This document shows positions 1 through 64,000 of a stretch of DNA of 64,000 nucleotides, in pieces. The number at the start of each line of letters is the position of its first letter. The stretch's first letter is position 1. The stretch covers positions 10,517,579 through 10,581,578 of the forward strand of contig CM049307.1 in NCBI GenBank assembly GCA_026874595.1, in the 5' to 3' direction. The notes under the pieces were generated by a model. That model saw only the letters and a list, made by a program, of their open reading frames with translations. It had not been told where the DNA came from and searched no databases. The translations under genes were made by a program, and so were the position numbers. Source of the stretch: Sipunculus nudus (lineage: Eukaryota; Annelida; Sipuncula; Golfingiida; Sipunculidae).

Positions 1-1907
1 TGTTTTCCCCCAGCACAATTAATAATATTTCGGGCTCACGGTTAACTCTAACAACTGTTAGTCCTGGACATTTAAAGAGTCATAAAAATATTCATTGATA
101 CCATCCCCCCCCCCCTCTTCCCCCATAACTACAATGTTATGAAGTCTGGTAGATTTACTCTGATAGCTATATAATACTTGGGCAAAAATTGGTTCAAAAT
201 ACAAAAGATAAGGGCTGTTAGGAAGCCTCATTCATGTTACTGAAATCTGTTCAAATGGTTTGTTATATCAGATGATACAGGGTCACACACTGGGGAGCAG
301 TTAAATGGTTGACTGAGGTGAATGACACCTGTAGCCTGTCTGATCATGTGAGCCAAAACTGGGTAAGGTGGAAGGTGATCATTCAATTATAAAAACACAG
401 ACAAAGATGAGTATTAACAATTTTAATAGCTCAAAATATATTCCACATTCACATAAACAGGTACACTGTAAACGAGCTCCCTCCTGTACGTACAATTTTT
501 TAATGAGAATCCAACCTGTAGAGTGATTTCCTTACTTCTGGGATAGTTATCACCAAACGAAAGACAACCTGGTATAAAAAGAAAATTGATCCCGAAGTTT
601 CTGTATCTGTGTTGGACCAACCAAAACTATCTAACCATATTGTATTTATTCAACAGTAAAATCATTCATGAACCCAGCCATTAAGAATTTATTTCTAAAA
701 GAAATGCTATATATTCATTCATATAACCCCCCCCCCCCCCCCCCCCCCAGTCTTGATGTCATGCAGAGTTGCTAAATTTCACATGAAACTGAACCGCCGA
801 GGTTCAGTTTCATTTGACATTTCGCAACTCAGCTGATGTCACTGGTGTACTCTCCCACCATTGCAGTGGGTGCTTATAATTTTCAATTCTCAAATTTTAA
901 GGTCCCAAAATCTGGGCAAATTTTTCAGAAACTGGCACTCTGCCTGGTGATTCTTTCAGACTGTTGCAGATTTTTAGTTTCTTACCATGCGATAAAGTAG
1001 TTTTAAAGAATAGTAAATCTATGACAAAAAAATATATGGCAAGCCCACACTCTGGTCACAGCTATATTCAATGCACTGTTATATGATTAATTATTGAACT
1101 TTAATAAGGCAATCCCATATACCCTAATAAACACTATGTTCAATGTACTGTCATGTGATTTACTGACACCAAAACCAAAACGTTTTGCTGGTGATCAATC
1201 CCACTGTACATACACAGCAAGCATTTCCTGTAAATGTATGAGGAAGGTGCACATATTTGCTTACTTCACTATAATTTATACTAGTTGTTAAACTAGTAAT
1301 AAACATTCATAAACACTATATACAAATAAGCTGCCATGTGTCAAGTCTCTAAGATAACATATCAAAGACAATGTATGATACAAATAACAAACAATAACAA
1401 AAAACATTAACTTCTGAAAAATTTATCACTGGCATACTGTAGATTACAATGTAATATCAGAAAACATGAAATGCTAAGGTTAATTTTATTTCCTTTCTTA
1501 TTTTCTTGTAATATGTCATATTCCTTGGGTCTTAATCATGAACATTCATTTGTGGTTTACCTGTAAAAAAGCATGGATACCAACACAACTTGTAAATATA
1601 TCACAGTGCAAAACTGTTTGATAAATTTTAATGTGCACATCATGTCAACTGTGAATAGTGGCATGACCTCTAAATTAGTTCCCTTTGAGCTCACCAGATG
1701 TCACTACATTTTATGTACACATTTTTACATTCACCATTACATTCATACTGTTGTATTATCCAGAAGATACACAATAGTTTTGATGAAACAAACTTACTTT
1801 GGTTTTACTTTGTGTCATATGGTGTGTCACATATAAATATTAATGCATTCATCTTGACTATAATGCCCCGTAATGAATAGACTGGAAGTCATGCTTTGCT
1901 GAGTGTA
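1..1907. other. AT-rich flank, no gene seen
   Basis: I see no exon with coding similarity in this stretch. It holds a long C homopolymer near 727-749 and ordinary AT-rich sequence. It lies downstream of the minus-strand PPM1K stop codon, so part of it may be 3' untranslated sequence, but I cannot place a poly(A) site with confidence. Confidence 0.4.
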
Positions 1908-2570
1908 ACCCAACTGCTGTTGTGAAAGAGCTTTGCTAAGTGGGTACACCAACTGCTGACATGACAGAGCTCTGCTGAGAGGTTACACTGCTGACATGAC
2001 AGAGCTTTGCTGAGAGGGTACACCAACTGCTGACATGACAGAGCTCTGCTGAGAGGTTACACCAACTGCTGACATTACAGAGCTCTGCTGAGAGGGTACA
2101 TTAAAAGCTGACAGAGCTCTGCTGAGAGGGTACACCAACTGCTGACATGACAGCTCTGTTGAAAGTGTACATCAGCTGCTGACTTCATAGAGCTCTGCTG
2201 AGAGGGTACACCATCACCAACTGCTGACATGACAGAGTCCTGCTGAGAGGGTACACTAACTGCTGACATGACAGCTCTGCTGAGAGTGTTCATCAGCTGC
2301 TGACAGAGCTCTGCTGGGAGTATACACCAACTGCTGACTTAATAGAGCTCTGCAGAGAGGGTACACCAACTGCTGACTTGATAGAGCACTGCAGAGAGGG
2401 TACACCAGTGTTCATCAGCTTCTGACAGAGCTCTGCTGGGTACACCAACTGCTGACCTGACAGAGCTCTGCCGAGAGGGTATACCAACTGCTTACATGAC
2501 AAGAGCTCTGCAGAGAAAGTACAACAACTGCTGAAGTGATCCAGCTCTGCCAAAAAACTACACCAACGGA
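1908..2570. repeat. Minisatellite, about 40-bp units, 3' of PPM1K
   Basis: About fifteen imperfect tandem units are built on AGAGCTCTGCTGAGAGGG followed by TACACCAACTGCTGACATGAC. Units vary by small internal deletions and by replacement of CATGACAG with TTGATAG or TTCATAG. The open frames across it are produced by the periodicity and carry no recognisable domain. It lies about 250 bp beyond the PPM1K stop codon, so it may fall in the 3' untranslated region. Confidence 0.85.
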
Positions 2571-2817
2571 TAACACTTTCAGGTGATATGACAAAACTGC
2601 TAAGCAGCTTTCTCAAGTCAGTATCACTAAGTAAGTTTACTAGTCCACCGGTGCATGATCTGCATCATAATAATATTATTAAGTAGAGCCAAAATTCATG
2701 TGGAGTTCAATATGTATCATCATTACATTGGACTGCAGGTTTTTACCACCACGTCCCTGGCAGTTGATTACATCAAATTAACATGAATGACAAACACCCA
2801 GTAAAAGCAATGAAGGT

Positions 2818-3087
2818 TCAGCGGTAACGGTTTCCAATGATGTTCCTCCCAAAGCTGTAGGGGACGGAATTTGGTGAGCGTGAGTATTTTCCCCAGGCCC
2901 CAAACGGAATCACAATAGCTGTACAGTTGTCTTCTGAACCGTACTGCAGTGCCTGGTCCGTGATCAGCTGGGCTGCTTCTTCCGGGTATTCACAGGTTGA
3001 TACAATATCAATAATCTCCTGGTCACTCATCACAAAACTAATGCCATCTGTTGTCAGGATGAGGAAAGCGTCCCGGCCATGCTTCAC
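2818..3087 (-). CDS. PPM1K terminal coding exon
   Basis: The exon begins after a TTTCAG acceptor at 3090-3088 and ends at TGA (plus-strand TCA at 2818-2820). It encodes KHGRDAFLILTTDG, the EDN metal motif and the PFGAWGKY tail typical of PPM1K. Confidence 0.92.
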   Translation of the reverse strand: MKHGRDAFLILTTDGISFVMSDQEIIDIVSTCEYPEEAAQLITDQALQYGSEDNCTAIVIPFGAWGKYSRSPNSVPYSFGRNIIGNRYR

Positions 3088-6000
3088 CTGAAACGCATAC
3101 ACTCACTATAAAGTTGGGTGATATGTTTTAAACATATATCATGGGTAAAAGTCCAGAAATTCTTGGTGACCTGAAACAAACTTGAATTACTCATTCTTCA
3201 TTTTTCTATTAATTAAATTTGATGTTATCAAATTTTTTATATGAATCTTATAAAAATGTGTGAATGTTGACAGAATCCTCAAGTAAACTCCGCATTGGAG
3301 CAAGTAAAATAAGGACAGACCATCAGTTAAGACATCAGTTTTAGGCAGGTCACCTGTACTGCTCTTTAATCATGTTATGATATACTACTGTATTCAGATG
3401 ATCATTAAATTAAAATATTCACAATATTTCAATATTTTCTGATCTAACATGTCCAAAACATATTTTATGAAACACCCGCCAATTACCTGAAACTCTAACA
3501 ATGGCTGTCCTTCTGTTAAACAAACCCCATATCATTTGCTTACTTCAACACTAGTTTTCAGTTTCTGACAGTTAAATTTTTTCTGCCTTTCCTGGTTTTT
3601 ACTTTAATATTTTATTGTTAGCTTTTCCTAAACAAAGTAATTGTAAAATTAAAACAAATCTCACCCCTATCGTGCGGACAAATGGCTCTGCTATGACTCC
3701 GAAAGGCTTCATCTCCACATCCCCGATGCTACGAGTCATGTCAAGGCGGCCGTTGACCCGTGGACGACCCACACTGTTGTAGATAATGGTGCCCCCGCAT
3801 CGCTTGATCCTCTCCTTCTCCTCTACCACATCAGGTTCGTGGTTCTGTGACAGCCTCAGTGCTTGCCCAGCTCGACACATGATGGCGCTGCTGTCTCCGA
3901 CATGGCCGATCGCTAGCTCCATGCTGTTCCGCAGTAACGCCACTGTAGCTGTTGTGCCTGATGCCAGTGCTTGATCATCTCCTAAAAAAAGTAACACCAT
4001 TATAACCAGAATGTTTCTAAGCATATTCCTCCACCATGACAAAACATTCCAGCTGGATCAGTCCCTCCATTTTGATTCACATTGGAATTTATAGAGAAAT
4101 AGCTGATCCTCAGGGAGTGAAAGAAAGGCTGTTGCATTGTCTTGAAGATTTTTATAAGTTTATAGAAAGACTAGACATTTCTTGGCACCACAGGTGCCAT
4201 AATATCCCAAGACAATTAATCCCCCCCCCCCCCCCCCCCCTTAAGAAAAGGCCCCAATCTTCAGCGGCATATACTGACACTTGGCAGGTGACCATGGTTT
4301 CTTCCATCTATCAACTTGTGAAACATAAATTTTTCACCAAATATAGGGGCCAATACAGCAAATCATTCCTGAGAAAAGGGCATAAATTTATACTATGAAC
4401 ACAATAAGGTAGGTAGCACCACCTGTCTGCTTAACAAGGAAACTCTCCAAGGTGGATGTACATGCCAAATTGCAGACTAACACATTGAATGACTCCCCTG
4501 ATATGAGCAATTTTCACCTAAAACAAACGAACGGATGGACGCCACCAGTCTTGAATATGAGATGGAGGAATCCAAGATCTAAGGATAACCACAATTTCAG
4601 GCCAATACGGCAATCATTCTGGAGAAAAGGGCATAAATTTATACTTTGAATACAGTTAGGTAGGTGAGCCACCTGTCTGCTTAATAAGAAAACTCTCCAA
4701 GATGAATGAATATGCCAAATTTCAGACCAACATATTGAATGACTCCTCAGATATGAGCAATTTTAATCTTAAGCAAATATACAGTTGGGGGCCACACTAA
4801 AATGATTGCAGATGGTGCACCAGTCTTGAATGTGGGATGGAGGTATCCAAGATCTATGGACATGCAATATTTCAGGTCAATACAAAAAATCATTCCTGAG
4901 AAAAAGGGCATTTACTCTTCAAGATGAATGAATATGCCAAATTTCAGACCAACATATTGAATGACTCCTCAGATATGAGCAATTTTAATCTTAAGCAAAT
5001 ATACAGTTGGGGGCCACACTAAAATGATTGCAGATGGTGCACCAGTCTTGAATGTGGGATGGAGGTATCCAAGATCTATGGACATGCAATATTTCAGGTC
5101 AATACAAAAAATCATTCCTGAGAAAAAGGGCATTTATTTGTACTATGAAAACAGTGAGGTAGGTGGCACCACCTGTCTTCTTAACGAGATAACTAACCAA
5201 GCTGGATGTACATGCCAAATTTCAGACCAATACATTGAACCACTCCTGAGATATGAGCAATTTTCACTGAAAGCAAATGTGCAGATAGACGCCACCCAAA
5301 AACAATTGCAGGTGGTGCCACCAATCTTGAATAAAAGATGGAGGTATCCAAGATCAATGAAATTCTGCCCAATCTGTCCATTAGTTTTTTACTTATAATG
5401 CTCAAAGTACTTTCAGGGGCAATGATTGGGAATTAAAAGGCTTGAAAACAAGAAAAGGACAGAAGGGGCCACCACCGGTCTCCATCAGAAGACAAAGCTA
5501 TCAATGATCTTTAGTCACTTTGATTTTTGGACTAATCCATGCATCCCTTATTGAGATATTTATGGTTTTGTGTGATTTTCACCATACATGGCAAATATTT
5601 AAGGTTAAGGCCACTCTCATAGGAAACTTCATGACCCCAATTTTAAGATACATCATCCATGTCTATGTTTATGCTCAATATGAAAGATATCTGTCCATTA
5701 GTTTCCGACTTATAATGCTCACAGTACTGTCAAGTGGCAATGATAGGGGTATTAAATTGCACAAGAAGGAGAAAAGGATAATAGGTGGTGCCACTAGTTC
5801 CTGGTACATGCCAAAATTATCCAGGCTCTTTGGACAACTTGAATCAGGGATCAATCCATACAAGAATTCTTGGGATATTTAAGAATTTGTGTGATTTTCC
5901 CCCAAAATAGACCTATTCAGGGTCAAAGTCACTTTCTCAGTGACCCCATTCTTAATAGGCTTCATCTTTTCAACCATATATATGCACATGTAAAGTTTGG

Positions 6001-9000
6001 TAATGATCCGTGAAATATTTTTTTGAGTTATCGCATTCAAAAGAAATCTCTGCTGCAGAGTGACTGTGAATAAACAAGTATCCTGACTTTGTCTGGGGAT
6101 ACAATCAGGCTATATGGCAATTATAAATCCCTAAAGGAGAGTGAACAATAACATTTTACTTAAATGATTAAAAGAAACTACTGTAGAAGATTGTTCTTTT
6201 TTTCAGATTATGCAAAGTGGCTCACTTAAGTTCAACTAATTTGGAGGCAGCTGCAGGTGAACTCAGCCAGGCATGACCCTGTCTAATCTGGCACTGGTAC
6301 AGAGGTGGCAAAGTGTGTTCTAGATTACAGGTCCTTAGTCTGGGCCAGTCTGAACTCAGGTTAATGAGGTCATGTACAGGAAAGGAAATCAAATATGGCT
6401 TCATGGAAAAAAAAAGTTGGTTGAGGACCTCTCCTAGGTAACAATCTACAGTAAAAGTTTCACTGCAATAACTCTGGCAGTTCTTCAAAAATGCAAGCTA
6501 AAAGTGTGAATTTAAATAGAGTGGTGGGACCGATAGCCATAGATTTATTATTATAGGAGTTATTGCCCAGATTGTTTATTTACTCTTTAAGGTCTCTGTG
6601 TTGGACTTGCCAGTATCACCTTTCTGTCCCTGCCTCACCACCTGACTGAATTCACGATAGTATATAATAATGAGGTTCTTCAAGGTCAGTATCTTTTCAA
6701 TAGTAGTTTCAGACAAACCAAGTGGGTTCCATGTGACCACTTATCCACGTGCAAATGTTACACAGATGTCAATGTCACACAGGTTCTGTATCACGCGAAG
6801 ACTACCTAATAATGGAAGCTGCATAGAGTGACCCATACCACCAAAGCCTTGGCAGAAAGACTTTTCTGAAAACTTATCCAAGTGGTAACCTGCAACTCTT
6901 CATTTAGTATGATTTTTTTTTTAAGTAACAAAATTATACTGACTGCTATGCTGCTGGTATCATAGACACTTTAGTAATTTATGTGTCAACTCAATTACAA
7001 AATAATTTGATAATTAACAAAACATGGCAAAGCATAAATGCCAGGGCTCTCAGGAAAGCAGGGGGTAAGCATCTTTGCAAATCTGTGGCTGTAGGGTGGA
7101 GAGGATCTATATTTGCCATAGTAGTAGGCACAGTGTAGACACTGCCAGGGTTGGGGTGAAATATGTATTTGTATTTGTATTTAAATACAGTCAAAGTATG
7201 TATTTGTATTTGTTTTGTGCAAAATGATAATATTTGCATTTTTATTTGATCCCAATATTTGATGTATTTGATCAAATACTGTGCAAATACATATGTATAA
7301 AAACATATTCATATCTGCCATAATTTTAAATAATTTACTACTTCCTAACTTCTGAAAACCCCAAAAGACTGCATCAGGTCAAGTGTTTCACTTCTCCCTG
7401 AGATATTATGAATATCTATGGTGCTGAAAATTAATAAATTGTCTGTATTACCAATACATTTGCATATTTGTAATTTTATTTGTATTTGATGTTCTGTATT
7501 TGTATTTGATTTTTTCTTTATCTTCAGTCACTCGTATTTGTATTTGGACGGGACCAGCTATCGTATTTATATTTGTATTTGGCACACTGTATTTGACCCC
7601 AACCCTAAACACTGTGCTGACAACCAACCCTTTCTTTTTACGTAACTAAATATTTATATACTGACCCTATCCGCAAACATATAGGGATATGACAATGACA
7701 CTGAATACATAAAAAGAGCAAATATTACATAATCTTTCAAAATATAACACAAAGTGCTGAAAATTAGGGATACTCAAAACTCAGATTGGACTCTTCAATT
7801 ATTTGGCCAGAGTGTCCCCTACTCCTGTTTAGCCCTGAATGCATATTCCCAATAATTAAATATATATACATATTTATATATTAGTATTACATTAGAATAT
7901 ACATGGAGTTTAAGTGTGTAAGATGATAGCTGAGTCATGAATCCCAGGCATCCCCAAAGCCAAAGTAATTTGATTTCACCATAATGGACCATACAGGTGA
8001 TCTGTTTCACAGTACAACCGCTACAGGATGTGTACATTTTCCTGAATGTCAGTAATTTTCCTAGAACCTAGTCATGAGGGTCAATGACACAGTGACTGTA
8101 TGTAAACAAGTCTGGTTCAAGGTGTCCCTGATGTACTGTAAAGGTCACCAGAACAGCAGTGAACATGATGAACACTCAAAGCAAGAATGCCAGCCCTGGC
8201 AGGCGCTAGGTGCTTATATTAATACTTAAAAAATAGGCAGAGGAAGCAGGGCTGAAAGATTAAGATGAACCTGGTGACCTTACAGAAAGCTTGGGCATCT
8301 CTATAATTGGAACACTTCATTTCAAATCTAATTTTAGTTTTGCTTTTGAGGTGCTAGTGCAATCTAAACAAGGATTGCAAGATTAGCATCCATTATCTTA
8401 ACTGCTTGGCCACATTCTATCCACAGATTATACTGAATGTAGTTATCAACTTCACCTGTTCTTTAACAATCACCCCTGAAGGAAGAAGGAAAGACTATTA
8501 CAATCTGGTAAGTACACGTCTCACTGAGCTGAAACTAGAAACAAGTGACCCATGGGTCATGACGCTCAGCTGACTGGAAGAGATTCGCAAAAGGAAATTT
8601 TATGATCTGAATGGTAGTATATATACCCATTCAACTGAAGCATAAAACAGATTTACCAACAGGCCAAGATTGTGTCTGTATTTATATATCTCAAAAATAG
8701 AGAAAAAATGCCTAAACTTTAAAAAAATACAGGTGGGTCCTCCAGTCTGTAGAAACTAACTAGGGACCCATGGCTCTTGACGCTCAGCTGCATTTGTCTA
8801 TAAGGATATATGTTTATGTGGTTTTCCTAAATATTCGTCCTGTGATCAGTTTGAAGCCGACCTGTCTACCCAAACTGGAGTTATCATCCATAAACTAATT
8901 TGTGAATGGATGGGCCCTGTGACCTAAACCGTTGACCTTGTGACCCCAAAATCAAAAGGAAACATCCCTATTGGCAGGTGCACCACATGTCGATGATTGA

Positions 9001-12000
9001 AGGATTGAGATGAAAAGTTTGGCTTAAAATACATCTACAATCTTTCTAAAGTAGTGGGTCCTATGACCTTGACCCTTGATCTCATGACCCTGAATCATTA
9101 GTTCCTACTTTAGTGGTGGGCATATATAAGTCAAACCAAACTGGTGTTATCATCTAGAAACTAATATGTGGATTGATGGCCCCCATGACCTTGACCTTAG
9201 ACCTTGTGACCCCAAAAATCCATAAGTTACTTCCACTATTGGCAGGTGAGCAACATCTAGAAGATAGAAGGTTTGGGACAGAAAGTTTGATTAAAAAAAA
9301 CATCAACAATATTTTTAAAGAAGTGGGTCCTGTGACCTTGACCTTTGGCCTTATGACCCCAAAATCAAAAGGGGTCTTTCATTATTGGTGGGTCATATAA
9401 GTTAAAACTGAAACCAATATGTCAATCCAAACTGGAGTTATCATCCAGAAACAAATATGTGGACAGATGGGCCCTTGTGACCATGACCTTTGACCAGGCT
9501 TGGATCAAGTACATGTACTTGTACATGGTACTTGTACTCAAGTACAAAATTTTCAGTACTTGGCCTGTACTTGTACTTGGTACTTTTTACCAAGTACAGT
9601 ACTTGTACTGTACTTGTACTTGCTAAAAATGTACTTGAAAAATCAAGTACATTTCAAGTACTAGTCAAGTACATGAATTTTTTTAAATTTTTTTTAATAC
9701 AGAGCATATGGATTGATGGATGTGAGACAAGATATACATGTCACAATAATAATAGCCTACACTATTTAACATCAATCATGCCTCTGTTTATCAATGGTTT
9801 ACAAATCAAAGGTCAGATTGTGCCAGGCAACTTATTTGGCTGTGACCTACTCTGTCCAGTGCTCTTATATAATTAGCACCAGTGGTCACCAGCAATGTGG
9901 CAGCTGGCCCATGCTTGCCTCCACAATAGGCACATCCTGGGCAATTACTGTTCAGCATTATTTGCTGATATGCTTCATGATCAAGGGACTCACAGGAAGT
10001 AGTAGAAAGTAATATGTATTACTCTGTTACTTTGCCTTCTGTTTCTATTACTATTACAGCTCAAATTTTTGAGTCCATTACTATTACTATTACATGGAAA
10101 AAGCTGTAATAGTCTATCCTCAGATCTGATTATATTAACAGCTTGTGGAAACACAACCCACTTAATAGTTCTGCTGAGTAAGTTTATCCCAGGTTACATC
10201 TGCTCATGCACCAGGCTAATTAGCCATGGTAACTGAGAAAGTCAGGTTGGTATTAGTGGTGGGAGTCGGTTCCTTTTTCATAATAGATCATCGGTTTAAG
10301 CAATCAAATCAATGATTGATTAGAAATCGGTTCAGGCAAATATAAAGAAATATGCAATTATCTGTGAAACTGTACTTTCTTAACCCAGCCTGCATGTCTT
10401 AGTAATTCTACCTAAAGAAAAATGGTTTTGCCTTATTTATATTTTCCTATTATCAGTAAGATATGCTTTTCAAAATTTCATTTTAATTATTTATGATAAA
10501 CAAGAATTAAACCACTATCCAGGACATCTACTTGCTGCAAAGAACTAGCGAATTGATGGAGCATTTTAACGCCATACCGCCCATACTGTGCAATGTACAT
10601 CTGTTACAAAACTCCACGCTAATTCTGCAGCTCCCTGCCAGTTCACAGAGGTTTATTAAGTCCTCTGTTCTTGCATCTACCGAGTTATACTCAGTTACAT
10701 ACGGAAGTTAATATGGGAACAAAGACTAATTATTTAAAGCGCTAAATGTTGTAATAAATGGAAGAATAATTTTAGCCTTAAGAGAATAGGCATTCTGGGA
10801 AAAAACAGTCATGATTATGATGTAATGGATAGTTGCCTTTGTTAATCGAGCACTTGAAAGTGGCAGGAAACCGACTGACTTTCGATAAAACTCAATCGGC
10901 CCACCACTAGTTGGTAATGAGTAAATCTGGAATTGAGTTGTCACAGCTGAACTATACACAACCCTCAGATGGACTGTTTAGCTGAGCACCTGTGACTTTT
11001 ACACTCCTGACAGACTAGTACAGAGACTCTAAAGCCACTATATAATAAGTGACAGAATTGGCAGATTCAGAATAGTCATTCTGAATAGGCATCAAAGCAC
11101 CATTTCTTGTGTACTGATATACGACTGTGTAATAGTGTATATAAATACTGAAAGGCAATTAAGACTGTCACCCTGGATTACCTATAATAACAAAATAAAA
11201 AAACTTTCAGCAATTGGAGCATCAACCCACATTTTTGTGTACCAGTACTGTTTTATCAATAAATATTCAGAAAATTGCTTTTTTAATTAAAAGTACTTGT
11301 ACTTGTCCTCAAGTACAGACCCCTGTACTTGTACTCAAGTACATTGAAAAATTGTGTACTTGTACTTGTACTTGACAAATTCTGCAGTACTTGTACTTGT
11401 ACTCAAGTACTGACCCCCTGTACTTGACCCAAGCCTGCCTTTGACCTTGTGACCCCCAAATCAATCAGGTTCTTCCCCTATAGGCAGCTCATCCATATGT
11501 TCAAGATCGAAGGTTTGGGATGAAAAGTTTGGCTTAAAAGGCATCCACAATCTTTCATAATAATTGGGTACTGTGACCTTGACCTTTGATCTCATGACCC
11601 CTAAATTGAACAGAATCTTCCCCTATTGGCAGGTTAGCAATATCTTGAAGATTGAAGGTTTGCCAAGAAAAGTTTGGCTTCAAATGCATATGCATTCTTT
11701 TTAAAGAAGAGTCCTGTGACCTTGACCTTTGATCTCTGGACCCCAAAATCAACACAATTCTTAGTTTAGTGGTGAGTCATATAATATGTCAAACTAAGCT
11801 AGAGTTATCATCTGAAAACTAATTTGTGAACAGATGGCCCCTGTGACCTTGACCTTTGACCATGTGACCAAAAATTCATTTATGCTCTCCCCATACTGGC
11901 AAGTCAGCTAAATGCGCAAAACAGAAAGTTTTGGATGAAAAGCTTGGCTTAAAATGCAGCCATAATCTTTTAAATAAGCGAGTCCTGTGACCTTGACCTA

Positions 12001-15000
12001 TGACCTCATGACCCCAAAATCATATAGGTATTTGCTTTAGTGGTGGGCCATACGTAATTCAAGTTTGAAATCCATGTGTCAATACAACCTGGAGTTATCA
12101 TCTGAAAACAAATTTGTGCGGATGTGCAGATGGACGGATGGACAGACAGACAGACAAACAAATAGACAGACAGACAGGATGATAAATGTATGGCATCCAC
12201 TTGTGATCAATAAACATACCAGGTTTTGGGACACTAGATGTAATAACAGCTGACAAACTGTCATAATTGTTGTCATTTCATAGTAAAAAAAATAAAAAAA
12301 TATTTGTTAAAATAACAAAAAATACAGGTGGCGCCACCACAATTGGGGAACTGACAAAACTAGTCATGGTCGATATTCAAGGCAAGATTCATGACAATCC
12401 ATGCATTAATTATCAAGATATTGGAGGTTTTGTATTATATTTTTGAGTATTCTGGGGGGTACTTTCAAGCCCCATAGCTTGGAGGATATTGGTCACAGTG
12501 ACCTTATTTCAGGTTTCCAAGGAGATTTTTTACTGACCTCCTTGGATGTTCACTTAGAAGTTTCTAGGACCAGCAGTTACAATTTGTTCACTGCTAAAGG
12601 ACGGACGGATGACCAGACGGCCGGACGGACGACGGACAAAGCGCCATTCCTATAGCTCAGTTGATATACAGTCAGCTGAGCTAATAAAAACACTTAATGG
12701 TCAATATCCTTGCAAAGATTCATGGTGATCTCTGCATTAGTGGTTCAAATACTTCAGCTTTTGTATCAAATTTTCCATTATTCTGAGGGATACTTCAGAG
12801 TCCTATAGCTTGAAGGATATGGGTAAAAGAGACCTAATTTCAGGTTTCCACAGACACGTTTCATGGGCCTCCTTGCATGACAAGAATGAAGATTCTATGT
12901 CCAGTTGTTACAATTTGTGCCACGTTAACAGATGACAGCATCCTTAAAGGTCTTAAAAACAGAGAAAAAAAATCATAAACATTTGAAAAAAAATAAAGGT
13001 GGCTCACCCAGTCTGCAGAAACTGATGGAACACCTCATGATCAATATGTATGCCAAAAATCATGACCATCATTGTTGTAGTTATTGAGATACTGCAGTTT
13101 TTGTATCGAATTTTTCATTATTCGGGCGGGGGGGGGGGGGGGTATTTTGGAGCTATACAGCTGAAAGGATATGGGGAACAGAGACCTTATTTCAGGTTTT
13201 CATGGAGACTTTTCATGGGTCTCCCTTTGTGTCAAGAATAAAGATTCTAGGTCCGGTTGTTATGATTTGTGCCCTGTTAACAGATGTTCATATCCTTAAA
13301 GGTCTCAAAAATAGAGAAAAAAAATTGGAAAAATTTGAAAAATACAGGTGGTGCCACCAGTCTGAAGGAACTGATGGAACACCTCTTGATATGTATGCCA
13401 AAAATCATGACCATCAGTGTTGTAGTTATAGAGATGTTGCAGTTTTTTTTTTTATCAAATTTTCCATTATTCTTGGGGGGGGGGGGGGGTAATTGGGAGC
13501 CCAACAGCTCAGAGGATATGGGTATCAGAGACCTTATTACAGGTTTCCATGGAGACTTTTCATAGGTCTCTCACTGTGTCAAGAATGAAGATTCCAGGTG
13601 CAGTCTTTACGATTTGCGCCCGGTTAACAGATGTTCACATTTTTAAAGGTCTAAAAACTAGAGAAAAAAATTCCTAAAAAATTGAATACAGGTGGCACCA
13701 CCAGTCTGCAGGAAATGAGGGAACTTCTCATGATCAATATGTATGCTTAAAATCATGACCATCAGTGATGTAGTTAATGAGATATTGAAGTTTTTGTATG
13801 AAATTTTTTAATATTCATTGGGGTACTTTGGGGCCCCATAGCTCGAAGGATATGGGTAACAGAGACCTTATTTCTTGTTTCCAAGGAGATTTTTCATGGA
13901 CCTCTCAGAATGTCAAGTTACAAGATTCTAGATCCAGCGGACGGACAGACAGACAGATGACGAACAAAGAGTGATCACTATAGCTCAGATGACTAACAGT
14001 CAACTAAGCTAAAAATACAGGACATTTTACCTGAAATGTAAATTTTACACAAGATTGGACCATTTTATAGCCTTGTCTTCTTTGAAGAAGGCAAAGATTT
14101 ATATTCTGCATTATAATTATTTGATCCACAGGGTACAAAAATATTTTATTGTCATTCATTTTTCACTCCCCAGATGGGAGCAGCGTGATGGTCTGCAGTC
14201 TTTTGACCTGTGTGACCAATGAGCGGATCAGTTGCAGAGTGGTGAAAATGAATACTAGAAAATAAATATAGGAAAATATGAAATTATCAGGATTAAGTCC
14301 TTTATTTCAATGTTATACCAGCTTGTCTGCTGTACTATATCAGCCAACTACTAAGCTCCTCTGCATGGTGTACTGAGGGCTTTGAGCAGGTACCTCTGCA
14401 TGGTGTACTGAGGGCTTTGACCTGACAGACAATGAGCTATTCACAGCCCGTTACACACATGCTACAGGAATGCTTTCACTTGTGACTTATAAACCTCTCC
14501 CAGACTAAAATACTCACTGGCCTAAATAAACGTCAGTGGCCTCTGTGCAACATACAGACAAGTCACAGCATACCCTGTAACTCACCACAGCAAGAAGAAA
14601 ATCTTATTTTTCTCATGGCACTTATGCAATTATAAATAATGCACACATATACAATATTGGATATATTTAGTGTTAACTGCCTCAGACAGAAATCTGAACA
14701 CTTTCACATGTGCTGGGGTGTTTTCTGGCCAGAAAGCACAATAAATTGAGTTGGCGGGGAGTGAATGACCTAGAAAGTCACATCACTGGAATCAATCATC
14801 ATGATAGCATTTGTTACATGACAAAAATATATAAGATAAAGACCAGCCAAGTAGGGCAGTAGGTTAGACTGATCATAATCTCCCAACATGCCTCAATTAC
14901 AGGATACTGGTTACAGCTAGGCATCTTAAGAACCAATGCCAGATACCTTAAATTGCTGAGGAGATCTATTGTATGGTCTAAGAATAATGCAGATCAGACA

Positions 15001-15659
15001 TTTTATAATGTGTACATATAAACTGTCATATATATATAATAAGTTTATGACTGACGGATCACTAAATATATAACTAAACAGACTAAAAGCTTGCAATATT
15101 GCTTATTTGGCACATATCCAAATGGCCTGCATGCATTCACATAAAAAAGAAAAACCACATGTATTCTATAATACAAATCAGAGGTTTTTTTTAAGTGCTG
15201 ACCTAGTTTAAGGCTTGCTCTGTTGTGGTGTCTACTGTCAAACCCAGACAACACCTGGCTGCAGAACTGTATGTCTATGCCTGTTAACTGCCATAAATAA
15301 ATACCAGAGATATGTATATATAAGTTACTGGGGCAGTGAGAATGTTGTATAATTATGTCAGGACTTAGGAGACGGAAATAATCATAGTCAGTAAGGGGAT
15401 ACATGAATCATGTGTATACTTCATATCATGACTCGTAGGCTTGTTTTAATAATAACTGATGGGAAACTGCCCATAACATTCAGTACATACCAACGCATGG
15501 GTGGCAAATTGCCATTCCTGAAGGCATTTTATTTGCTAGATGAAAGAATAGACATGATCTTCAGTTTTATTTATTATATCATTATAATATATTTTTCCCA
15601 CAATACTTACAAATGAACCACCTTCCTTAGTCCTTATTAATATATGCTATAGTGTCTTC

Positions 15660-15696
<37 letters not shown>

Positions 15697-16390
15697 ATAT
15701 AATATACTTTACAGCCTTCTAGATATACATTACTCCACTATTATTCATTTTCATGCACACAATACAGTGACACTTGCTGGTGGTGGAATGTGATGAAACA
15801 TGAAAGATCATGATGATCAACACATGTACATAATATATTACATACTTACCAGCATAGTTGAAGAAGAGGTGTCTTGAGAACGCATTGTTGAGCTCAACAA
15901 ATGATTCAAACAGCACCTTAGACAAGTCTTTTTTCTCTCGCTGTAGCCAGTATTTGAGATGAACCTCCAAGTTTGTGCGTGCGTAGTCTGCAGCCAAAGC
16001 CCCTCCATGCCCATCAAAGATGGCAAACAATAATATGTTTCCGTCAAGCGAAGAAATCAGACATCGGTCCTCATTTGCATTTCTACGGCCTAACAGTGAA
16101 GCATGAGCTGCCTTGTCTATAGAAATATGAGGAACCACCTTCCCAGCCTTGATACTCTGTTCAAGGTTTATCGGAAGTTCCATGCGATTGTTCCATGACC
16201 CTAACGTGTCAAAGTTCACACCGCGTTGTTGGCCACCCTTATTTTCTGGGTCCCCCACTCCGCCTGAGCTGGTGAAATGGCGGACGGCATGGCACAGTGG
16301 TGGCTGATTTTTCGTCACTTGGCGGAAGAACCAAGGGCCATAGGCAAGTGTTGATGCCCGAGCTGCTAGTGTCTTCAGTAATGCTGGCAT
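2818..16390 (-). CDS. PPM1K-type mitochondrial PP2C phosphatase (3 coding exons)
   Basis: The coding exons are joined in minus order: 15850-16390, 3665-3981 and 2818-3087, giving 375 residues. Vertebrate PPM1K is about 372. PPM1K is the Mg/Mn-dependent Ser/Thr phosphatase of the mitochondrial matrix that dephosphorylates the branched-chain ketoacid dehydrogenase complex. The N terminus is rich in Arg, Ala and Ser with few acids, as in a mitochondrial presequence. PP2C metal and catalytic motifs are visible: NEDR near 106-109, FDGHGG at 125-130, SGTTATVALL opening exon 2, GDSSAI, RSIGD, TTDG at 298-301 and EDN at 338-340, then PFGAWGKY near the C terminus. All junctions are GT-AG, with phases 1 and 0. 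Assignment to PPM1K rather than another PP2C rests on the strong collinear match through the N-terminal WNNR region and the GAWGKY tail. Confidence 0.92.
3088..3664 (-). other. PPM1K intron 2
   Basis: Intron between the last two coding exons. It is AT-rich and I see no repeat or gene in it. Confidence 0.7.
3665..3981 (-). CDS. PPM1K coding exon 2 (PP2C core)
   Basis: The exon is bounded by a TTTTTTTAG acceptor and a GTGAGA donor, and encodes 105 residues after completing a split Gly. It holds SGTTATVALL, HVGDSSAI, EKERIKRCGG and RSIGD, all PP2C core motifs. It ends in phase 0 at TIG. Confidence 0.92.
4190..5890. repeat. Dispersed repeat block in PPM1K intron 1 (GGTGGCACCACC units)
   Basis: Imperfect units carry GGTGGCACCACCTGTCTGC, a stretch containing CATGCCAAATTTCAGACC, and GAGATATGAGCAATTTT. 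The block includes an exact tandem duplication with a 222-bp offset: about 215 bp beginning at 4699 recurs at 4921. The open frames here have no domain and come from the repeat. Related units occur at 12.3-14.0 kb and in inverted orientation at 32.9-33.5 kb. Confidence 0.75.
5891..7145. other. PPM1K intron 1, unannotated part
   Basis: No exon, RNA gene or terminal-repeat element was recognised. A short A run and a T run are present but no coding signal. Confidence 0.4.
7146..7607. mobile_element. Non-autonomous hAT-like element (462 bp)
   Basis: The ends are inverted: CAGGGTTGGGGT on the left, and TAGGGTTGGGGT on the right when reverse-complemented. Inside both ends are runs of the subterminal motif TATTTGTATTTG. 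Flanks give an imperfect 8-bp target duplication (GACACTGC / AACACTGT, 6 of 8). CAGGG-type ends with an 8-bp duplication fit the hAT superfamily. There is no transposase frame. Confidence 0.6.
7608..8924. other. PPM1K intron 1, unannotated part
   Basis: No coding exon or structured repeat was recognised apart from fragments near 8540-8800 resembling the GACGCTCAGCTG repeats seen elsewhere in the window. Confidence 0.4.
9495..11437. mobile_element. Non-autonomous hAT-like element with 8-bp target duplication
   Basis: The terminal inverted repeats are CAGGCTTGGATCAAGTACA on the left and CAGGCTTGGGTCAAGTACA on the right reverse complement (18 of 19). The flanks are an exact 8-bp duplication, CCTTTGAC, at 9487-9494 and 11438-11445. 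Both ends carry clusters of GTACTTGTACTTG, as expected for subterminal transposase-binding repeats. The 1943-bp interior has no transposase frame and contains a second nested element. CAGG-type ends with an 8-bp duplication are diagnostic of hAT. Confidence 0.85.
10254..10909. mobile_element. Nested hAT-like element
   Basis: The ends are TAGTGGTGGGAGTCGGTT on the left and TAGTGGTGGGCCGATT on the right reverse complement. They are flanked by GTTGGTAT (10246-10253) and GTTGGTAA (10910-10917), a 7 of 8 target duplication. It lies inside the 9495-11437 element and is therefore younger. No transposase frame is present. Confidence 0.7.
12121..12180. repeat. GACA/GACG tetranucleotide tract
   Basis: GGACGGATGGACAGACAGACAGACA-type tetranucleotide repeats. 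Related tracts occur near 12600-12640 and 13940-13970 at the ends of the next repeat block. Confidence 0.75.
12300..14020. repeat. Tandem 300-370-bp repeat units
   Basis: About five diverged units follow one pattern: ATACAGGTGGCGCCACCA, a GAACTGATGGAACACCTC block, TTGTATCAAATTTTTCATTATTC ending in a variable G run, GGATATGGGTAACAGAGACC, then GGTTTCCATGGAGACTTTTC. The block ends with GGACGGACAGACAGACAG and TATAGCTCAG. The G run varies from about 4 to 17, as expected of slippage. It lies in PPM1K intron 1. The same family occurs reversed at 32870-33470. Confidence 0.8.
14021..15849. other. PPM1K intron 1, exon-proximal part
   Basis: No exon or mobile element was recognised. There is a short tandem duplication of CTGCATGGTGTACTGAGGG near 14363-14420 and an (AT)n tract near 15660-15700. 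Confidence 0.45.
15850..16390 (-). CDS. PPM1K coding exon 1 (presequence, FDGHGG)
   Basis: The exon runs from the ATG at 16390-16388 to a GTAAGT donor at 15849. It encodes residues 1-180 plus one base. It carries the mitochondrial presequence and the NEDR and FDGHGG metal-binding motifs. A TTTTAG acceptor at 16423-16422 lies just upstream of the ATG, so an untranslated exon precedes it. Confidence 0.9.
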
Positions 16391-16421
16391 TTATCAGCAA
16401 AGGTTTTTCCTTCTTCAGACA

Positions 16422-17780
16422 CTAAAACAAAACCCAAAAAGAACTATTAAAATCATTTTCAAACAAATTACATATATATATGTATATATAAATATATATA
16501 TTAATATATAAACATACATGGACAATAACCACATGATGCAGCTCCCTCACCTAAATTCAAAGCACATTTTTTGGCTAGATTTAAGTTCAGCATTAATTAC
16601 TGTAATCCAAAGTAACCCACAAATACTGGTGAATTATTTTCTTACTCACCATTAAAACAGACAGAATACCCCTTTCAAACATTAAAGTGTTTCAAAATGA
16701 TTTCGGCAAAGCAGTTTGACAAAATTTTTTATGTTCACAGGGGCATCAGAAGCAGCAATGCGTGATGTGTACATTTCACATGAGGACCAATGTAACAACA
16801 TGCTGACACAATCATTCGTGTTTGCACTGTGATCTTAGTTGCTGCATGTAAACCAAGTCCAAACCGTTCTCTAAGAGCAAAGCAGGTAAAACAATTTGCA
16901 TTCAAAAAGGTTTGAAACCACCTGACCTGAGCTGGATTCAAATTGTTTTGGCCAAAGGGTTTGGATTGGCGTGTAAATGTTCATTCAAAATGTTTGAAAC
17001 CAATTTGCATTTGCCATGTGAAAGGGAAGTAAAGCAGCACATACCGGCAAACAAGCACAGGTTTTGTATTGTCAAGAAAAACTAATTATTCAGACAAATG
17101 TGGTTTTAACCTCTCATGCTTACACAGTCAGATCAAGGCATGATCTAGCATGTTCATTTATATAACTGTTATGTATAACACATGTGGGGTACACAGATCT
17201 GATGAGTAAACCACTAAGCTCAAAACATATCTACAAAGACTCAATGTCCTTAAGGCTGTCTCCAATTATTTAATTACTATCCTACAGTTAATCATTAAAC
17301 CCATAATTTTACACACACAAAAAATCTCACTTGTCATGTTTCATAAAATCAGACCATAAATTGACTAAGTTTTAGGCAAGTACAATACAATCAAAATGAT
17401 TTACTGTCACAATTTAAGGCACAACTGTATTAATGATTTAATCTTTCCAAAATGCAATGAAGAAAAATGCCCCTTCAATTCCTCTTCAATCTGTTAATTT
17501 TAATCATTTTTAATGACGGGTCACACTGGCACCTCGGCAACATATAAACAGACATTTACCAGCTGACCTTATCAACAGCCTGTTGCCTGCGGCTGACACT
17601 GTAAGTATGTAACAGCAATTCATAATTACAAGATTTTACTAAACCAATTCACCAGTCAGATTTGGCACAGTGCCAGCTGTCACTGGAGATTTTTTTCTGT
17701 GTTGTAATAAACAAACAGCCACCAAAGGGTCGATGTAATTTAGTCGACTGTTTGATCAATAAAATCGTACTGTTACTTAC
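16422..17780 (-). other. Probable PPM1K 5' UTR intron
   Basis: The stretch is bounded by a TTTTAG acceptor at 16423-16422 and a GTAAGT donor at 17780-17775 on the minus strand. It contains AT dinucleotide tracts near 16470-16510 and no coding signal. Confidence 0.45.
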
Positions 17781-18270
17781 CCGGCCGGTAAAACAAGCAG
17801 CCTTCTCTCAATCTTCCCCTGGTGTTCCACGAGTGCACTTGCACCGAGCTCTCGGACTGTCAAGGATATGGCCGGTCGACTGCACTGCTTCCTTGTTCTT
17901 CTCGTAAAAATTACAATAATCAAATTTCTGTTTGGGTCTATGTGCTGCAATGACAAGTTGGCCGTTCTTATCCGACACGCGTTAATGTTTAATTTCAGTA
18001 TACAGGGTTTCGCTGGTTTTGAAACGGCAAATGCATGGAGGGACGATGGAAAATTACCGGCCCACTCAAACTGCTCACGGCGAATGTTTACTACCCTCAG
18101 ACCAGGTGTAATGTTCAATACGTAATCAGCAGATGGCAGCACTATCGGCCATTCACCTTTCTCGCTCGTTTTCGGCACACTCGGAATAATTCGGTAAAAA
18201 TCGGACGTCCGCCGAGTGCATGCGAAGATGAAACGATGAGTTCCGAGAGTTTTCGTCCAAGCCACAACCT
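17781..18270 (-). promoter_or_regulatory. Probable untranslated first exon and promoter region of PPM1K
   Basis: A strong minus-strand donor (CCGG|GTAAGTAAC) lies at 17781/17780. The sequence above it is richer in G, C and CpG than its surroundings, as expected at a gene start. An open frame exists on this strand but shows no known domain, and the PPM1K ATG lies in the next exon, so I read the region as untranslated. The transcription start is not visible. Confidence 0.4.
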
Positions 18271-18459
18271 GGTGAGCGCCCTAGAACAAGTTGGAGGGAT
18301 ATGAATAAGCTTTGGCAGGCGGCCTTGCTTTACCCTTTCTATTTTCGTTTGTGTGTGTGCAATAAAAAATTATAAACAGATTTTGATAAGATCTTTGAGG
18401 TTATCACCATAAATAATACATTTTGAATTCAATGGATTCGATCTCATTGATTAAACATA

Positions 18460-19848
18460 TCTATATATTAATAGCGTAAGGCGATTTTTGTAATTTTCCG
18501 TATCTCCTCCGATACCACCGAACGGATTGCCGTGATTTTCGACATACATATGCTCTAGGTTTGTCCGAAGAGATTCCATCCACTTTTATTTGCGATATTT
18601 GCGTATTACGTGCATAATTAATATTTTAATATTTGCTCCCCTGCGGGCGCCTCTTTGCTTTTTATCTTCGGGCCCGGAAACACAATGGCTATACTGTGTG
18701 ATGGTGGGACAGAGTTTTACTCCGGGGCCCTATCTGGGGTTTTCTTACACTTTGCGGTGACCGGCCCGAAATAATCCACATCGGCGGTCCCTTCTCTGAA
18801 AGAATTGTTTTTCAGGAGCCCTCTTCGTGACCTGATATGCTTGAGTGCACATATACCGGGTCGCAGGAAATGGATAGTCCAAAAAAATGGTATGGTTCTC
18901 AGGCACTATATTTCACAAACCTGTGCGGCCGGGTTATATTTTACCTTTGTTTTGTATGTTTCGATAAAAATTTCATATGATTACGGAAAAGCATGAAAAT
19001 AACAGAATTGTATGCTAAACACGCAAAAGCACTACATAACAAAGGAAATCTGATCAAAATTGTATTATTTTATCTTCTTGAAAGATGGAAAACAAAATAA
19101 TTTTTTTAGGGGGGGGGGGGGGTAGGCCTATTATTGACGCGGGCGGTGCCTGACAACCATACCTTTGATATTTTTGGTCTTATACAGTCCCACTTGGTCG
19201 CATGAGGTCCGGGCCCTTGCGTGCGATTGAGGTCCTTGACAAATATTCACCAACACATGTAGGCCTACTATGTAACATATGTAAAGATAATGTAAACCGA
19301 ATTCACGTCGTGGTTGGAACAGTGTGATGTGTACATATGTAGAGTGGCACCACCAAAGTTGTAAACACATAAAATGGACTTAAAATGCTTTTGAAATCGA
19401 GATTATTTCTCATTACTGCTGTTACAAATATAAAACTCCTGTGAAATGTATATTTGATACGTTTTTACTGGCATTTGTTTCTTTTACATGCATGTGCCAT
19501 CTAATTTTCAATAATGTTTATGTAATAGTCTTTAATTTTAAAGACTTAATTCTTTTATTCAGTATGTATGCTTATAGTCATGGCCATTGTGTGTATTTTC
19601 ACAAATAAAACTGGAATTTTTGCATTTTCTTCTTAGGTCTTTTACGTGGACGGTTTCTTTTGTATGTATATGTAATACTGTTGATCAGTTCCTCATGTCG
19701 TATGGTACATGTGTAGGTGACTATTTGTCAAAATCCCCGACCAGATGTTAGGCTATGGCTTCGGGTGACCGTGTGATTTTCCGTGGATTTCCGATACCAC
19801 CGTACGGATTGTCGTGTTCGCCCCAAACCGTGCACGGGTATTTGCTAG
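18460..19848 (+). mobile_element. Non-autonomous Helitron candidate
   Basis: The 5' end TCTATATATTAATAGCG follows a host A. The 3' end reads CCGTGCACGG (perfect hairpin, 19828-19837), ten bases, then CTAG, and is followed by a host T. TC start, hairpin about 10 nt before CTRR, and insertion between A and T with no target duplication are Helitron hallmarks. The motif TCCGATACCACCG occurs near both ends. No Rep/helicase frame is present. The 1389-bp span assumes these are the two ends of one copy. Confidence 0.65.
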
Positions 19849-22572
19849 TATTAATTAATTAATAGCGCTAATCATCGGTATATAGGGGGGGGGGCTTTTT
19901 TGTGAAAGTGACCTTGGAAGTAGTTGTTGAACCGTGACAGTTGGGTAAGGCCGAAACGTATGTACTGCAACGTTTGGTCTATGACTGCTTCTTGTTCTTT
20001 TGTATATTTTTTTATTAAATTTATGGAGAGTTTTTTGAACACCCATGGAAAATTGGAGGTAAACTGCATGACTCACCATAAAGGCATAGCACCTTTTTAC
20101 TTTGAAGCAGGTTATCTGAATAGCCGTGAATCACAATACCAGCTGTTAAAAGTTTGAGGTATCAACAAAGTTGATTGAAACATTAAAGAGCAAATTTTAA
20201 TAATAATGTTACCTATTACCGGATTTTAATCAGATAATTATTGTTACAAACAGTTATTTCATTATCATAGTGCTATTCGTCGCATACAGGGGCGACTCTG
20301 TTGTGGAGGTGACCGGGGGGAGGAGGGGAGTTTTTGAACTCTGACTTCTACATGTACTTACACGTATGATGAGGATTATTCGGGGGGGGGGGGGCGGCTG
20401 TTGGTTAGCTTGTTCTTTTGTATGTTATTTGATGCGCTTCACGTTATTACGAAACCCAGGAGTCCAATTAAAGTTCTTGAAGTTTTACTATTGTAAAATA
20501 TTAAACCCAAGTTAAAAATGTTATATTTGTACATGTAAATGATGTATGACTGTGTATAGGGGTGGGAGTAATTTATATTAATATTTTTTAACGGACAGCA
20601 AACATCAATCTCAACTACAAGCATTTCTCCGGCCCTGTTTTCACCCCCACCTCTTCTGTGCGCAAAAGGCAGCATATGATTTTCTTTTGAATCTATCGTC
20701 ATTTCTCCAGCACTTGCCGACATATATCTTCTCTCACAATTAAGGTATGTCAGTTGATCCTGTTCAAAGCCTAATGCGTTACCTATAATGTATTGTAGTA
20801 CGTTCCCCTCACAGAAAATATAGACAATCTGGGGAAAATATACTTCTTAATCATGATATGGTGTGCCACTGCTGTGAAGCACGATGACCTCACAGTTCTC
20901 TGGCCAGTACTGCGAGGGAAGAAAAGAAATGTATACCCCAATCCTTCCCCTATGAATTGCCTCGTTTAATTCTAAGACCAGATTTCTTTTCAAAATTTAG
21001 TTGAGAAGTTTTTTTTTTTCAGAAGTGTCCCATGTAGAGTTTAGATATTGTATAAATAGTAGGCAGAAATGTGAAATGTACAATTTCAGGGCCTACGACA
21101 CATATGAAAAAAAGAACGACCTGGCGTGACGTGGGAGAAAACTTAAAAAAACGACAACCCTTTAACCTTAACATGACCACGCGGCACAGATCAAGTTAAC
21201 AGCAAAGAGTGACAGGATGTAAAAAAAAAACAGCGCCATCTATCGCCGCTTATGTGACTTAATATGCACCCCACTGATCCCAGCACTCATCCCTGGTTTT
21301 GATGCATTACCGGAAACACTTACCACGTAATCTTTGATGTATTCCATTGTTAAACAATAATTTGTTAGATTATCACAATAATCGAAAACCAAACAATTAA
21401 TTGTATTCTGATATAACTTTTACGGGTATTGAAGTATGTTAGGTCATGGAGTTATAATTTAGGAAAATAATATAATATAAAATAATATAAAACCTTCTTG
21501 GGTAGGTGCACCACAACAAGCAATCAAATCGATCGTACATACACTCATGAAAGGTGCTCGTGTGAACGTATAGTCAATGTTGAATATTTTGAAAGTTTTC
21601 AGCAAAAACTGTGCAAGGTATTATTTACCTGTAATTTAATTGTAATGAGTGTCAACATTATCGAAATCAAAAATCAGTATAACAGTAAAGGGATAATTTC
21701 TGGTTTGTGTGCCAGGTAAATACACAACTTTTTATAGGCATTTTACCGACACGTCCTGCATCGAATCAACTATACGTTAAAGGGCTAAGCTTCCGTTGTC
21801 GTGGGTGGTACATCACATGTTATTAAGGTAAATTCAGCGGAGTATCATGGTCCATAGTCTATTTGTTCAGTACAAAACATGTTCCCAGTCTCTGTTTAAT
21901 AATGGCATTGAAATTAGATCTATATGAGAATTGTTTCATTATCACAATTACTGTCCGAAGGGGGTTTGTAGTTTGCATTAGAGGATAAATAAATTATAAT
22001 GGGAGCAACAGATACGTTTTAATGAGCAAACTGTAATGATGATAAAACACATCCCGCCTCGCGAGGGTAAATAAAGTATGTAAATTAATAACTCCGTGTG
22101 ACAAGTCTCATAATAAACGAACAAATAGAAATGGTTATATGAGAACATCATCTGTGGTTCTAAAGTATGTGCCCAATTGTCCACATTAAATAGTTGCAGT
22201 CCTAAACTATATATAGGCCAATGTTATTACCAACTTGAGAAATGATATTTGATGAGTGACTTTTTAATTATATCCCTAATCCATGATATGGAGCTGTACA
22301 CCATCTAAACGACTGTTAGGTTTGTATAAATGCCTGGAAATAAGTGTAGGTTTACAAATATAATGTGTATATCCTGCATGATACTACTAATTGTGTAAAT
22401 TAAATTCGTTCCTGCTACTGACATGATGAGATCGAGCAAATACAACATGACACCGGGAAGTAAAGGCCTAAATGTCCATGATAACTCATCCAAATTCCGT
22501 TTATGAGAGAAGCATATCGCTTCATCCTTTACAAGGGCTGTTTTTCTTTAAGAGAATTAGACAAGCTTCAGT
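19849..22572. other. Intergenic region upstream of gene A
   Basis: It holds G runs (19885, 20380), AT-rich sequence and several short open frames with no recognised domain. The promoter of gene A should lie here, but I see no convincing TATA or initiator element. A start of a CAGGGGCGACTC-type element may lie near 20288. Confidence 0.4.
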
Positions 22573-25500
22573 ATGAACAATATTATTGCATATATTTTTG
22601 TGGGACTGCAGTCTTTACTTGTGACAGGCAGTCCATGCATGACCCCGGAGGGCCGGGTCGCCTGGTGGGCGGTGTTCAGAGTCTCAGAGTCCGGGTTGTA
22701 TCTGAGAACAGACAGTCTACATGAGTCCTACCAAGAGGTATATACACTGTTTTTAAATATTTCTATTCTATTCATTTTTTGGGGTACAATTTAGATAATC
22801 AGTGTATGATTTTTTTTAAATGTCAAATATATGTCATATATAATATTTTTTTTTTTTCATTGTCCCTATATTATTTATATTACTTTATTATCCCCTCGCA
22901 ACGAAGTTGCGAAAGGGATATAGTATCGCCTCCGTTTTATGCGTCCGTCCGTCTGTCCGTCCTTCCGTCTGTCCGTCCGAAATTGCCTTGTGGATCAATT
23001 TCAGGCCAAACCGTTTGCCCAAAACCTTTCCTCTCGCACATATGGCTTACCCACCCATGGATGAAGAAACCTATCGATTTTGAGGTCATGGGGTCAAAGG
23101 TCACGGCCACAGCACCCACTTCTTGAAAAAGCTTGTGGATCAATTTCAAGCAAAACCGTTTGACCTAAACCTTTCATCTTACATATATGGTTTACCCACC
23201 CTTGAACGAAGAAACCTATCGATTTTGAGGTCACATGGGCAAAGGTCATGGCCACGTACAGCACCCACTTCTTGACAAAGCTTGTGGACCCATTTTAAGC
23301 AAAACCGTTTGACCTAAAGCTTTCATCTTGCACATATGGCTTACCCACCCATGGATGAAGAGACCTATCGATTTGAGGTCACGGGGTCAAAGGTCACGGC
23401 CACAGCACCCACTTCTTGAAAAAGCTTGTGGATTGATTTCAAGCCAAACCGTTTGACCCAAACCTTTCATCTCGCACATATGGCTCACCCACCCATAGAT
23501 GAAAAAACCTTTCGATTATTAGGTCACGGGGTCAAAGGTCACAGCCACAGCACCCACTTCTTGAAAAAGATTGTGGACCCATTTTAATCAAAACCGTTTG
23601 ACCTAAAGCTTTCATCTTGCACATATGGCTTACCCACCCATGGATGAAGAAACCTATCGATTTTGAGGTCACGGGGTCAAAGGTCACGGCCACAGCACCC
23701 ACTTCTAGAAAAAGCTTGTGGACTGATTTTAAGCCAACAGCGGATATACTAATTCCTATGTTTGTACATCCGTCTTCCTGTCTGTCTTCCCATCCGTCTC
23801 AATATACCTTATCGATCAATTTTAAGCCAAATCATTTGATCTTAAGCATTCTCCTTCACATATGCCTCACCCACCCATACACGTACAACTTATTGATCAA
23901 GCTCACACACCTCCCCTCGTCATTTTAACACTTTCGTAATACACCCCATATCATTATGCTCCCATGCAAGGGGATGCTCCGCTTTGCGGTGCCCTTGTTA
24001 TATTTCATTTTATTTTGCCGGTTAATTGAGCAATTTCTTTATCCATTTTTTATTATCTTTTACTAGTTATTTTATATCAGTTATTAAATGCTTTTATTAT
24101 TTATTCATTTCAGCTTTTTGTGTGCAAGGTACGAAAATCATTGGTTTAGTATTTTAACATGAATAACCATTGTTAAATGTCTAAAAAATAGTGTGCATGT
24201 AAAAGGTTGTCATACAGATAATGAAAAGTACCTTAGTCCACTGAGTGGAGTGTTTTTAATATTTCAATAGTTAAACTATAGTTAATAAGTTATGTTGAAT
24301 ATCACTTTGTCACTAACAATTTTACCTTTCGTTTCACGTTTACTGGTGGATCACCCATGGGACGAGTCCAGCCCTCTGAGAACAACATTTGAAGCCGCTG
24401 AGCTTGACAGTGAGGACACAGATTACGTCACGTACTACACGGACTCACTCCGGAACAAATTAACACCAGGGGGCATTGCACAACCTGTAGTAGTAAGTGT
24501 CGTCTGTTTATCACATTTTTCTTTTTTTCTGCGAGTCACAAACAGCATATAAAAAATCCTGGATTAATTCATTCATGTACAAATCAACAATGTATTCACT
24601 GAAAAACAATCTCCTCTATCATGCATATACTCTGTTAATCCTTTTCGGGCATAATTAAGACTATTAAGAGCAAATGTGGTTGGAAATAAAAATGATGAAC
24701 ATTTGTCTTAACATACGATATACGTCATCATCGGAATTCGCTCCAGTAAATTCTAAGAGAAGTCCCCTTAATTTCTTTACGCACCATAACCATTACCGCT
24801 ACACTAGCGACACCTGTTGGCGACCACTGACTTTGAGGTTCGGGTCCTTTGACCGAATAGAAACTTGATGAAAGATAATGTTTTTTTATGGTTGCCTGTA
24901 ATAAACCCAGCTGACCTTCAACGATGAAGTTCTTTCTGGATTTTCTGTCATTTACAGTTTTTCATTCCAATTTCAAACACCTACCGATGCTTGCTCATTT
25001 GACCCGAAAATAACAGAGGAACAACATTACGCGCAGTGCCAGCCTCACTTTGATAGTTAAAGCTTTTAGAGTACTTATGACGCTAATCAACTAACCACCG
25101 GTGCATAGATGTAATTATTTGTGCATGAGACCTTGACCTTCATCCATGGGATTGGGATATCGTGAAAAGTAGACAAAATTTTCAATCACAAAATTAACAA
25201 TGGAAAATTATCAAAATGTTTTGATATTTTGCAAATTCAAACACTGAAACACATTTCCGTACCCCTCGAGTTTCCAGCTTTCGCCTATTTTGTCTCGACT
25301 AGTAAATGAATGAATATGTCTAATTGCTCAATATTTTTGTTCGAATAATGTGATATATATACGCAGTTTACTTATTTAAGTGAACCTGGAGTATCTATTT
25401 CAGAATGAAACCTGAAAAAAAATTAAATGCGCTCTGATAAAACGAGAAATGTCGAATAGCGGAGCAAAAGAATGAGGAAATGAAAAGGCTGACATTAGGG

Positions 25501-28500
25501 GAAAGAATCTGAAAATCAACATCATCACATCAGCGATTCTGTTCCTCTTACAGTAGAGTTATTAATTGAAAATAAACTTACACTCATCCTTTACAGCGCC
25601 CTGCGCATTCCATGATTGTCCATGAATGTGATAATAACCAGTAGCCATGTGCAAAAGAGGATTCTAATTTATATTACGGTCGTATTGACGTATGCACTTA
25701 AATACAAAATATTCCTTGAAAATCAATCCATCAGGGAGGGGGGGGCAACTTATACACGGGTGTAAGTCTGAGAACCCATCATTTAGAGAATTGATAAACA
25801 TTCAGCATTACCAACGATGTTGAGCCATATCCGCCACCAAAAGAATTTTTCTGGAATTTCCGAACAAATGAAAAATATTACCGAAGACGCCTGCAACCTA
25901 TAGTATAATCAACAAGGGTTGTGGAAACCGTTCCTACTGATGAGCAGTGGCATCTAACTAACGCACATAGGCCCTCTCACGTAATAAACAGAACGGACAA
26001 GAGGTACTTTCTTATCAACACTGGCATTAAATTATGCTCACTAAGTGGAACACCCAAATGTATTAGTCACACCATGCAGGGAACATTATATTTATATATG
26101 TTCAAGAATATCTTTCTTTAAAAAGAAATCTATAGTTAACCCCCGTCTAATCAGTTTATTCAAAATAATTTTTCGCCCACAGGGAGGAGTTCTTGTCCAT
26201 AACTTCGGTTATTTGCTTTCCACTGGATTCTGGATTGTTCACAACAACTCCCTTTTCCCACCAAGAGCGAATGGCCAGATTCTGGACCCTGACGATCCGG
26301 CATGGTTTACTGTCACAACAGACCAACCGTCCGCAAGCGACTCATTCTACTTCTGTATCAGTATCGGTGAGTGGATCGATATTCGTTTTTTATTCAATCG
26401 ACAGATTAATTTTCCAATATAATATCTGCTGCTTCTTCGAGATTCGAGATTTTCCCGAGATTTCACAAGGTTGCCTTTTAGGTAATGGTATGGTTTGAAC
26501 CGGAGATGTTCCGTGGTGCAGTAGGACTTCTTACCCACTTGGCTGTGTCCAATCCCTCATGTCAAATAAAAGTATAGGCATTGTTTATGGTTAGGATCTT
26601 CCTCCATGCCGCCACGTGCCACCGTCAGCTTTTAATTGGAACAACGAAATTTCGCTATCAGGGGAGAAATGGCTGTTAGGAAGTGCGATATCATCAGAAT
26701 TAATAATGGAATAGCTAGAGAATCAAATTATATGAAATAAAATGACGTAGATGAAATTAAAAATCTGAAGACATCCTGTCTAACTCTGACAAGCACTAGA
26801 CATATAGACTTTGGAGCGTTTTTGAAAGTGTGTGTGCGAGGGAGGGGGGGGGTGCGCATTCTGTAAGTGTAGCGGGCTCGAGAGCGCGAGCTCGAGGGGG
26901 GAGTTTAAGCGGAGTTCACCCCCCCCCCCCACACGCACACATACACACACACACATGGCGTGGAACATTTTGAATAATTAAACATAGTATGCATTTTGAC
27001 AAGTAGTATTTTGACTTTTTCCTACCTTTCATCACATGCTGCACCACACAAAAACATTACCAAATAATTGAATTTACAGAATCATGCATGCCAAATTGAT
27101 AATATTTATATATTGTTATACAGACTTTTCTAAACCTGGATAAAAACTTAAGATCATATTACCGAGTTTTTAATTTTACTAAAAACCATAGGCGTAAATG
27201 GTATGAAACATGAACCAAATAAACTGAGAGGCAAAGAATATATCATTTTCAAACTTTTATGAAATTGTCATAAAATTTTCAAATCAATATTAACATGAAC
27301 ACTCTACAAAACACTGACCTGATTTCAAGCACATATAATCACATTGAACAATACCGAAAATTATTTATTCCAACGTAGACCTCTCCTCATGGTTATATTA
27401 AGCATACAAGTATATTACCTATCGTTCTAACTGAAAATAATTGCATTATATTTATTCCCCAGGGGCGGATCTAGGAGTAAGGAAAAGGAGGGGTCCAACC
27501 CAGGCGGACTAATGAAAACCCTTAAAAGAAGGTCCCCAGGTCCGGAAAAAGGGGGGGGGTCTAGGCCGGATACAAAGGTCTGAACCCTTTAGAAAAAGGT
27601 TGCAGTGGCTGAAAAAAAGGTGGGGGGGGGGAGGGAGGGGGGTCCGGACCCCCTGGACCCCTCACCTGGATCCGCTTCTGTTCCCTTACCTCTAAAAATT
27701 ACACAGTATTTATTAATAAACAGACCCAACTGAGAAATAAAGTCCTGTTGTTTTCATTCTCATTGGCCAAAAAGTGTGGGTGGGGTGGGGTGGGGGTAGG
27801 GTGCAGGGCCTGCGGCGTCTTTTTGGCCCAGGAAAAATGAGAAATAATGTTTCATAGATTTGGAACTTGCATCTATTGTTCCGTTATATATTGTTGCAGT
27901 ATATTTATTCCCTTACCTCTAAAAATTACACAATATTGACCTTTACTAATAAACAGACCCAACTGAGAAATCAAGTCCTGTTGTTTTCATTAGAGGCACG
28001 TAAACTCAATTAGAAGATATACAATGGAAGTTCGATGCAAATCTATAGAACTTGTATCATTTCTCATTGGCCAAAATGTGTGGGTGGGGTGGGGTGGGGT
28101 GGGATGCAGGGCCTGCGGCCTCTTTTTGGCCAAGGAAAAATGAGAAATAATGTTTCATAGATTTGGAACTTGCATCTATTGTTCCATAGATTTGGAATCC
28201 CTGCTTTACAGGTTTCAACAAGTAACAAACCACACATACATATGCTTTTCAGACAGTGAGCGTCATCTGGAGGACATGTTGGAAGTTTGGTTGCTAACAA
28301 ACCCAAGCATAAGAAACAGCCGTATTGAAGACGATCTTTGGTTAGACTATCTGGAAGAAAACCCAAACACGGTCCATGGGTTCCCCTACACCAGGACTTT
28401 GGAGGCTGTGCAGGTAAATTCCCCAGGATAATGTCCAAAAGATTTTTTTCTTCAGTATGTTCATTTTATAGAACTCAATTTTTGGATTAAGTACTTTTTT

Positions 28501-29397
28501 AAGTTTTGAGTGATGATTGTGGAATACATATGACTTGATATGATATGCTGATAAAGTGCTTTATTTTTAATTGTTGTTATAACTTTGACGTATTGTTCCT
28601 AAGTTACCTTTCATTTGGTTAGGACTGCCTTGGTGCCACTGTGGATGACATAGCAGACGCCTGTCTCCGTGATTACTTGGACGTACAAGCAGGGCTCCAG
28701 ATCCTCGTCCGTCTTCCGGGGGTCACGTGGCAAAAGCCGTGCGTGGACCTGCTGCAAGGCAACGATGAGAATGGATGGCCGGTGTGGGATATGTGGTATG
28801 ACCCATCTAATGGTCGACAGAGGTCACAAGGGGTGTTCGCCATCTCTGGTTCTATTGTCTGCTTCGGGAGCAATATCGCTGACAACCCGGACAGCACTAT
28901 AGTCATGGTGAGAATTACATAGCAACAGTCGCATGTCAATGAGAGAAGGAAGGAACTTAGAAAAAGTCTTACCAAAAAGGGGCGGATCCAGGATTAAGGA
29001 ACAGGATGACTAATAAAACCTAAAAAAGGTTGACAGGTCTTGAAAAGGGGGGTCAAGGCCGCAAAAATCGGTCTGAAATCCTTAGAAAAGGTTGCGGCGG
29101 CTGAAAGGTGTGCCGGGGTCCGTCTTACTTTTTGCTCTACATCATATTTCTTCCCATTTTCTAACTGGTTCTAAGTAAATTTATATTTCACTGATGACTT
29201 CAAATTGTGTCATTGGAAAAAAAAATTAGTTAGATTATATAAAGCAATTCACATTTTCAGGCCTGTGTATATCAGCCCGAGTTGGCTCAACATCTGAAGG
29301 TATCTAACCAGTCGGTCGACATGTCGTGTACAAGTGTGATGCTAAACAAGGCGTCTCAAGGAAAATGCTACGGCAAAAGGTGTGAAGACACAAGGAG
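22573..29397 (+). CDS. Gene A exons 1-6: signal peptide and DNase II-like region
   Basis: The start ATG opens a hydrophobic leader followed by Ser-Pro-Cys, as DNase II begins with Cys just after its leader. Matches to DNase II are AWWAVFR with a GLYL strand (exon 1), SPLRTTF (exon 2), GFWIVHNNSLFPPR and FYFCISI (exon 3), LQILVRL and IVCFGSNI (exon 5). DNase II is the acid endonuclease of lysosomes and belongs to the phospholipase D superfamily; its active site uses HxK motifs. The first HxK aligns with H110-N-F112 and the second with E-N269-G-W, so both lysines and one histidine appear replaced. H124 in IVHNN, matching the third essential histidine, is kept. The region probably binds but does not cut DNA. 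Exon 6 adds Cys-rich tail residues (CYGKRC). Confidence 0.75.
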
Positions 29398-32300
29398 GTA
29401 ATATGCCTGTCAAACAAACATTTCCAGGTCAACGGGCATAATTTTATCCGCAAAAACAGAGTTTTGCGGATACTATGTTTTCAGTCGGACGCCGCCGCCA
29501 CCGCCGCCGTAACGGTGGAATTTTTTTTAAATTCGGAATTATGATTGGGTCAAATATGAACTGCTGCGCCCTCAATTTTGGTTGACCTCTGACCTTTCCT
29601 CTCACCCCAGCGTCCATGTGTGCGTCTGTTTCCACACTAAACCCACATCTCGGGAACCGTTTGACCGATCAGCTGCAGACAGCCATGCTAATATGCAACA
29701 CACCTCACTTTATTTCCCCTTGCCACTCAATCCATGCCTCACTTCACCCGGCCCACTCTGATTTCGCCGGATACACTTAGTCGCTTGTCGGCTACCCGTA
29801 TTCTAGTTTAAATTTTGTTTAATTATGCGCACTCTGCCCACTATACGAAACATGGCACAACTTCGTGTTTTCAGAAGACTGTCCCGCCAGCCCGGGTACA
29901 AAATATGGGATTCGGTTATTCTTTTAAATTTGTAGATATGACTATGTATATTATAACAGCGCAGACATGCTTAATTAGTGTTTATATAGTTTAACAGGGG
30001 CAGTCGACTCATCTAGGATGATTTCATACTATGCTTGAGAAGTGTATAAGGCGTTTATCAAGTAGACAGAATAATATGGTATAATATCTTAATTATGCTA
30101 TAATAATTTACTAATTTTCAGAGACAATGACAATACTGCGACGCCATCTAAACGACAGAGAGGTATATATTTAAATAATTTCTGTACATTAAGTATTAGT
30201 GGACATCCTTTACACTACCCGCTGTAGTCGGATAAATACTAAACGTATCGGCACTGGGTCAGAATCTGCACCCACATCTGGAATCGTATAGCAGTCTTCC
30301 ATTTACTTAAAGCTTTATACAAAACAGTTTTAATTTGTGTGTGCCTGAGATATTAATATGGGAGTATATAAAAGTATCATTTCACTGCAAAGATTTGATT
30401 AAGTTCCTATTTTAAAAATGTTAACAAGTTAAAAAAGTGAAAATTAAAAAACATTTGAAATAAATAATTAAGGGTTAATATATAACAAGTTAAAATTGGA
30501 AAGAAATTTAAAAATAATAATAATTATTAGCTCAGTTTAAAAAATGAAAACATTGTTTTATTTTCTTAGTACACTACGTAGACAGAAACAAAGACCTTAC
30601 CAAGTACCTGTTGGAAAACAAGAATGCTGTGACAGCGGTTTTCTGCAGGAAAGGTAAAACGTTGAACATTATTTATCATAATATGGAACGATCCAGATTC
30701 TTCGGCATTTTTGCCTAGAATGAAAAAATTATTTGTCTGCCTTTCGCGGTGGAAACTGACAGCTCTTAGGGATAACATTATTTAAATTCCTTTGAGAATG
30801 TTATGTCTCATTTATGATGTGTTTGTCAAATCAAGTATTAATCAACGTTAATTACATCAAGTAGGATACAGTGTTTCTTTGGCGGAGACTTGTGCCATTT
30901 TCATTGTTTACATGACTTTCTTCGTTTTCAGGCTGTCGATTCTGTGACACCATGAAGGGAAAACTGTCCCGTGCTGCCGAGGCATTGTGGGATACTTTTA
31001 ATACAGACGTGGTGGTGGCAGACATTCAGACCTTCGGGTTCCCAGTAGAGTTAATGGTAGAGAAAACACCTTTGATCAGGTATATGGTATTAAAGTGAAC
31101 ATATAATAATAAGCTGGTATGATGTTTCATGTGTTTCGCTGCACGTTGTAAACGGAGTCTACCTTCATGTCTCATGTATCGTGAATTCCAAATTTCATTC
31201 AAGGATTTGGAACGACCAGAGATGATGGATTCTATAGATCACATGACATGACCAAGGATGCGATAATGCTTAAAACACAGGCACCATATTCCAGATATAT
31301 TGTGTGCATATTCCATATGCTATGATCATCACTTTCCTAGTGAGAAAGAGAGCGCATTACAAATTTATTAACAAGTAATCACAATACTGATGAACGTTTT
31401 TTATACGTATGCTTTTTAATACATTAACCACAGAAAGAACTTATAGTCTGATTAAAGGATTATATTGTTTAACTCAAAGATTACTTGAATTCAAAGCAAA
31501 GTATTTCCTTCTAATCGATGTATAATGTGGGGTTTTTTTTGCCGGTAGAAACATGTGTGCGGATTCAGAAGCAGCTCGGATATAACCATAGCATTGTGGT
31601 ATATTGTTATGAACTACATATTAAGTATTTAACCTTTATAACCTTATTAATTTGCAAGGTACCGCGAGGCAGGTGGAGCTAATAAAACATGGTATAGGGT
31701 TTCTGCTGGAATACCACGTCCGTCAGAGCTGGTCGCCTACATCAAGGAAATCCAGAAATTGTAAAGTCACAAGATACATTTTCTTATAATAATTAAATAT
31801 TAAGATATAATCAAATAAATATCATCGTCATCTTACAGGATAATTGCAAATGATTTTGAAATTACTAAAACCTGAACTGTTCGTATTAATTTTAAATTTT
31901 TTTTTCGCACGCTGTATTGTATACTTCTTTTATAATAGTTTTACCATGTTATATCTAAACTATGACCATGAAATTAAAACCATGGATATTCAAAGTTCAC
32001 ATTTTATGAATAAATTATGATCACCAGAGCCGACGAAAGTGTTGATAAACCCGTGGAGGAGACTATTAAAACTGCTAGCATGAATAGTCAGCAGGTGTTT
32101 ACTACAAGAGAAACACAAGGTATTTTTCATCCTCTATAATACGAGAAAGTGAAACGATATTTATTTGTCCTCACAGAGAAACGACAATCAATTAATATAA
32201 TTATAATTACATAAAATAATAAGATGATTTTATAATTACATAAAATAATACAAGGTAATATAATATTAATTAATAACTACTTCTCTTACTTCAGAAATAA

Positions 32301-35300
32301 AGATCCTAATCAAAGACCCTTTCTTCTGTTAAGGTACTGGACAAAGGAGATTAAAGAGAGACGTAGAAGACATTGTCTCGCCACGCAAGGAGACCGCGAG
32401 TACAGACCGTGGACCCAGGCACGCGGCACCCCGGAGTCACGAGCAGACGAAAGTGGACGACACGACAGGCAGTGCAGCAGACGACAACTCCTGCACTCAG
32501 GATAAACCAAAACGTCAGGTTATATACGATATAAAGAGTTGATATATTTGTTTACGAACTTAGAAGCGACAGGGGCTCCGATGCTGAATACCTCCCTTAG
32601 AACTTCTGACCTTGATAAAAGGCAACTTGTTACTTCAATGTAAATAATTAGCTCGTTCACTAGACTTCTTTCATGGTTCTCAGTTTCACTGAGAAAGAAA
32701 ACCCTGTGTCCTTTCGGCCACCAGATGTATAAAAACAAAGTCAAATACGATGTTTTTTAAATGGCTTTTGAAAAGGAACATGAAATTGAATAAGAAATAA
32801 TTTAAGTAATTACTATGACTGGAAACCGGGATAAATTATAATGTAATGGGTCCCGGTTTTGTGATGTCATAAAAAAACTCCTTTGAAACCTGAAATTAGG
32901 TCATATTTATCATGGACTGTTTCATCAGTTCCTGCAGACTAATTGCGCCATCTGGATTTTTTTACAATTTTTCATATTTTTAAGATGCGGTCATCCTTTT
33001 ACAGGGCACAAATTGTCACCGTTGGACCTAGAATCTTCTAACTTGACATCTAGGGAGGACAATGAAAATCTCCTGACAATCCTGAAATTTGGTCATAGTG
33101 ACCTATATTCTGCAAGATATGTGAAAGAACAAAGGGCAGATATGCATGATTTGTTACTTGAAATTGGCCCTAGGAATTTCTAATTTTATAAAGATCCAGG
33201 GAGATTCCCGTAACAATTTCTATGAAACATGAAATAATGTCATTGTGACCTTTATTCTGGAAGTTATGTAAAAGAACAGATTTTAACACTGTTAGTCACA
33301 TGGGCAAAAATGGTAGTAGCAGGATATAGAATAAGGTCACTGTAACCTATTTATAAATTCTGTTGACAAAATGCATGACTTTAAGCATCTGGGAGTCATG
33401 TTTCCCATTGTTCAAGGTTCTCTGAATCCAGCTGAGCGTCATGGCCCATGGGCTACTTGTTTTATTTTAGATTAAATTCACATTAGATCAGTGGTTACCC
33501 GCTGTTATCTAGCATGCAATGGAATATTTGTTGTTTGCAGTATAAACCAAGTCATCAACATATTCTTTAATAAATGTTTTATTTCAGTCCCCTTCCTGTT
33601 GATAGAGTAATGGCATACAACAGGAGCTTACTATTTGTGTATAAATGCTAATTATGATCCTGTTATGTGGAATTATCAAGACAATAAAGTCATTCATTTT
33701 CATGACCAGTTGACATGTAAACAACTAATAATACTCGAGTGTTAGTTCAAAGACGGATGGCCGTTGTGAGTTGCGTAATTGCTAGTGAAAATTTTAATAA
33801 AATTTTGAATATTAGATAATAAACCTGACATCTTAAGATATCACACTGGTGTACAAACAATCAATTAAAGGTAAATCTCCAAAATTTATAGCAATAGTTC
33901 CGCCCAGTTATGTTATCAGCGTATTTCAAAATATTCATGCATAGTTTATTTTACAATTTCTTTCATGTTTTAAACGAAATCTTAAACTTATAATTGCAAA
34001 AAATACCCACTTAATTGTTAACTCTTTATCCACCTATCTTAACAACTCTAACGCTGAACAAAAAATTTAGCATGAGATTGTGCCGATAGTCACAACACAT
34101 GAGAGAGATGCACTTGAGGGGATTCCATCTCCTCACATTACTGTTGTTATATATCGTCGAAGTCTGGCAAATTCATCTTTAGGTTACATATGTTATGCTT
34201 TACTGGAGGGTTTTGTTTTATTTTATGAACATTTCTCTAATTAGTACAAGAACTACATTTCGAGGAAATCGCACTTGTCATAGCGGAAAACGTTACGCAA
34301 TAATTATGACAGAAGTAGTCATTATACTACTAAAATGTTTTTTTTTTCTGTTATTTTCATAGGTACCCTACGCTGTATATCTTCAACGAACACCAATTTG
34401 GATGGTAAGAGTAGATTACGGTTTATAACCCCCCCCCCCCCCCCCCCATCGCCCGTGTCAGAACGGAATTAAGAATAATATTAAACAATATTTAGCAGGA
34501 ACCAAAACAACATGGTTTCAATAAGTCATGGTTTCAATCAGGAAAAGCTTAATTGTTTATTTCATTTCACACCGAGGAATCCTGTTTTTACAGAAAACAA
34601 TCATATCTACATTGTAATAATTTCTGTTACATTTTCTTAACTATCTAAATTATTACGTTCAGGAGCAATCATTCCTTACTATTCTTATCCCAACATAAAT
34701 GAGGTTGTCGTGCAAAGTCTAATATTCCAACCGGCAGCTTATTATGATCGGGTTTGATTGACAGGGGATTACTGAGAAATAAAGTGAGAAGTTGCAAAAT
34801 ATCTAAAGGGCCGGTAGATGCTATTTACGTTCACTTGTGTTCCACACGTAGTTTATCTGTTCATGGTCTTTGTAGGAAATATGTTTTCTTTAGATATGGA
34901 ACACTGTAATAGTACCGTCAGATACAGCTGTCAAATATTCTTTTAATCACTTTCAGAGATTAAAATTGCCAGAATACGTGATTCCTTACTCCCCGATGGC
35001 AGATCAAACTGTCAGGGTGACCGTCGGCTATTGTTCAGTAAGCCGGGGGGCGCGGGCTGCACCATGCTTCAGGCCAGTCTGTCTTGCGGCAGATACGACA
35101 ACGACCGACGAGAGCTGTACAGGGCGGTCTGCGTTAATGGCGGGGTATACGGAAGAATTAAATATCATGCAGAGGGTCACCTGAAATACCAGCTTGAAGA
35201 AGATGCAGATCACATCAGGAACCAGGCACGTAACTTTGGACTTGATAAAGAATATAAATGTGAATTCAAGATTGTCATCAATAACAGTCCATGTTATGAA

Positions 35301-35699
35301 ACTTGCAGTGGTGCTAAGCCAAACGGAAAAGTCAAAAACATTCCAGAAGCCATGGAGGCCCTGAAAGGTTTACTTAATGAATTTGACACCGAGCTGCAAG
35401 TGCTGATCGTGTTTGGGTATGCCTATTCACGACCAAAGGCCGGGGATGAGGACTGGAAGGAAGCGTTATCCCACTTGGTGGACGTGAAGAAGTACCATGT
35501 GGAGCGATGCCAGTACGATGATGATTGGTGGAGAACGCTGGGTCAGACCTTGCCGGAGTCTGAGACGAGGCAGTACTTGGAGGAGATCAGAAACAAGCGG
35601 CAAGATTATGATAAACAACTAGAAGAAAAGCTGCAGAAGTTCGATCTCCAAACGAAAATCCCCATACACAAAAAACCTTGTATCAGTCCCAGCCTCTGA
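22573..35699 (+). CDS. Gene A: secreted DNase II-like / thioredoxin / AID-APOBEC-like deaminase
   Basis: The fourteen exons by inspection are 22573-22737, 24346-24492, 26183-26366, 28253-28413, 28623-28907, 29261-29397, 30122-30162, 30570-30653, 30932-31079, 31659-31760, 32028-32119, 32334-32513, 34363-34404 and 34957-35699, giving 836 residues. The order is signal peptide (about 1-20), DNase II-like region (about 21-355), short linker, thioredoxin-like domain (about 374-484), basic cluster RRLKR at 520-524, low-complexity linker, RC at 579-580, and deaminase domain (590-836). Two junctions are irregular. Exon 2 aligned to copies B and C begins after TG rather than AG. Exon 12 needs the weak donor GTCAGG at 32514, because the better GTTATA donor five bases later shifts the frame out of the deaminase. 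Gene A may therefore be partly impaired. Function is inferred: nucleic-acid recognition and C or A deamination outside the cytosol. Confidence 0.8.
22888..24000. repeat. Tandem 150-bp repeat element in gene A intron 1
   Basis: It opens with CCCCTCGCAACGAAGTTGCG and a CCGTCCGTCTGTCCGTCC tract. About five units of ~150 bp follow (CAAACCGTTTGACC, CACATATGGCTTACCCACCC, GGTCACGGGGTCAAAGGTCA). It ends with CAAGGGGATGCTCCGCTTTG. Such blocks are common intronic repeats in bivalves as far as I know. No protein is encoded. Confidence 0.75.
26820..26960. repeat. GT / G / C / CA low-complexity palindrome
   Basis: GTGTGTGTGCGAGGG plus a G run is mirrored about 100 bp later by a C run and CACACGCACACATACACACA, so the arms can pair. 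It lies in intron 3 of gene A. Confidence 0.6.
27447..28184. repeat. Local tandem duplication in gene A intron 3
   Basis: A block containing ATTTATTCCC, TTACCTCTAAAAATTACACA, AAACAGACCCAACTGAGAAA and TTTGGAACTTGCATCTATTG occurs twice, starting at about 27447 and 27898. The left copy is interrupted by the 221-bp element at 27460-27680. The right copy keeps the uninterrupted site but has an additional segment near 27990-28060. Confidence 0.8.
27460..27680. mobile_element. MITE, 221 bp, with readable empty site
   Basis: The ends are CAGGGGCGGATCTAGG and, reverse-complemented, CAGAAGCGGATCCAGG. The flanks TTCCC at 27455-27459 and 27681-27685 form a 5-bp target duplication. The uninterrupted sequence is present in the duplicated block near 27900, where TATTTATTCCC runs straight into TTACCTC. 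GCGGATCCAGG-type ends resemble hAT-like MITEs, though a 5-bp duplication is short for that superfamily. Confidence 0.75.
28978..29125 (+). mobile_element. Truncated copy of the GCGGATCCAGG MITE
   Basis: It starts with AAAGGGGCGGATCCAGG and runs collinear with the 27460 element (GACTAATAAAACC, GGTCTGAAATCC, AGAAAAGGTTGCGG, GGCTGAAAGG) but has lost its right end. It lies in gene A intron 5. Confidence 0.65.
29440..29815. repeat. Dispersed repeat with GCGGATAC hairpin start
   Basis: It begins with CCGCAAAAACAGAGTTTTGCGG, able to fold back, followed by CGCCGCCGCCACCGCCG and CGGGAACCGTTTGACCG. It ends near CGGCTACCCGTATTCTAG. No coding signal. It resembles in design the 22888 element. Confidence 0.5.
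30570..31760 (+). CDS. Gene A exons 8-10: thioredoxin-like domain
   Basis: Exons 30570-30653, 30932-31079 and 31659-31760. A beta strand AVTAVF leads into C399-R-K-G-C403-R-F-C406, the CxxC redox centre being CRFC. VVVADI forms the next strand, and T447-P448 stands where thioredoxins carry the cis-proline. The domain ends with an amphipathic helix (LVAYIKEIQK). In a secreted protein this could form or break disulfides in the partner domains or in a target; this is inference. Confidence 0.8.
32028..34404 (+). CDS. Gene A exons 11-13: linker with basic cleavage-type site
   Basis: Exons 32028-32119, 32334-32513 and 34363-34404. Exon 12 opens with R520-R-L-K-R524 followed by Asp, matching the furin pattern RxKR; copies B and C have the same cluster at the same exon position. 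The rest is rich in Asp, Thr, Ser and Lys and looks disordered. The 42-nt exon 13 carries LRCISS, conserved in B, with a Cys that could form an interdomain disulfide. Confidence 0.65.
32870..33470 (-). repeat. Inverted copy of the 12.3-14.0 kb repeat family
   Basis: Read on the minus strand, this stretch shows the same blocks as 12300-14020 (TCTGCAGGAACTGATGAAAC, CCTAATTTCAGGTTTC, GTGACC). It lies in gene A intron 12 and shows that the family is dispersed in both orientations. Confidence 0.65.
34957..35699 (+). CDS. Gene A exon 14: AID/APOBEC-like deaminase domain
   Basis: The single terminal exon follows TTTCAG and encodes residues 590-836. Zinc motifs are H660-A-E662, with E the proton shuttle, and P701-C702-Y-E-T-C706, separated by 38 residues. 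The strands CTMLQASLSC and ELYRAVCVNG precede HAE. After PCxxxC come SGA, a long helix, the LQVLIVF strand, the YHVERCQYDDDWW strand-helix and a terminal charged helix, the same order as AID/APOBEC proteins. Substrate is unknown; the fold alone does not separate DNA from RNA or C from A. Confidence 0.8.
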
Positions 35700-35727
35700 G
35701 GTGAAATCTTAGTGATATTGATAAAGC

Positions 35728-35832
35728 ATTAAATATACTTTTTTCAAGGAATAATCATTTAACCGATAGAAAAATGCAAAACGTATTTTATGTATGGGTT
35801 TGTTACATACTGTTTTTCAGGAGGCAAATAAA
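35728..35832 (+). promoter_or_regulatory. Candidate poly(A) signals of gene A
   Basis: ATTAAA at about 35728 and AATAAA at about 35827 lie 30-130 bp beyond the stop codon. Either could direct cleavage. Confidence 0.5.
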
Positions 35833-36416
35833 ATGCATGTAAATAAATTTGTCTTATTGTCATGGTGACTATGATAAACACGTGGTATTCTGGAGTAACG
35901 GAAGCACGTAAAGATATGATTGAAAGTCTTTTCCCTACTCCGAAACTTCAGTTGGGTGAATGCATCTGAAAATCGAACGCTGTAACAGTCCTCAAAATTA
36001 GTGCCTGCCCATCCATCTGGTAATTATTCATACATGCATGTCTGATCCAGTTGGTCCAGGTCTTGATAATTCTCATGTGAGCTGTTCGCCTTGAATTTCG
36101 ACATGATATAATATGCCGTGTTTCTATTTTCAAAAATATTACTAAAATGATGTTTTCAAATAATTTGGGATCCAGTATTTTTTTCCAGTTTCGAGTATTG
36201 CATAGATAAAATTTAAACTTTCCTTAACTGATTACATCCGTAAGCCCGGCTTATTTTTTTATTACATGAATGTATGTAGCAATGGTAAAATAGTTTCCTG
36301 CATGTTTGCGTGCATATCGCATTTTCCATAAAATGTAACATGCATCCATGCTATACATAGATATGAAATTTACGTCTTGCCCATATGTTCATGGATGTTT
36401 CTCACATTATTAATTT

Positions 36417-37053
36417 TGTTACAGGACTCTGTTCTATTGTGCGCAGGAGTGTTACATGTGTCTGTTGACATTCTGATTCGTGTAGCGCAGGCATAGATAG
36501 TTGCTATGAGAACCTCGCTTGCTGGGCGCTGGCTCGCGTGTGGTGTCTGAAGCGTAGAGACACGGCGTTTTTTGTTCTAGATGTTTCGGGTCTGTTCATG
36601 TGCGTGTATATTGTTCTTTGGATTTTCCATTTAAGAATTTTCGGGAGAGAAGCTATAAATTAGGGGATGTGTTTAGAGCCGGGAGAAAGGAAAAGGAGCA
36701 CTAAGAGTGTTACTTTCTTGTCGGTTTTGGGACCTTACCGATAATTGCAGTGGTGTCAGCTATATAACGGATTTTATACAGATTCACAGGTTGCCTTTGG
36801 ATTATTACTAATACGTGGATCATTGGTGTTAAAGGACTCTTGTTGAGCTGTGACAGTGGTGGTATCCAAAAGTCAAAGCCTAGGATCCGGACACTCTGGT
36901 ACTGAACATTTTATTGTTATACCGTGTAACTGTATTTATTTAGTGTATTGTAGTGTTAGGATTGTTCTAAGAATAAATTATAATTATTTGTTAACAAAAA
37001 ACACTGACTTTTTTATTCATTCCCCTAGACATTTCACGCTGCCTAGTGTTACA
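36417..37053 (+). mobile_element. Possible solo LTR
   Basis: The stretch begins TGTTACAGG and ends AGTGTTACA. It contains a TATA-like CTATAAATTAGG near 36650, a poly(A)-like GAATAAATT near 36970 and a T-rich end, the usual layout of a Ty3/Gypsy LTR. I found no clean target duplication and no second LTR, so this is tentative. Confidence 0.3.
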
Positions 37054-37554
37054 GAATCTAATTTTTTTATCTCCACAACAAAATTTTTGCTCGTCACGAT
37101 TACGTGATCTGTTGTTATTGTGTTCCGTAACAATATTATCTTGGTATCTCTTTTCAAATTTAACATTGGTTTTAAGTGTAATTATTAATGTAATAGCAAT
37201 CATTAGATTCATTGTAGTGCATATTTGGACACTGTTTTTGGTTATAAAAATTTGCAGGAATATTTTTAAGGGTCGCAAACAAATGCTATTGCATGAGCGC
37301 ATCTAAACACATCACATGCAGTAGATATTCCTATGATATTTGTCTGCTATGTTATCGTTTGCTTGTTCTTTATTGCCAGTATAAAGCAGACTACCGATTT
37401 AAATGAAAAAATTAAAGAAAACACAGCCTGTGATGACGGGAAATGGGCAAGCATGTCTGAAGAAGATGGACTGGCAGGCGGCAATGGTGGATTAAGAGGG
37501 GGCGCCCCTCCATTATATTCCATTAGTATTCCTAGCACAGCTGTTGACCTTTGT

Positions 37555-37656
37555 CTACTCTTATTAAAAATAGGTCATATCACACTTGCACTTTGTTCTA
37601 CATCGATGTAGCGGGAACAAAGGTGAAGTGTAGTGACCTATTATTTAATAAGAGTA
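37555..37656. repeat. Fold-back palindrome with ~45-bp arms
   Basis: TACTCTTATTAAAAATAGG at the left is mirrored by the reverse complement ending at 37656. CTACATCGATGTAG forms the centre. The arms have a few mismatches. Transcribed, it would make a long hairpin; it may be a small fold-back element. Confidence 0.75.
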
Positions 37657-38474
37657 ACCTTTGTCAAGGTGAAGAATGCCCCCCCCCCCTGATGGCGGTG
37701 TATTGTTAGATGTAAGCCCTCGAATAAGAAGGCTTAGTTGTATATATATATTTATCTTTAGAGTCTAGACCAAGCTATAGGGGCTTAGGTCAAAGTAAAG
37801 GGTAAAATGGGTAAATGGAGATGGAGAATCGTCTTGTGTCACACAAATTGGAAGTATAAATGTATTAACGCACCAGCTAATCGTTATTTAAAGTAAAATT
37901 TCAAGTTCTGAATGGATAATACAATTTGTGTTTAATGGCGTTGGTTCATAATGCTTTGAAACGAGTGAATCACGTCATATTATCACGTATTTTGGTATTT
38001 TTACCATTTCTTAAAACCCGCATGTAATTGATATTTGGCACCACTTGGCGCCACTATGAAAATGTTGTTAACCACGGAGGGAAAATATAGCTGTGGGAAG
38101 GGGGGGGGGTATGTTAGACATAAGGCAATGCTAAGTGCAACCAAAGAACATGGTCAGAGGACCTGACTGAGAGTAACTTGTTTATGTCCGTGTTACATTG
38201 CTTTAGATACAGATAAGACTGGCAGAAAGCTGGGAGTCACGCTGGATGGATACACAGACGATGCATGTAAGACTTACAAATGATCCTGCACACCTGCAAA
38301 GGACAGAGCTGTGATAACTCATGGTATACACTTGCCAACTCAAGCGACTACTCATGCAAGTTTGATTACATCATAGACGTCAATAAAATTAGTACACATG
38401 GAGAACAGGAGGCACACTAGATGTTTCGGTGAAGTCGTTTCATAACGGTCAGCAAGGATATAGTCCGCTTCCGC

Positions 38475-38747
38475 CAGGGGCGTCAATATAGGGGGGATAT
38501 GGGTATATATACCTCCACGTTTTGGCAGGGGGGGGGGGATTGTCAATGGAATCATCCCCCCCCCCCCACTTTTCAGGGAATAATATTATAATATTGTAAA
38601 TGAAATATATTAATAAATAGAATTAAAGACTTTGGATCCATTTCCAAAAAAAATTTATATCTAAGCCTTGCTAAGAATTCACAAAATAACTAAAAATAAT
38701 AATTTTCTAAAATATTATAATTGTAAATATGATTAAATATATATAAT

Positions 38748-38804
<57 letters not shown>

Positions 38805-38836
38805 GAATATATCACTCAGAGACGCTGAAAAAGGTG

Positions 38837-38867
<31 letters not shown>

Positions 38868-38918
38868 ACATAAACAAAGTCATTCCCCCCACCCTGGAGG
38901 AAAAAATTGACGCCACTG
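38475..38918. mobile_element. hAT-like MITE with exact 8-bp target duplication
   Basis: The ends are CAGGGGCGTCAATAT and, reverse-complemented, CAGTGGCGTCAATTT. The exact duplication GCTTCCGC lies at 38467-38474 and 38919-38926. The interior holds G and C runs and long (AT)n, (GA)n and (GT)n microsatellites near 38750-38870, with no transposase. Confidence 0.85.
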
Positions 38919-38926
38919 GCTTCCGC

Positions 38927-39706
38927 AGAGGTCATTTCTACTCAAACCTAACTACTGGTGTAATCAGGAGCCCCGTTGCATTGTGGGACTCCATTAATCC
39001 TTAAACAGCACAGTCTAACTCGTGTACATTTGTGAGTCCGAGCCTGCGCAGTGTGCGCTCAGGACAGACAGGGGAAAACAAAGTTCCAACTCTCGTTTGG
39101 GATAAGCTTCCTTAAACGCCACCTAGTGGCACAAACCATAGGTCTGTCAATCGGTTTCTCATCAGGATCAGACAAAACTGTCAAAAGTGGCTGTGTAAAG
39201 ATAATTTTATAATGTGAAATATTTTCTTTAAGGACTTAATATCTCTATATAATATAAACACGGAAAACCTGGCACATGATACATTCAATGTTGAGTTATC
39301 AGTATGAATGTTCCCTAAATATATTCTGATCATATTCCGGGGGGAAGTTTATAATTGGGTGGCTCCTGCTTTGTCTGTTGATTTCGTGAGCGTTTGTTTG
39401 GTCCTGGCAGATAAAAAAACAGTAAACATTATCCTGACACCTAATTAATTTCCTCCGCTACGGAAGCATAATTACTACGAATAACCATTGATTATATTTA
39501 CTCTGTATACTGCATGTGTGGAGGTTTTTGTCAGACGCACATAAATATCTATAACATCTGTAAACAGACGGCTACAAACATGAAATATAAGCAACACCTT
39601 CTGCTTGATCATTATTAGGACACCTCAGAAAACATTAGGTAGGTTTCACATTGCATTTTTAATGGTGATAAGTTACATCTTTATAAAGAGACTATGAGTT
39701 TCTTCC

Positions 39707-39740
<34 letters not shown>

Positions 39741-42020
39741 ATGCAAAATCTTTGAATGCTACTAGTGCTCCAGGATAAGGGAGAAAGAATATTTTTGGAA
39801 TAATATTATGTAAAACAGGACAAACATTTGGCCGATCATGCATAGGTCTGTAGTAAAGCATTACATAACAACTACAATGCTTGCATTTTTTCACTCAGAC
39901 TTGAGAGTTCAATATTCTGATAAATAAATAATCGCAACATGGACCTTGCATATATTTTTATCCCTTTTACGAATCGAGTTAATTAAACATTCAAACACTG
40001 AATCTGCACAACTAAAGAATATTCTTAGAATGAAATGTTTATATCAACTGTTACTTTTTTCAGCTTGTCCATTATCAGTATGCCTCTTGGCATGCAGGGT
40101 CTTATTTGCAAGAAGATTATGTTGTTTTTTTTTTCCTTTTCTGCAAATATGTATGCGGGTTTAGCGTCCCTGCGCAGCGCATGAACCCGTGCACGTTTTC
40201 TCTCTCAAAATCCAGAAGTAATCGCTCTTGGAATTAAGCGCTTTAAGGAGCAGCTGGTTGATACTGTAAACAGTATTGGCATCCAGCAAGACGATCTCTT
40301 CGTCGGAATCCTAATACAGGTAATTAAGTTACAGAGGATATTCACTGTTATTTCTATGTTATGTCTCTAACTCCTGTCGTCTTATGTAAGGGAATTCCTA
40401 GTGGATATGAAATTTTAGGGTTATTTAGGGAGTAATATATTTTTTTATGAACTTAAATGTGAAAACAAACTTTAAAGAGTCATATGTGGTTAGTGTTGGT
40501 GAGATGAAGCGGGACACGCCTACCCTTTACTGGTACTTTGTTGGCTCGGAAGATGAATGATTATGTAAAAATGGAGTATCATTTATGTATTTATACGTGT
40601 ATAAGATTACATGCGAACCTACACCAGAAATATATACACAACCTGAATAACGGACAACATCAAATCGTATACCTTATTTAGAAATCTATGACAAAACTCG
40701 ACTATGTACATCATGCGGCCTGCCATAGAGAGCAGATGGTTTTTCTGCGTTTAAAGATAAATAAGAAGCAAAGTAAATAACATGACAGTGATATAAAGGC
40801 AGATAAAATGGCATAAATAAATTTCCCGGAAACATCATCGGGGACATACAAACTTGAACCCGAGCAATTATTTATAACAATGTGTAAGTTTTATTTGGAC
40901 AATAATAATTATTATTTTTATAATGTATTATACTGACAATAAAGCAAACATCATACCAATGATACTATTGCACGTGATGCTGACCTTCATAATTATAGTG
41001 TGAACATCATGAGGATATAATTAAACACATGTAGCCTGGCTAATCATTTATAACAAAAATTAAGTACTGCTTTTTTTTTTTAGCTCAGATCACTAGAAGT
41101 TCTGACTGATAGCTCTTTGTCCATCATCCGGAAAACCTGCCGTTTGAACTGTTAAGCCTGCAATGTTCACACTTTAACTGATTTAGCTAATGAAAATACT
41201 GTCTGGCAGGGGAACTATATAACTTTATTAATAATGGAATTTTTAATGGTAAAAAGAAATGGGAATACCACTGTTGAGGAGAGGATAATAGAGCAAGAAC
41301 GGTGGCTTTTCTATGGGCATGCTGAGAATAATTATACTTTTAATTTAATAAATAAGTTTCAGTTTGATCCTTTTATCCCTTCTGTGCTATAGTATGCTGC
41401 GAAAGAAATTCCAAATTCACTCTATTATTTTCAGTATACAGCGTCCCTGATGGCATGTACTAATACTGATGAATCGTGTCTTTGTCATTTTTGTGAATAC
41501 TTATTCACAAAAAAATCACGCGTTTCGCGTTTCATCATTCTGTTCACAAACTACATGTCAGCGGGAGAAATTATGGGATTTTATTAATGATAACCTCCCA
41601 GTCGCTGTGTGTACGGCGCTAAATATGATTGGGGAATGGGTTTGTTCACTGTTATTTTCGGGAGGGATATCGCTATAGAGTGTATCGAATGGACATCTGA
41701 CGTATCAGTTCAATTGTTGTACAATGCAGCTTTGTTCTTTCAATCTGTTTAATCTGTTAATGATGACTTGGAGTACTCTGGCTTTAATTTTGAAAAAAAA
41801 TATCATAAATGTTTACCCTATAGGCTATTTTTCCGAGTGCACTTGGATGTTATCCTATTTATTATCAGCTGTGTTTGTTCTTGCACGACACTAATCTCTT
41901 GTATTCCTTTCGGTTTTTGTAAATCTTATATCTGAATGTACACGATATATAATGATGTATTTTTTGTATGTTTAAAAATCTAATGTTGACTGAGCTCTCT
42001 CTATTATTCAGAGGAAATAA
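38927..42020. other. Intergenic region A-B, mostly without features
   Basis: It holds a (TCTG)n tract near 39708-39740 and AT-rich sequence. One exon-like stretch is listed separately. The sequence near 41340-41690 has a short open frame with CLCHFC that could be a decayed LINE fragment, but similarity is too weak to claim. Confidence 0.4.
40216..40319 (+). pseudogene. Isolated exon-like open stretch, function unknown
   Basis: A candidate acceptor (AAAATCCAG) and donor (CAG|GTAATT) bound 104 nt open in one frame, encoding VIALGIKRFKEQLVDT and then NSIGIQQDDLFVGILIQ. It has balanced amino-acid use unlike the AT-rich surroundings. It matches none of the 14 exons of genes A-C, and I see no partner exon. 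It may be an orphan exon of a lost or unrecognised gene. Confidence 0.25.
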
Positions 42021-42030
42021 AGATTATCAA

Positions 42031-42549
42031 ATTATATGGAGTGATAATGCCACCATTAACCTTGAACACAGTATTGTATGGAATGTTTCCAATAAAAAAT
42101 AACCTTTGAATAAATCAGGTGCTCCTTTCATTTAAAATGTTCTTATTTCAAAGTAGAAAGGAATACAATCAGATCACAAGTAATTAAATGCCAGATTTTT
42201 TAAGGCGACTGAAATATATAGAGAATAATGAACATATAATAGCAAAACAGAAATATAAGATTATTACACATTTAGAAAAATGGGAAAAAATTAGGAAAAA
42301 TTTATTACAAACAGTAGCATTGTAGCTTTAGTATTGAAAGAAAAAGCAATGTGTTCTGTTAAGACCACTAGATTATATGTATATACTGCATGCAAGTGCA
42401 AATCACAAGGATTGAAAATTTGAAGTATTGTTTAAATAATATCCAGCAATGTGCTTTGTATAAATTGTATGTATTGTATAAATGTTATTTGAGGTGATTA
42501 TGTACAATTATTTGTGAAATATAATAAAATAAAATTTATTTAAAAAAAA
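42031..42549 (+). mobile_element. 5'-truncated retroposon with A tail
   Basis: The segment ends in an A-rich tail (AATAAAATTTATTT then nine A) and is flanked by the 10-bp duplication AGATTATCAA at 42021-42030 and 42550-42559. A variable-length target duplication with a 3' A tail is the signature of LINE-mediated insertion. No reverse-transcriptase frame remains. Confidence 0.7.
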
Positions 42550-43014
42550 AGATTATCAATCTGTTTGTATATCTATGTGATTCTACATTTATGTGTGAAC
42601 CTGGAAAGACCAAAAAAAAGGAATGTTCCGAAATTCCATCATCAGCTGCACTGCCCGGGCACAGGTACTTTCAATAGCAAGCTATGGTTCTATCCAATAA
42701 GAATGTAGATTTTATCATTTTATTACATATCATTGTGCAACGAAATCATTTTAGCCATTTATCATTGCTTATCTTTTTCTACAAGGGGGGGGGTACTGAC
42801 GTTAGCCCATTTATATACTTGAAAGCGAGTGCCGTGTTGAATGGGTGAGCATGAACCGGTAGCGTGTTCGAAAGTTTTATTAGCTGTTGATAAGGTATAT
42901 ATATATATATATATATAGCCCTGTTTATGCTTGATCTATGGAGGTTGTTGGTTCCATTCACATTCTGAGTGCCTTCCACGTGAAGACTCTTAGCTAAAGG
43001 GTAGGCTTGTTACA

Positions 43015-43205
43015 ACTGAAAATGTAATAATCTTCTTATGATGTAACATTAACTTATAATGTAAAAAAAAAATAACCGAAAAGGTAACACCAACTGATAA
43101 AGTAATAACAAATCAACTGATAATGTAATACCAACGAATCATAATAAAAAATAACCAATAATGTAATACAAAATCAACCAATAATGTAACAATATTTGCT
43201 AAACG
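43015..43205. repeat. AT-rich imperfect tandem repeat
   Basis: Repeated AACTGATAATGTAATA-type units of about 22-30 bp. It lies about 300 bp upstream of the gene B start codon. Confidence 0.55.
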
Positions 43206-43521
43206 TCGTAACACTTTAGCGAACCTGACCAGTCCAAAGAAATTACTTTGAAATATCAGCTGTAACAGGGCTCTCTCCGAACAGGACTAAGGGTTCCTCG
43301 TCATGGGCGACACGCAAATGTAGAACGAATAACTTCCTAGCCTTAGTTATTATGGCAACTTGGGCTGTATATACGCCACGGTCATCCGCCAAAGGCAACA
43401 AAAATTACCAGGTCCGGAAATCCATCCAGGAAGCCAAAGTGTGAACTAACATCGTCGATGATATCAGACTATAAATTCTAACCTTTTTACTTTTGTATCT
43501 CATTCAGTTGCAAAATCGGGC

Positions 43522-45668
43522 ATGCCGTGGTTAATTATGCTGTACATGGTGCTGTACGTGGGCTGGTCGCCTGACCCTGCCAGCAGTAGCCAGTGTCAAA
43601 CTCAAGACGGACCCGCGGCATGGTGGGCCGTGTTCAGGCATGCGCAGTCCGGCATCTATCTAACCGTAGACAGCAACTATGATGACATCATTCAGGTTTG
43701 CCTTTTCAATTTTAGAAAAGCCTGTAATAATCTAATCCTCTTACGAAACAGATTCTTCTTATATTGTCTAATTGTGAACTATCATTTGTACATTACGCCC
43801 AACCGCAACTATTTATGCAATGCCATTCTACACGATTTAAATTCATACTAAACGTTGAAGACTTTATGATAGGACTATTCGGGAGCGGGCATCGTAATGT
43901 CATTGTCAACATTCTGAAGTTGCGCGGCGATTGAGGTTTTGGACCGGTTATATCCTCCACTGCTCACAAAACCTCTAGCTTTTCGTGAACCCTTAAACGG
44001 GATTACCATTCGTAAGCAACGTTTATAGCTCGTGCTTCATCATGTCATCTCGGCGAAACGTCGCCGCGAAGTAAAGGTCAGGAGTTCATTATGTATGACA
44101 TGAGATCGCAAACATCCCCTTGTTAACATACGAAGAAGCGCAATGATCTGGATTACCATGGTATCTTAAGACGTTAATTAGCAAAGTGACGGGGAGTGAC
44201 CCGCATGCATTACTGCATTGCCGGCCGCGCACAGGTGGGAGATGTGATCATTTGATACGCCTGACCGATTACAGGCTCGTGGCCTTGTGATCGCCGTGTC
44301 GGCGTTTGATGTGATATTAACTGCGATATGATATCACTCCCAAGGGTTCCAAGCATGACAATAAACGGGATTATGAAAATAGTCCATGATATTAAACGGT
44401 CAGATTTACCATTGTTTATATTGGAAATGGTTTGGGATTTCAGATTTTTGTGACAAGAAACGGGATTTTCTATAAACCGATATGACACAAAGTGGGCTCG
44501 ACTTAGATGTATAGCTCTCTAAAACCTTTCAGTGATTAGCGTTTCATTTTTGTATATACTACCTTATATCAAAGAATATTGCTGTTAAGTATTAAAAGAT
44601 GGTATTCCGTCAGGTACAACACCCGTGGGACGAGTCGAGCCCCCTCCGGACAACATTTGAAGCAGCTGAGCTTGACAGTGACGACACAGATTACGTCACG
44701 TACTATATCGACTCACTCCGCGCCGCATTAACGCCAGGGGGCAGTGTACCACCGATAGTCGTGAGTATGACAGCACAGCATCAATATGCTTAAAACTTTT
44801 TGGCTGGAGACACGGAACATTGCCTCTCTAGACATTTCCGTTTTAATGCGTTTTGATGTTGAATGCTTCAAATCACAAAAAGGGTAATTACTGTAAAAGA
44901 GATTTAAAGACAAACTTTCAGCCAGCACGGCGGAGTAACTCTTAGTCTCTCATCCTTTATAGCCATATCTAATGAGGTGTCCAAGGTAAGAGATTATATA
45001 TTGTGAAAAACATTAAAGAACGCAGCTTGTCAAAAATTATATATATTTGCCCATATTCCAAGTGCAGCAACTGCCGGTATGGACACTTGCTCATATACCG
45101 CGCATTCTCCATGCATGTTTCCAAACCTATGATGGGTGCATAAATATCTCCTACATCAATTTCCTGCTTTTCAGGGAGGCATGATTGTAAACCATTTCGG
45201 GTTCCTGACCTCTACAGGGTTTTGGATAATCCACAACAACACATATTTCCCACCAAGGGATGGCGGAACAGTTGTAGAGGATACCCAGGACTATAAATGG
45301 TTTACAGCCACAACCGACGACCTGGCAGCAGGAAGTGAAATGTTCTACTTCTGTATCAGCATTGGTAACTACTAACTATTACATGCCGAGTAATGAATAT
45401 AGGATGTATAAATTCGAGACGAGGAAAAGCTGGAAATTATTCAACATGTATGGCTGAAGGGATTAGACAATTATGGTAGAATCATCGTGTACATCATGTA
45501 TTTATCTCATAGCCTCCTTTTCCCTGTAATCACTTTTTATTTTCATCTTGATATACACCCGTCAATCATTATGTCCATATCTCCTGTTTATCATTGACGC
45601 CATTTGCATATTTATCATGTGGTTGTTAACAATCTATACTCGATTAATCCCGTATTCCCCGTATTTAC

Positions 45669-45715
<47 letters not shown>

Positions 45716-47628
45716 TACATTTTACCCGTTGTCCTCTTCTTTTTTGTCTTTTATTTAAGACATTTCTATATTATGCTACATTTACTTTCAATAATGAACT
45801 GATTTTACTTGTCAGGTAGTGAATCTCACCTGGAAGAACTATTGGATGTTTGGATCCTCACCAATCCGAGTCTGAGCGCCGGCCGGCTGCAAGATGGCTT
45901 CTGGCTGGAATTTCTGAACGAAACCACAAACAGTGCTCATGGTTTTACATACAGCCTTACCGAAGACGCAGTAACTGTTAGTGTACATTTACGATAAATC
46001 TGTATAAGAAAAAAACAATTTCATAATGTATACCCTATCTGTTTCCAATTATTTGAGGCAAGTTAAATTAGCAGATCTGTTCCGATTACTATACAAATGC
46101 TAAATATAGCAGTGAATCCTAAGGAACTCTCGTAGTATAAAACCATATACGTAGTGTATCTGTATGTATATCCATGACGATCAGTCAATGAAATAAAAGG
46201 ACAAATAAAATTCTAATACACCACCTTTCGATGAAATGAATTAGAACAATATAATCCAGGCAGTAAACATTAACAACGGTATCGGGAAAACAATATCTCT
46301 TGTTCATAACATGATGTGATCATTATTGTCGGTGTACCGAAGTGACCCAGATAAATCACGGCCTATATATATGCGGGTAAACAACAACATTTTGTAGAAC
46401 ACTCCACATTGTTATCATAACATATCAATGATGTGGAATCTTTTTCGATTGTCCCCAAAACAGGTATAAAATAAAATGTTGTAGGTGTATACAAAATGCT
46501 GCAATCCCTTTGTGAACATAGAAAGAAATTTATAAATTCAAGTAAATATCATGCTCTTCTCCTAGGGAACTATCGAATTAAAGAAATATGGGCACATGTG
46601 CCTGAAATAAAAGTATACATAGAGAACTAATTACACTCTTTAGCTTTTAAAAAAAAGAAACTTATGTGTACCTCCGCAACGAAGTTGTGGATTAATAATT
46701 CGATCGCTCGATTCTTCGTGGTCGATTATGTTTAAACAAACTTAAAACACTTGCAGGATTGCGCTGAAAGCACAGAGAATTACGTAACATCGGCCTGCCT
46801 CCGCCAGTATTTAGACGTAGAAGCAGGACTTCAGATTCTCGTCCGTCTCCAGGGGGTCACGTGGCAAAAGCGGAAGCCGTGTGTAGACTTCCTGCAGGGC
46901 TCGAAAGAGCATGGCTGGCCGGTGTGGGATATGTGGTATGACCCCTCTCATGGATATCAAGGTCAACAGGGGTCAAGGGGTGTATTCGCCGTTTCCGGTT
47001 CTATCGTCTGCTTCGGTAGTAATATCGCTGATAACCAGGACAGCACTACAGTCATGGTATGTATCTGAAATATCCTTAAAAAGTTCTTTTGTAATATATA
47101 AGATACTAAACGTTTTTAAATGGCATGTTAAGCCATATATTCCTCGAAAAATTTATACAAAAGACTAAAACAAAAGGAAAGTATTTGATTTGCTCTTGCG
47201 CAACATCAAGAATTGATTAGAACTCTATTATTTAGAAAGATACATAATTTGTGTGACTTCTCTGTATAAGAAATACATGAACGTGCTTTATTAAACCATC
47301 AAATTAAGCAGTTGAAAGTTTTTACATGGACAACATGATATCTAATCAGTTCTACCAAGGTATGCCTAATGAAATGGTGAAATGTTTTATAAAAAAAATT
47401 AGACCAGCTGCAAAAAAAATAAAGCTGCAAAAGAGTCAATTTATAAGAATGGTAATCCATTTATGGCTATTCGCAGGCCTGTGTGCAGCACCAGAAACTG
47501 GCCGTGCAGCTGATTGCAGCTGATCATTACATGGATATGTCGTGTACCAGTGTCCTTCTGGGTGGGTTCAACAAGAAAACACGTCAGCAGTATTGTCACA
47601 GAACAGGCCTGTGTGACGTTTTCGACGA
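43522..47628 (+). CDS. Gene B exons 1-6: signal peptide and DNase II-like region
   Basis: A hydrophobic leader is followed by SSSQC, AWWAVFR and GIYL. Exon 3 has GFWIIHNNTYFPPR and FYFCISI, exon 5 LQILVRL and IVCFGSNI. At the first HxK position the sequence reads V-N113-H114-F115-G, so His is shifted by one and Lys is Phe. The second site reads E-H276-G-W, keeping His but not Lys. H127 (IIHNN) is conserved. Exon 6 carries DMSCTSV and CHRTGLC. Confidence 0.78.
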
Positions 47629-48514
47629 GTAAGATTTATTATCATTTTTAAGCAGTGTTGTCAACCATGGGCGGACTGAGTCAGTTCGAGGCTGGAGGTT
47701 TCCCAGTGAGCAGACGGTATAAACCTACACGGTCACTAACTTAGACCTCAGTGTGTTCTATATACAGAGTGTTCCACGTGGATGCCCAGATCCCAATTAG
47801 AGCAGTTTTACCACTGAGTTGATTATTATGATAAAAACATAAGGAAAGCTATTCGAATATAGTCTTTAATGTTGAAAATCATTCTTATGTTAAGTTTAAC
47901 TTTTGAAAGCAGCTGACATAAGTCGGTTTTACTCAAATGTCATTATGTCTGCATCTGTCGTCCACCGATACTTTGGTGACTTTATATAGATTAACCCGAC
48001 AGTGATGTTTCAAGATTGGACATTGCGATATTGAAATAGAAACGAAGGCCAAATTTACACAGCTTGCATGAAAGTGTGAAACAGCAGCGTGACCACTTTT
48101 GTAACTACAACGGATTTGTTATTATGTCTCAAAACATTGATATATATATATATTGTAACGAAGACAAATTTTTCAGGGGAAAATATTAGGCCGATCCCGG
48201 TTTCGAACCCATGTTGGTGGCGCACAAGTCCGGCGTACCAACCGCTTAGCTAGAAAAGCAGGCTTCACTAGCGCGACAGTTCGATCCGCCTTTATGTCAC
48301 CCCGTAACACACCCCCTCTTAAGAGCGTTCTGCTATCAGGACAAGACTAATTATCCCAGGATTCACACTTTGGTGAGCTTATTCCCTAGGCCACAAAGTT
48401 TACCGTCATCCCAGACGAGCCCCCATTTTGTTAGGAAGACAAATTTTTCAGAGGAAAATATTGGGCCGATCCCGGTTTCGAACCCGTATCAGTATATATA
48501 TATATATATATATA

Positions 48515-48568
<54 letters not shown>

Positions 48569-51500
48569 AAAAATATATATTTTGTTTCATGTTCAGAAAA
48601 TATGCTGGTCTGAGAGGAACACCTGAAAACAGAAGAAAAGGTTATTATTTATTTTTTCCTAGCGGATGTATTTCTGCTGTTGTTACATACATTCATACCA
48701 TCTTGCCAGATATTAAAGACCACGGCCCTTTTTTAAGGGGGGTACGTGTTTGGTTGAGAAGGACAAAATACCTTTTGCCCCCTCACTTTTGATACATTAC
48801 ATATTTATACATGCCGTGATAAATCCGTCAATCATTTTATAGTTTAGTATTATTTTCCTCAATTCTCTTTCAATTGAGAAAATTTAGTATATTGTATGTG
48901 TCAGTTGCCTCATTGAATGTTAATGTAAATTCATGTTTATGAGTATTTAAATCAAAATTAAATTGGGAATAATATAATACTGAATAATGAGCAATTTTTT
49001 TAGTATAATGAAAATATATAGACCTGGGGCTATTTCATATGTGACGGGAGTGAAAATTATGATATCCTGGGACAGGCATTTTGTCTTGTTTGTCATAAAG
49101 AGGGAGTTGTAAGGAGATATTGAGCGGATGTCCTTATTTCGAGGGAAAGGGGTTCTTGCTTCTTAGGATTGTTACATTTTCTCAGCAAACAAGAAAAATG
49201 CAAAAGACTAATTTAATTGATTTACTCTATTGACATGACTACTTCACAGCCTATACAGTCCCATGATCTTAGTTTGTTTTACATGGTTTGTAGTGCGATA
49301 TCTGAAAAGGAACGAGGACCTATTTAGATATCTTATTCGGAATTCAAATGCTGTACTTGCGGTCTTCTGTAGGAAAGGTATAGTATTATAATGTAGGTCT
49401 GTTGAGATTCAGATGACACGCTGCGCGTGTGCAGTATAATATACATAAGGTTAATTCTGGTAACTGTCGTTCCGGAATAAGTGGTTGACAGGACACCCGA
49501 GCTGTTGTCGTTACGTGACTCTGACGGTTCTTTTTATCATTTAAGATAAACATATATCTTTAAATTGACGTTTGTGTCCGCTTTCATCAGGATAAATATA
49601 AAGATACATAAATATAATATTGATAGTGTTGCAGTTCGTTGAATGTTCCTTAGTAGAGCCTTCTCACACCAAGTGTTAGGGAAAAATTGAATATTGGCAT
49701 ATAGATACAGGAGACAGTTCATCTCGTTCCACGTGTTTATTCAGGCTGTCGATTTTGCGACAACCTTGGACACAAAGTAGAAGACTTTGCTAGCTCTGTT
49801 TGGGACGAGCTTGACGTTGATGTGGTTGTGGCAGACATAATGACGTACGGATTTCCAGAGGAGTTACTGGTTGACCAGACGCCAACTCTACGGTAAATGT
49901 GCACAAGTCTGCATGGTTTTCTTTATATAACAGTATTATATCGTAGAGATTTCGACTCCCGCTCGGTATACTTGAAGCTTTTTAATGATTTGTTTTTAGT
50001 GAAGCTTTCTATTTAAAACAAAGCTGAGATGGGAAATAAAAACGCCAGTAAACTGTCCACACCAGTCAGGAGATGTTGATACGACACCAGTTAGTAACTT
50101 CATGAATGGACTGTTTGTTGTAGGTACCGAGGACCCGGGGACGGTGGACGCACCTGGTATCGAGTGTCAGTCGGCATGCCCCCTCCATCTGACGTAACCA
50201 AATATATCAGCGACATTCAAAATAGGTATGAACTTTAGGCAATGTATAGCCAGATACGAATATGCATAAAATGAATATTAAAATTTAACATTACGAAAAT
50301 TTAATTATCAAGCAATTATAAATTTTCTGACAATTGTTACGCTTCTGTTGAGGAATGCGAAGACTTAATTCTTGGAAAATAGCTCGGGAAAAAAATGAAA
50401 CTCATGCTTAATATTTCATTCTTAACTTATACGTTGGGAAATTGTTTCCTGAATTAATTAATGCGCTTGCAAGATCTCACTACACAGAGTTTACAAGAAG
50501 CACCACGCTTAATGTTATGCGAGGTCAGCAGCTGCAATAAATATTTTCCGAAAGAAATATATCTCTACGCATCTGAAGTTAATAACAATATGAAGGATTG
50601 GCGGTTTTCATCTTTTAAGGCATGATGAAACTGAAGACGATGACAATGATAGTATGTCTGTGGCCCGGAACCAGACAACAGACGTTAGAGACACTAAAGG
50701 TACTGCAGTCCAATACTTAATGCGCAACATTTTAGTTTTCGCCATTATAATTTCATGGGGGAAATAGGAGCTAAGGTATAATACAATCAATTTCCTCATT
50801 GTTAATATTTTTCATATTAGTTGCATTAAGGTAGCTGTTTTAGAGTATTTCTTTTATTTTTGCTTACAAGATAAAGTTCTCAGAAGAAGAAGGCGAAATT
50901 TATCTGATGAAGATGAAGGTGAGCCTACACCAAAGAAGGCCAAGCAGGAGACTGAGACGGCGCGTACACCATCACAGACCGCTGAACTAGGAAAGGTCGA
51001 CGACAGTGCTGGAATAGGAAGCGTAGGTAGCTCCTGTCAACAAAAAGAAACAGGTTAGCCACACTATACAATCATTATTTTATAATGAATCACATGTAGA
51101 TTTAATGACTTTGTTTGCCTGGGCGTTTGAATAGGCGAACATAAAAAGACTAAAAACTTTCACAGAAGAGTCGGAACTGTTGGCAGGGAAACACTTGGAC
51201 ATCTTTGCTAATCAATGAAGACGGATATTAACTTAACCAAAACATACTGTCGATTTCTTTTTTACCCATCTGTCAACAAATAAGAAAAGATGATTATGAT
51301 GTTTATTGTATGCAAGTGTAACTGCGATAGGTAGGACAATGAATTTTAAAAAAAGTTCAAAGATGTCATGTAATTTTGTTCAATCAGTATTGTAAATAAA
51401 CGCGATCGTTCACAACTCAAAAGGTAATACACTACGATTTGTAAGAAGCATATCTTTGTGTCTATGCTTTAAACAAATTTTTAGTAATTATTGATTGCGG

Positions 51501-52876
51501 AATGTTTTCGTTATATACATACACACACGACGAGCAAAAGAAACGTAAGGGGAGCCTGTTTTTCTTTACATATTTACATTTCTTTGCTTCCAGAGTTTCT
51601 GAGATGCATTTCTTCTGTACCAAGGAACACCCATGGTACGTTCCACTTGTCTTAAATAGGTGCATAAATTAATTTATACTTAATGGACACTGTGTGGTCT
51701 GTCACTCTATTTTTTATTAATGCAATTTTTAAACCCCACTTTGTAGTCCTCGGAGTCACATGTTCGATTTAATAGGTTAATATTTATTATTCTGACCAAT
51801 CGCGTAATTATGAGGACGATACCTTTATATGGTTCATCTAAACGGTACTTTCAGATAACTGCCTAATATAGATCTTGCTGTAATGTGTAAACTGTGACGT
51901 TTTAATTTCTGAAGCACATATATCTGAATTGTACGCTGAACGTCAGATACTGTCGTTGTTGATGTATTTGTGTTATTGCCCTTTTTAATGAGTTACATTT
52001 AATTAGCAACAATATATAACTCAGTAATTCTGTTTACTGGACAAGGTCTCTGTATTTACTCGGGATGCATATGCCCCTTTATGCTGAGCCCGTCTTTATT
52101 GAGTCGATTTTTGCACAGGTTTGCAACTTTCTGGCGCATTATATCGCTTTTATGTTACAGATATATGTATTAGGGACTTGCCTCAGGAGTATCTCCCGCC
52201 TAAGAAAGCACACTTCACAGGTGACCGGCGTCTGTTGTTTGGCCAGCCAGGGGATTATGGATGCACACTTGTCCGAGCCCAGCTGGTATGTGGAGACAAG
52301 CAAATCTACACGGCCGTATGTGCCAATGGACCTTTCAAGAGAAACTCTGAAGTGAAGAGGAATCAAAAAATTTGGCATGCAGAGGGGCATCTCAGAAACC
52401 AAATTAAGAAAGATGCACCCAAAATCACGGCAGAAGCTGTACGTCTCGGTGGCGAGTACATGTGTCATTATAAAATGATAATGAACAACAGTCCGTGTCG
52501 TGACACGTGCAGCGGTGCCAAGGATGCCGAGCCAAAGAATATCCCCAATACGGTCGAGTTTCTCCAAGAAATACTGGGAAAGTCATTAACAAAACTTAAT
52601 GTGGAAATAGTGTTCGCGTTCGCCTTCCCGAAAGGGGACGATGAAAAATGGAAAGCCGCCATTGAGTCCATGATAAAACGTTCATACACGGTTAAACGTT
52701 GCAGATTTGACACTTCCTGGTGGGATGATCTAAAGAAGTCGACCCAAGACAAGGAAGAAGTTGAGAAGGCGAAAAAGAAGAGAAATGAGTATGACGTTGA
52801 TTTGTCTAAGAAACTGCAGAACTACGGACTGGAAGTGGAGTTTGATACGGAGTATTGCATTCGTCCCGGCAATTAA
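43522..52876 (+). CDS. Gene B: secreted DNase II-like / thioredoxin / AID-APOBEC-like deaminase
   Basis: The fourteen exons are 43522-43695, 44614-44760, 45175-45364, 45816-45976, 46757-47056, 47477-47628, 48597-48640, 49294-49377, 49745-49892, 50124-50225, 50620-50699, 50871-51053, 51594-51635 and 52161-52876, giving 840 residues. Every junction is GT-AG and every phase matches copies A and C. The order is signal peptide (about 1-24), DNase II-like region, thioredoxin-like domain with C419-R-F-C422, five consecutive Arg at 532-536 (furin-type), acidic linker, R592-C593, and the deaminase with H675-A-E677 and P714-C715-R-D-T-C719. This is the cleanest of the three copies. A CATTCAG acceptor just before the ATG suggests an upstream untranslated exon. 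The likely role, by inference, is extracellular or endolysosomal nucleic-acid handling, possibly in immunity. Confidence 0.87.
45676..45712. repeat. (AT)n microsatellite in gene B intron 3
   Basis: An uninterrupted TA/AT dinucleotide run. Another long (TA)n stretch lies at about 48494-48558 in intron 6. Confidence 0.9.
48160..48490 (-). mobile_element. tRNA-derived SINE-like element in gene B intron 6
   Basis: On the minus strand an A-box-like TAGCTAAGCGGTTGG (around 48241-48255) and a B box GGTTCGAAACC (around 48200-48210) are spaced as in a pol III promoter. A 49-bp piece holding GAAGACAAATTTTTCAG and the B box is repeated about 277 bp away near 48439-48487. The acceptor arms do not pair, so it is not a functional tRNA gene. 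Confidence 0.55.
49294..50225 (+). CDS. Gene B exons 8-10: thioredoxin-like domain
   Basis: Exons 49294-49377, 49745-49892 and 50124-50225. AVLAVFC and RKG lead to C419-R-F-C422. VVVADI is the next strand, and T463-P464 marks the cis-proline site. The closing helix is VTKYISDIQN. All thioredoxin landmarks are present. Confidence 0.82.
50620..51635 (+). CDS. Gene B exons 11-13: linker with RRRRR cluster
   Basis: Exons 50620-50699, 50871-51053 and 51594-51635. Five Arg (532-536) precede Asn and an acidic stretch (LSDEDEGEP), a good proprotein-convertase context. The rest is Lys/Thr/Ser-rich. Exon 13 encodes FLRCISS. Confidence 0.7.
52161..52876 (+). CDS. Gene B exon 14: AID/APOBEC-like deaminase domain
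   Basis: Residues 603-840, after a TTACAG acceptor. HAE at 675-677 and PCRDTC at 714-719 are 36 residues apart. The strands CTLVRAQLVC and QIYTAVCANG precede HAE; LNVEIVFAFAF and YTVKRCRFDTSWW follow, then a Lys/Glu-rich terminal helix. Same fold order as in copies A and C. Confidence 0.83.
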
Positions 52877-53859
52877 ATTTTGTGCATTGCTTGGATTTGG
52901 GTTCATAAATCTATCGATTCAATATCTTTACGATTTAGTATAAAACGGGTGACTTTAAAACAGCTTAAAGTAAATATGTATTCAGACTAGTTTTTGTATA
53001 AACATCACGCTAAGCAGAGTATTATATGCCAGGATAATAATCTGCACATTTTATATGACTTGAGTTTAAATACATAGTTATTATTGGAAATCAACAAAAT
53101 GCTTCAACAAAAAGTGATTGAATAATACATAACCTCTGTATTTACAAAATTTACTTGAGCTCATGGTGAGCTTGTTTTGTTTATTTATTTCCATATGTGA
53201 CATGCGAAAGATCGGGAGACGTCACAAGCTCAAACACAGACCACACTTGTACCGCCAATGATTGAAATAATACACACTAGAGCAACAACAAAAAACTGCC
53301 ATAGTAATATTTTTAGGATATGACACAGGCCAGATATAGTCCCTTATCGGCTTTATATTTCATCCATACTTGCGACGGTTCGTGCTGGCCGAGTTGGCTG
53401 TCATAATTTCCTATACAGATGGTGCTGCAAAAAAATATGACATTCCCTAGAATTCATGGGGAAATATTGAAAATGACCCCCTTAGGACACTCTTGATTTC
53501 ATTCCTGAATAATATGGACATTTCCGGGGAGTAGCCTTAGTGATGTTGCGTGACAAGGACTAAGTGCTACCACTATCGGTTAAGATTTATATGTTTATTC
53601 CATCATATATTTTATGTTTAGTTCTATAACTATATATATATTCTTATATGACGAAATGATACAATGAAACTGTTGTAGTTTTAACGGTTATAAAGCCTGT
53701 TATCAGTATGACAATGTACAGTGGGTATCAAATTATTTACTACATTAATACACGCTAAACACAGAGAAACTGGATATTTACAGCCCCATGATCTGAACCG
53801 ACCTACATGAACAAGGAAATCATATGATACAAACACACCAGGATTATCGTTACATTTAC

Positions 53860-54055
53860 AGAAGGATCTGGGGGGGGGGGTGTTGTTCAGGGGGCCACCC
53901 CGCCTCTCCTCGTCGCAACCTTTATTTATGGTTTCAGAATGAAAATTTGTGATCTAACCCCCCCCCCCCCTTTACTGGACCATGGGACCTTTTTTTCGGT
54001 TTTTCATTAGTCTTCCTGGGTAGGACGCCCCCCCCCCCCCCCCGCCTTTCCTGCA
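53860..54055 (-). mobile_element. Degraded MITE remnant with C/G runs
   Basis: GGATCTGGGGGG, GGGGGCCACCCCG, CGCAACCTTTATTTATGG and CATTAGTCTTCCTGGGT resemble, on the minus strand, the interior of the 27460-27680 element (GACTAATG, GGTTGCAG). The ends are not clear. Confidence 0.35.
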
Positions 54056-54450
54056 TTCAAGAGCCTACCTTGATTTACATGGTTATGTGTAACGTATCTT
54101 CCTCTCGCTATAAAGCCATTCGCTGGGTGTATATAAATAACTTACTACTTGAGGGCCATTAGTTATGTTGATTAGTAATTTAGTTCCTGGTAAAGAAACA
54201 TCCTGTTGATTAATCACACACTGTAAAGTGAAAGCTTGGTCGTAAACCCAGAGTTTAAACACGAATAGTACATGTCTGGCCAGTGAGAGTCTGAATTCAC
54301 GGGTTCAGCTTGATCGTTTCGCTGACCAGGAACTTTGCACTGATGGAAACCTTAGTTTAGGTTGTCAGCGTAAGCCGTGTCATGAAAGTCATGCTGACCA
54401 CACTTGTATAATGTGAGTAATTTAAATCTCATACTCTTAATAACCCTCCC

Positions 54451-55041
54451 ATGCTATCATAAATATTATTATATAACCATATGTAAGTTTTAATAAAAAA
54501 AAGTAACCCGATAAATAGATTAATCAATACAATCTATGTCATAATGTTGATATAACATTATATATATATATATATAATTTTTCTATGTTATATTTATGTT
54601 TTAACAGGATTTTTGTTAAAAGTACTACAGTATTGTACAAGTGTATATGTTTTAGGTATGTTTCAACGGCCTATTCCATCAATAATAATAATAATCACAG
54701 ACAATCATGATGATTTCTTGTTATATTTATGTTTTAACAGGATTTTTGTTTAAAGTAGTGCGGTATTGTACAAATGTATGCTATCATAAATATTATTATA
54801 TAACCATATGTAAGTTTAAATAAAAAAAGTAACCCGATACATAGATTAATCAATACAATCTATGTCATAATGTTGATATAACATTTATAAATATTATTTT
54901 GTCTATGTTATATTCTGTCTAACAGGATTTTTGTTTAAAGTACTGCAGTATTGTACAAGTGTATGTGTTTTAGGTATGTTTCAACGGCCTGTTCCATCAA
55001 TAATAATAATAATTATCACAGACAATCATGATGATTTCTTG
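54451..55041. repeat. About 320-bp tandem duplication at the 5' edge of gene C
   Basis: ATGCTATCATAAATATTATT at 54451 recurs at 54778. The shared block continues through AACCCGATA, TCAATACAATCTATGTCAT, AACAGGATTTTTGTT and ends with GATGATTTCTTGT near 54720 and 55041. The second copy ends about 55 bp before the chosen start codon of gene C. Confidence 0.8.
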
Positions 55042-55096
55042 TAAAGGTAACCACCAGTGTATTACAGATGGCGGAGTGACAGAGCTTCACATCAGA

Positions 55097-58000
55097 ATGT
55101 TCCGTTTTCTTGGATTTCTTCTGGTATTAGACTGGTGGTCGACGACAGTCTCTGGCAGTCGATGCTTGACGTCAGATGGTTATGACGTCACGTGGTGGGC
55201 CGTGTTCAGACGCCCAAGTTCACATTTTTACTTCACAATTGACAGTGAGAATGATGACGTCACGGAGGTAATTATTTGAAAAATCATTTTAGACGTATGT
55301 GTGTTGTTAATTACATATCCTTGTGAATATGACTGCAGAAAATACAACCACACATACAACCCTATAAATAACCACGATCCATTCTGGTTATTGTTGCCTT
55401 GTTATTGTAGTTTTGTTACTCCTATCAATATTTGTGTGCGTTGGACTAATGTTATCCTTGTACGTTGTATCACAACAAACATTTTTGTTAAAAAGCATCA
55501 ACCCTGAGATAATCTGTGAATATTTCTTGAATAACATTTTTGTTGATGAATGCAGGTCCTGTTCTTTTCTTAAATTAGTTTCAAGCATTCTTTCCTCTTA
55601 AAAATTCTATCTTCCTGGAGGACTTATATCAATGCAATCGTCTTTATTTAACAGAGTATTCCCAGTCGCTGAGCATTTTAGAGCATATCTTTGTATGGAT
55701 TGCACGTGGTTTTATTAACTTTGGCATTTCTTGGAAGAAGAAACTCTAGTTTAACGGTTAGCACGAATTACTGCCTGGATGCCTGTGTGGTTTTATGGGC
55801 ATTATTGTTTTGTTTTTAGTTGCTTCATCCTTGGGGTAAGGATAGTCCCCTACAGGCAACTGTTGAGGGTGCTGACCTCGGCAGCGAAACCACTGATGTT
55901 CTCACCTACTACACTGATTACGCTAATCTGCTGCTAGAGGGCGCTAACAGTTCTCATGTTCTGGTTGTGAGTAGAATTACTCAGCTTATTTTGCCATCAA
56001 CCTTCTGATTGATAGTCCAATTGTAAGACAACAATGTAACGTTGGGACTTAGAAAGATATAAAAAGACCATGGGAACAGGTATATGGTCATGTTCTGCGG
56101 GCTACCGTGATAAACATCTAAAAAATTCATAAAGCTGAAATAATTTGCCTGTTATACATTTACGTAACGTTTATATGTAACGTTGGTACTTAGAAAGGTA
56201 TAAAACGACCATGGAAACAGGTATATGGTCATGTTATGGTGAAATGTATTCTGCGAGCTACCGGTATAAACATGTAAAAAATTTATAAAGCTGAAATAAT
56301 TTACGCCAAATTTCAGCTATTGAATATCAGCCATATTTAGATCTTGCGCAAATAGAAAATGGAAAATGTAAAAGAAAAACAAATTGTAATCCCATATTGT
56401 AACTGACGGTTCTGCACTCTTGAGGACCAAAATAATTTCACCCACATAAAATTTACCCAAATATGGATATATAAACAAACTAATTAACCCTTAAAAGAGA
56501 CCCCTTCTACGAGAGAATATGAAATAGCTGGTTGAGTCCACTCTCTCTCTGAAATTACTGTTCTACAGAATTACTGTTGTAACAGTTGCATCATTCCGTC
56601 GATAGATGGCGTTAGGAAAGAAACTGAAGCAGATTTTAAGACTATCCAAAATATACTAAGGAGAAAAAGCCGTTTTCCGATTTTTTATTTTTATTGAGAA
56701 ATTTGGCTTGTTTTTAATTTTGCTTTAGTGTTACATGTTCGCACTATTTTGAACCCTGAACATATCGGCTATGTTTTTCATTAATAATTACCAACTAATA
56801 GCAGCTTCTCACACAGGCCCCTGTCAGGTAGCCGAGGGAATTAAAAAAAAGACTATTAAGATGATACGGTACAACTTGTAATCCCTAGTGAGGCTTGAAT
56901 TTTACAGGGTGGTATGATAGCACATGATTTTGGTTACGTCAGCTCTACCGGGTTCTGGATCATCCACAATAATAGTTATTTCCCGCCGAGAGAGGGCGAC
57001 ACCCTCATCACTGATCCACGTGACCCGCGCTGGGCTGTGTCCCTCACGGACGATCCTATGGCACAAGGCGATCCATTCTACTTCTGTACAACCATTGGTA
57101 ATGTCAAATTTTCAATACACATTTTCTTCTTCTTCTTTAATAAGATAAAAAATTATATGACTGAGGATTGTTTCATGGATATATATCTGTATATACTCCT
57201 GAGGAAGTAAAGGTGTGTTTCTATCTGTATGTGCGTGTACACGTTTGTAAAAAGTTGGAAAAGGGAACCGATTTTAATCACATATATGCTTATTGTGACT
57301 AGTTTTCTTTTATTTGAAATCATTCATGGTTTTTTATTCTTAAGTTGATAAATATCGATTTTACTTTATCCAGATAACAAGAAGCACTTGGAGGAGATGG
57401 TTGATGTCTGGTTGATGTCAAATCCAACACTAGGAGTGTCTGATGTGAAGGATGACTTTTGGACAGAGAAGTTAGAAGTGTCGTTTTATCCCGGGGTCAG
57501 CTTCCACTACCACACTGCACTCAAAGCAGCGTTTGTATGTCAGATATTTTATCATTGTATGCTTTTTTTCACACTATTGCGTTAAAATTAGAATTGTATG
57601 TTCTCCTTTCGGTTAGTTAAAGCAACCCCTTTAAGGAAGAATCTGTCCCACCATCGGTGTTACCTGGTTTATCGCTATTTTTTATCACGCCATAACAGTT
57701 CCAAAGACAGCATTAGAAAAATACACGTTTAAACGTCCATTGGAAAACTAAAAATGTTCTCATTTCACTTATATTTTATATATTTTATTTCAACATTCAT
57801 GTTTTTATATAAATGTTCGGTAGTGATACGAGCTACAGAATCACATTCCAAAAAAACTCTATTTCAGGCATGTTTCTACAGTAACACGAGAGAACTTATC
57901 AAGAATTGTCTCAGACAATACAGTAACAAAGATGCCGGTCTGCAGATGTTGGTGCGCATGCGTAGTCTTACCATCCATAACGTACAGCCATGCATGAACT

Positions 58001-58679
58001 TCATTCGGGGCTTTGACGAACACGGATGGCCAAAGTGGGACCTCCAATACAAACCATGGCAAGAGGTCCAACAAGTCGAAATCAGGAATGTCTTTGCGAT
58101 CAGCAGCTCTCTTGTTTGCTTCGGAAACGACATTGCAGTGAATCCTGATGTAACCGCCCTCATGGTAAGACATAAAGCCAACTCTGTGTGTTTTATATAT
58201 TGGCCTTGGCACACAATTGATTTCATTGATTACACAGACGGCAGCGTCATAGTTGTTGTGATTTATTTGTGTGGCTCCGCGTGTACGGCGTTTTTAAACT
58301 AATATCGTATACCCTCATCCCCGTCCCGTTCCATTCACACACAGATGCAAGCTCTCGATTCAACAGACGATCGACGCAACGCAGATTAATTGATGATACA
58401 TGGCGTCGTAAGCACAGTTTACCATCATTTATTATTTTTTTACATCATTTATTTGTAGGTATGCGTTGCTCATCCGCGGTTGGCAACATGGCTTTTGTCC
58501 ACAAGACATTCGGTGGATCTGTCATGTAAAGAGCTTTTAGTCGAACGGTTTAAACAAGGCATCGGAATCAATCCAATTCCCTCACCTGTGGCATCGCGAG
58601 GCCATTGTACTAAAACACAGTGCGCAACACAGAAGAAAAGCGATACCCGCCAGCAAGCAACGACAACACAGGATGAGAA
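55097..58679 (+). CDS. Gene C exons 1-6: signal peptide and DNase II-like region
   Basis: The leader is followed by SGSRC and TWWAVFR. Exon 3 reads A-H112-D-F114-G, then GFWIIHNNSYFPPR with H126 and FYFC. Exon 5 reads E-H275-G-W-P-K, then LVCFGNDI. The first HxK lysine is Phe; in the second site a Lys (279) follows His by four residues instead of two. Exon 6 is 221 nt against 137-152 in the others and adds a Gln/Thr-rich end after CTKTQC. Confidence 0.75.
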
Positions 58680-61600
58680 GTAAGTTCCAAATCTCAACTT
58701 TATTCGAGGAGACCTTGAAAGACACTACTTTTATTTAGCACCGTCGAGTCCGCTTATTATAATATAATATGTACAGTCCAAGGTCACTGCAGTCAGGGTT
58801 GTTGCTATGCTGGCTCCGAGAAGGAGCTCCTTTTTTGGTAACATGGTATTGAATAAATCAACAGTGTATAAGAACTGTTTCATGAAAGACAAATTTCATG
58901 ATATTTTGCATCATATATCCTAACTGTTTTTACCATTTTACCAAAAATATATTAACAATTTCCTTGTATGTAATGCAATTTTCGTAGATAGATATGTAGA
59001 TTTATTTGTAGCACAATGAAAAATATTTCTTTGGAAACAACAAAGAGAAAAAAAGAGAGAATGTTATTTAAACTTTGTGTTAAACTTTACCTATTTTACA
59101 TGGATTGTACAACTAGTCATAGTAACTAATACGAGGCGCTCTCCATGGCTTGGATGTTGGAGTTCGTAGTCGGTAAGGGTGGAAGAAACCAGAGGACCCG
59201 GAGAAAACCACCGACCTTGGACGGGCCACTACAATCCACTTTCATAGCCACGCCGGGAATCGAACCCGGGGCATGCGGAGAGGGCCAACAATGTTATTTT
59301 ATAAATGGTTTAATACAACTGGGACTTCATGCATGTTAATTCAACGAGTCACCTGATTTAAATAGTTTTTATTTCATCCTTTTTTGCACTTTTCCCATCA
59401 GATCTGACACTCATGATGCGCCTTTCATCGGAACACCTACCACAAGACAACAAAGTGAGAATCTTAACATCTTAACATACGTTCATATTGGATATTTAAT
59501 GGACATATAACGATATAATGGATTGACCATCATAGAGACATTCATAGATGATACATAATATGTGCGGTGTTTTGGGACATTGAATTAATTTATGAGAGCG
59601 TGCATGGTTTAAGAAAATGTACTCTCTTAACCTGAAGCTTGTTTCGGCATGGTCAAGCAAAATTGTTTAACCTAATCTTAAAATACAGAGATCTTAAGTT
59701 CACAAAATGAACGAGTATTATACAGGGCATCTTTTAAGCTCCGTCATACACAGGTGCATGTAAATTGGAAGCAATTATGTGTACAATGAAAGGCACATTT
59801 TCGCGTGATTTTATTTTCGAGATTTATCATGAATCGCAAGTTTCGCGAATTACATTTTTATAGCAACAAACTTAGACGGCGAAAATTCCAGTTTATTCCA
59901 TGCTTTTTTAAAATTTGAAACACTCTCGGACAGAATTGGCAAGTAAACATGTTAAGTGCTCATGTCAGGGGGTGATCCCATATGCGGGCTTACCTCTCCA
60001 TTAATACATGTCATTTTTTAAAATCTTTTATTATTATATTACAGTTCAGTACATAGACCGTCAAGATGAACTGACAACTTATGTTTTGGAAAATGTAAAC
60101 AACGTCTTGGCCATATTCTGCCGCAAAGGTAATTCCTATCTGACATGAAATGAATACTTTTTAGTGTTTGAATTATATAACGTCTATTTTGTTTCGCCGG
60201 AACATAAGCTTCTACTTGAGTAATTTCTTTATTTTTTCTCATAACAGTTGCCCATAACAATGTCCTCTTAAGCAGTCTTAGACTTTTGCTTCCTGTTGCC
60301 ATAACACAATAGTTCTAAAGGAATTTTCCTCCTAAGGAACCAAAGCTTTTACCTAAAAATATAGTAACGTAATTCTACATAGAAAAGTCGAGTAAACGAT
60401 TAAAGCAATGATAATTTTCATTAGAAGAGGCTATGTGTCAGTAGCATTATAGGAATTTACTTTGACAGTGGAAGAAAAGGGGATCCGCTATGATTCATTT
60501 ACATAATCATATACTAGTACATGTATATTGAATTAACTATATACTTTGGACCAAGAAGTAAAAAAAGTGTTTCTGTCCTTTAAATTTTGCTTGTATCAAA
60601 CATTTGCTTATCAATTACTTTCTTTTACTTCACAAATTTTCCTATTAGGGATATTATGAACAACGTTTGCTTAATTAATGCATTTTAATAAGCTTAGAAA
60701 TTAGTGCCGGGTATTTACTTTCTTTTAAGAAAGATGATAGAAATGTCCGGATGATGTACTCGTATTCAGTTTAATGTAAAAAATTCATTGTAGCATCAGA
60801 TTTTTGGGCATCAAATGCATGTGCGTGTGTTATAGGCTGTCGTTACTGTGACACAATGGATGATGACGTCAATAGATTGGCTGATCAGATATGGCCGGTG
60901 TACGACACAGACATTGTTGTCGTAGACATCATGATATTTGGTTTTCCTCCTGAGCTAAACGTTGACGAAACACCAACTGTCCGGTATTTTACTTAATTCA
61001 TAATTTCAATTTTCGTCTGTCTTATTTGAAAAAATGGTGAACCCCCGGGTTGCGTCACGGTAATTGCTGGTTTTACTTTGGTGTAAGAGGATTCAAATAT
61101 TATAATCATTGAGATGTTTGTGAAAATGATTTGCAAATCTAAAATAATGTTTAAATAGAAATAAAGAATACAGTTTAGGGAATACTTTGTGATCTGAACA
61201 CCGTTGTGTTTTTTTTTTATTTTTTTGCATGTGTGTGTGTGTTTACTTCCGGCATTGAAGGTACACGAAGGGACAAATTTATTCAGCTTTACATGTATGA
61301 CTCCGTACTTATTCATTTTAGTTATCGCCCCAAGCTCAAAGATGACATTCATATGGAATGGTTTACAGTGTCAGAAGGAATCCCGACTTTAAAAGAATTA
61401 ACCTCTGTTATCGATGAGATCCATGCAAAGTGAGTTCACGTTTGGTTGTTATCGATGAGACCCATGCAGCGTGAGTTTTACGTTTTAGTTGTTATCGATG
61501 AGACCCATGCAGAGTGAGTTCACGTTTCGTTGTTATCGATGAGACCCAAACAGAGTGAATTAACGTTTTAGTTGTTATCGATGAGACCCATGCAGAGTGA

Positions 61601-62488
61601 GATCACGTTTTAGTTGTTATCGATGAGATCTATACAAAGTGAGTTTATGTCTTTGTTGCTATCGATGAGATCCATGTTACTGACAAATCAATTACATTCG
61701 GGTGTAAAACACCATCAACGCAAGCAAAACATTTATGGATAGTAAAGTGCAACTTCAATGTTCGAAGTAACAGCTATGTAGATATGATATGTTTTTTTTT
61801 ATTTTAGGAAAATATACAAAAGTTTAGGTAGAATGTTGACAGCTACGTAACCTTGTCTGAATTATATTGCAAGGCTAGAAGATTGGGACACAGAAGACGA
61901 ATCTGGAGGAGACACTCAAAAGAAAAATGACCCACCGCCACAGGACCGAAAAGAGCCGATAGGTAGGTAGTTCTTAAGAATAGACACAAATAACAAGCAA
62001 AACGTGTTTACCTTCACCAACGCCACGAGGAAGACAATAATAACATTATAATGAAAGCTAAAAAAAAACAGAGTGTCGCATGGGACAAGATGGTCCTTAC
62101 CTTGTTAAGGCTGCATGGTAAACGTTTCCGAGATAAAGTCATTCTTGTTTGGTCAACGGGCACTTAGATTCCGTTTTCGTGCAACTCTTCTCCTATATTG
62201 GTGATATCCGTTGTCTGGGCACCTGGCGGTTATAATTCTTCATTATTATTTTGATCAGATTTGACACTATTTTGAAATCAATACAATTTTTTTATATATA
62301 CTAATATTTTTTTAGAGAAACCCCACCGCCGCGTTAAAAGGAACACGGAAATGAATGATAATGTATGTGATGACCAAAATGCAAAGCCGAGCGAAAATGC
62401 ACGAACGAGACAGCAAAATAAACAACGAAATGGAAACCAGAGGACATGTCAGCAACAAGGGAAACCACCCGGTCTGTCTCACACGCAT

Positions 62489-62521
<33 letters not shown>

Positions 62522-63978
62522 TTATTACGTAACTTTATGTCGCACCTTAATATAAGTATTATATATAATATATGAACTAATAATGACGTTCATTTGTATT
62601 CACACTGGAAACACAATGTTTTTTAAATATGATAGTCTATATAACCTTGCGTGTTTCATGACATTGTACATTGAGGTTACTCGTGAAATTTCAGTATTAC
62701 AAATTCGGTGCGCTTCATCACTCCGCCAGGATGGGTATAAAGGAGGTAAGTATTACCGGGAAATTTATTGGAAAATGATTGGTCCTGTCAGATAGCTCTT
62801 TCATGGTGATAAATTTATCTATTATGAAAAGTAAATGTATCAATTTGATGAGGTTTATTGTAGAAAAGATAAAGATATCTGGTTCCTGCTATAAGGTAAA
62901 CCTGATTAAGTTAATAGTAGAAAAAGGTTTGGAATATCATTTGTGACGTAAAAAAAATGTCAAAACCCATAAATGCCTAAGTATGAACCTATAACCTTCA
63001 TTCTTCAACTCTGCATTTGGTCTGACTTTTTTTATATTTTAAGTTCGATGGTGAGTGAATAAAGCGCTATAACTACAATTGGCATTTTATTTTATTTTAT
63101 CGGCCACAGTGACGCTAGAAGATATCAAAGAAGAGCTGGAACCGCCGGATAAAACAAACTGTAGAGGAGATAAACGACGGATGTTTTATGATGCAAACTC
63201 AAGCGGATGCACCGTATTAAAAGCAAGTTTGGTTTGCAGACAGACCAAGGATCAGGCTCTTTCTGAGATCTATAGGGCTGTCTGTGTGAACGGGTTGACC
63301 ATAACAAATAAAAAGTATGACGAAATGAAGCCAGAGAAACGGAGAAAGATAAAGGTTCAGTATCATGCCGAAGGACACCTCAGCCATAAGATAGACGAAG
63401 ACGACAAAGAATGGAAACTGAAAGAACTCATCAAGAAAAAGGAAATAAAACCGGACGGTGGCTGTCAGTTGTGGATCGTCCTCAATTACAATCCATGTTG
63501 TAAGTCGTGTAGTGGTGCCAATCAAGGTGGTCCAAGAAATATCCCTCAAGTTATAGAGAATGTGAGAAACATTCTGGGTTCTGATATACAGCTTGAAGTC
63601 AAAATAGCGTTTGCATCTATCTTTATGAAACGGGACGAAAGTGAGAAAGGTAAAGAGTCAGAGAAGGCCGCGGGGAACGCTCTTCGTGCCATGATAAAAC
63701 AGGGGTACACACTGGCACTCTGCAACTTTACCGACCTCTGGTGGCGGGAATTAGAGGAAAGTCGGGAAGATTCATGCAAGCAAGATGGTGACAAAATTCA
63801 TGATGACAATGACTGTACGGAGGTACGCAACGAAAAACAGAGACGTTATGACGAAGACCTGATCACCCTTAACAATATGGGACTTTCTGATTCTGTTCAG
63901 TCCAAGGAATCCTGCGTATATTCCAGCAGAAGGAAAGCAAAAGATGCCGAGTTCTTGATCGACCCGGACTGGACTTGA
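55097..63978 (+). CDS. Gene C: secreted DNase II-like / thioredoxin / AID-APOBEC-like deaminase
   Basis: The fourteen exons are 55097-55267, 55820-55966, 56908-57097, 57374-57534, 57868-58164, 58459-58679, 59402-59454, 60045-60128, 60836-60983, 61322-61429, 61874-61962, 62316-62471, 62695-62745 and 63110-63978, giving 914 residues. All junctions are GT-AG with the same phases as A and B. I chose the ATG at 55097 because it opens a hydrophobic leader matching the others; an in-frame upstream ATG at 55028 would add 23 unleader-like residues. The order is signal peptide, DNase II-like region, thioredoxin-like domain with C443-R-Y-C446, RRVKR at 561-565, longer Gln/Asn-rich linker, RC at 613-614, and deaminase with H711-A-E713 and P754-C755-C-K-S-C759. 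It is the most divergent copy, with a longer exon 6 and a longer last exon. The stop codon lies 22 bases before the window end. Confidence 0.85.
56036..56310. repeat. About 140-bp tandem duplication in gene C intron 2
   Basis: A block with GTAACGTTGGGACTTAGAAA, GGTATATGGTCATGTT and TAAAGCTGAAATAATTT occurs twice in direct orientation, starting near 56036 and 56177, with small differences. Confidence 0.75.
59140..59290 (-). mobile_element. 5'-truncated tRNA-derived SINE in gene C intron 6
   Basis: On the minus strand it reads a T-arm-like GGGTTCGATTCCCGGCG followed by TGGCCCGTCCAAGGTCGG and TTTTCTCCGGGTCCTCTGG, the usual layout of invertebrate tRNA-SINEs. The tRNA head is mostly missing. Confidence 0.6.
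60045..61429 (+). CDS. Gene C exons 8-10: thioredoxin-like domain
   Basis: Exons 60045-60128, 60836-60983 and 61322-61429. VLAIFCRKG leads to C443-R-Y-C446. IVVVDI follows, and T487-P488 marks the cis-proline site. The closing helix is LTSVIDEIHA. Exon 10 ends at the first of several repeated GTGAGT donors. Confidence 0.82.
61407..61676 (+). repeat. Minisatellite containing a repeated splice donor (gene C exon 10 end)
   Basis: Seven units of 41-43 bp begin at about 61407, 61448, 61491, 61532, 61574, 61616 and 61658. The first is the genuine 3' end of exon 10 plus its GTGAGT donor. The next five keep GAGACCCATGCAGAGTGAGT-like sequence with GTGAGT, GTGAAT or GTGAGA. The array therefore arose from exon-intron boundary sequence. 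Confidence 0.9.
61874..62745 (+). CDS. Gene C exons 11-13: linker with RRVKR cluster
   Basis: Exons 61874-61962, 62316-62471 and 62695-62745. R561-R-V-K-R565 is followed by Asn, matching RxKR. The linker is rich in Gln, Asn and Arg. Exon 13 is 51 nt and encodes IRCASS. The exon 12 donor (G|GTCTGT) is weaker than the others. Confidence 0.65.
62491..62522. repeat. (TA)n(TG)n microsatellite
   Basis: A TA run passing into a TG run just after the exon 12 donor of gene C. Confidence 0.9.
63110..63978 (+). CDS. Gene C exon 14: AID/APOBEC-like deaminase domain
   Basis: Residues 626-914, after a GCCACAG acceptor. HAE at 711-713 and PCCKSC at 754-759 are 40 residues apart. The strands CTVLKASLVC and EIYRAVCVNG precede HAE; LEVKIAFASIF and YTLALCNFTDLWW follow. 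Insertions lie before HAE, in the following Lys/Glu-rich helix and near the C terminus (SCKQDG, NDCTEV). Confidence 0.8.
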
Positions 63979-64000
63979 ACCCAGTTCTTCTTACTCCAGG

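Follow-up and report, generated by a model that had tools for sequence, protein, structure and literature searches.

Three tandem genes predicted to join DNase II-like, thioredoxin-like, and AID/APOBEC-type deaminase regions, with a shared furin-type motif

A tandem family of three genes

The window, the whole 64-kb stretch of Sipunculus nudus DNA that was analysed, contained three tandem 13-exon genes on the + strand, here called A (22573-35699), B (43522-52876), and C (55097-63978). They share a common order of parts: a leader, a DNase II-like region, a CxxC thioredoxin-like region, a variable linker, and a deaminase encoded by a single exon. The predicted proteins measure 822-897 residues. 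The parts are located as follows.

22573..29397, +: gene A exons 1-6, leader and DNase II-like region (22573-22737, 24346-24492, 26183-26366, 28253-28413, 28623-28907, 29261-29397)
30122..30162, +: gene A exon 7, short variable linker
30570..31760, +: gene A exons 8-10, thioredoxin-like (30570-30653, 30932-31079, 31659-31760); CRFC 30934-30945
32028..32513, +: gene A exons 11-12, linker (32028-32119, 32334-32513); furin-type RRLKR/D (cut before D) 32345-32359
34957..35699, +: gene A exon 13, predicted AID/APOBEC-type deaminase; HAE 35166-35174, PCYETC 35289-35306
43522..47628, +: gene B exons 1-6, leader and DNase II-like region (43522-43695, 44614-44760, 45175-45364, 45816-45976, 46757-47056, 47477-47628)
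48597..48640, +: gene B exon 7, short variable linker
49294..50225, +: gene B exons 8-10, thioredoxin-like (49294-49377, 49745-49892, 50124-50225); CRFC 49747-49758
50620..51053, +: gene B exons 11-12, linker (50620-50699, 50871-51053); furin-type RRRRR/N (cut before N) 50882-50896
52161..52876, +: gene B exon 13, predicted AID/APOBEC-type deaminase; HAE 52376-52384, PCRDTC 52493-52510
55097..58679, +: gene C exons 1-6, leader and DNase II-like region (55097-55267, 55820-55966, 56908-57097, 57374-57534, 57868-58164, 58459-58679)
59402..59454, +: gene C exon 7, short variable linker
60045..61429, +: gene C exons 8-10, thioredoxin-like (60045-60128, 60836-60983, 61322-61429); CRYC 60838-60849
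61874..62471, +: gene C exons 11-12, linker (61874-61962, 62316-62471); furin-type RRVKR/N (cut before N) 62327-62341
63110..63978, +: gene C exon 13, predicted AID/APOBEC-type deaminase; HAE 63364-63372, PCCKSC 63493-63510

From the first start codon to the last stop codon the family occupies 22573-63978, in agreement with the span given by the first-pass annotation. That annotation had described three adjacent genes with the same domain order, and this tandem family was borne out both by the spliced models and by a tblastn search of the entire window with the three spliced proteins, in which the matches (E ≤ 1e-3) were confined to three blocks with their order kept. The same threshold gave no fourth copy in the window. 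The exon plan is identical across the three genes, and the DNase II-like parts of A and B differ by a dN of 0.25 and a dS of 1.17, the A-C and B-C comparisons being saturated. The recurring exon plan and the A-B values argue against chance open frames as the origin of the blocks.

The models were built from genomic sequence only. Frames are open in B and C, where every intron is GT-AG; in gene A, one acceptor is unusual and one donor is weak. Exon 2 of this gene is preceded by TG instead of AG, with an alternative in-frame AG downstream that would move the exon start to 24367; the weak donor, at 32513 in exon 12, was picked to keep the frame, which is broken if the donor after 32518 is used. 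Exon 7 of gene B was picked among candidate exons by its fit in phase and length to exon 7 of A and C, and is therefore less certain than the remaining exons. An extra 42-base exon near 34364 in gene A was considered and rejected, being phase-symmetric and leaving the phase problem of exon 12 uncured.

Regions of the encoded proteins

Homology of the first region to DNase II, as previously claimed, held up: in full-length scans the Pfam DNase_II cut-off of 23 bits was passed by A (24.2 bits) and C (29.3 bits), with no match in B, and all three parts matched when scanned alone at a permissive limit of E ≤ 10 (best 1.2e-7). Only profile positions 2-170 of 326, the N-terminal half, are matched, profile comparison with hhalign was weak (probability 10%, E 0.003, first 114 columns), and no alignment was obtained in hhalign global mode. 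Both catalytic HxK motifs are absent from the aligned sites in all three copies, and DHxK occurs nowhere in the three proteins. This loss points to a pseudo-nuclease in which DNA degradation is unlikely, leaving binding or scaffolding as the candidate role. Further downstream, A has an HxK at residue 325 and B one at residue 329, with no common aligned place, and C has none.

The thioredoxin assignment is weaker. Of the redox module claimed earlier, the CxxC motif is present in every copy (CRFC in A and B, CRYC in C), while the profile matches were weak: the best PDB profile match had an E-value of 0.023, and no Pfam family reached its printed cut-off. Full-length Pfam scans gave Glrx-like at 13.2 bits (cut-off 26) in A, TraF at 12.4 bits (cut-off 23) in C, and nothing in B. 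When the region was scanned alone, Glrx-like scored 14.8 bits against 26 in A (E 0.037) and Pfam Thioredoxin was matched in one of three copies (E 0.11); by E-value, both were outscored by Radical_SAM (one copy, 0.0064) and TraF (two copies, best 0.004).

The deaminase carries the zinc-site motifs HAE and PCx3C, which are invariant across the three copies despite an identity of 35-41%. Structures were predicted for the deaminases of B and C, and Foldseek returned AID/APOBEC proteins as the top 46 of the 50 matches listed for B and as all 50 listed for C. The query-normalised TM-scores were modest (0.31-0.46 over the 46 AID/APOBEC matches listed for B, 0.21-0.35 for C), and the model of C had a pLDDT of 64. 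By the fold of these models the deaminase is AID/APOBEC-type in B and C, which, with the motifs in all three copies, supports the family named in the first-pass annotation. At the level of Pfam profiles, where DNase_II was above its cut-off in A and C, the thioredoxin and deaminase families stayed below theirs: SNAD4 reached 17.6 bits in C (cut-off 27) with no match in A or B, APOBEC_N was matched below cut-off in a single copy, and the deaminase of B, scanned by itself, matched no Pfam family. PDB sequence searches with the deaminase found nothing. The gap between HxE and PC is 38 (A), 36 (B), and 40 (C) residues, longer than the 25-30 that the cited section of PMC11004436 gives for the AID/APOBEC zinc site (HxE and PCx2-4C). 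A weak match to a LAGLIDADG model was also seen in one copy.

Between the thioredoxin-like region and the deaminase, the three linkers carry RRx[KR]R/[DN], with the cut before D or N. This furin-type site, at a common aligned place on that boundary in every copy, is what is new here. R-X-[KR]-R is the consensus of proprotein-convertase (furin) substrates. Such motifs are short patterns, and another, RNKR, lies at residue 787 of A. Cleavage at the predicted site may split the precursor, freeing the deaminase from the N-terminal part. It had been proposed that one chain combines all parts; this stands for the encoded fusion, found in all three models, whereas the shared site means that the mature product may be split. 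Thirteen cysteines precede the site and an even number follow it in all three copies. An inter-chain disulfide between the fragments, in the style of two-chain toxins, is not demanded by these counts.

All three leaders contain a hydrophobic 11-residue core with a mean hydropathy of 1.97-2.28. Internal 11-mers are equally hydrophobic (2.27-2.70), so that over 11 residues the leader is not above some internal stretches; over 19 residues, a mean of 1.6 is attained by the leader of A, but by neither of the other leaders nor any internal segment. Judged by leader hydropathy, secretion of the three proteins is plausible.

Proposed action and competing readings

We give about even odds (roughly 0.5) to the reading that A, B, and C are secreted pro-proteins, in which a pseudo-DNase II and a thioredoxin-like region precede a furin-type cleavage that frees a defensive, nucleic-acid-deaminating AID/APOBEC-type domain. 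The leader would route the pro-protein to the secretory pathway, where its many cysteines would form disulfides. The DNase II-like domain, its catalytic motifs lost, probably serves to hold nucleic acid or as a targeting module, and the thioredoxin-like domain would assist in folding or redox chemistry. Cleavage of the linker by a furin-type protease would then release or activate the C-terminal domain. This domain may act as a zinc-dependent cytosine deaminase whose substrate is single-stranded DNA or RNA; haemolymph, phagosomes, or endosomes would be its place of action, and viruses or microbes its most likely targets. That such proteins defend against nucleic acid outside cells or in endosomes is a reasonable proposal. 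The literature excerpts cited here settle neither the target nor the activity of secreted AID/APOBEC-like deaminases; a DNase II-derived, probably nucleic-acid-handling partner suggests that they act on extracellular or endosomal nucleic acid, and the predicted activation site suggests how such deaminases may be switched on. A more elaborate and rather doubtful version is a toxin-like secreted mutator encoded by an animal: the dead DNase II would capture extracellular nucleic acid or direct uptake, the thioredoxin-like domain would handle redox release, and the furin-freed deaminase would hypermutate viral or microbial genomes outside the producer. If true, this would be mutation-based immunity at a distance via a modular delivery protein.

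The fusion itself could be an artefact of exon joining, with the DNase II/thioredoxin part and the deaminase belonging to separate neighbouring genes. The exon chain was predicted from genomic DNA alone, the introns before exon 13 measure 2443 (A), 1107 (B), and 638 (C) bases, and gene A has the two irregular splice signals described above. We nevertheless consider this very improbable, given that a phase-compatible chain is repeated in three copies with no other family sequence between the blocks, and that exon 13 lacks a leader at its start and, in B, any methionine before HAE. It is also quite improbable that the basic residues mark a nuclear localisation signal rather than a protease site, with a form of the protein, perhaps leaderless, editing nuclear DNA as classical AID does. 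In B, RRRRR is followed 11 residues on by PKKAK, which resembles a bipartite nuclear signal, and the linker of A has a weaker SPRK nearby; C, however, lacks a second basic cluster there, yet RRx[KR]R/[DN] is kept in all three copies, and the leader, DNase II-like domain, and cysteine pattern indicate a secretory route.

Two further readings concern what the parts do. The deaminase domain may, instead of being a mutator, be a secreted binding or nucleotide-salvage protein, its zinc site kept for structure or for free cytidine. Its DNase II neighbour is apparently already a pseudo-enzyme, and the literature, in the parts cited, leaves SNAD activity unsettled. Against this stand the invariance of the zinc-site motifs at such low identity and the match of the fold to polynucleotide deaminases in the listed Foldseek results, and we hold it to be possible at best. 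Somewhat unlikely, too, is that the thioredoxin-like part is no more than an intramolecular folding helper and the N-terminal part a pro-region to be discarded, the free deaminase being the whole effector. The furin-type site does separate the two, and CxxC is kept in every copy, but the DNase II-like and thioredoxin-like parts are more conserved than the deaminase in all three pairwise comparisons, exceeding what would be expected of a mere pro-region.

Relation to known systems

Searches of the protein collection with full-length, deaminase, and DNase II-part profiles found no relatives, one of them having scored 7996 candidates sharing most words, and scans of genomes and viral contigs found none either. 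The DNase II part gave only two tblastn matches to plasmids (E 2 and 6) and nothing meaningful among PDB sequences (no match in one search, two chance-level matches at E 0.62 and 1.2 in the other); NCBIfam gave a single unrelated weak match. The collections searched are apparently mostly microbial or viral, so this absence says little about other animals. The combination of DNase II-like, thioredoxin-like, and deaminase regions was not found among the literature matches listed, and may be described in the Krishnan 2018 survey.

A, B, and C share with DNase II (PF03265; structure 5i3e) a sequence relation in the N-terminal half, a leader, and a W-x-x-H stretch, and differ in having lost both HxK motifs and gained two further domains. 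The DNase II-like family of Trichinella spiralis is likewise expanded, with 125 genes predicted and the HKD motif in only one; the cited portion of that report (PMC4148230) makes no mention of a deaminase or thioredoxin part of the kind predicted in A, B, and C. With protein disulfide oxidoreductases of the thioredoxin fold, the three proteins share CxxC and a weak profile match, whereas they reach no curated cut-off and carry an extra conserved cysteine (FCRKGCRxC).

Other invertebrate AID/APOBEC-like deaminases include those of sea urchin and Lingula LaAIDL1/2. According to the cited text of PMC5956068, LaAIDL1 consists of two tandem deaminase domains, LaAIDL2 is a smaller protein, and two Crassostrea gigas proteins are among the BLAST matches of the Lingula deaminases. 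The paper names the Crassostrea entries XP_011451320 and XP_019924665 and applied a mutation assay in a laboratory E. coli strain to the Lingula proteins; in its main text, unlike the architecture described here, "thioredoxin" is absent and "DNase" appears just as a laboratory reagent. SNAD1, as described in the cited section of PMC11004436, is similar in its AID/APOBEC fold, its HxE and PCx2-4C-type zinc site, and, as predicted for A, B, and C, its secretion, and carries CVxxC, from which the second zinc motif of A, B, and C differs. SNAD proteins have an N-terminal signal peptide; the hydrophobic leader of A, B, and C belongs to the DNase II-like part, and their deaminase, in contrast to SNAD, comes last, behind the DNase II-like and thioredoxin-like regions and the furin-type site.

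Three tandem genes with a common exon plan

The window holds three adjacent genes of one family (A, B, and C, or "the copies") and, upstream of this deaminase cluster, fragments of a protein phosphatase 2C gene:

22573-35699, plus strand, gene A: 13 exons, 822 residues
43522-52876, plus strand, gene B: 13 exons, 826 residues
55097-63978, plus strand, gene C: 13 exons, 897 residues
2821-3102, 3602-4057, and 15722-16390, minus strand, protein phosphatase 2C gene pieces (PF00481)

Exons of the three genes were placed in the raw sequence by splice signals and by comparison between the copies. Genes B and C have an open frame throughout with GT-AG at every intron, and the intron phases are identical in all three genes (0,0,1,0,0,2,1,1,2,2,1,1), with the proviso that agreement at exon 7 of B and at the last donor of A is not independent, because both were chosen with phase in view. 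The three adjacent genes of common domain order described in the first-pass annotation are real and unusual, and the 13-exon plan recurs in each. No further family members were found in the window when it was searched with the three spliced proteins (tblastn, E<=1e-3). The first two phosphatase pieces exceed the PF00481 cut-off (best E 2e-28), and the third (15722-16390) falls just under it.

Gene A departs from this plan in two places. Its exon 2 is preceded by TG in place of the AG acceptor seen in B and C (24344-24366), and an in-frame AG downstream gives an alternative exon start at 24367; exon 12 stays in frame with exon 13 only through a weak donor at 32513. Given this odd acceptor and weak donor, gene A may be a partly damaged, decaying copy, or may be spliced differently. 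Part of its intron 1 is occupied by a 145-base tandem array of about 5 copies (22987-23737; alternative period 293 bases). Intron 10 of gene C likewise holds a tandem array (61406-61676, about 6.5 copies of ~42 bases), in which the 3' end of exon 10 recurs (7 matches) along with its splice donor (5 donor-like matches).

The DNase II-like and thioredoxin-like parts

A and B are 64% identical over the DNase II-like part and 55% over the thioredoxin-like part, falling to 41% over the deaminase and 29% over the second linker; either of them compared with C gives 45-50% in the first two parts and 35-36% in the deaminase.

The DNase II-like part, encoded with the leader by exons 1-6, was proposed as such in the first-pass annotation. 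Its homology held up: in full-length Pfam scans, A (24.2 bits) and C (29.3 bits) pass the DNase_II cut-off of 23, while B gave no DNase_II match, and when these parts were scanned alone, all three gave matches under a permissive threshold (best E 1.2e-7). The match is confined to the N-terminal half of the profile. An active nuclease is another matter: PMC4148230 describes DNase II as acting by a pair of variant HKD (HxK) motifs, with each half of the protein contributing one. The N-terminal half lacks HxK in every copy, and DHxK is absent throughout; later HxK motifs occur in A (residue 325) and B (residue 329), at differing aligned places, and none occurs in C.

Motifs were placed using human DNase II as search bait, which brought up the solved structure 5i3e, titled "Putative deoxyribonuclease-2" (E 4.4e-38) and presumably the B. 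thailandensis enzyme. In the alignment with these two proteins, all copies show G---GV or G---GM in place of GHTKGV, and the positions of EDHSKW/QDHAKW carry neither H nor K in any of them. The sequences aligned here are only distantly similar: when a profile of the three copies was compared with one of the two reference proteins, the probability was 10%, limited to the first 114 columns, and no global alignment was obtained. On these grounds, exons 1-6 very probably encode a DNase II-derived domain that has lost its nuclease activity. Between A and B, dN is 0.25 and dS 1.17 (dS was saturated in many other comparisons), and the ratio near 0.2 indicates that this part is constrained, even without catalytic residues.

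Exons 8-10 had been read as a CxxC thioredoxin-like domain. The CxxC stands in all three copies, within a motif, FCRKGCR[FY]CD, that is invariant save for F/Y; profile support is less firm. A profile of the three regions matched 15 distinct PDB sequences at E<=1, of which 13 carry names of thioredoxin-fold proteins (disulfide oxidoreductases, PDI, DsbC, DsbE/CcmG, glutaredoxins, and a putative thioredoxin). The best, 1a8l, aligned at the CxxC with E 0.023, and none of the 13 fell below 0.01; for the four DsbE/CcmG matches, only a 32-residue downstream stretch aligned. Pfam scans of the region alone returned Glrx-like in all copies (best E 0.037), TraF in two (0.004), Radical_SAM in one (0.0064), and Thioredoxin in one (0.11), none of the printed scores reaching its cut-off. 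Together, these matches are consistent with a thioredoxin fold. A third invariant cysteine lies four positions before the CxxC (30934-30945, 49747-49758, and 60838-60849) in every copy (FCRKGCRxC).

Leader, linker and predicted processing

A hydrophobic leader core is present in all copies, and some internal 11-residue stretches are equally hydrophobic. A mean hydropathy of 1.6 over 19 residues is reached by no internal stretch and, among the leaders, only by that of A. Judging from family context, all three proteins are likely secreted.

The linker between the thioredoxin-like part and the deaminase (exons 11-12) is only 18-29% identical between copies, including its one compact shared motif, beside which only a few scattered residues are invariant. 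This motif is a furin-type site at one aligned place, RRLKR|D in A, RRRRR|N in B, and RRVKR|N in C (bar, predicted cut), the furin consensus being R-X-[KR]-R. It has been retained while most of the surrounding linker diverged. Shuffled linkers yielded the consensus in 8.5, 8.4, and 11.7% of trials for the respective copies, of which the product, 8e-4, should not be taken as the joint probability of independent occurrences, because the copies share ancestry. Gene A has a second such motif within the deaminase, at residue 787. Before the linker site, each copy has 13 cysteines; after it, excluding two zinc ligands, there are 8, 8, and 12 (A, B, and C). As these latter counts are all even, the C-terminal fragment could pair its cysteines internally and stand alone as a disulfide-bonded protein.

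The first-pass annotation had envisaged one chain; the furin-type site in all three copies suggests that the mature product may not be one. That reading needs two changes: catalysis has very probably been lost from the DNase II part, and the predicted cut may leave the mature effector as two chains. The domain architecture is read from the sequence, and the mechanism we infer from the families. Each gene product would be a secreted pro-protein, in which the dead DNase II domain would hold nucleic acid or serve in targeting, and the thioredoxin-like part would be a redox or folding module. The predicted furin-type cut would free or activate a cytosine deaminase that would act, probably defensively, on nucleic acid in endosomes or outside the cell.

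Comparison with known deaminases

Relatives of A, B, and C were absent from the protein, genome, viral-contig, and plasmid collections searched, which are seemingly mostly microbial and viral. The literature search covered sources other than Krishnan 2018, the survey likeliest to mention such a fusion; within that scope, the matches listed included no description of DNase II, thioredoxin, and deaminase in one protein, nor of a deaminase of this kind with a furin site. Other invertebrate deaminases are on record: Lingula LaAIDL1 showed activity when assayed in bacteria, and BLAST matches of the Lingula deaminases include two proteins of Crassostrea gigas (PMC5956068), while an Aplysia survey lists three "APOBEC3-like" proteins (PMC9334734). 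The exon 13 deaminase may be set beside the secreted AID/APOBEC-like deaminases (SNADs), whose activity is given as unknown in PMC8201067 and PMC11004436; these papers describe them as carrying a predicted secretion sequence and as forming a sister clade of the classical AID/APOBECs.
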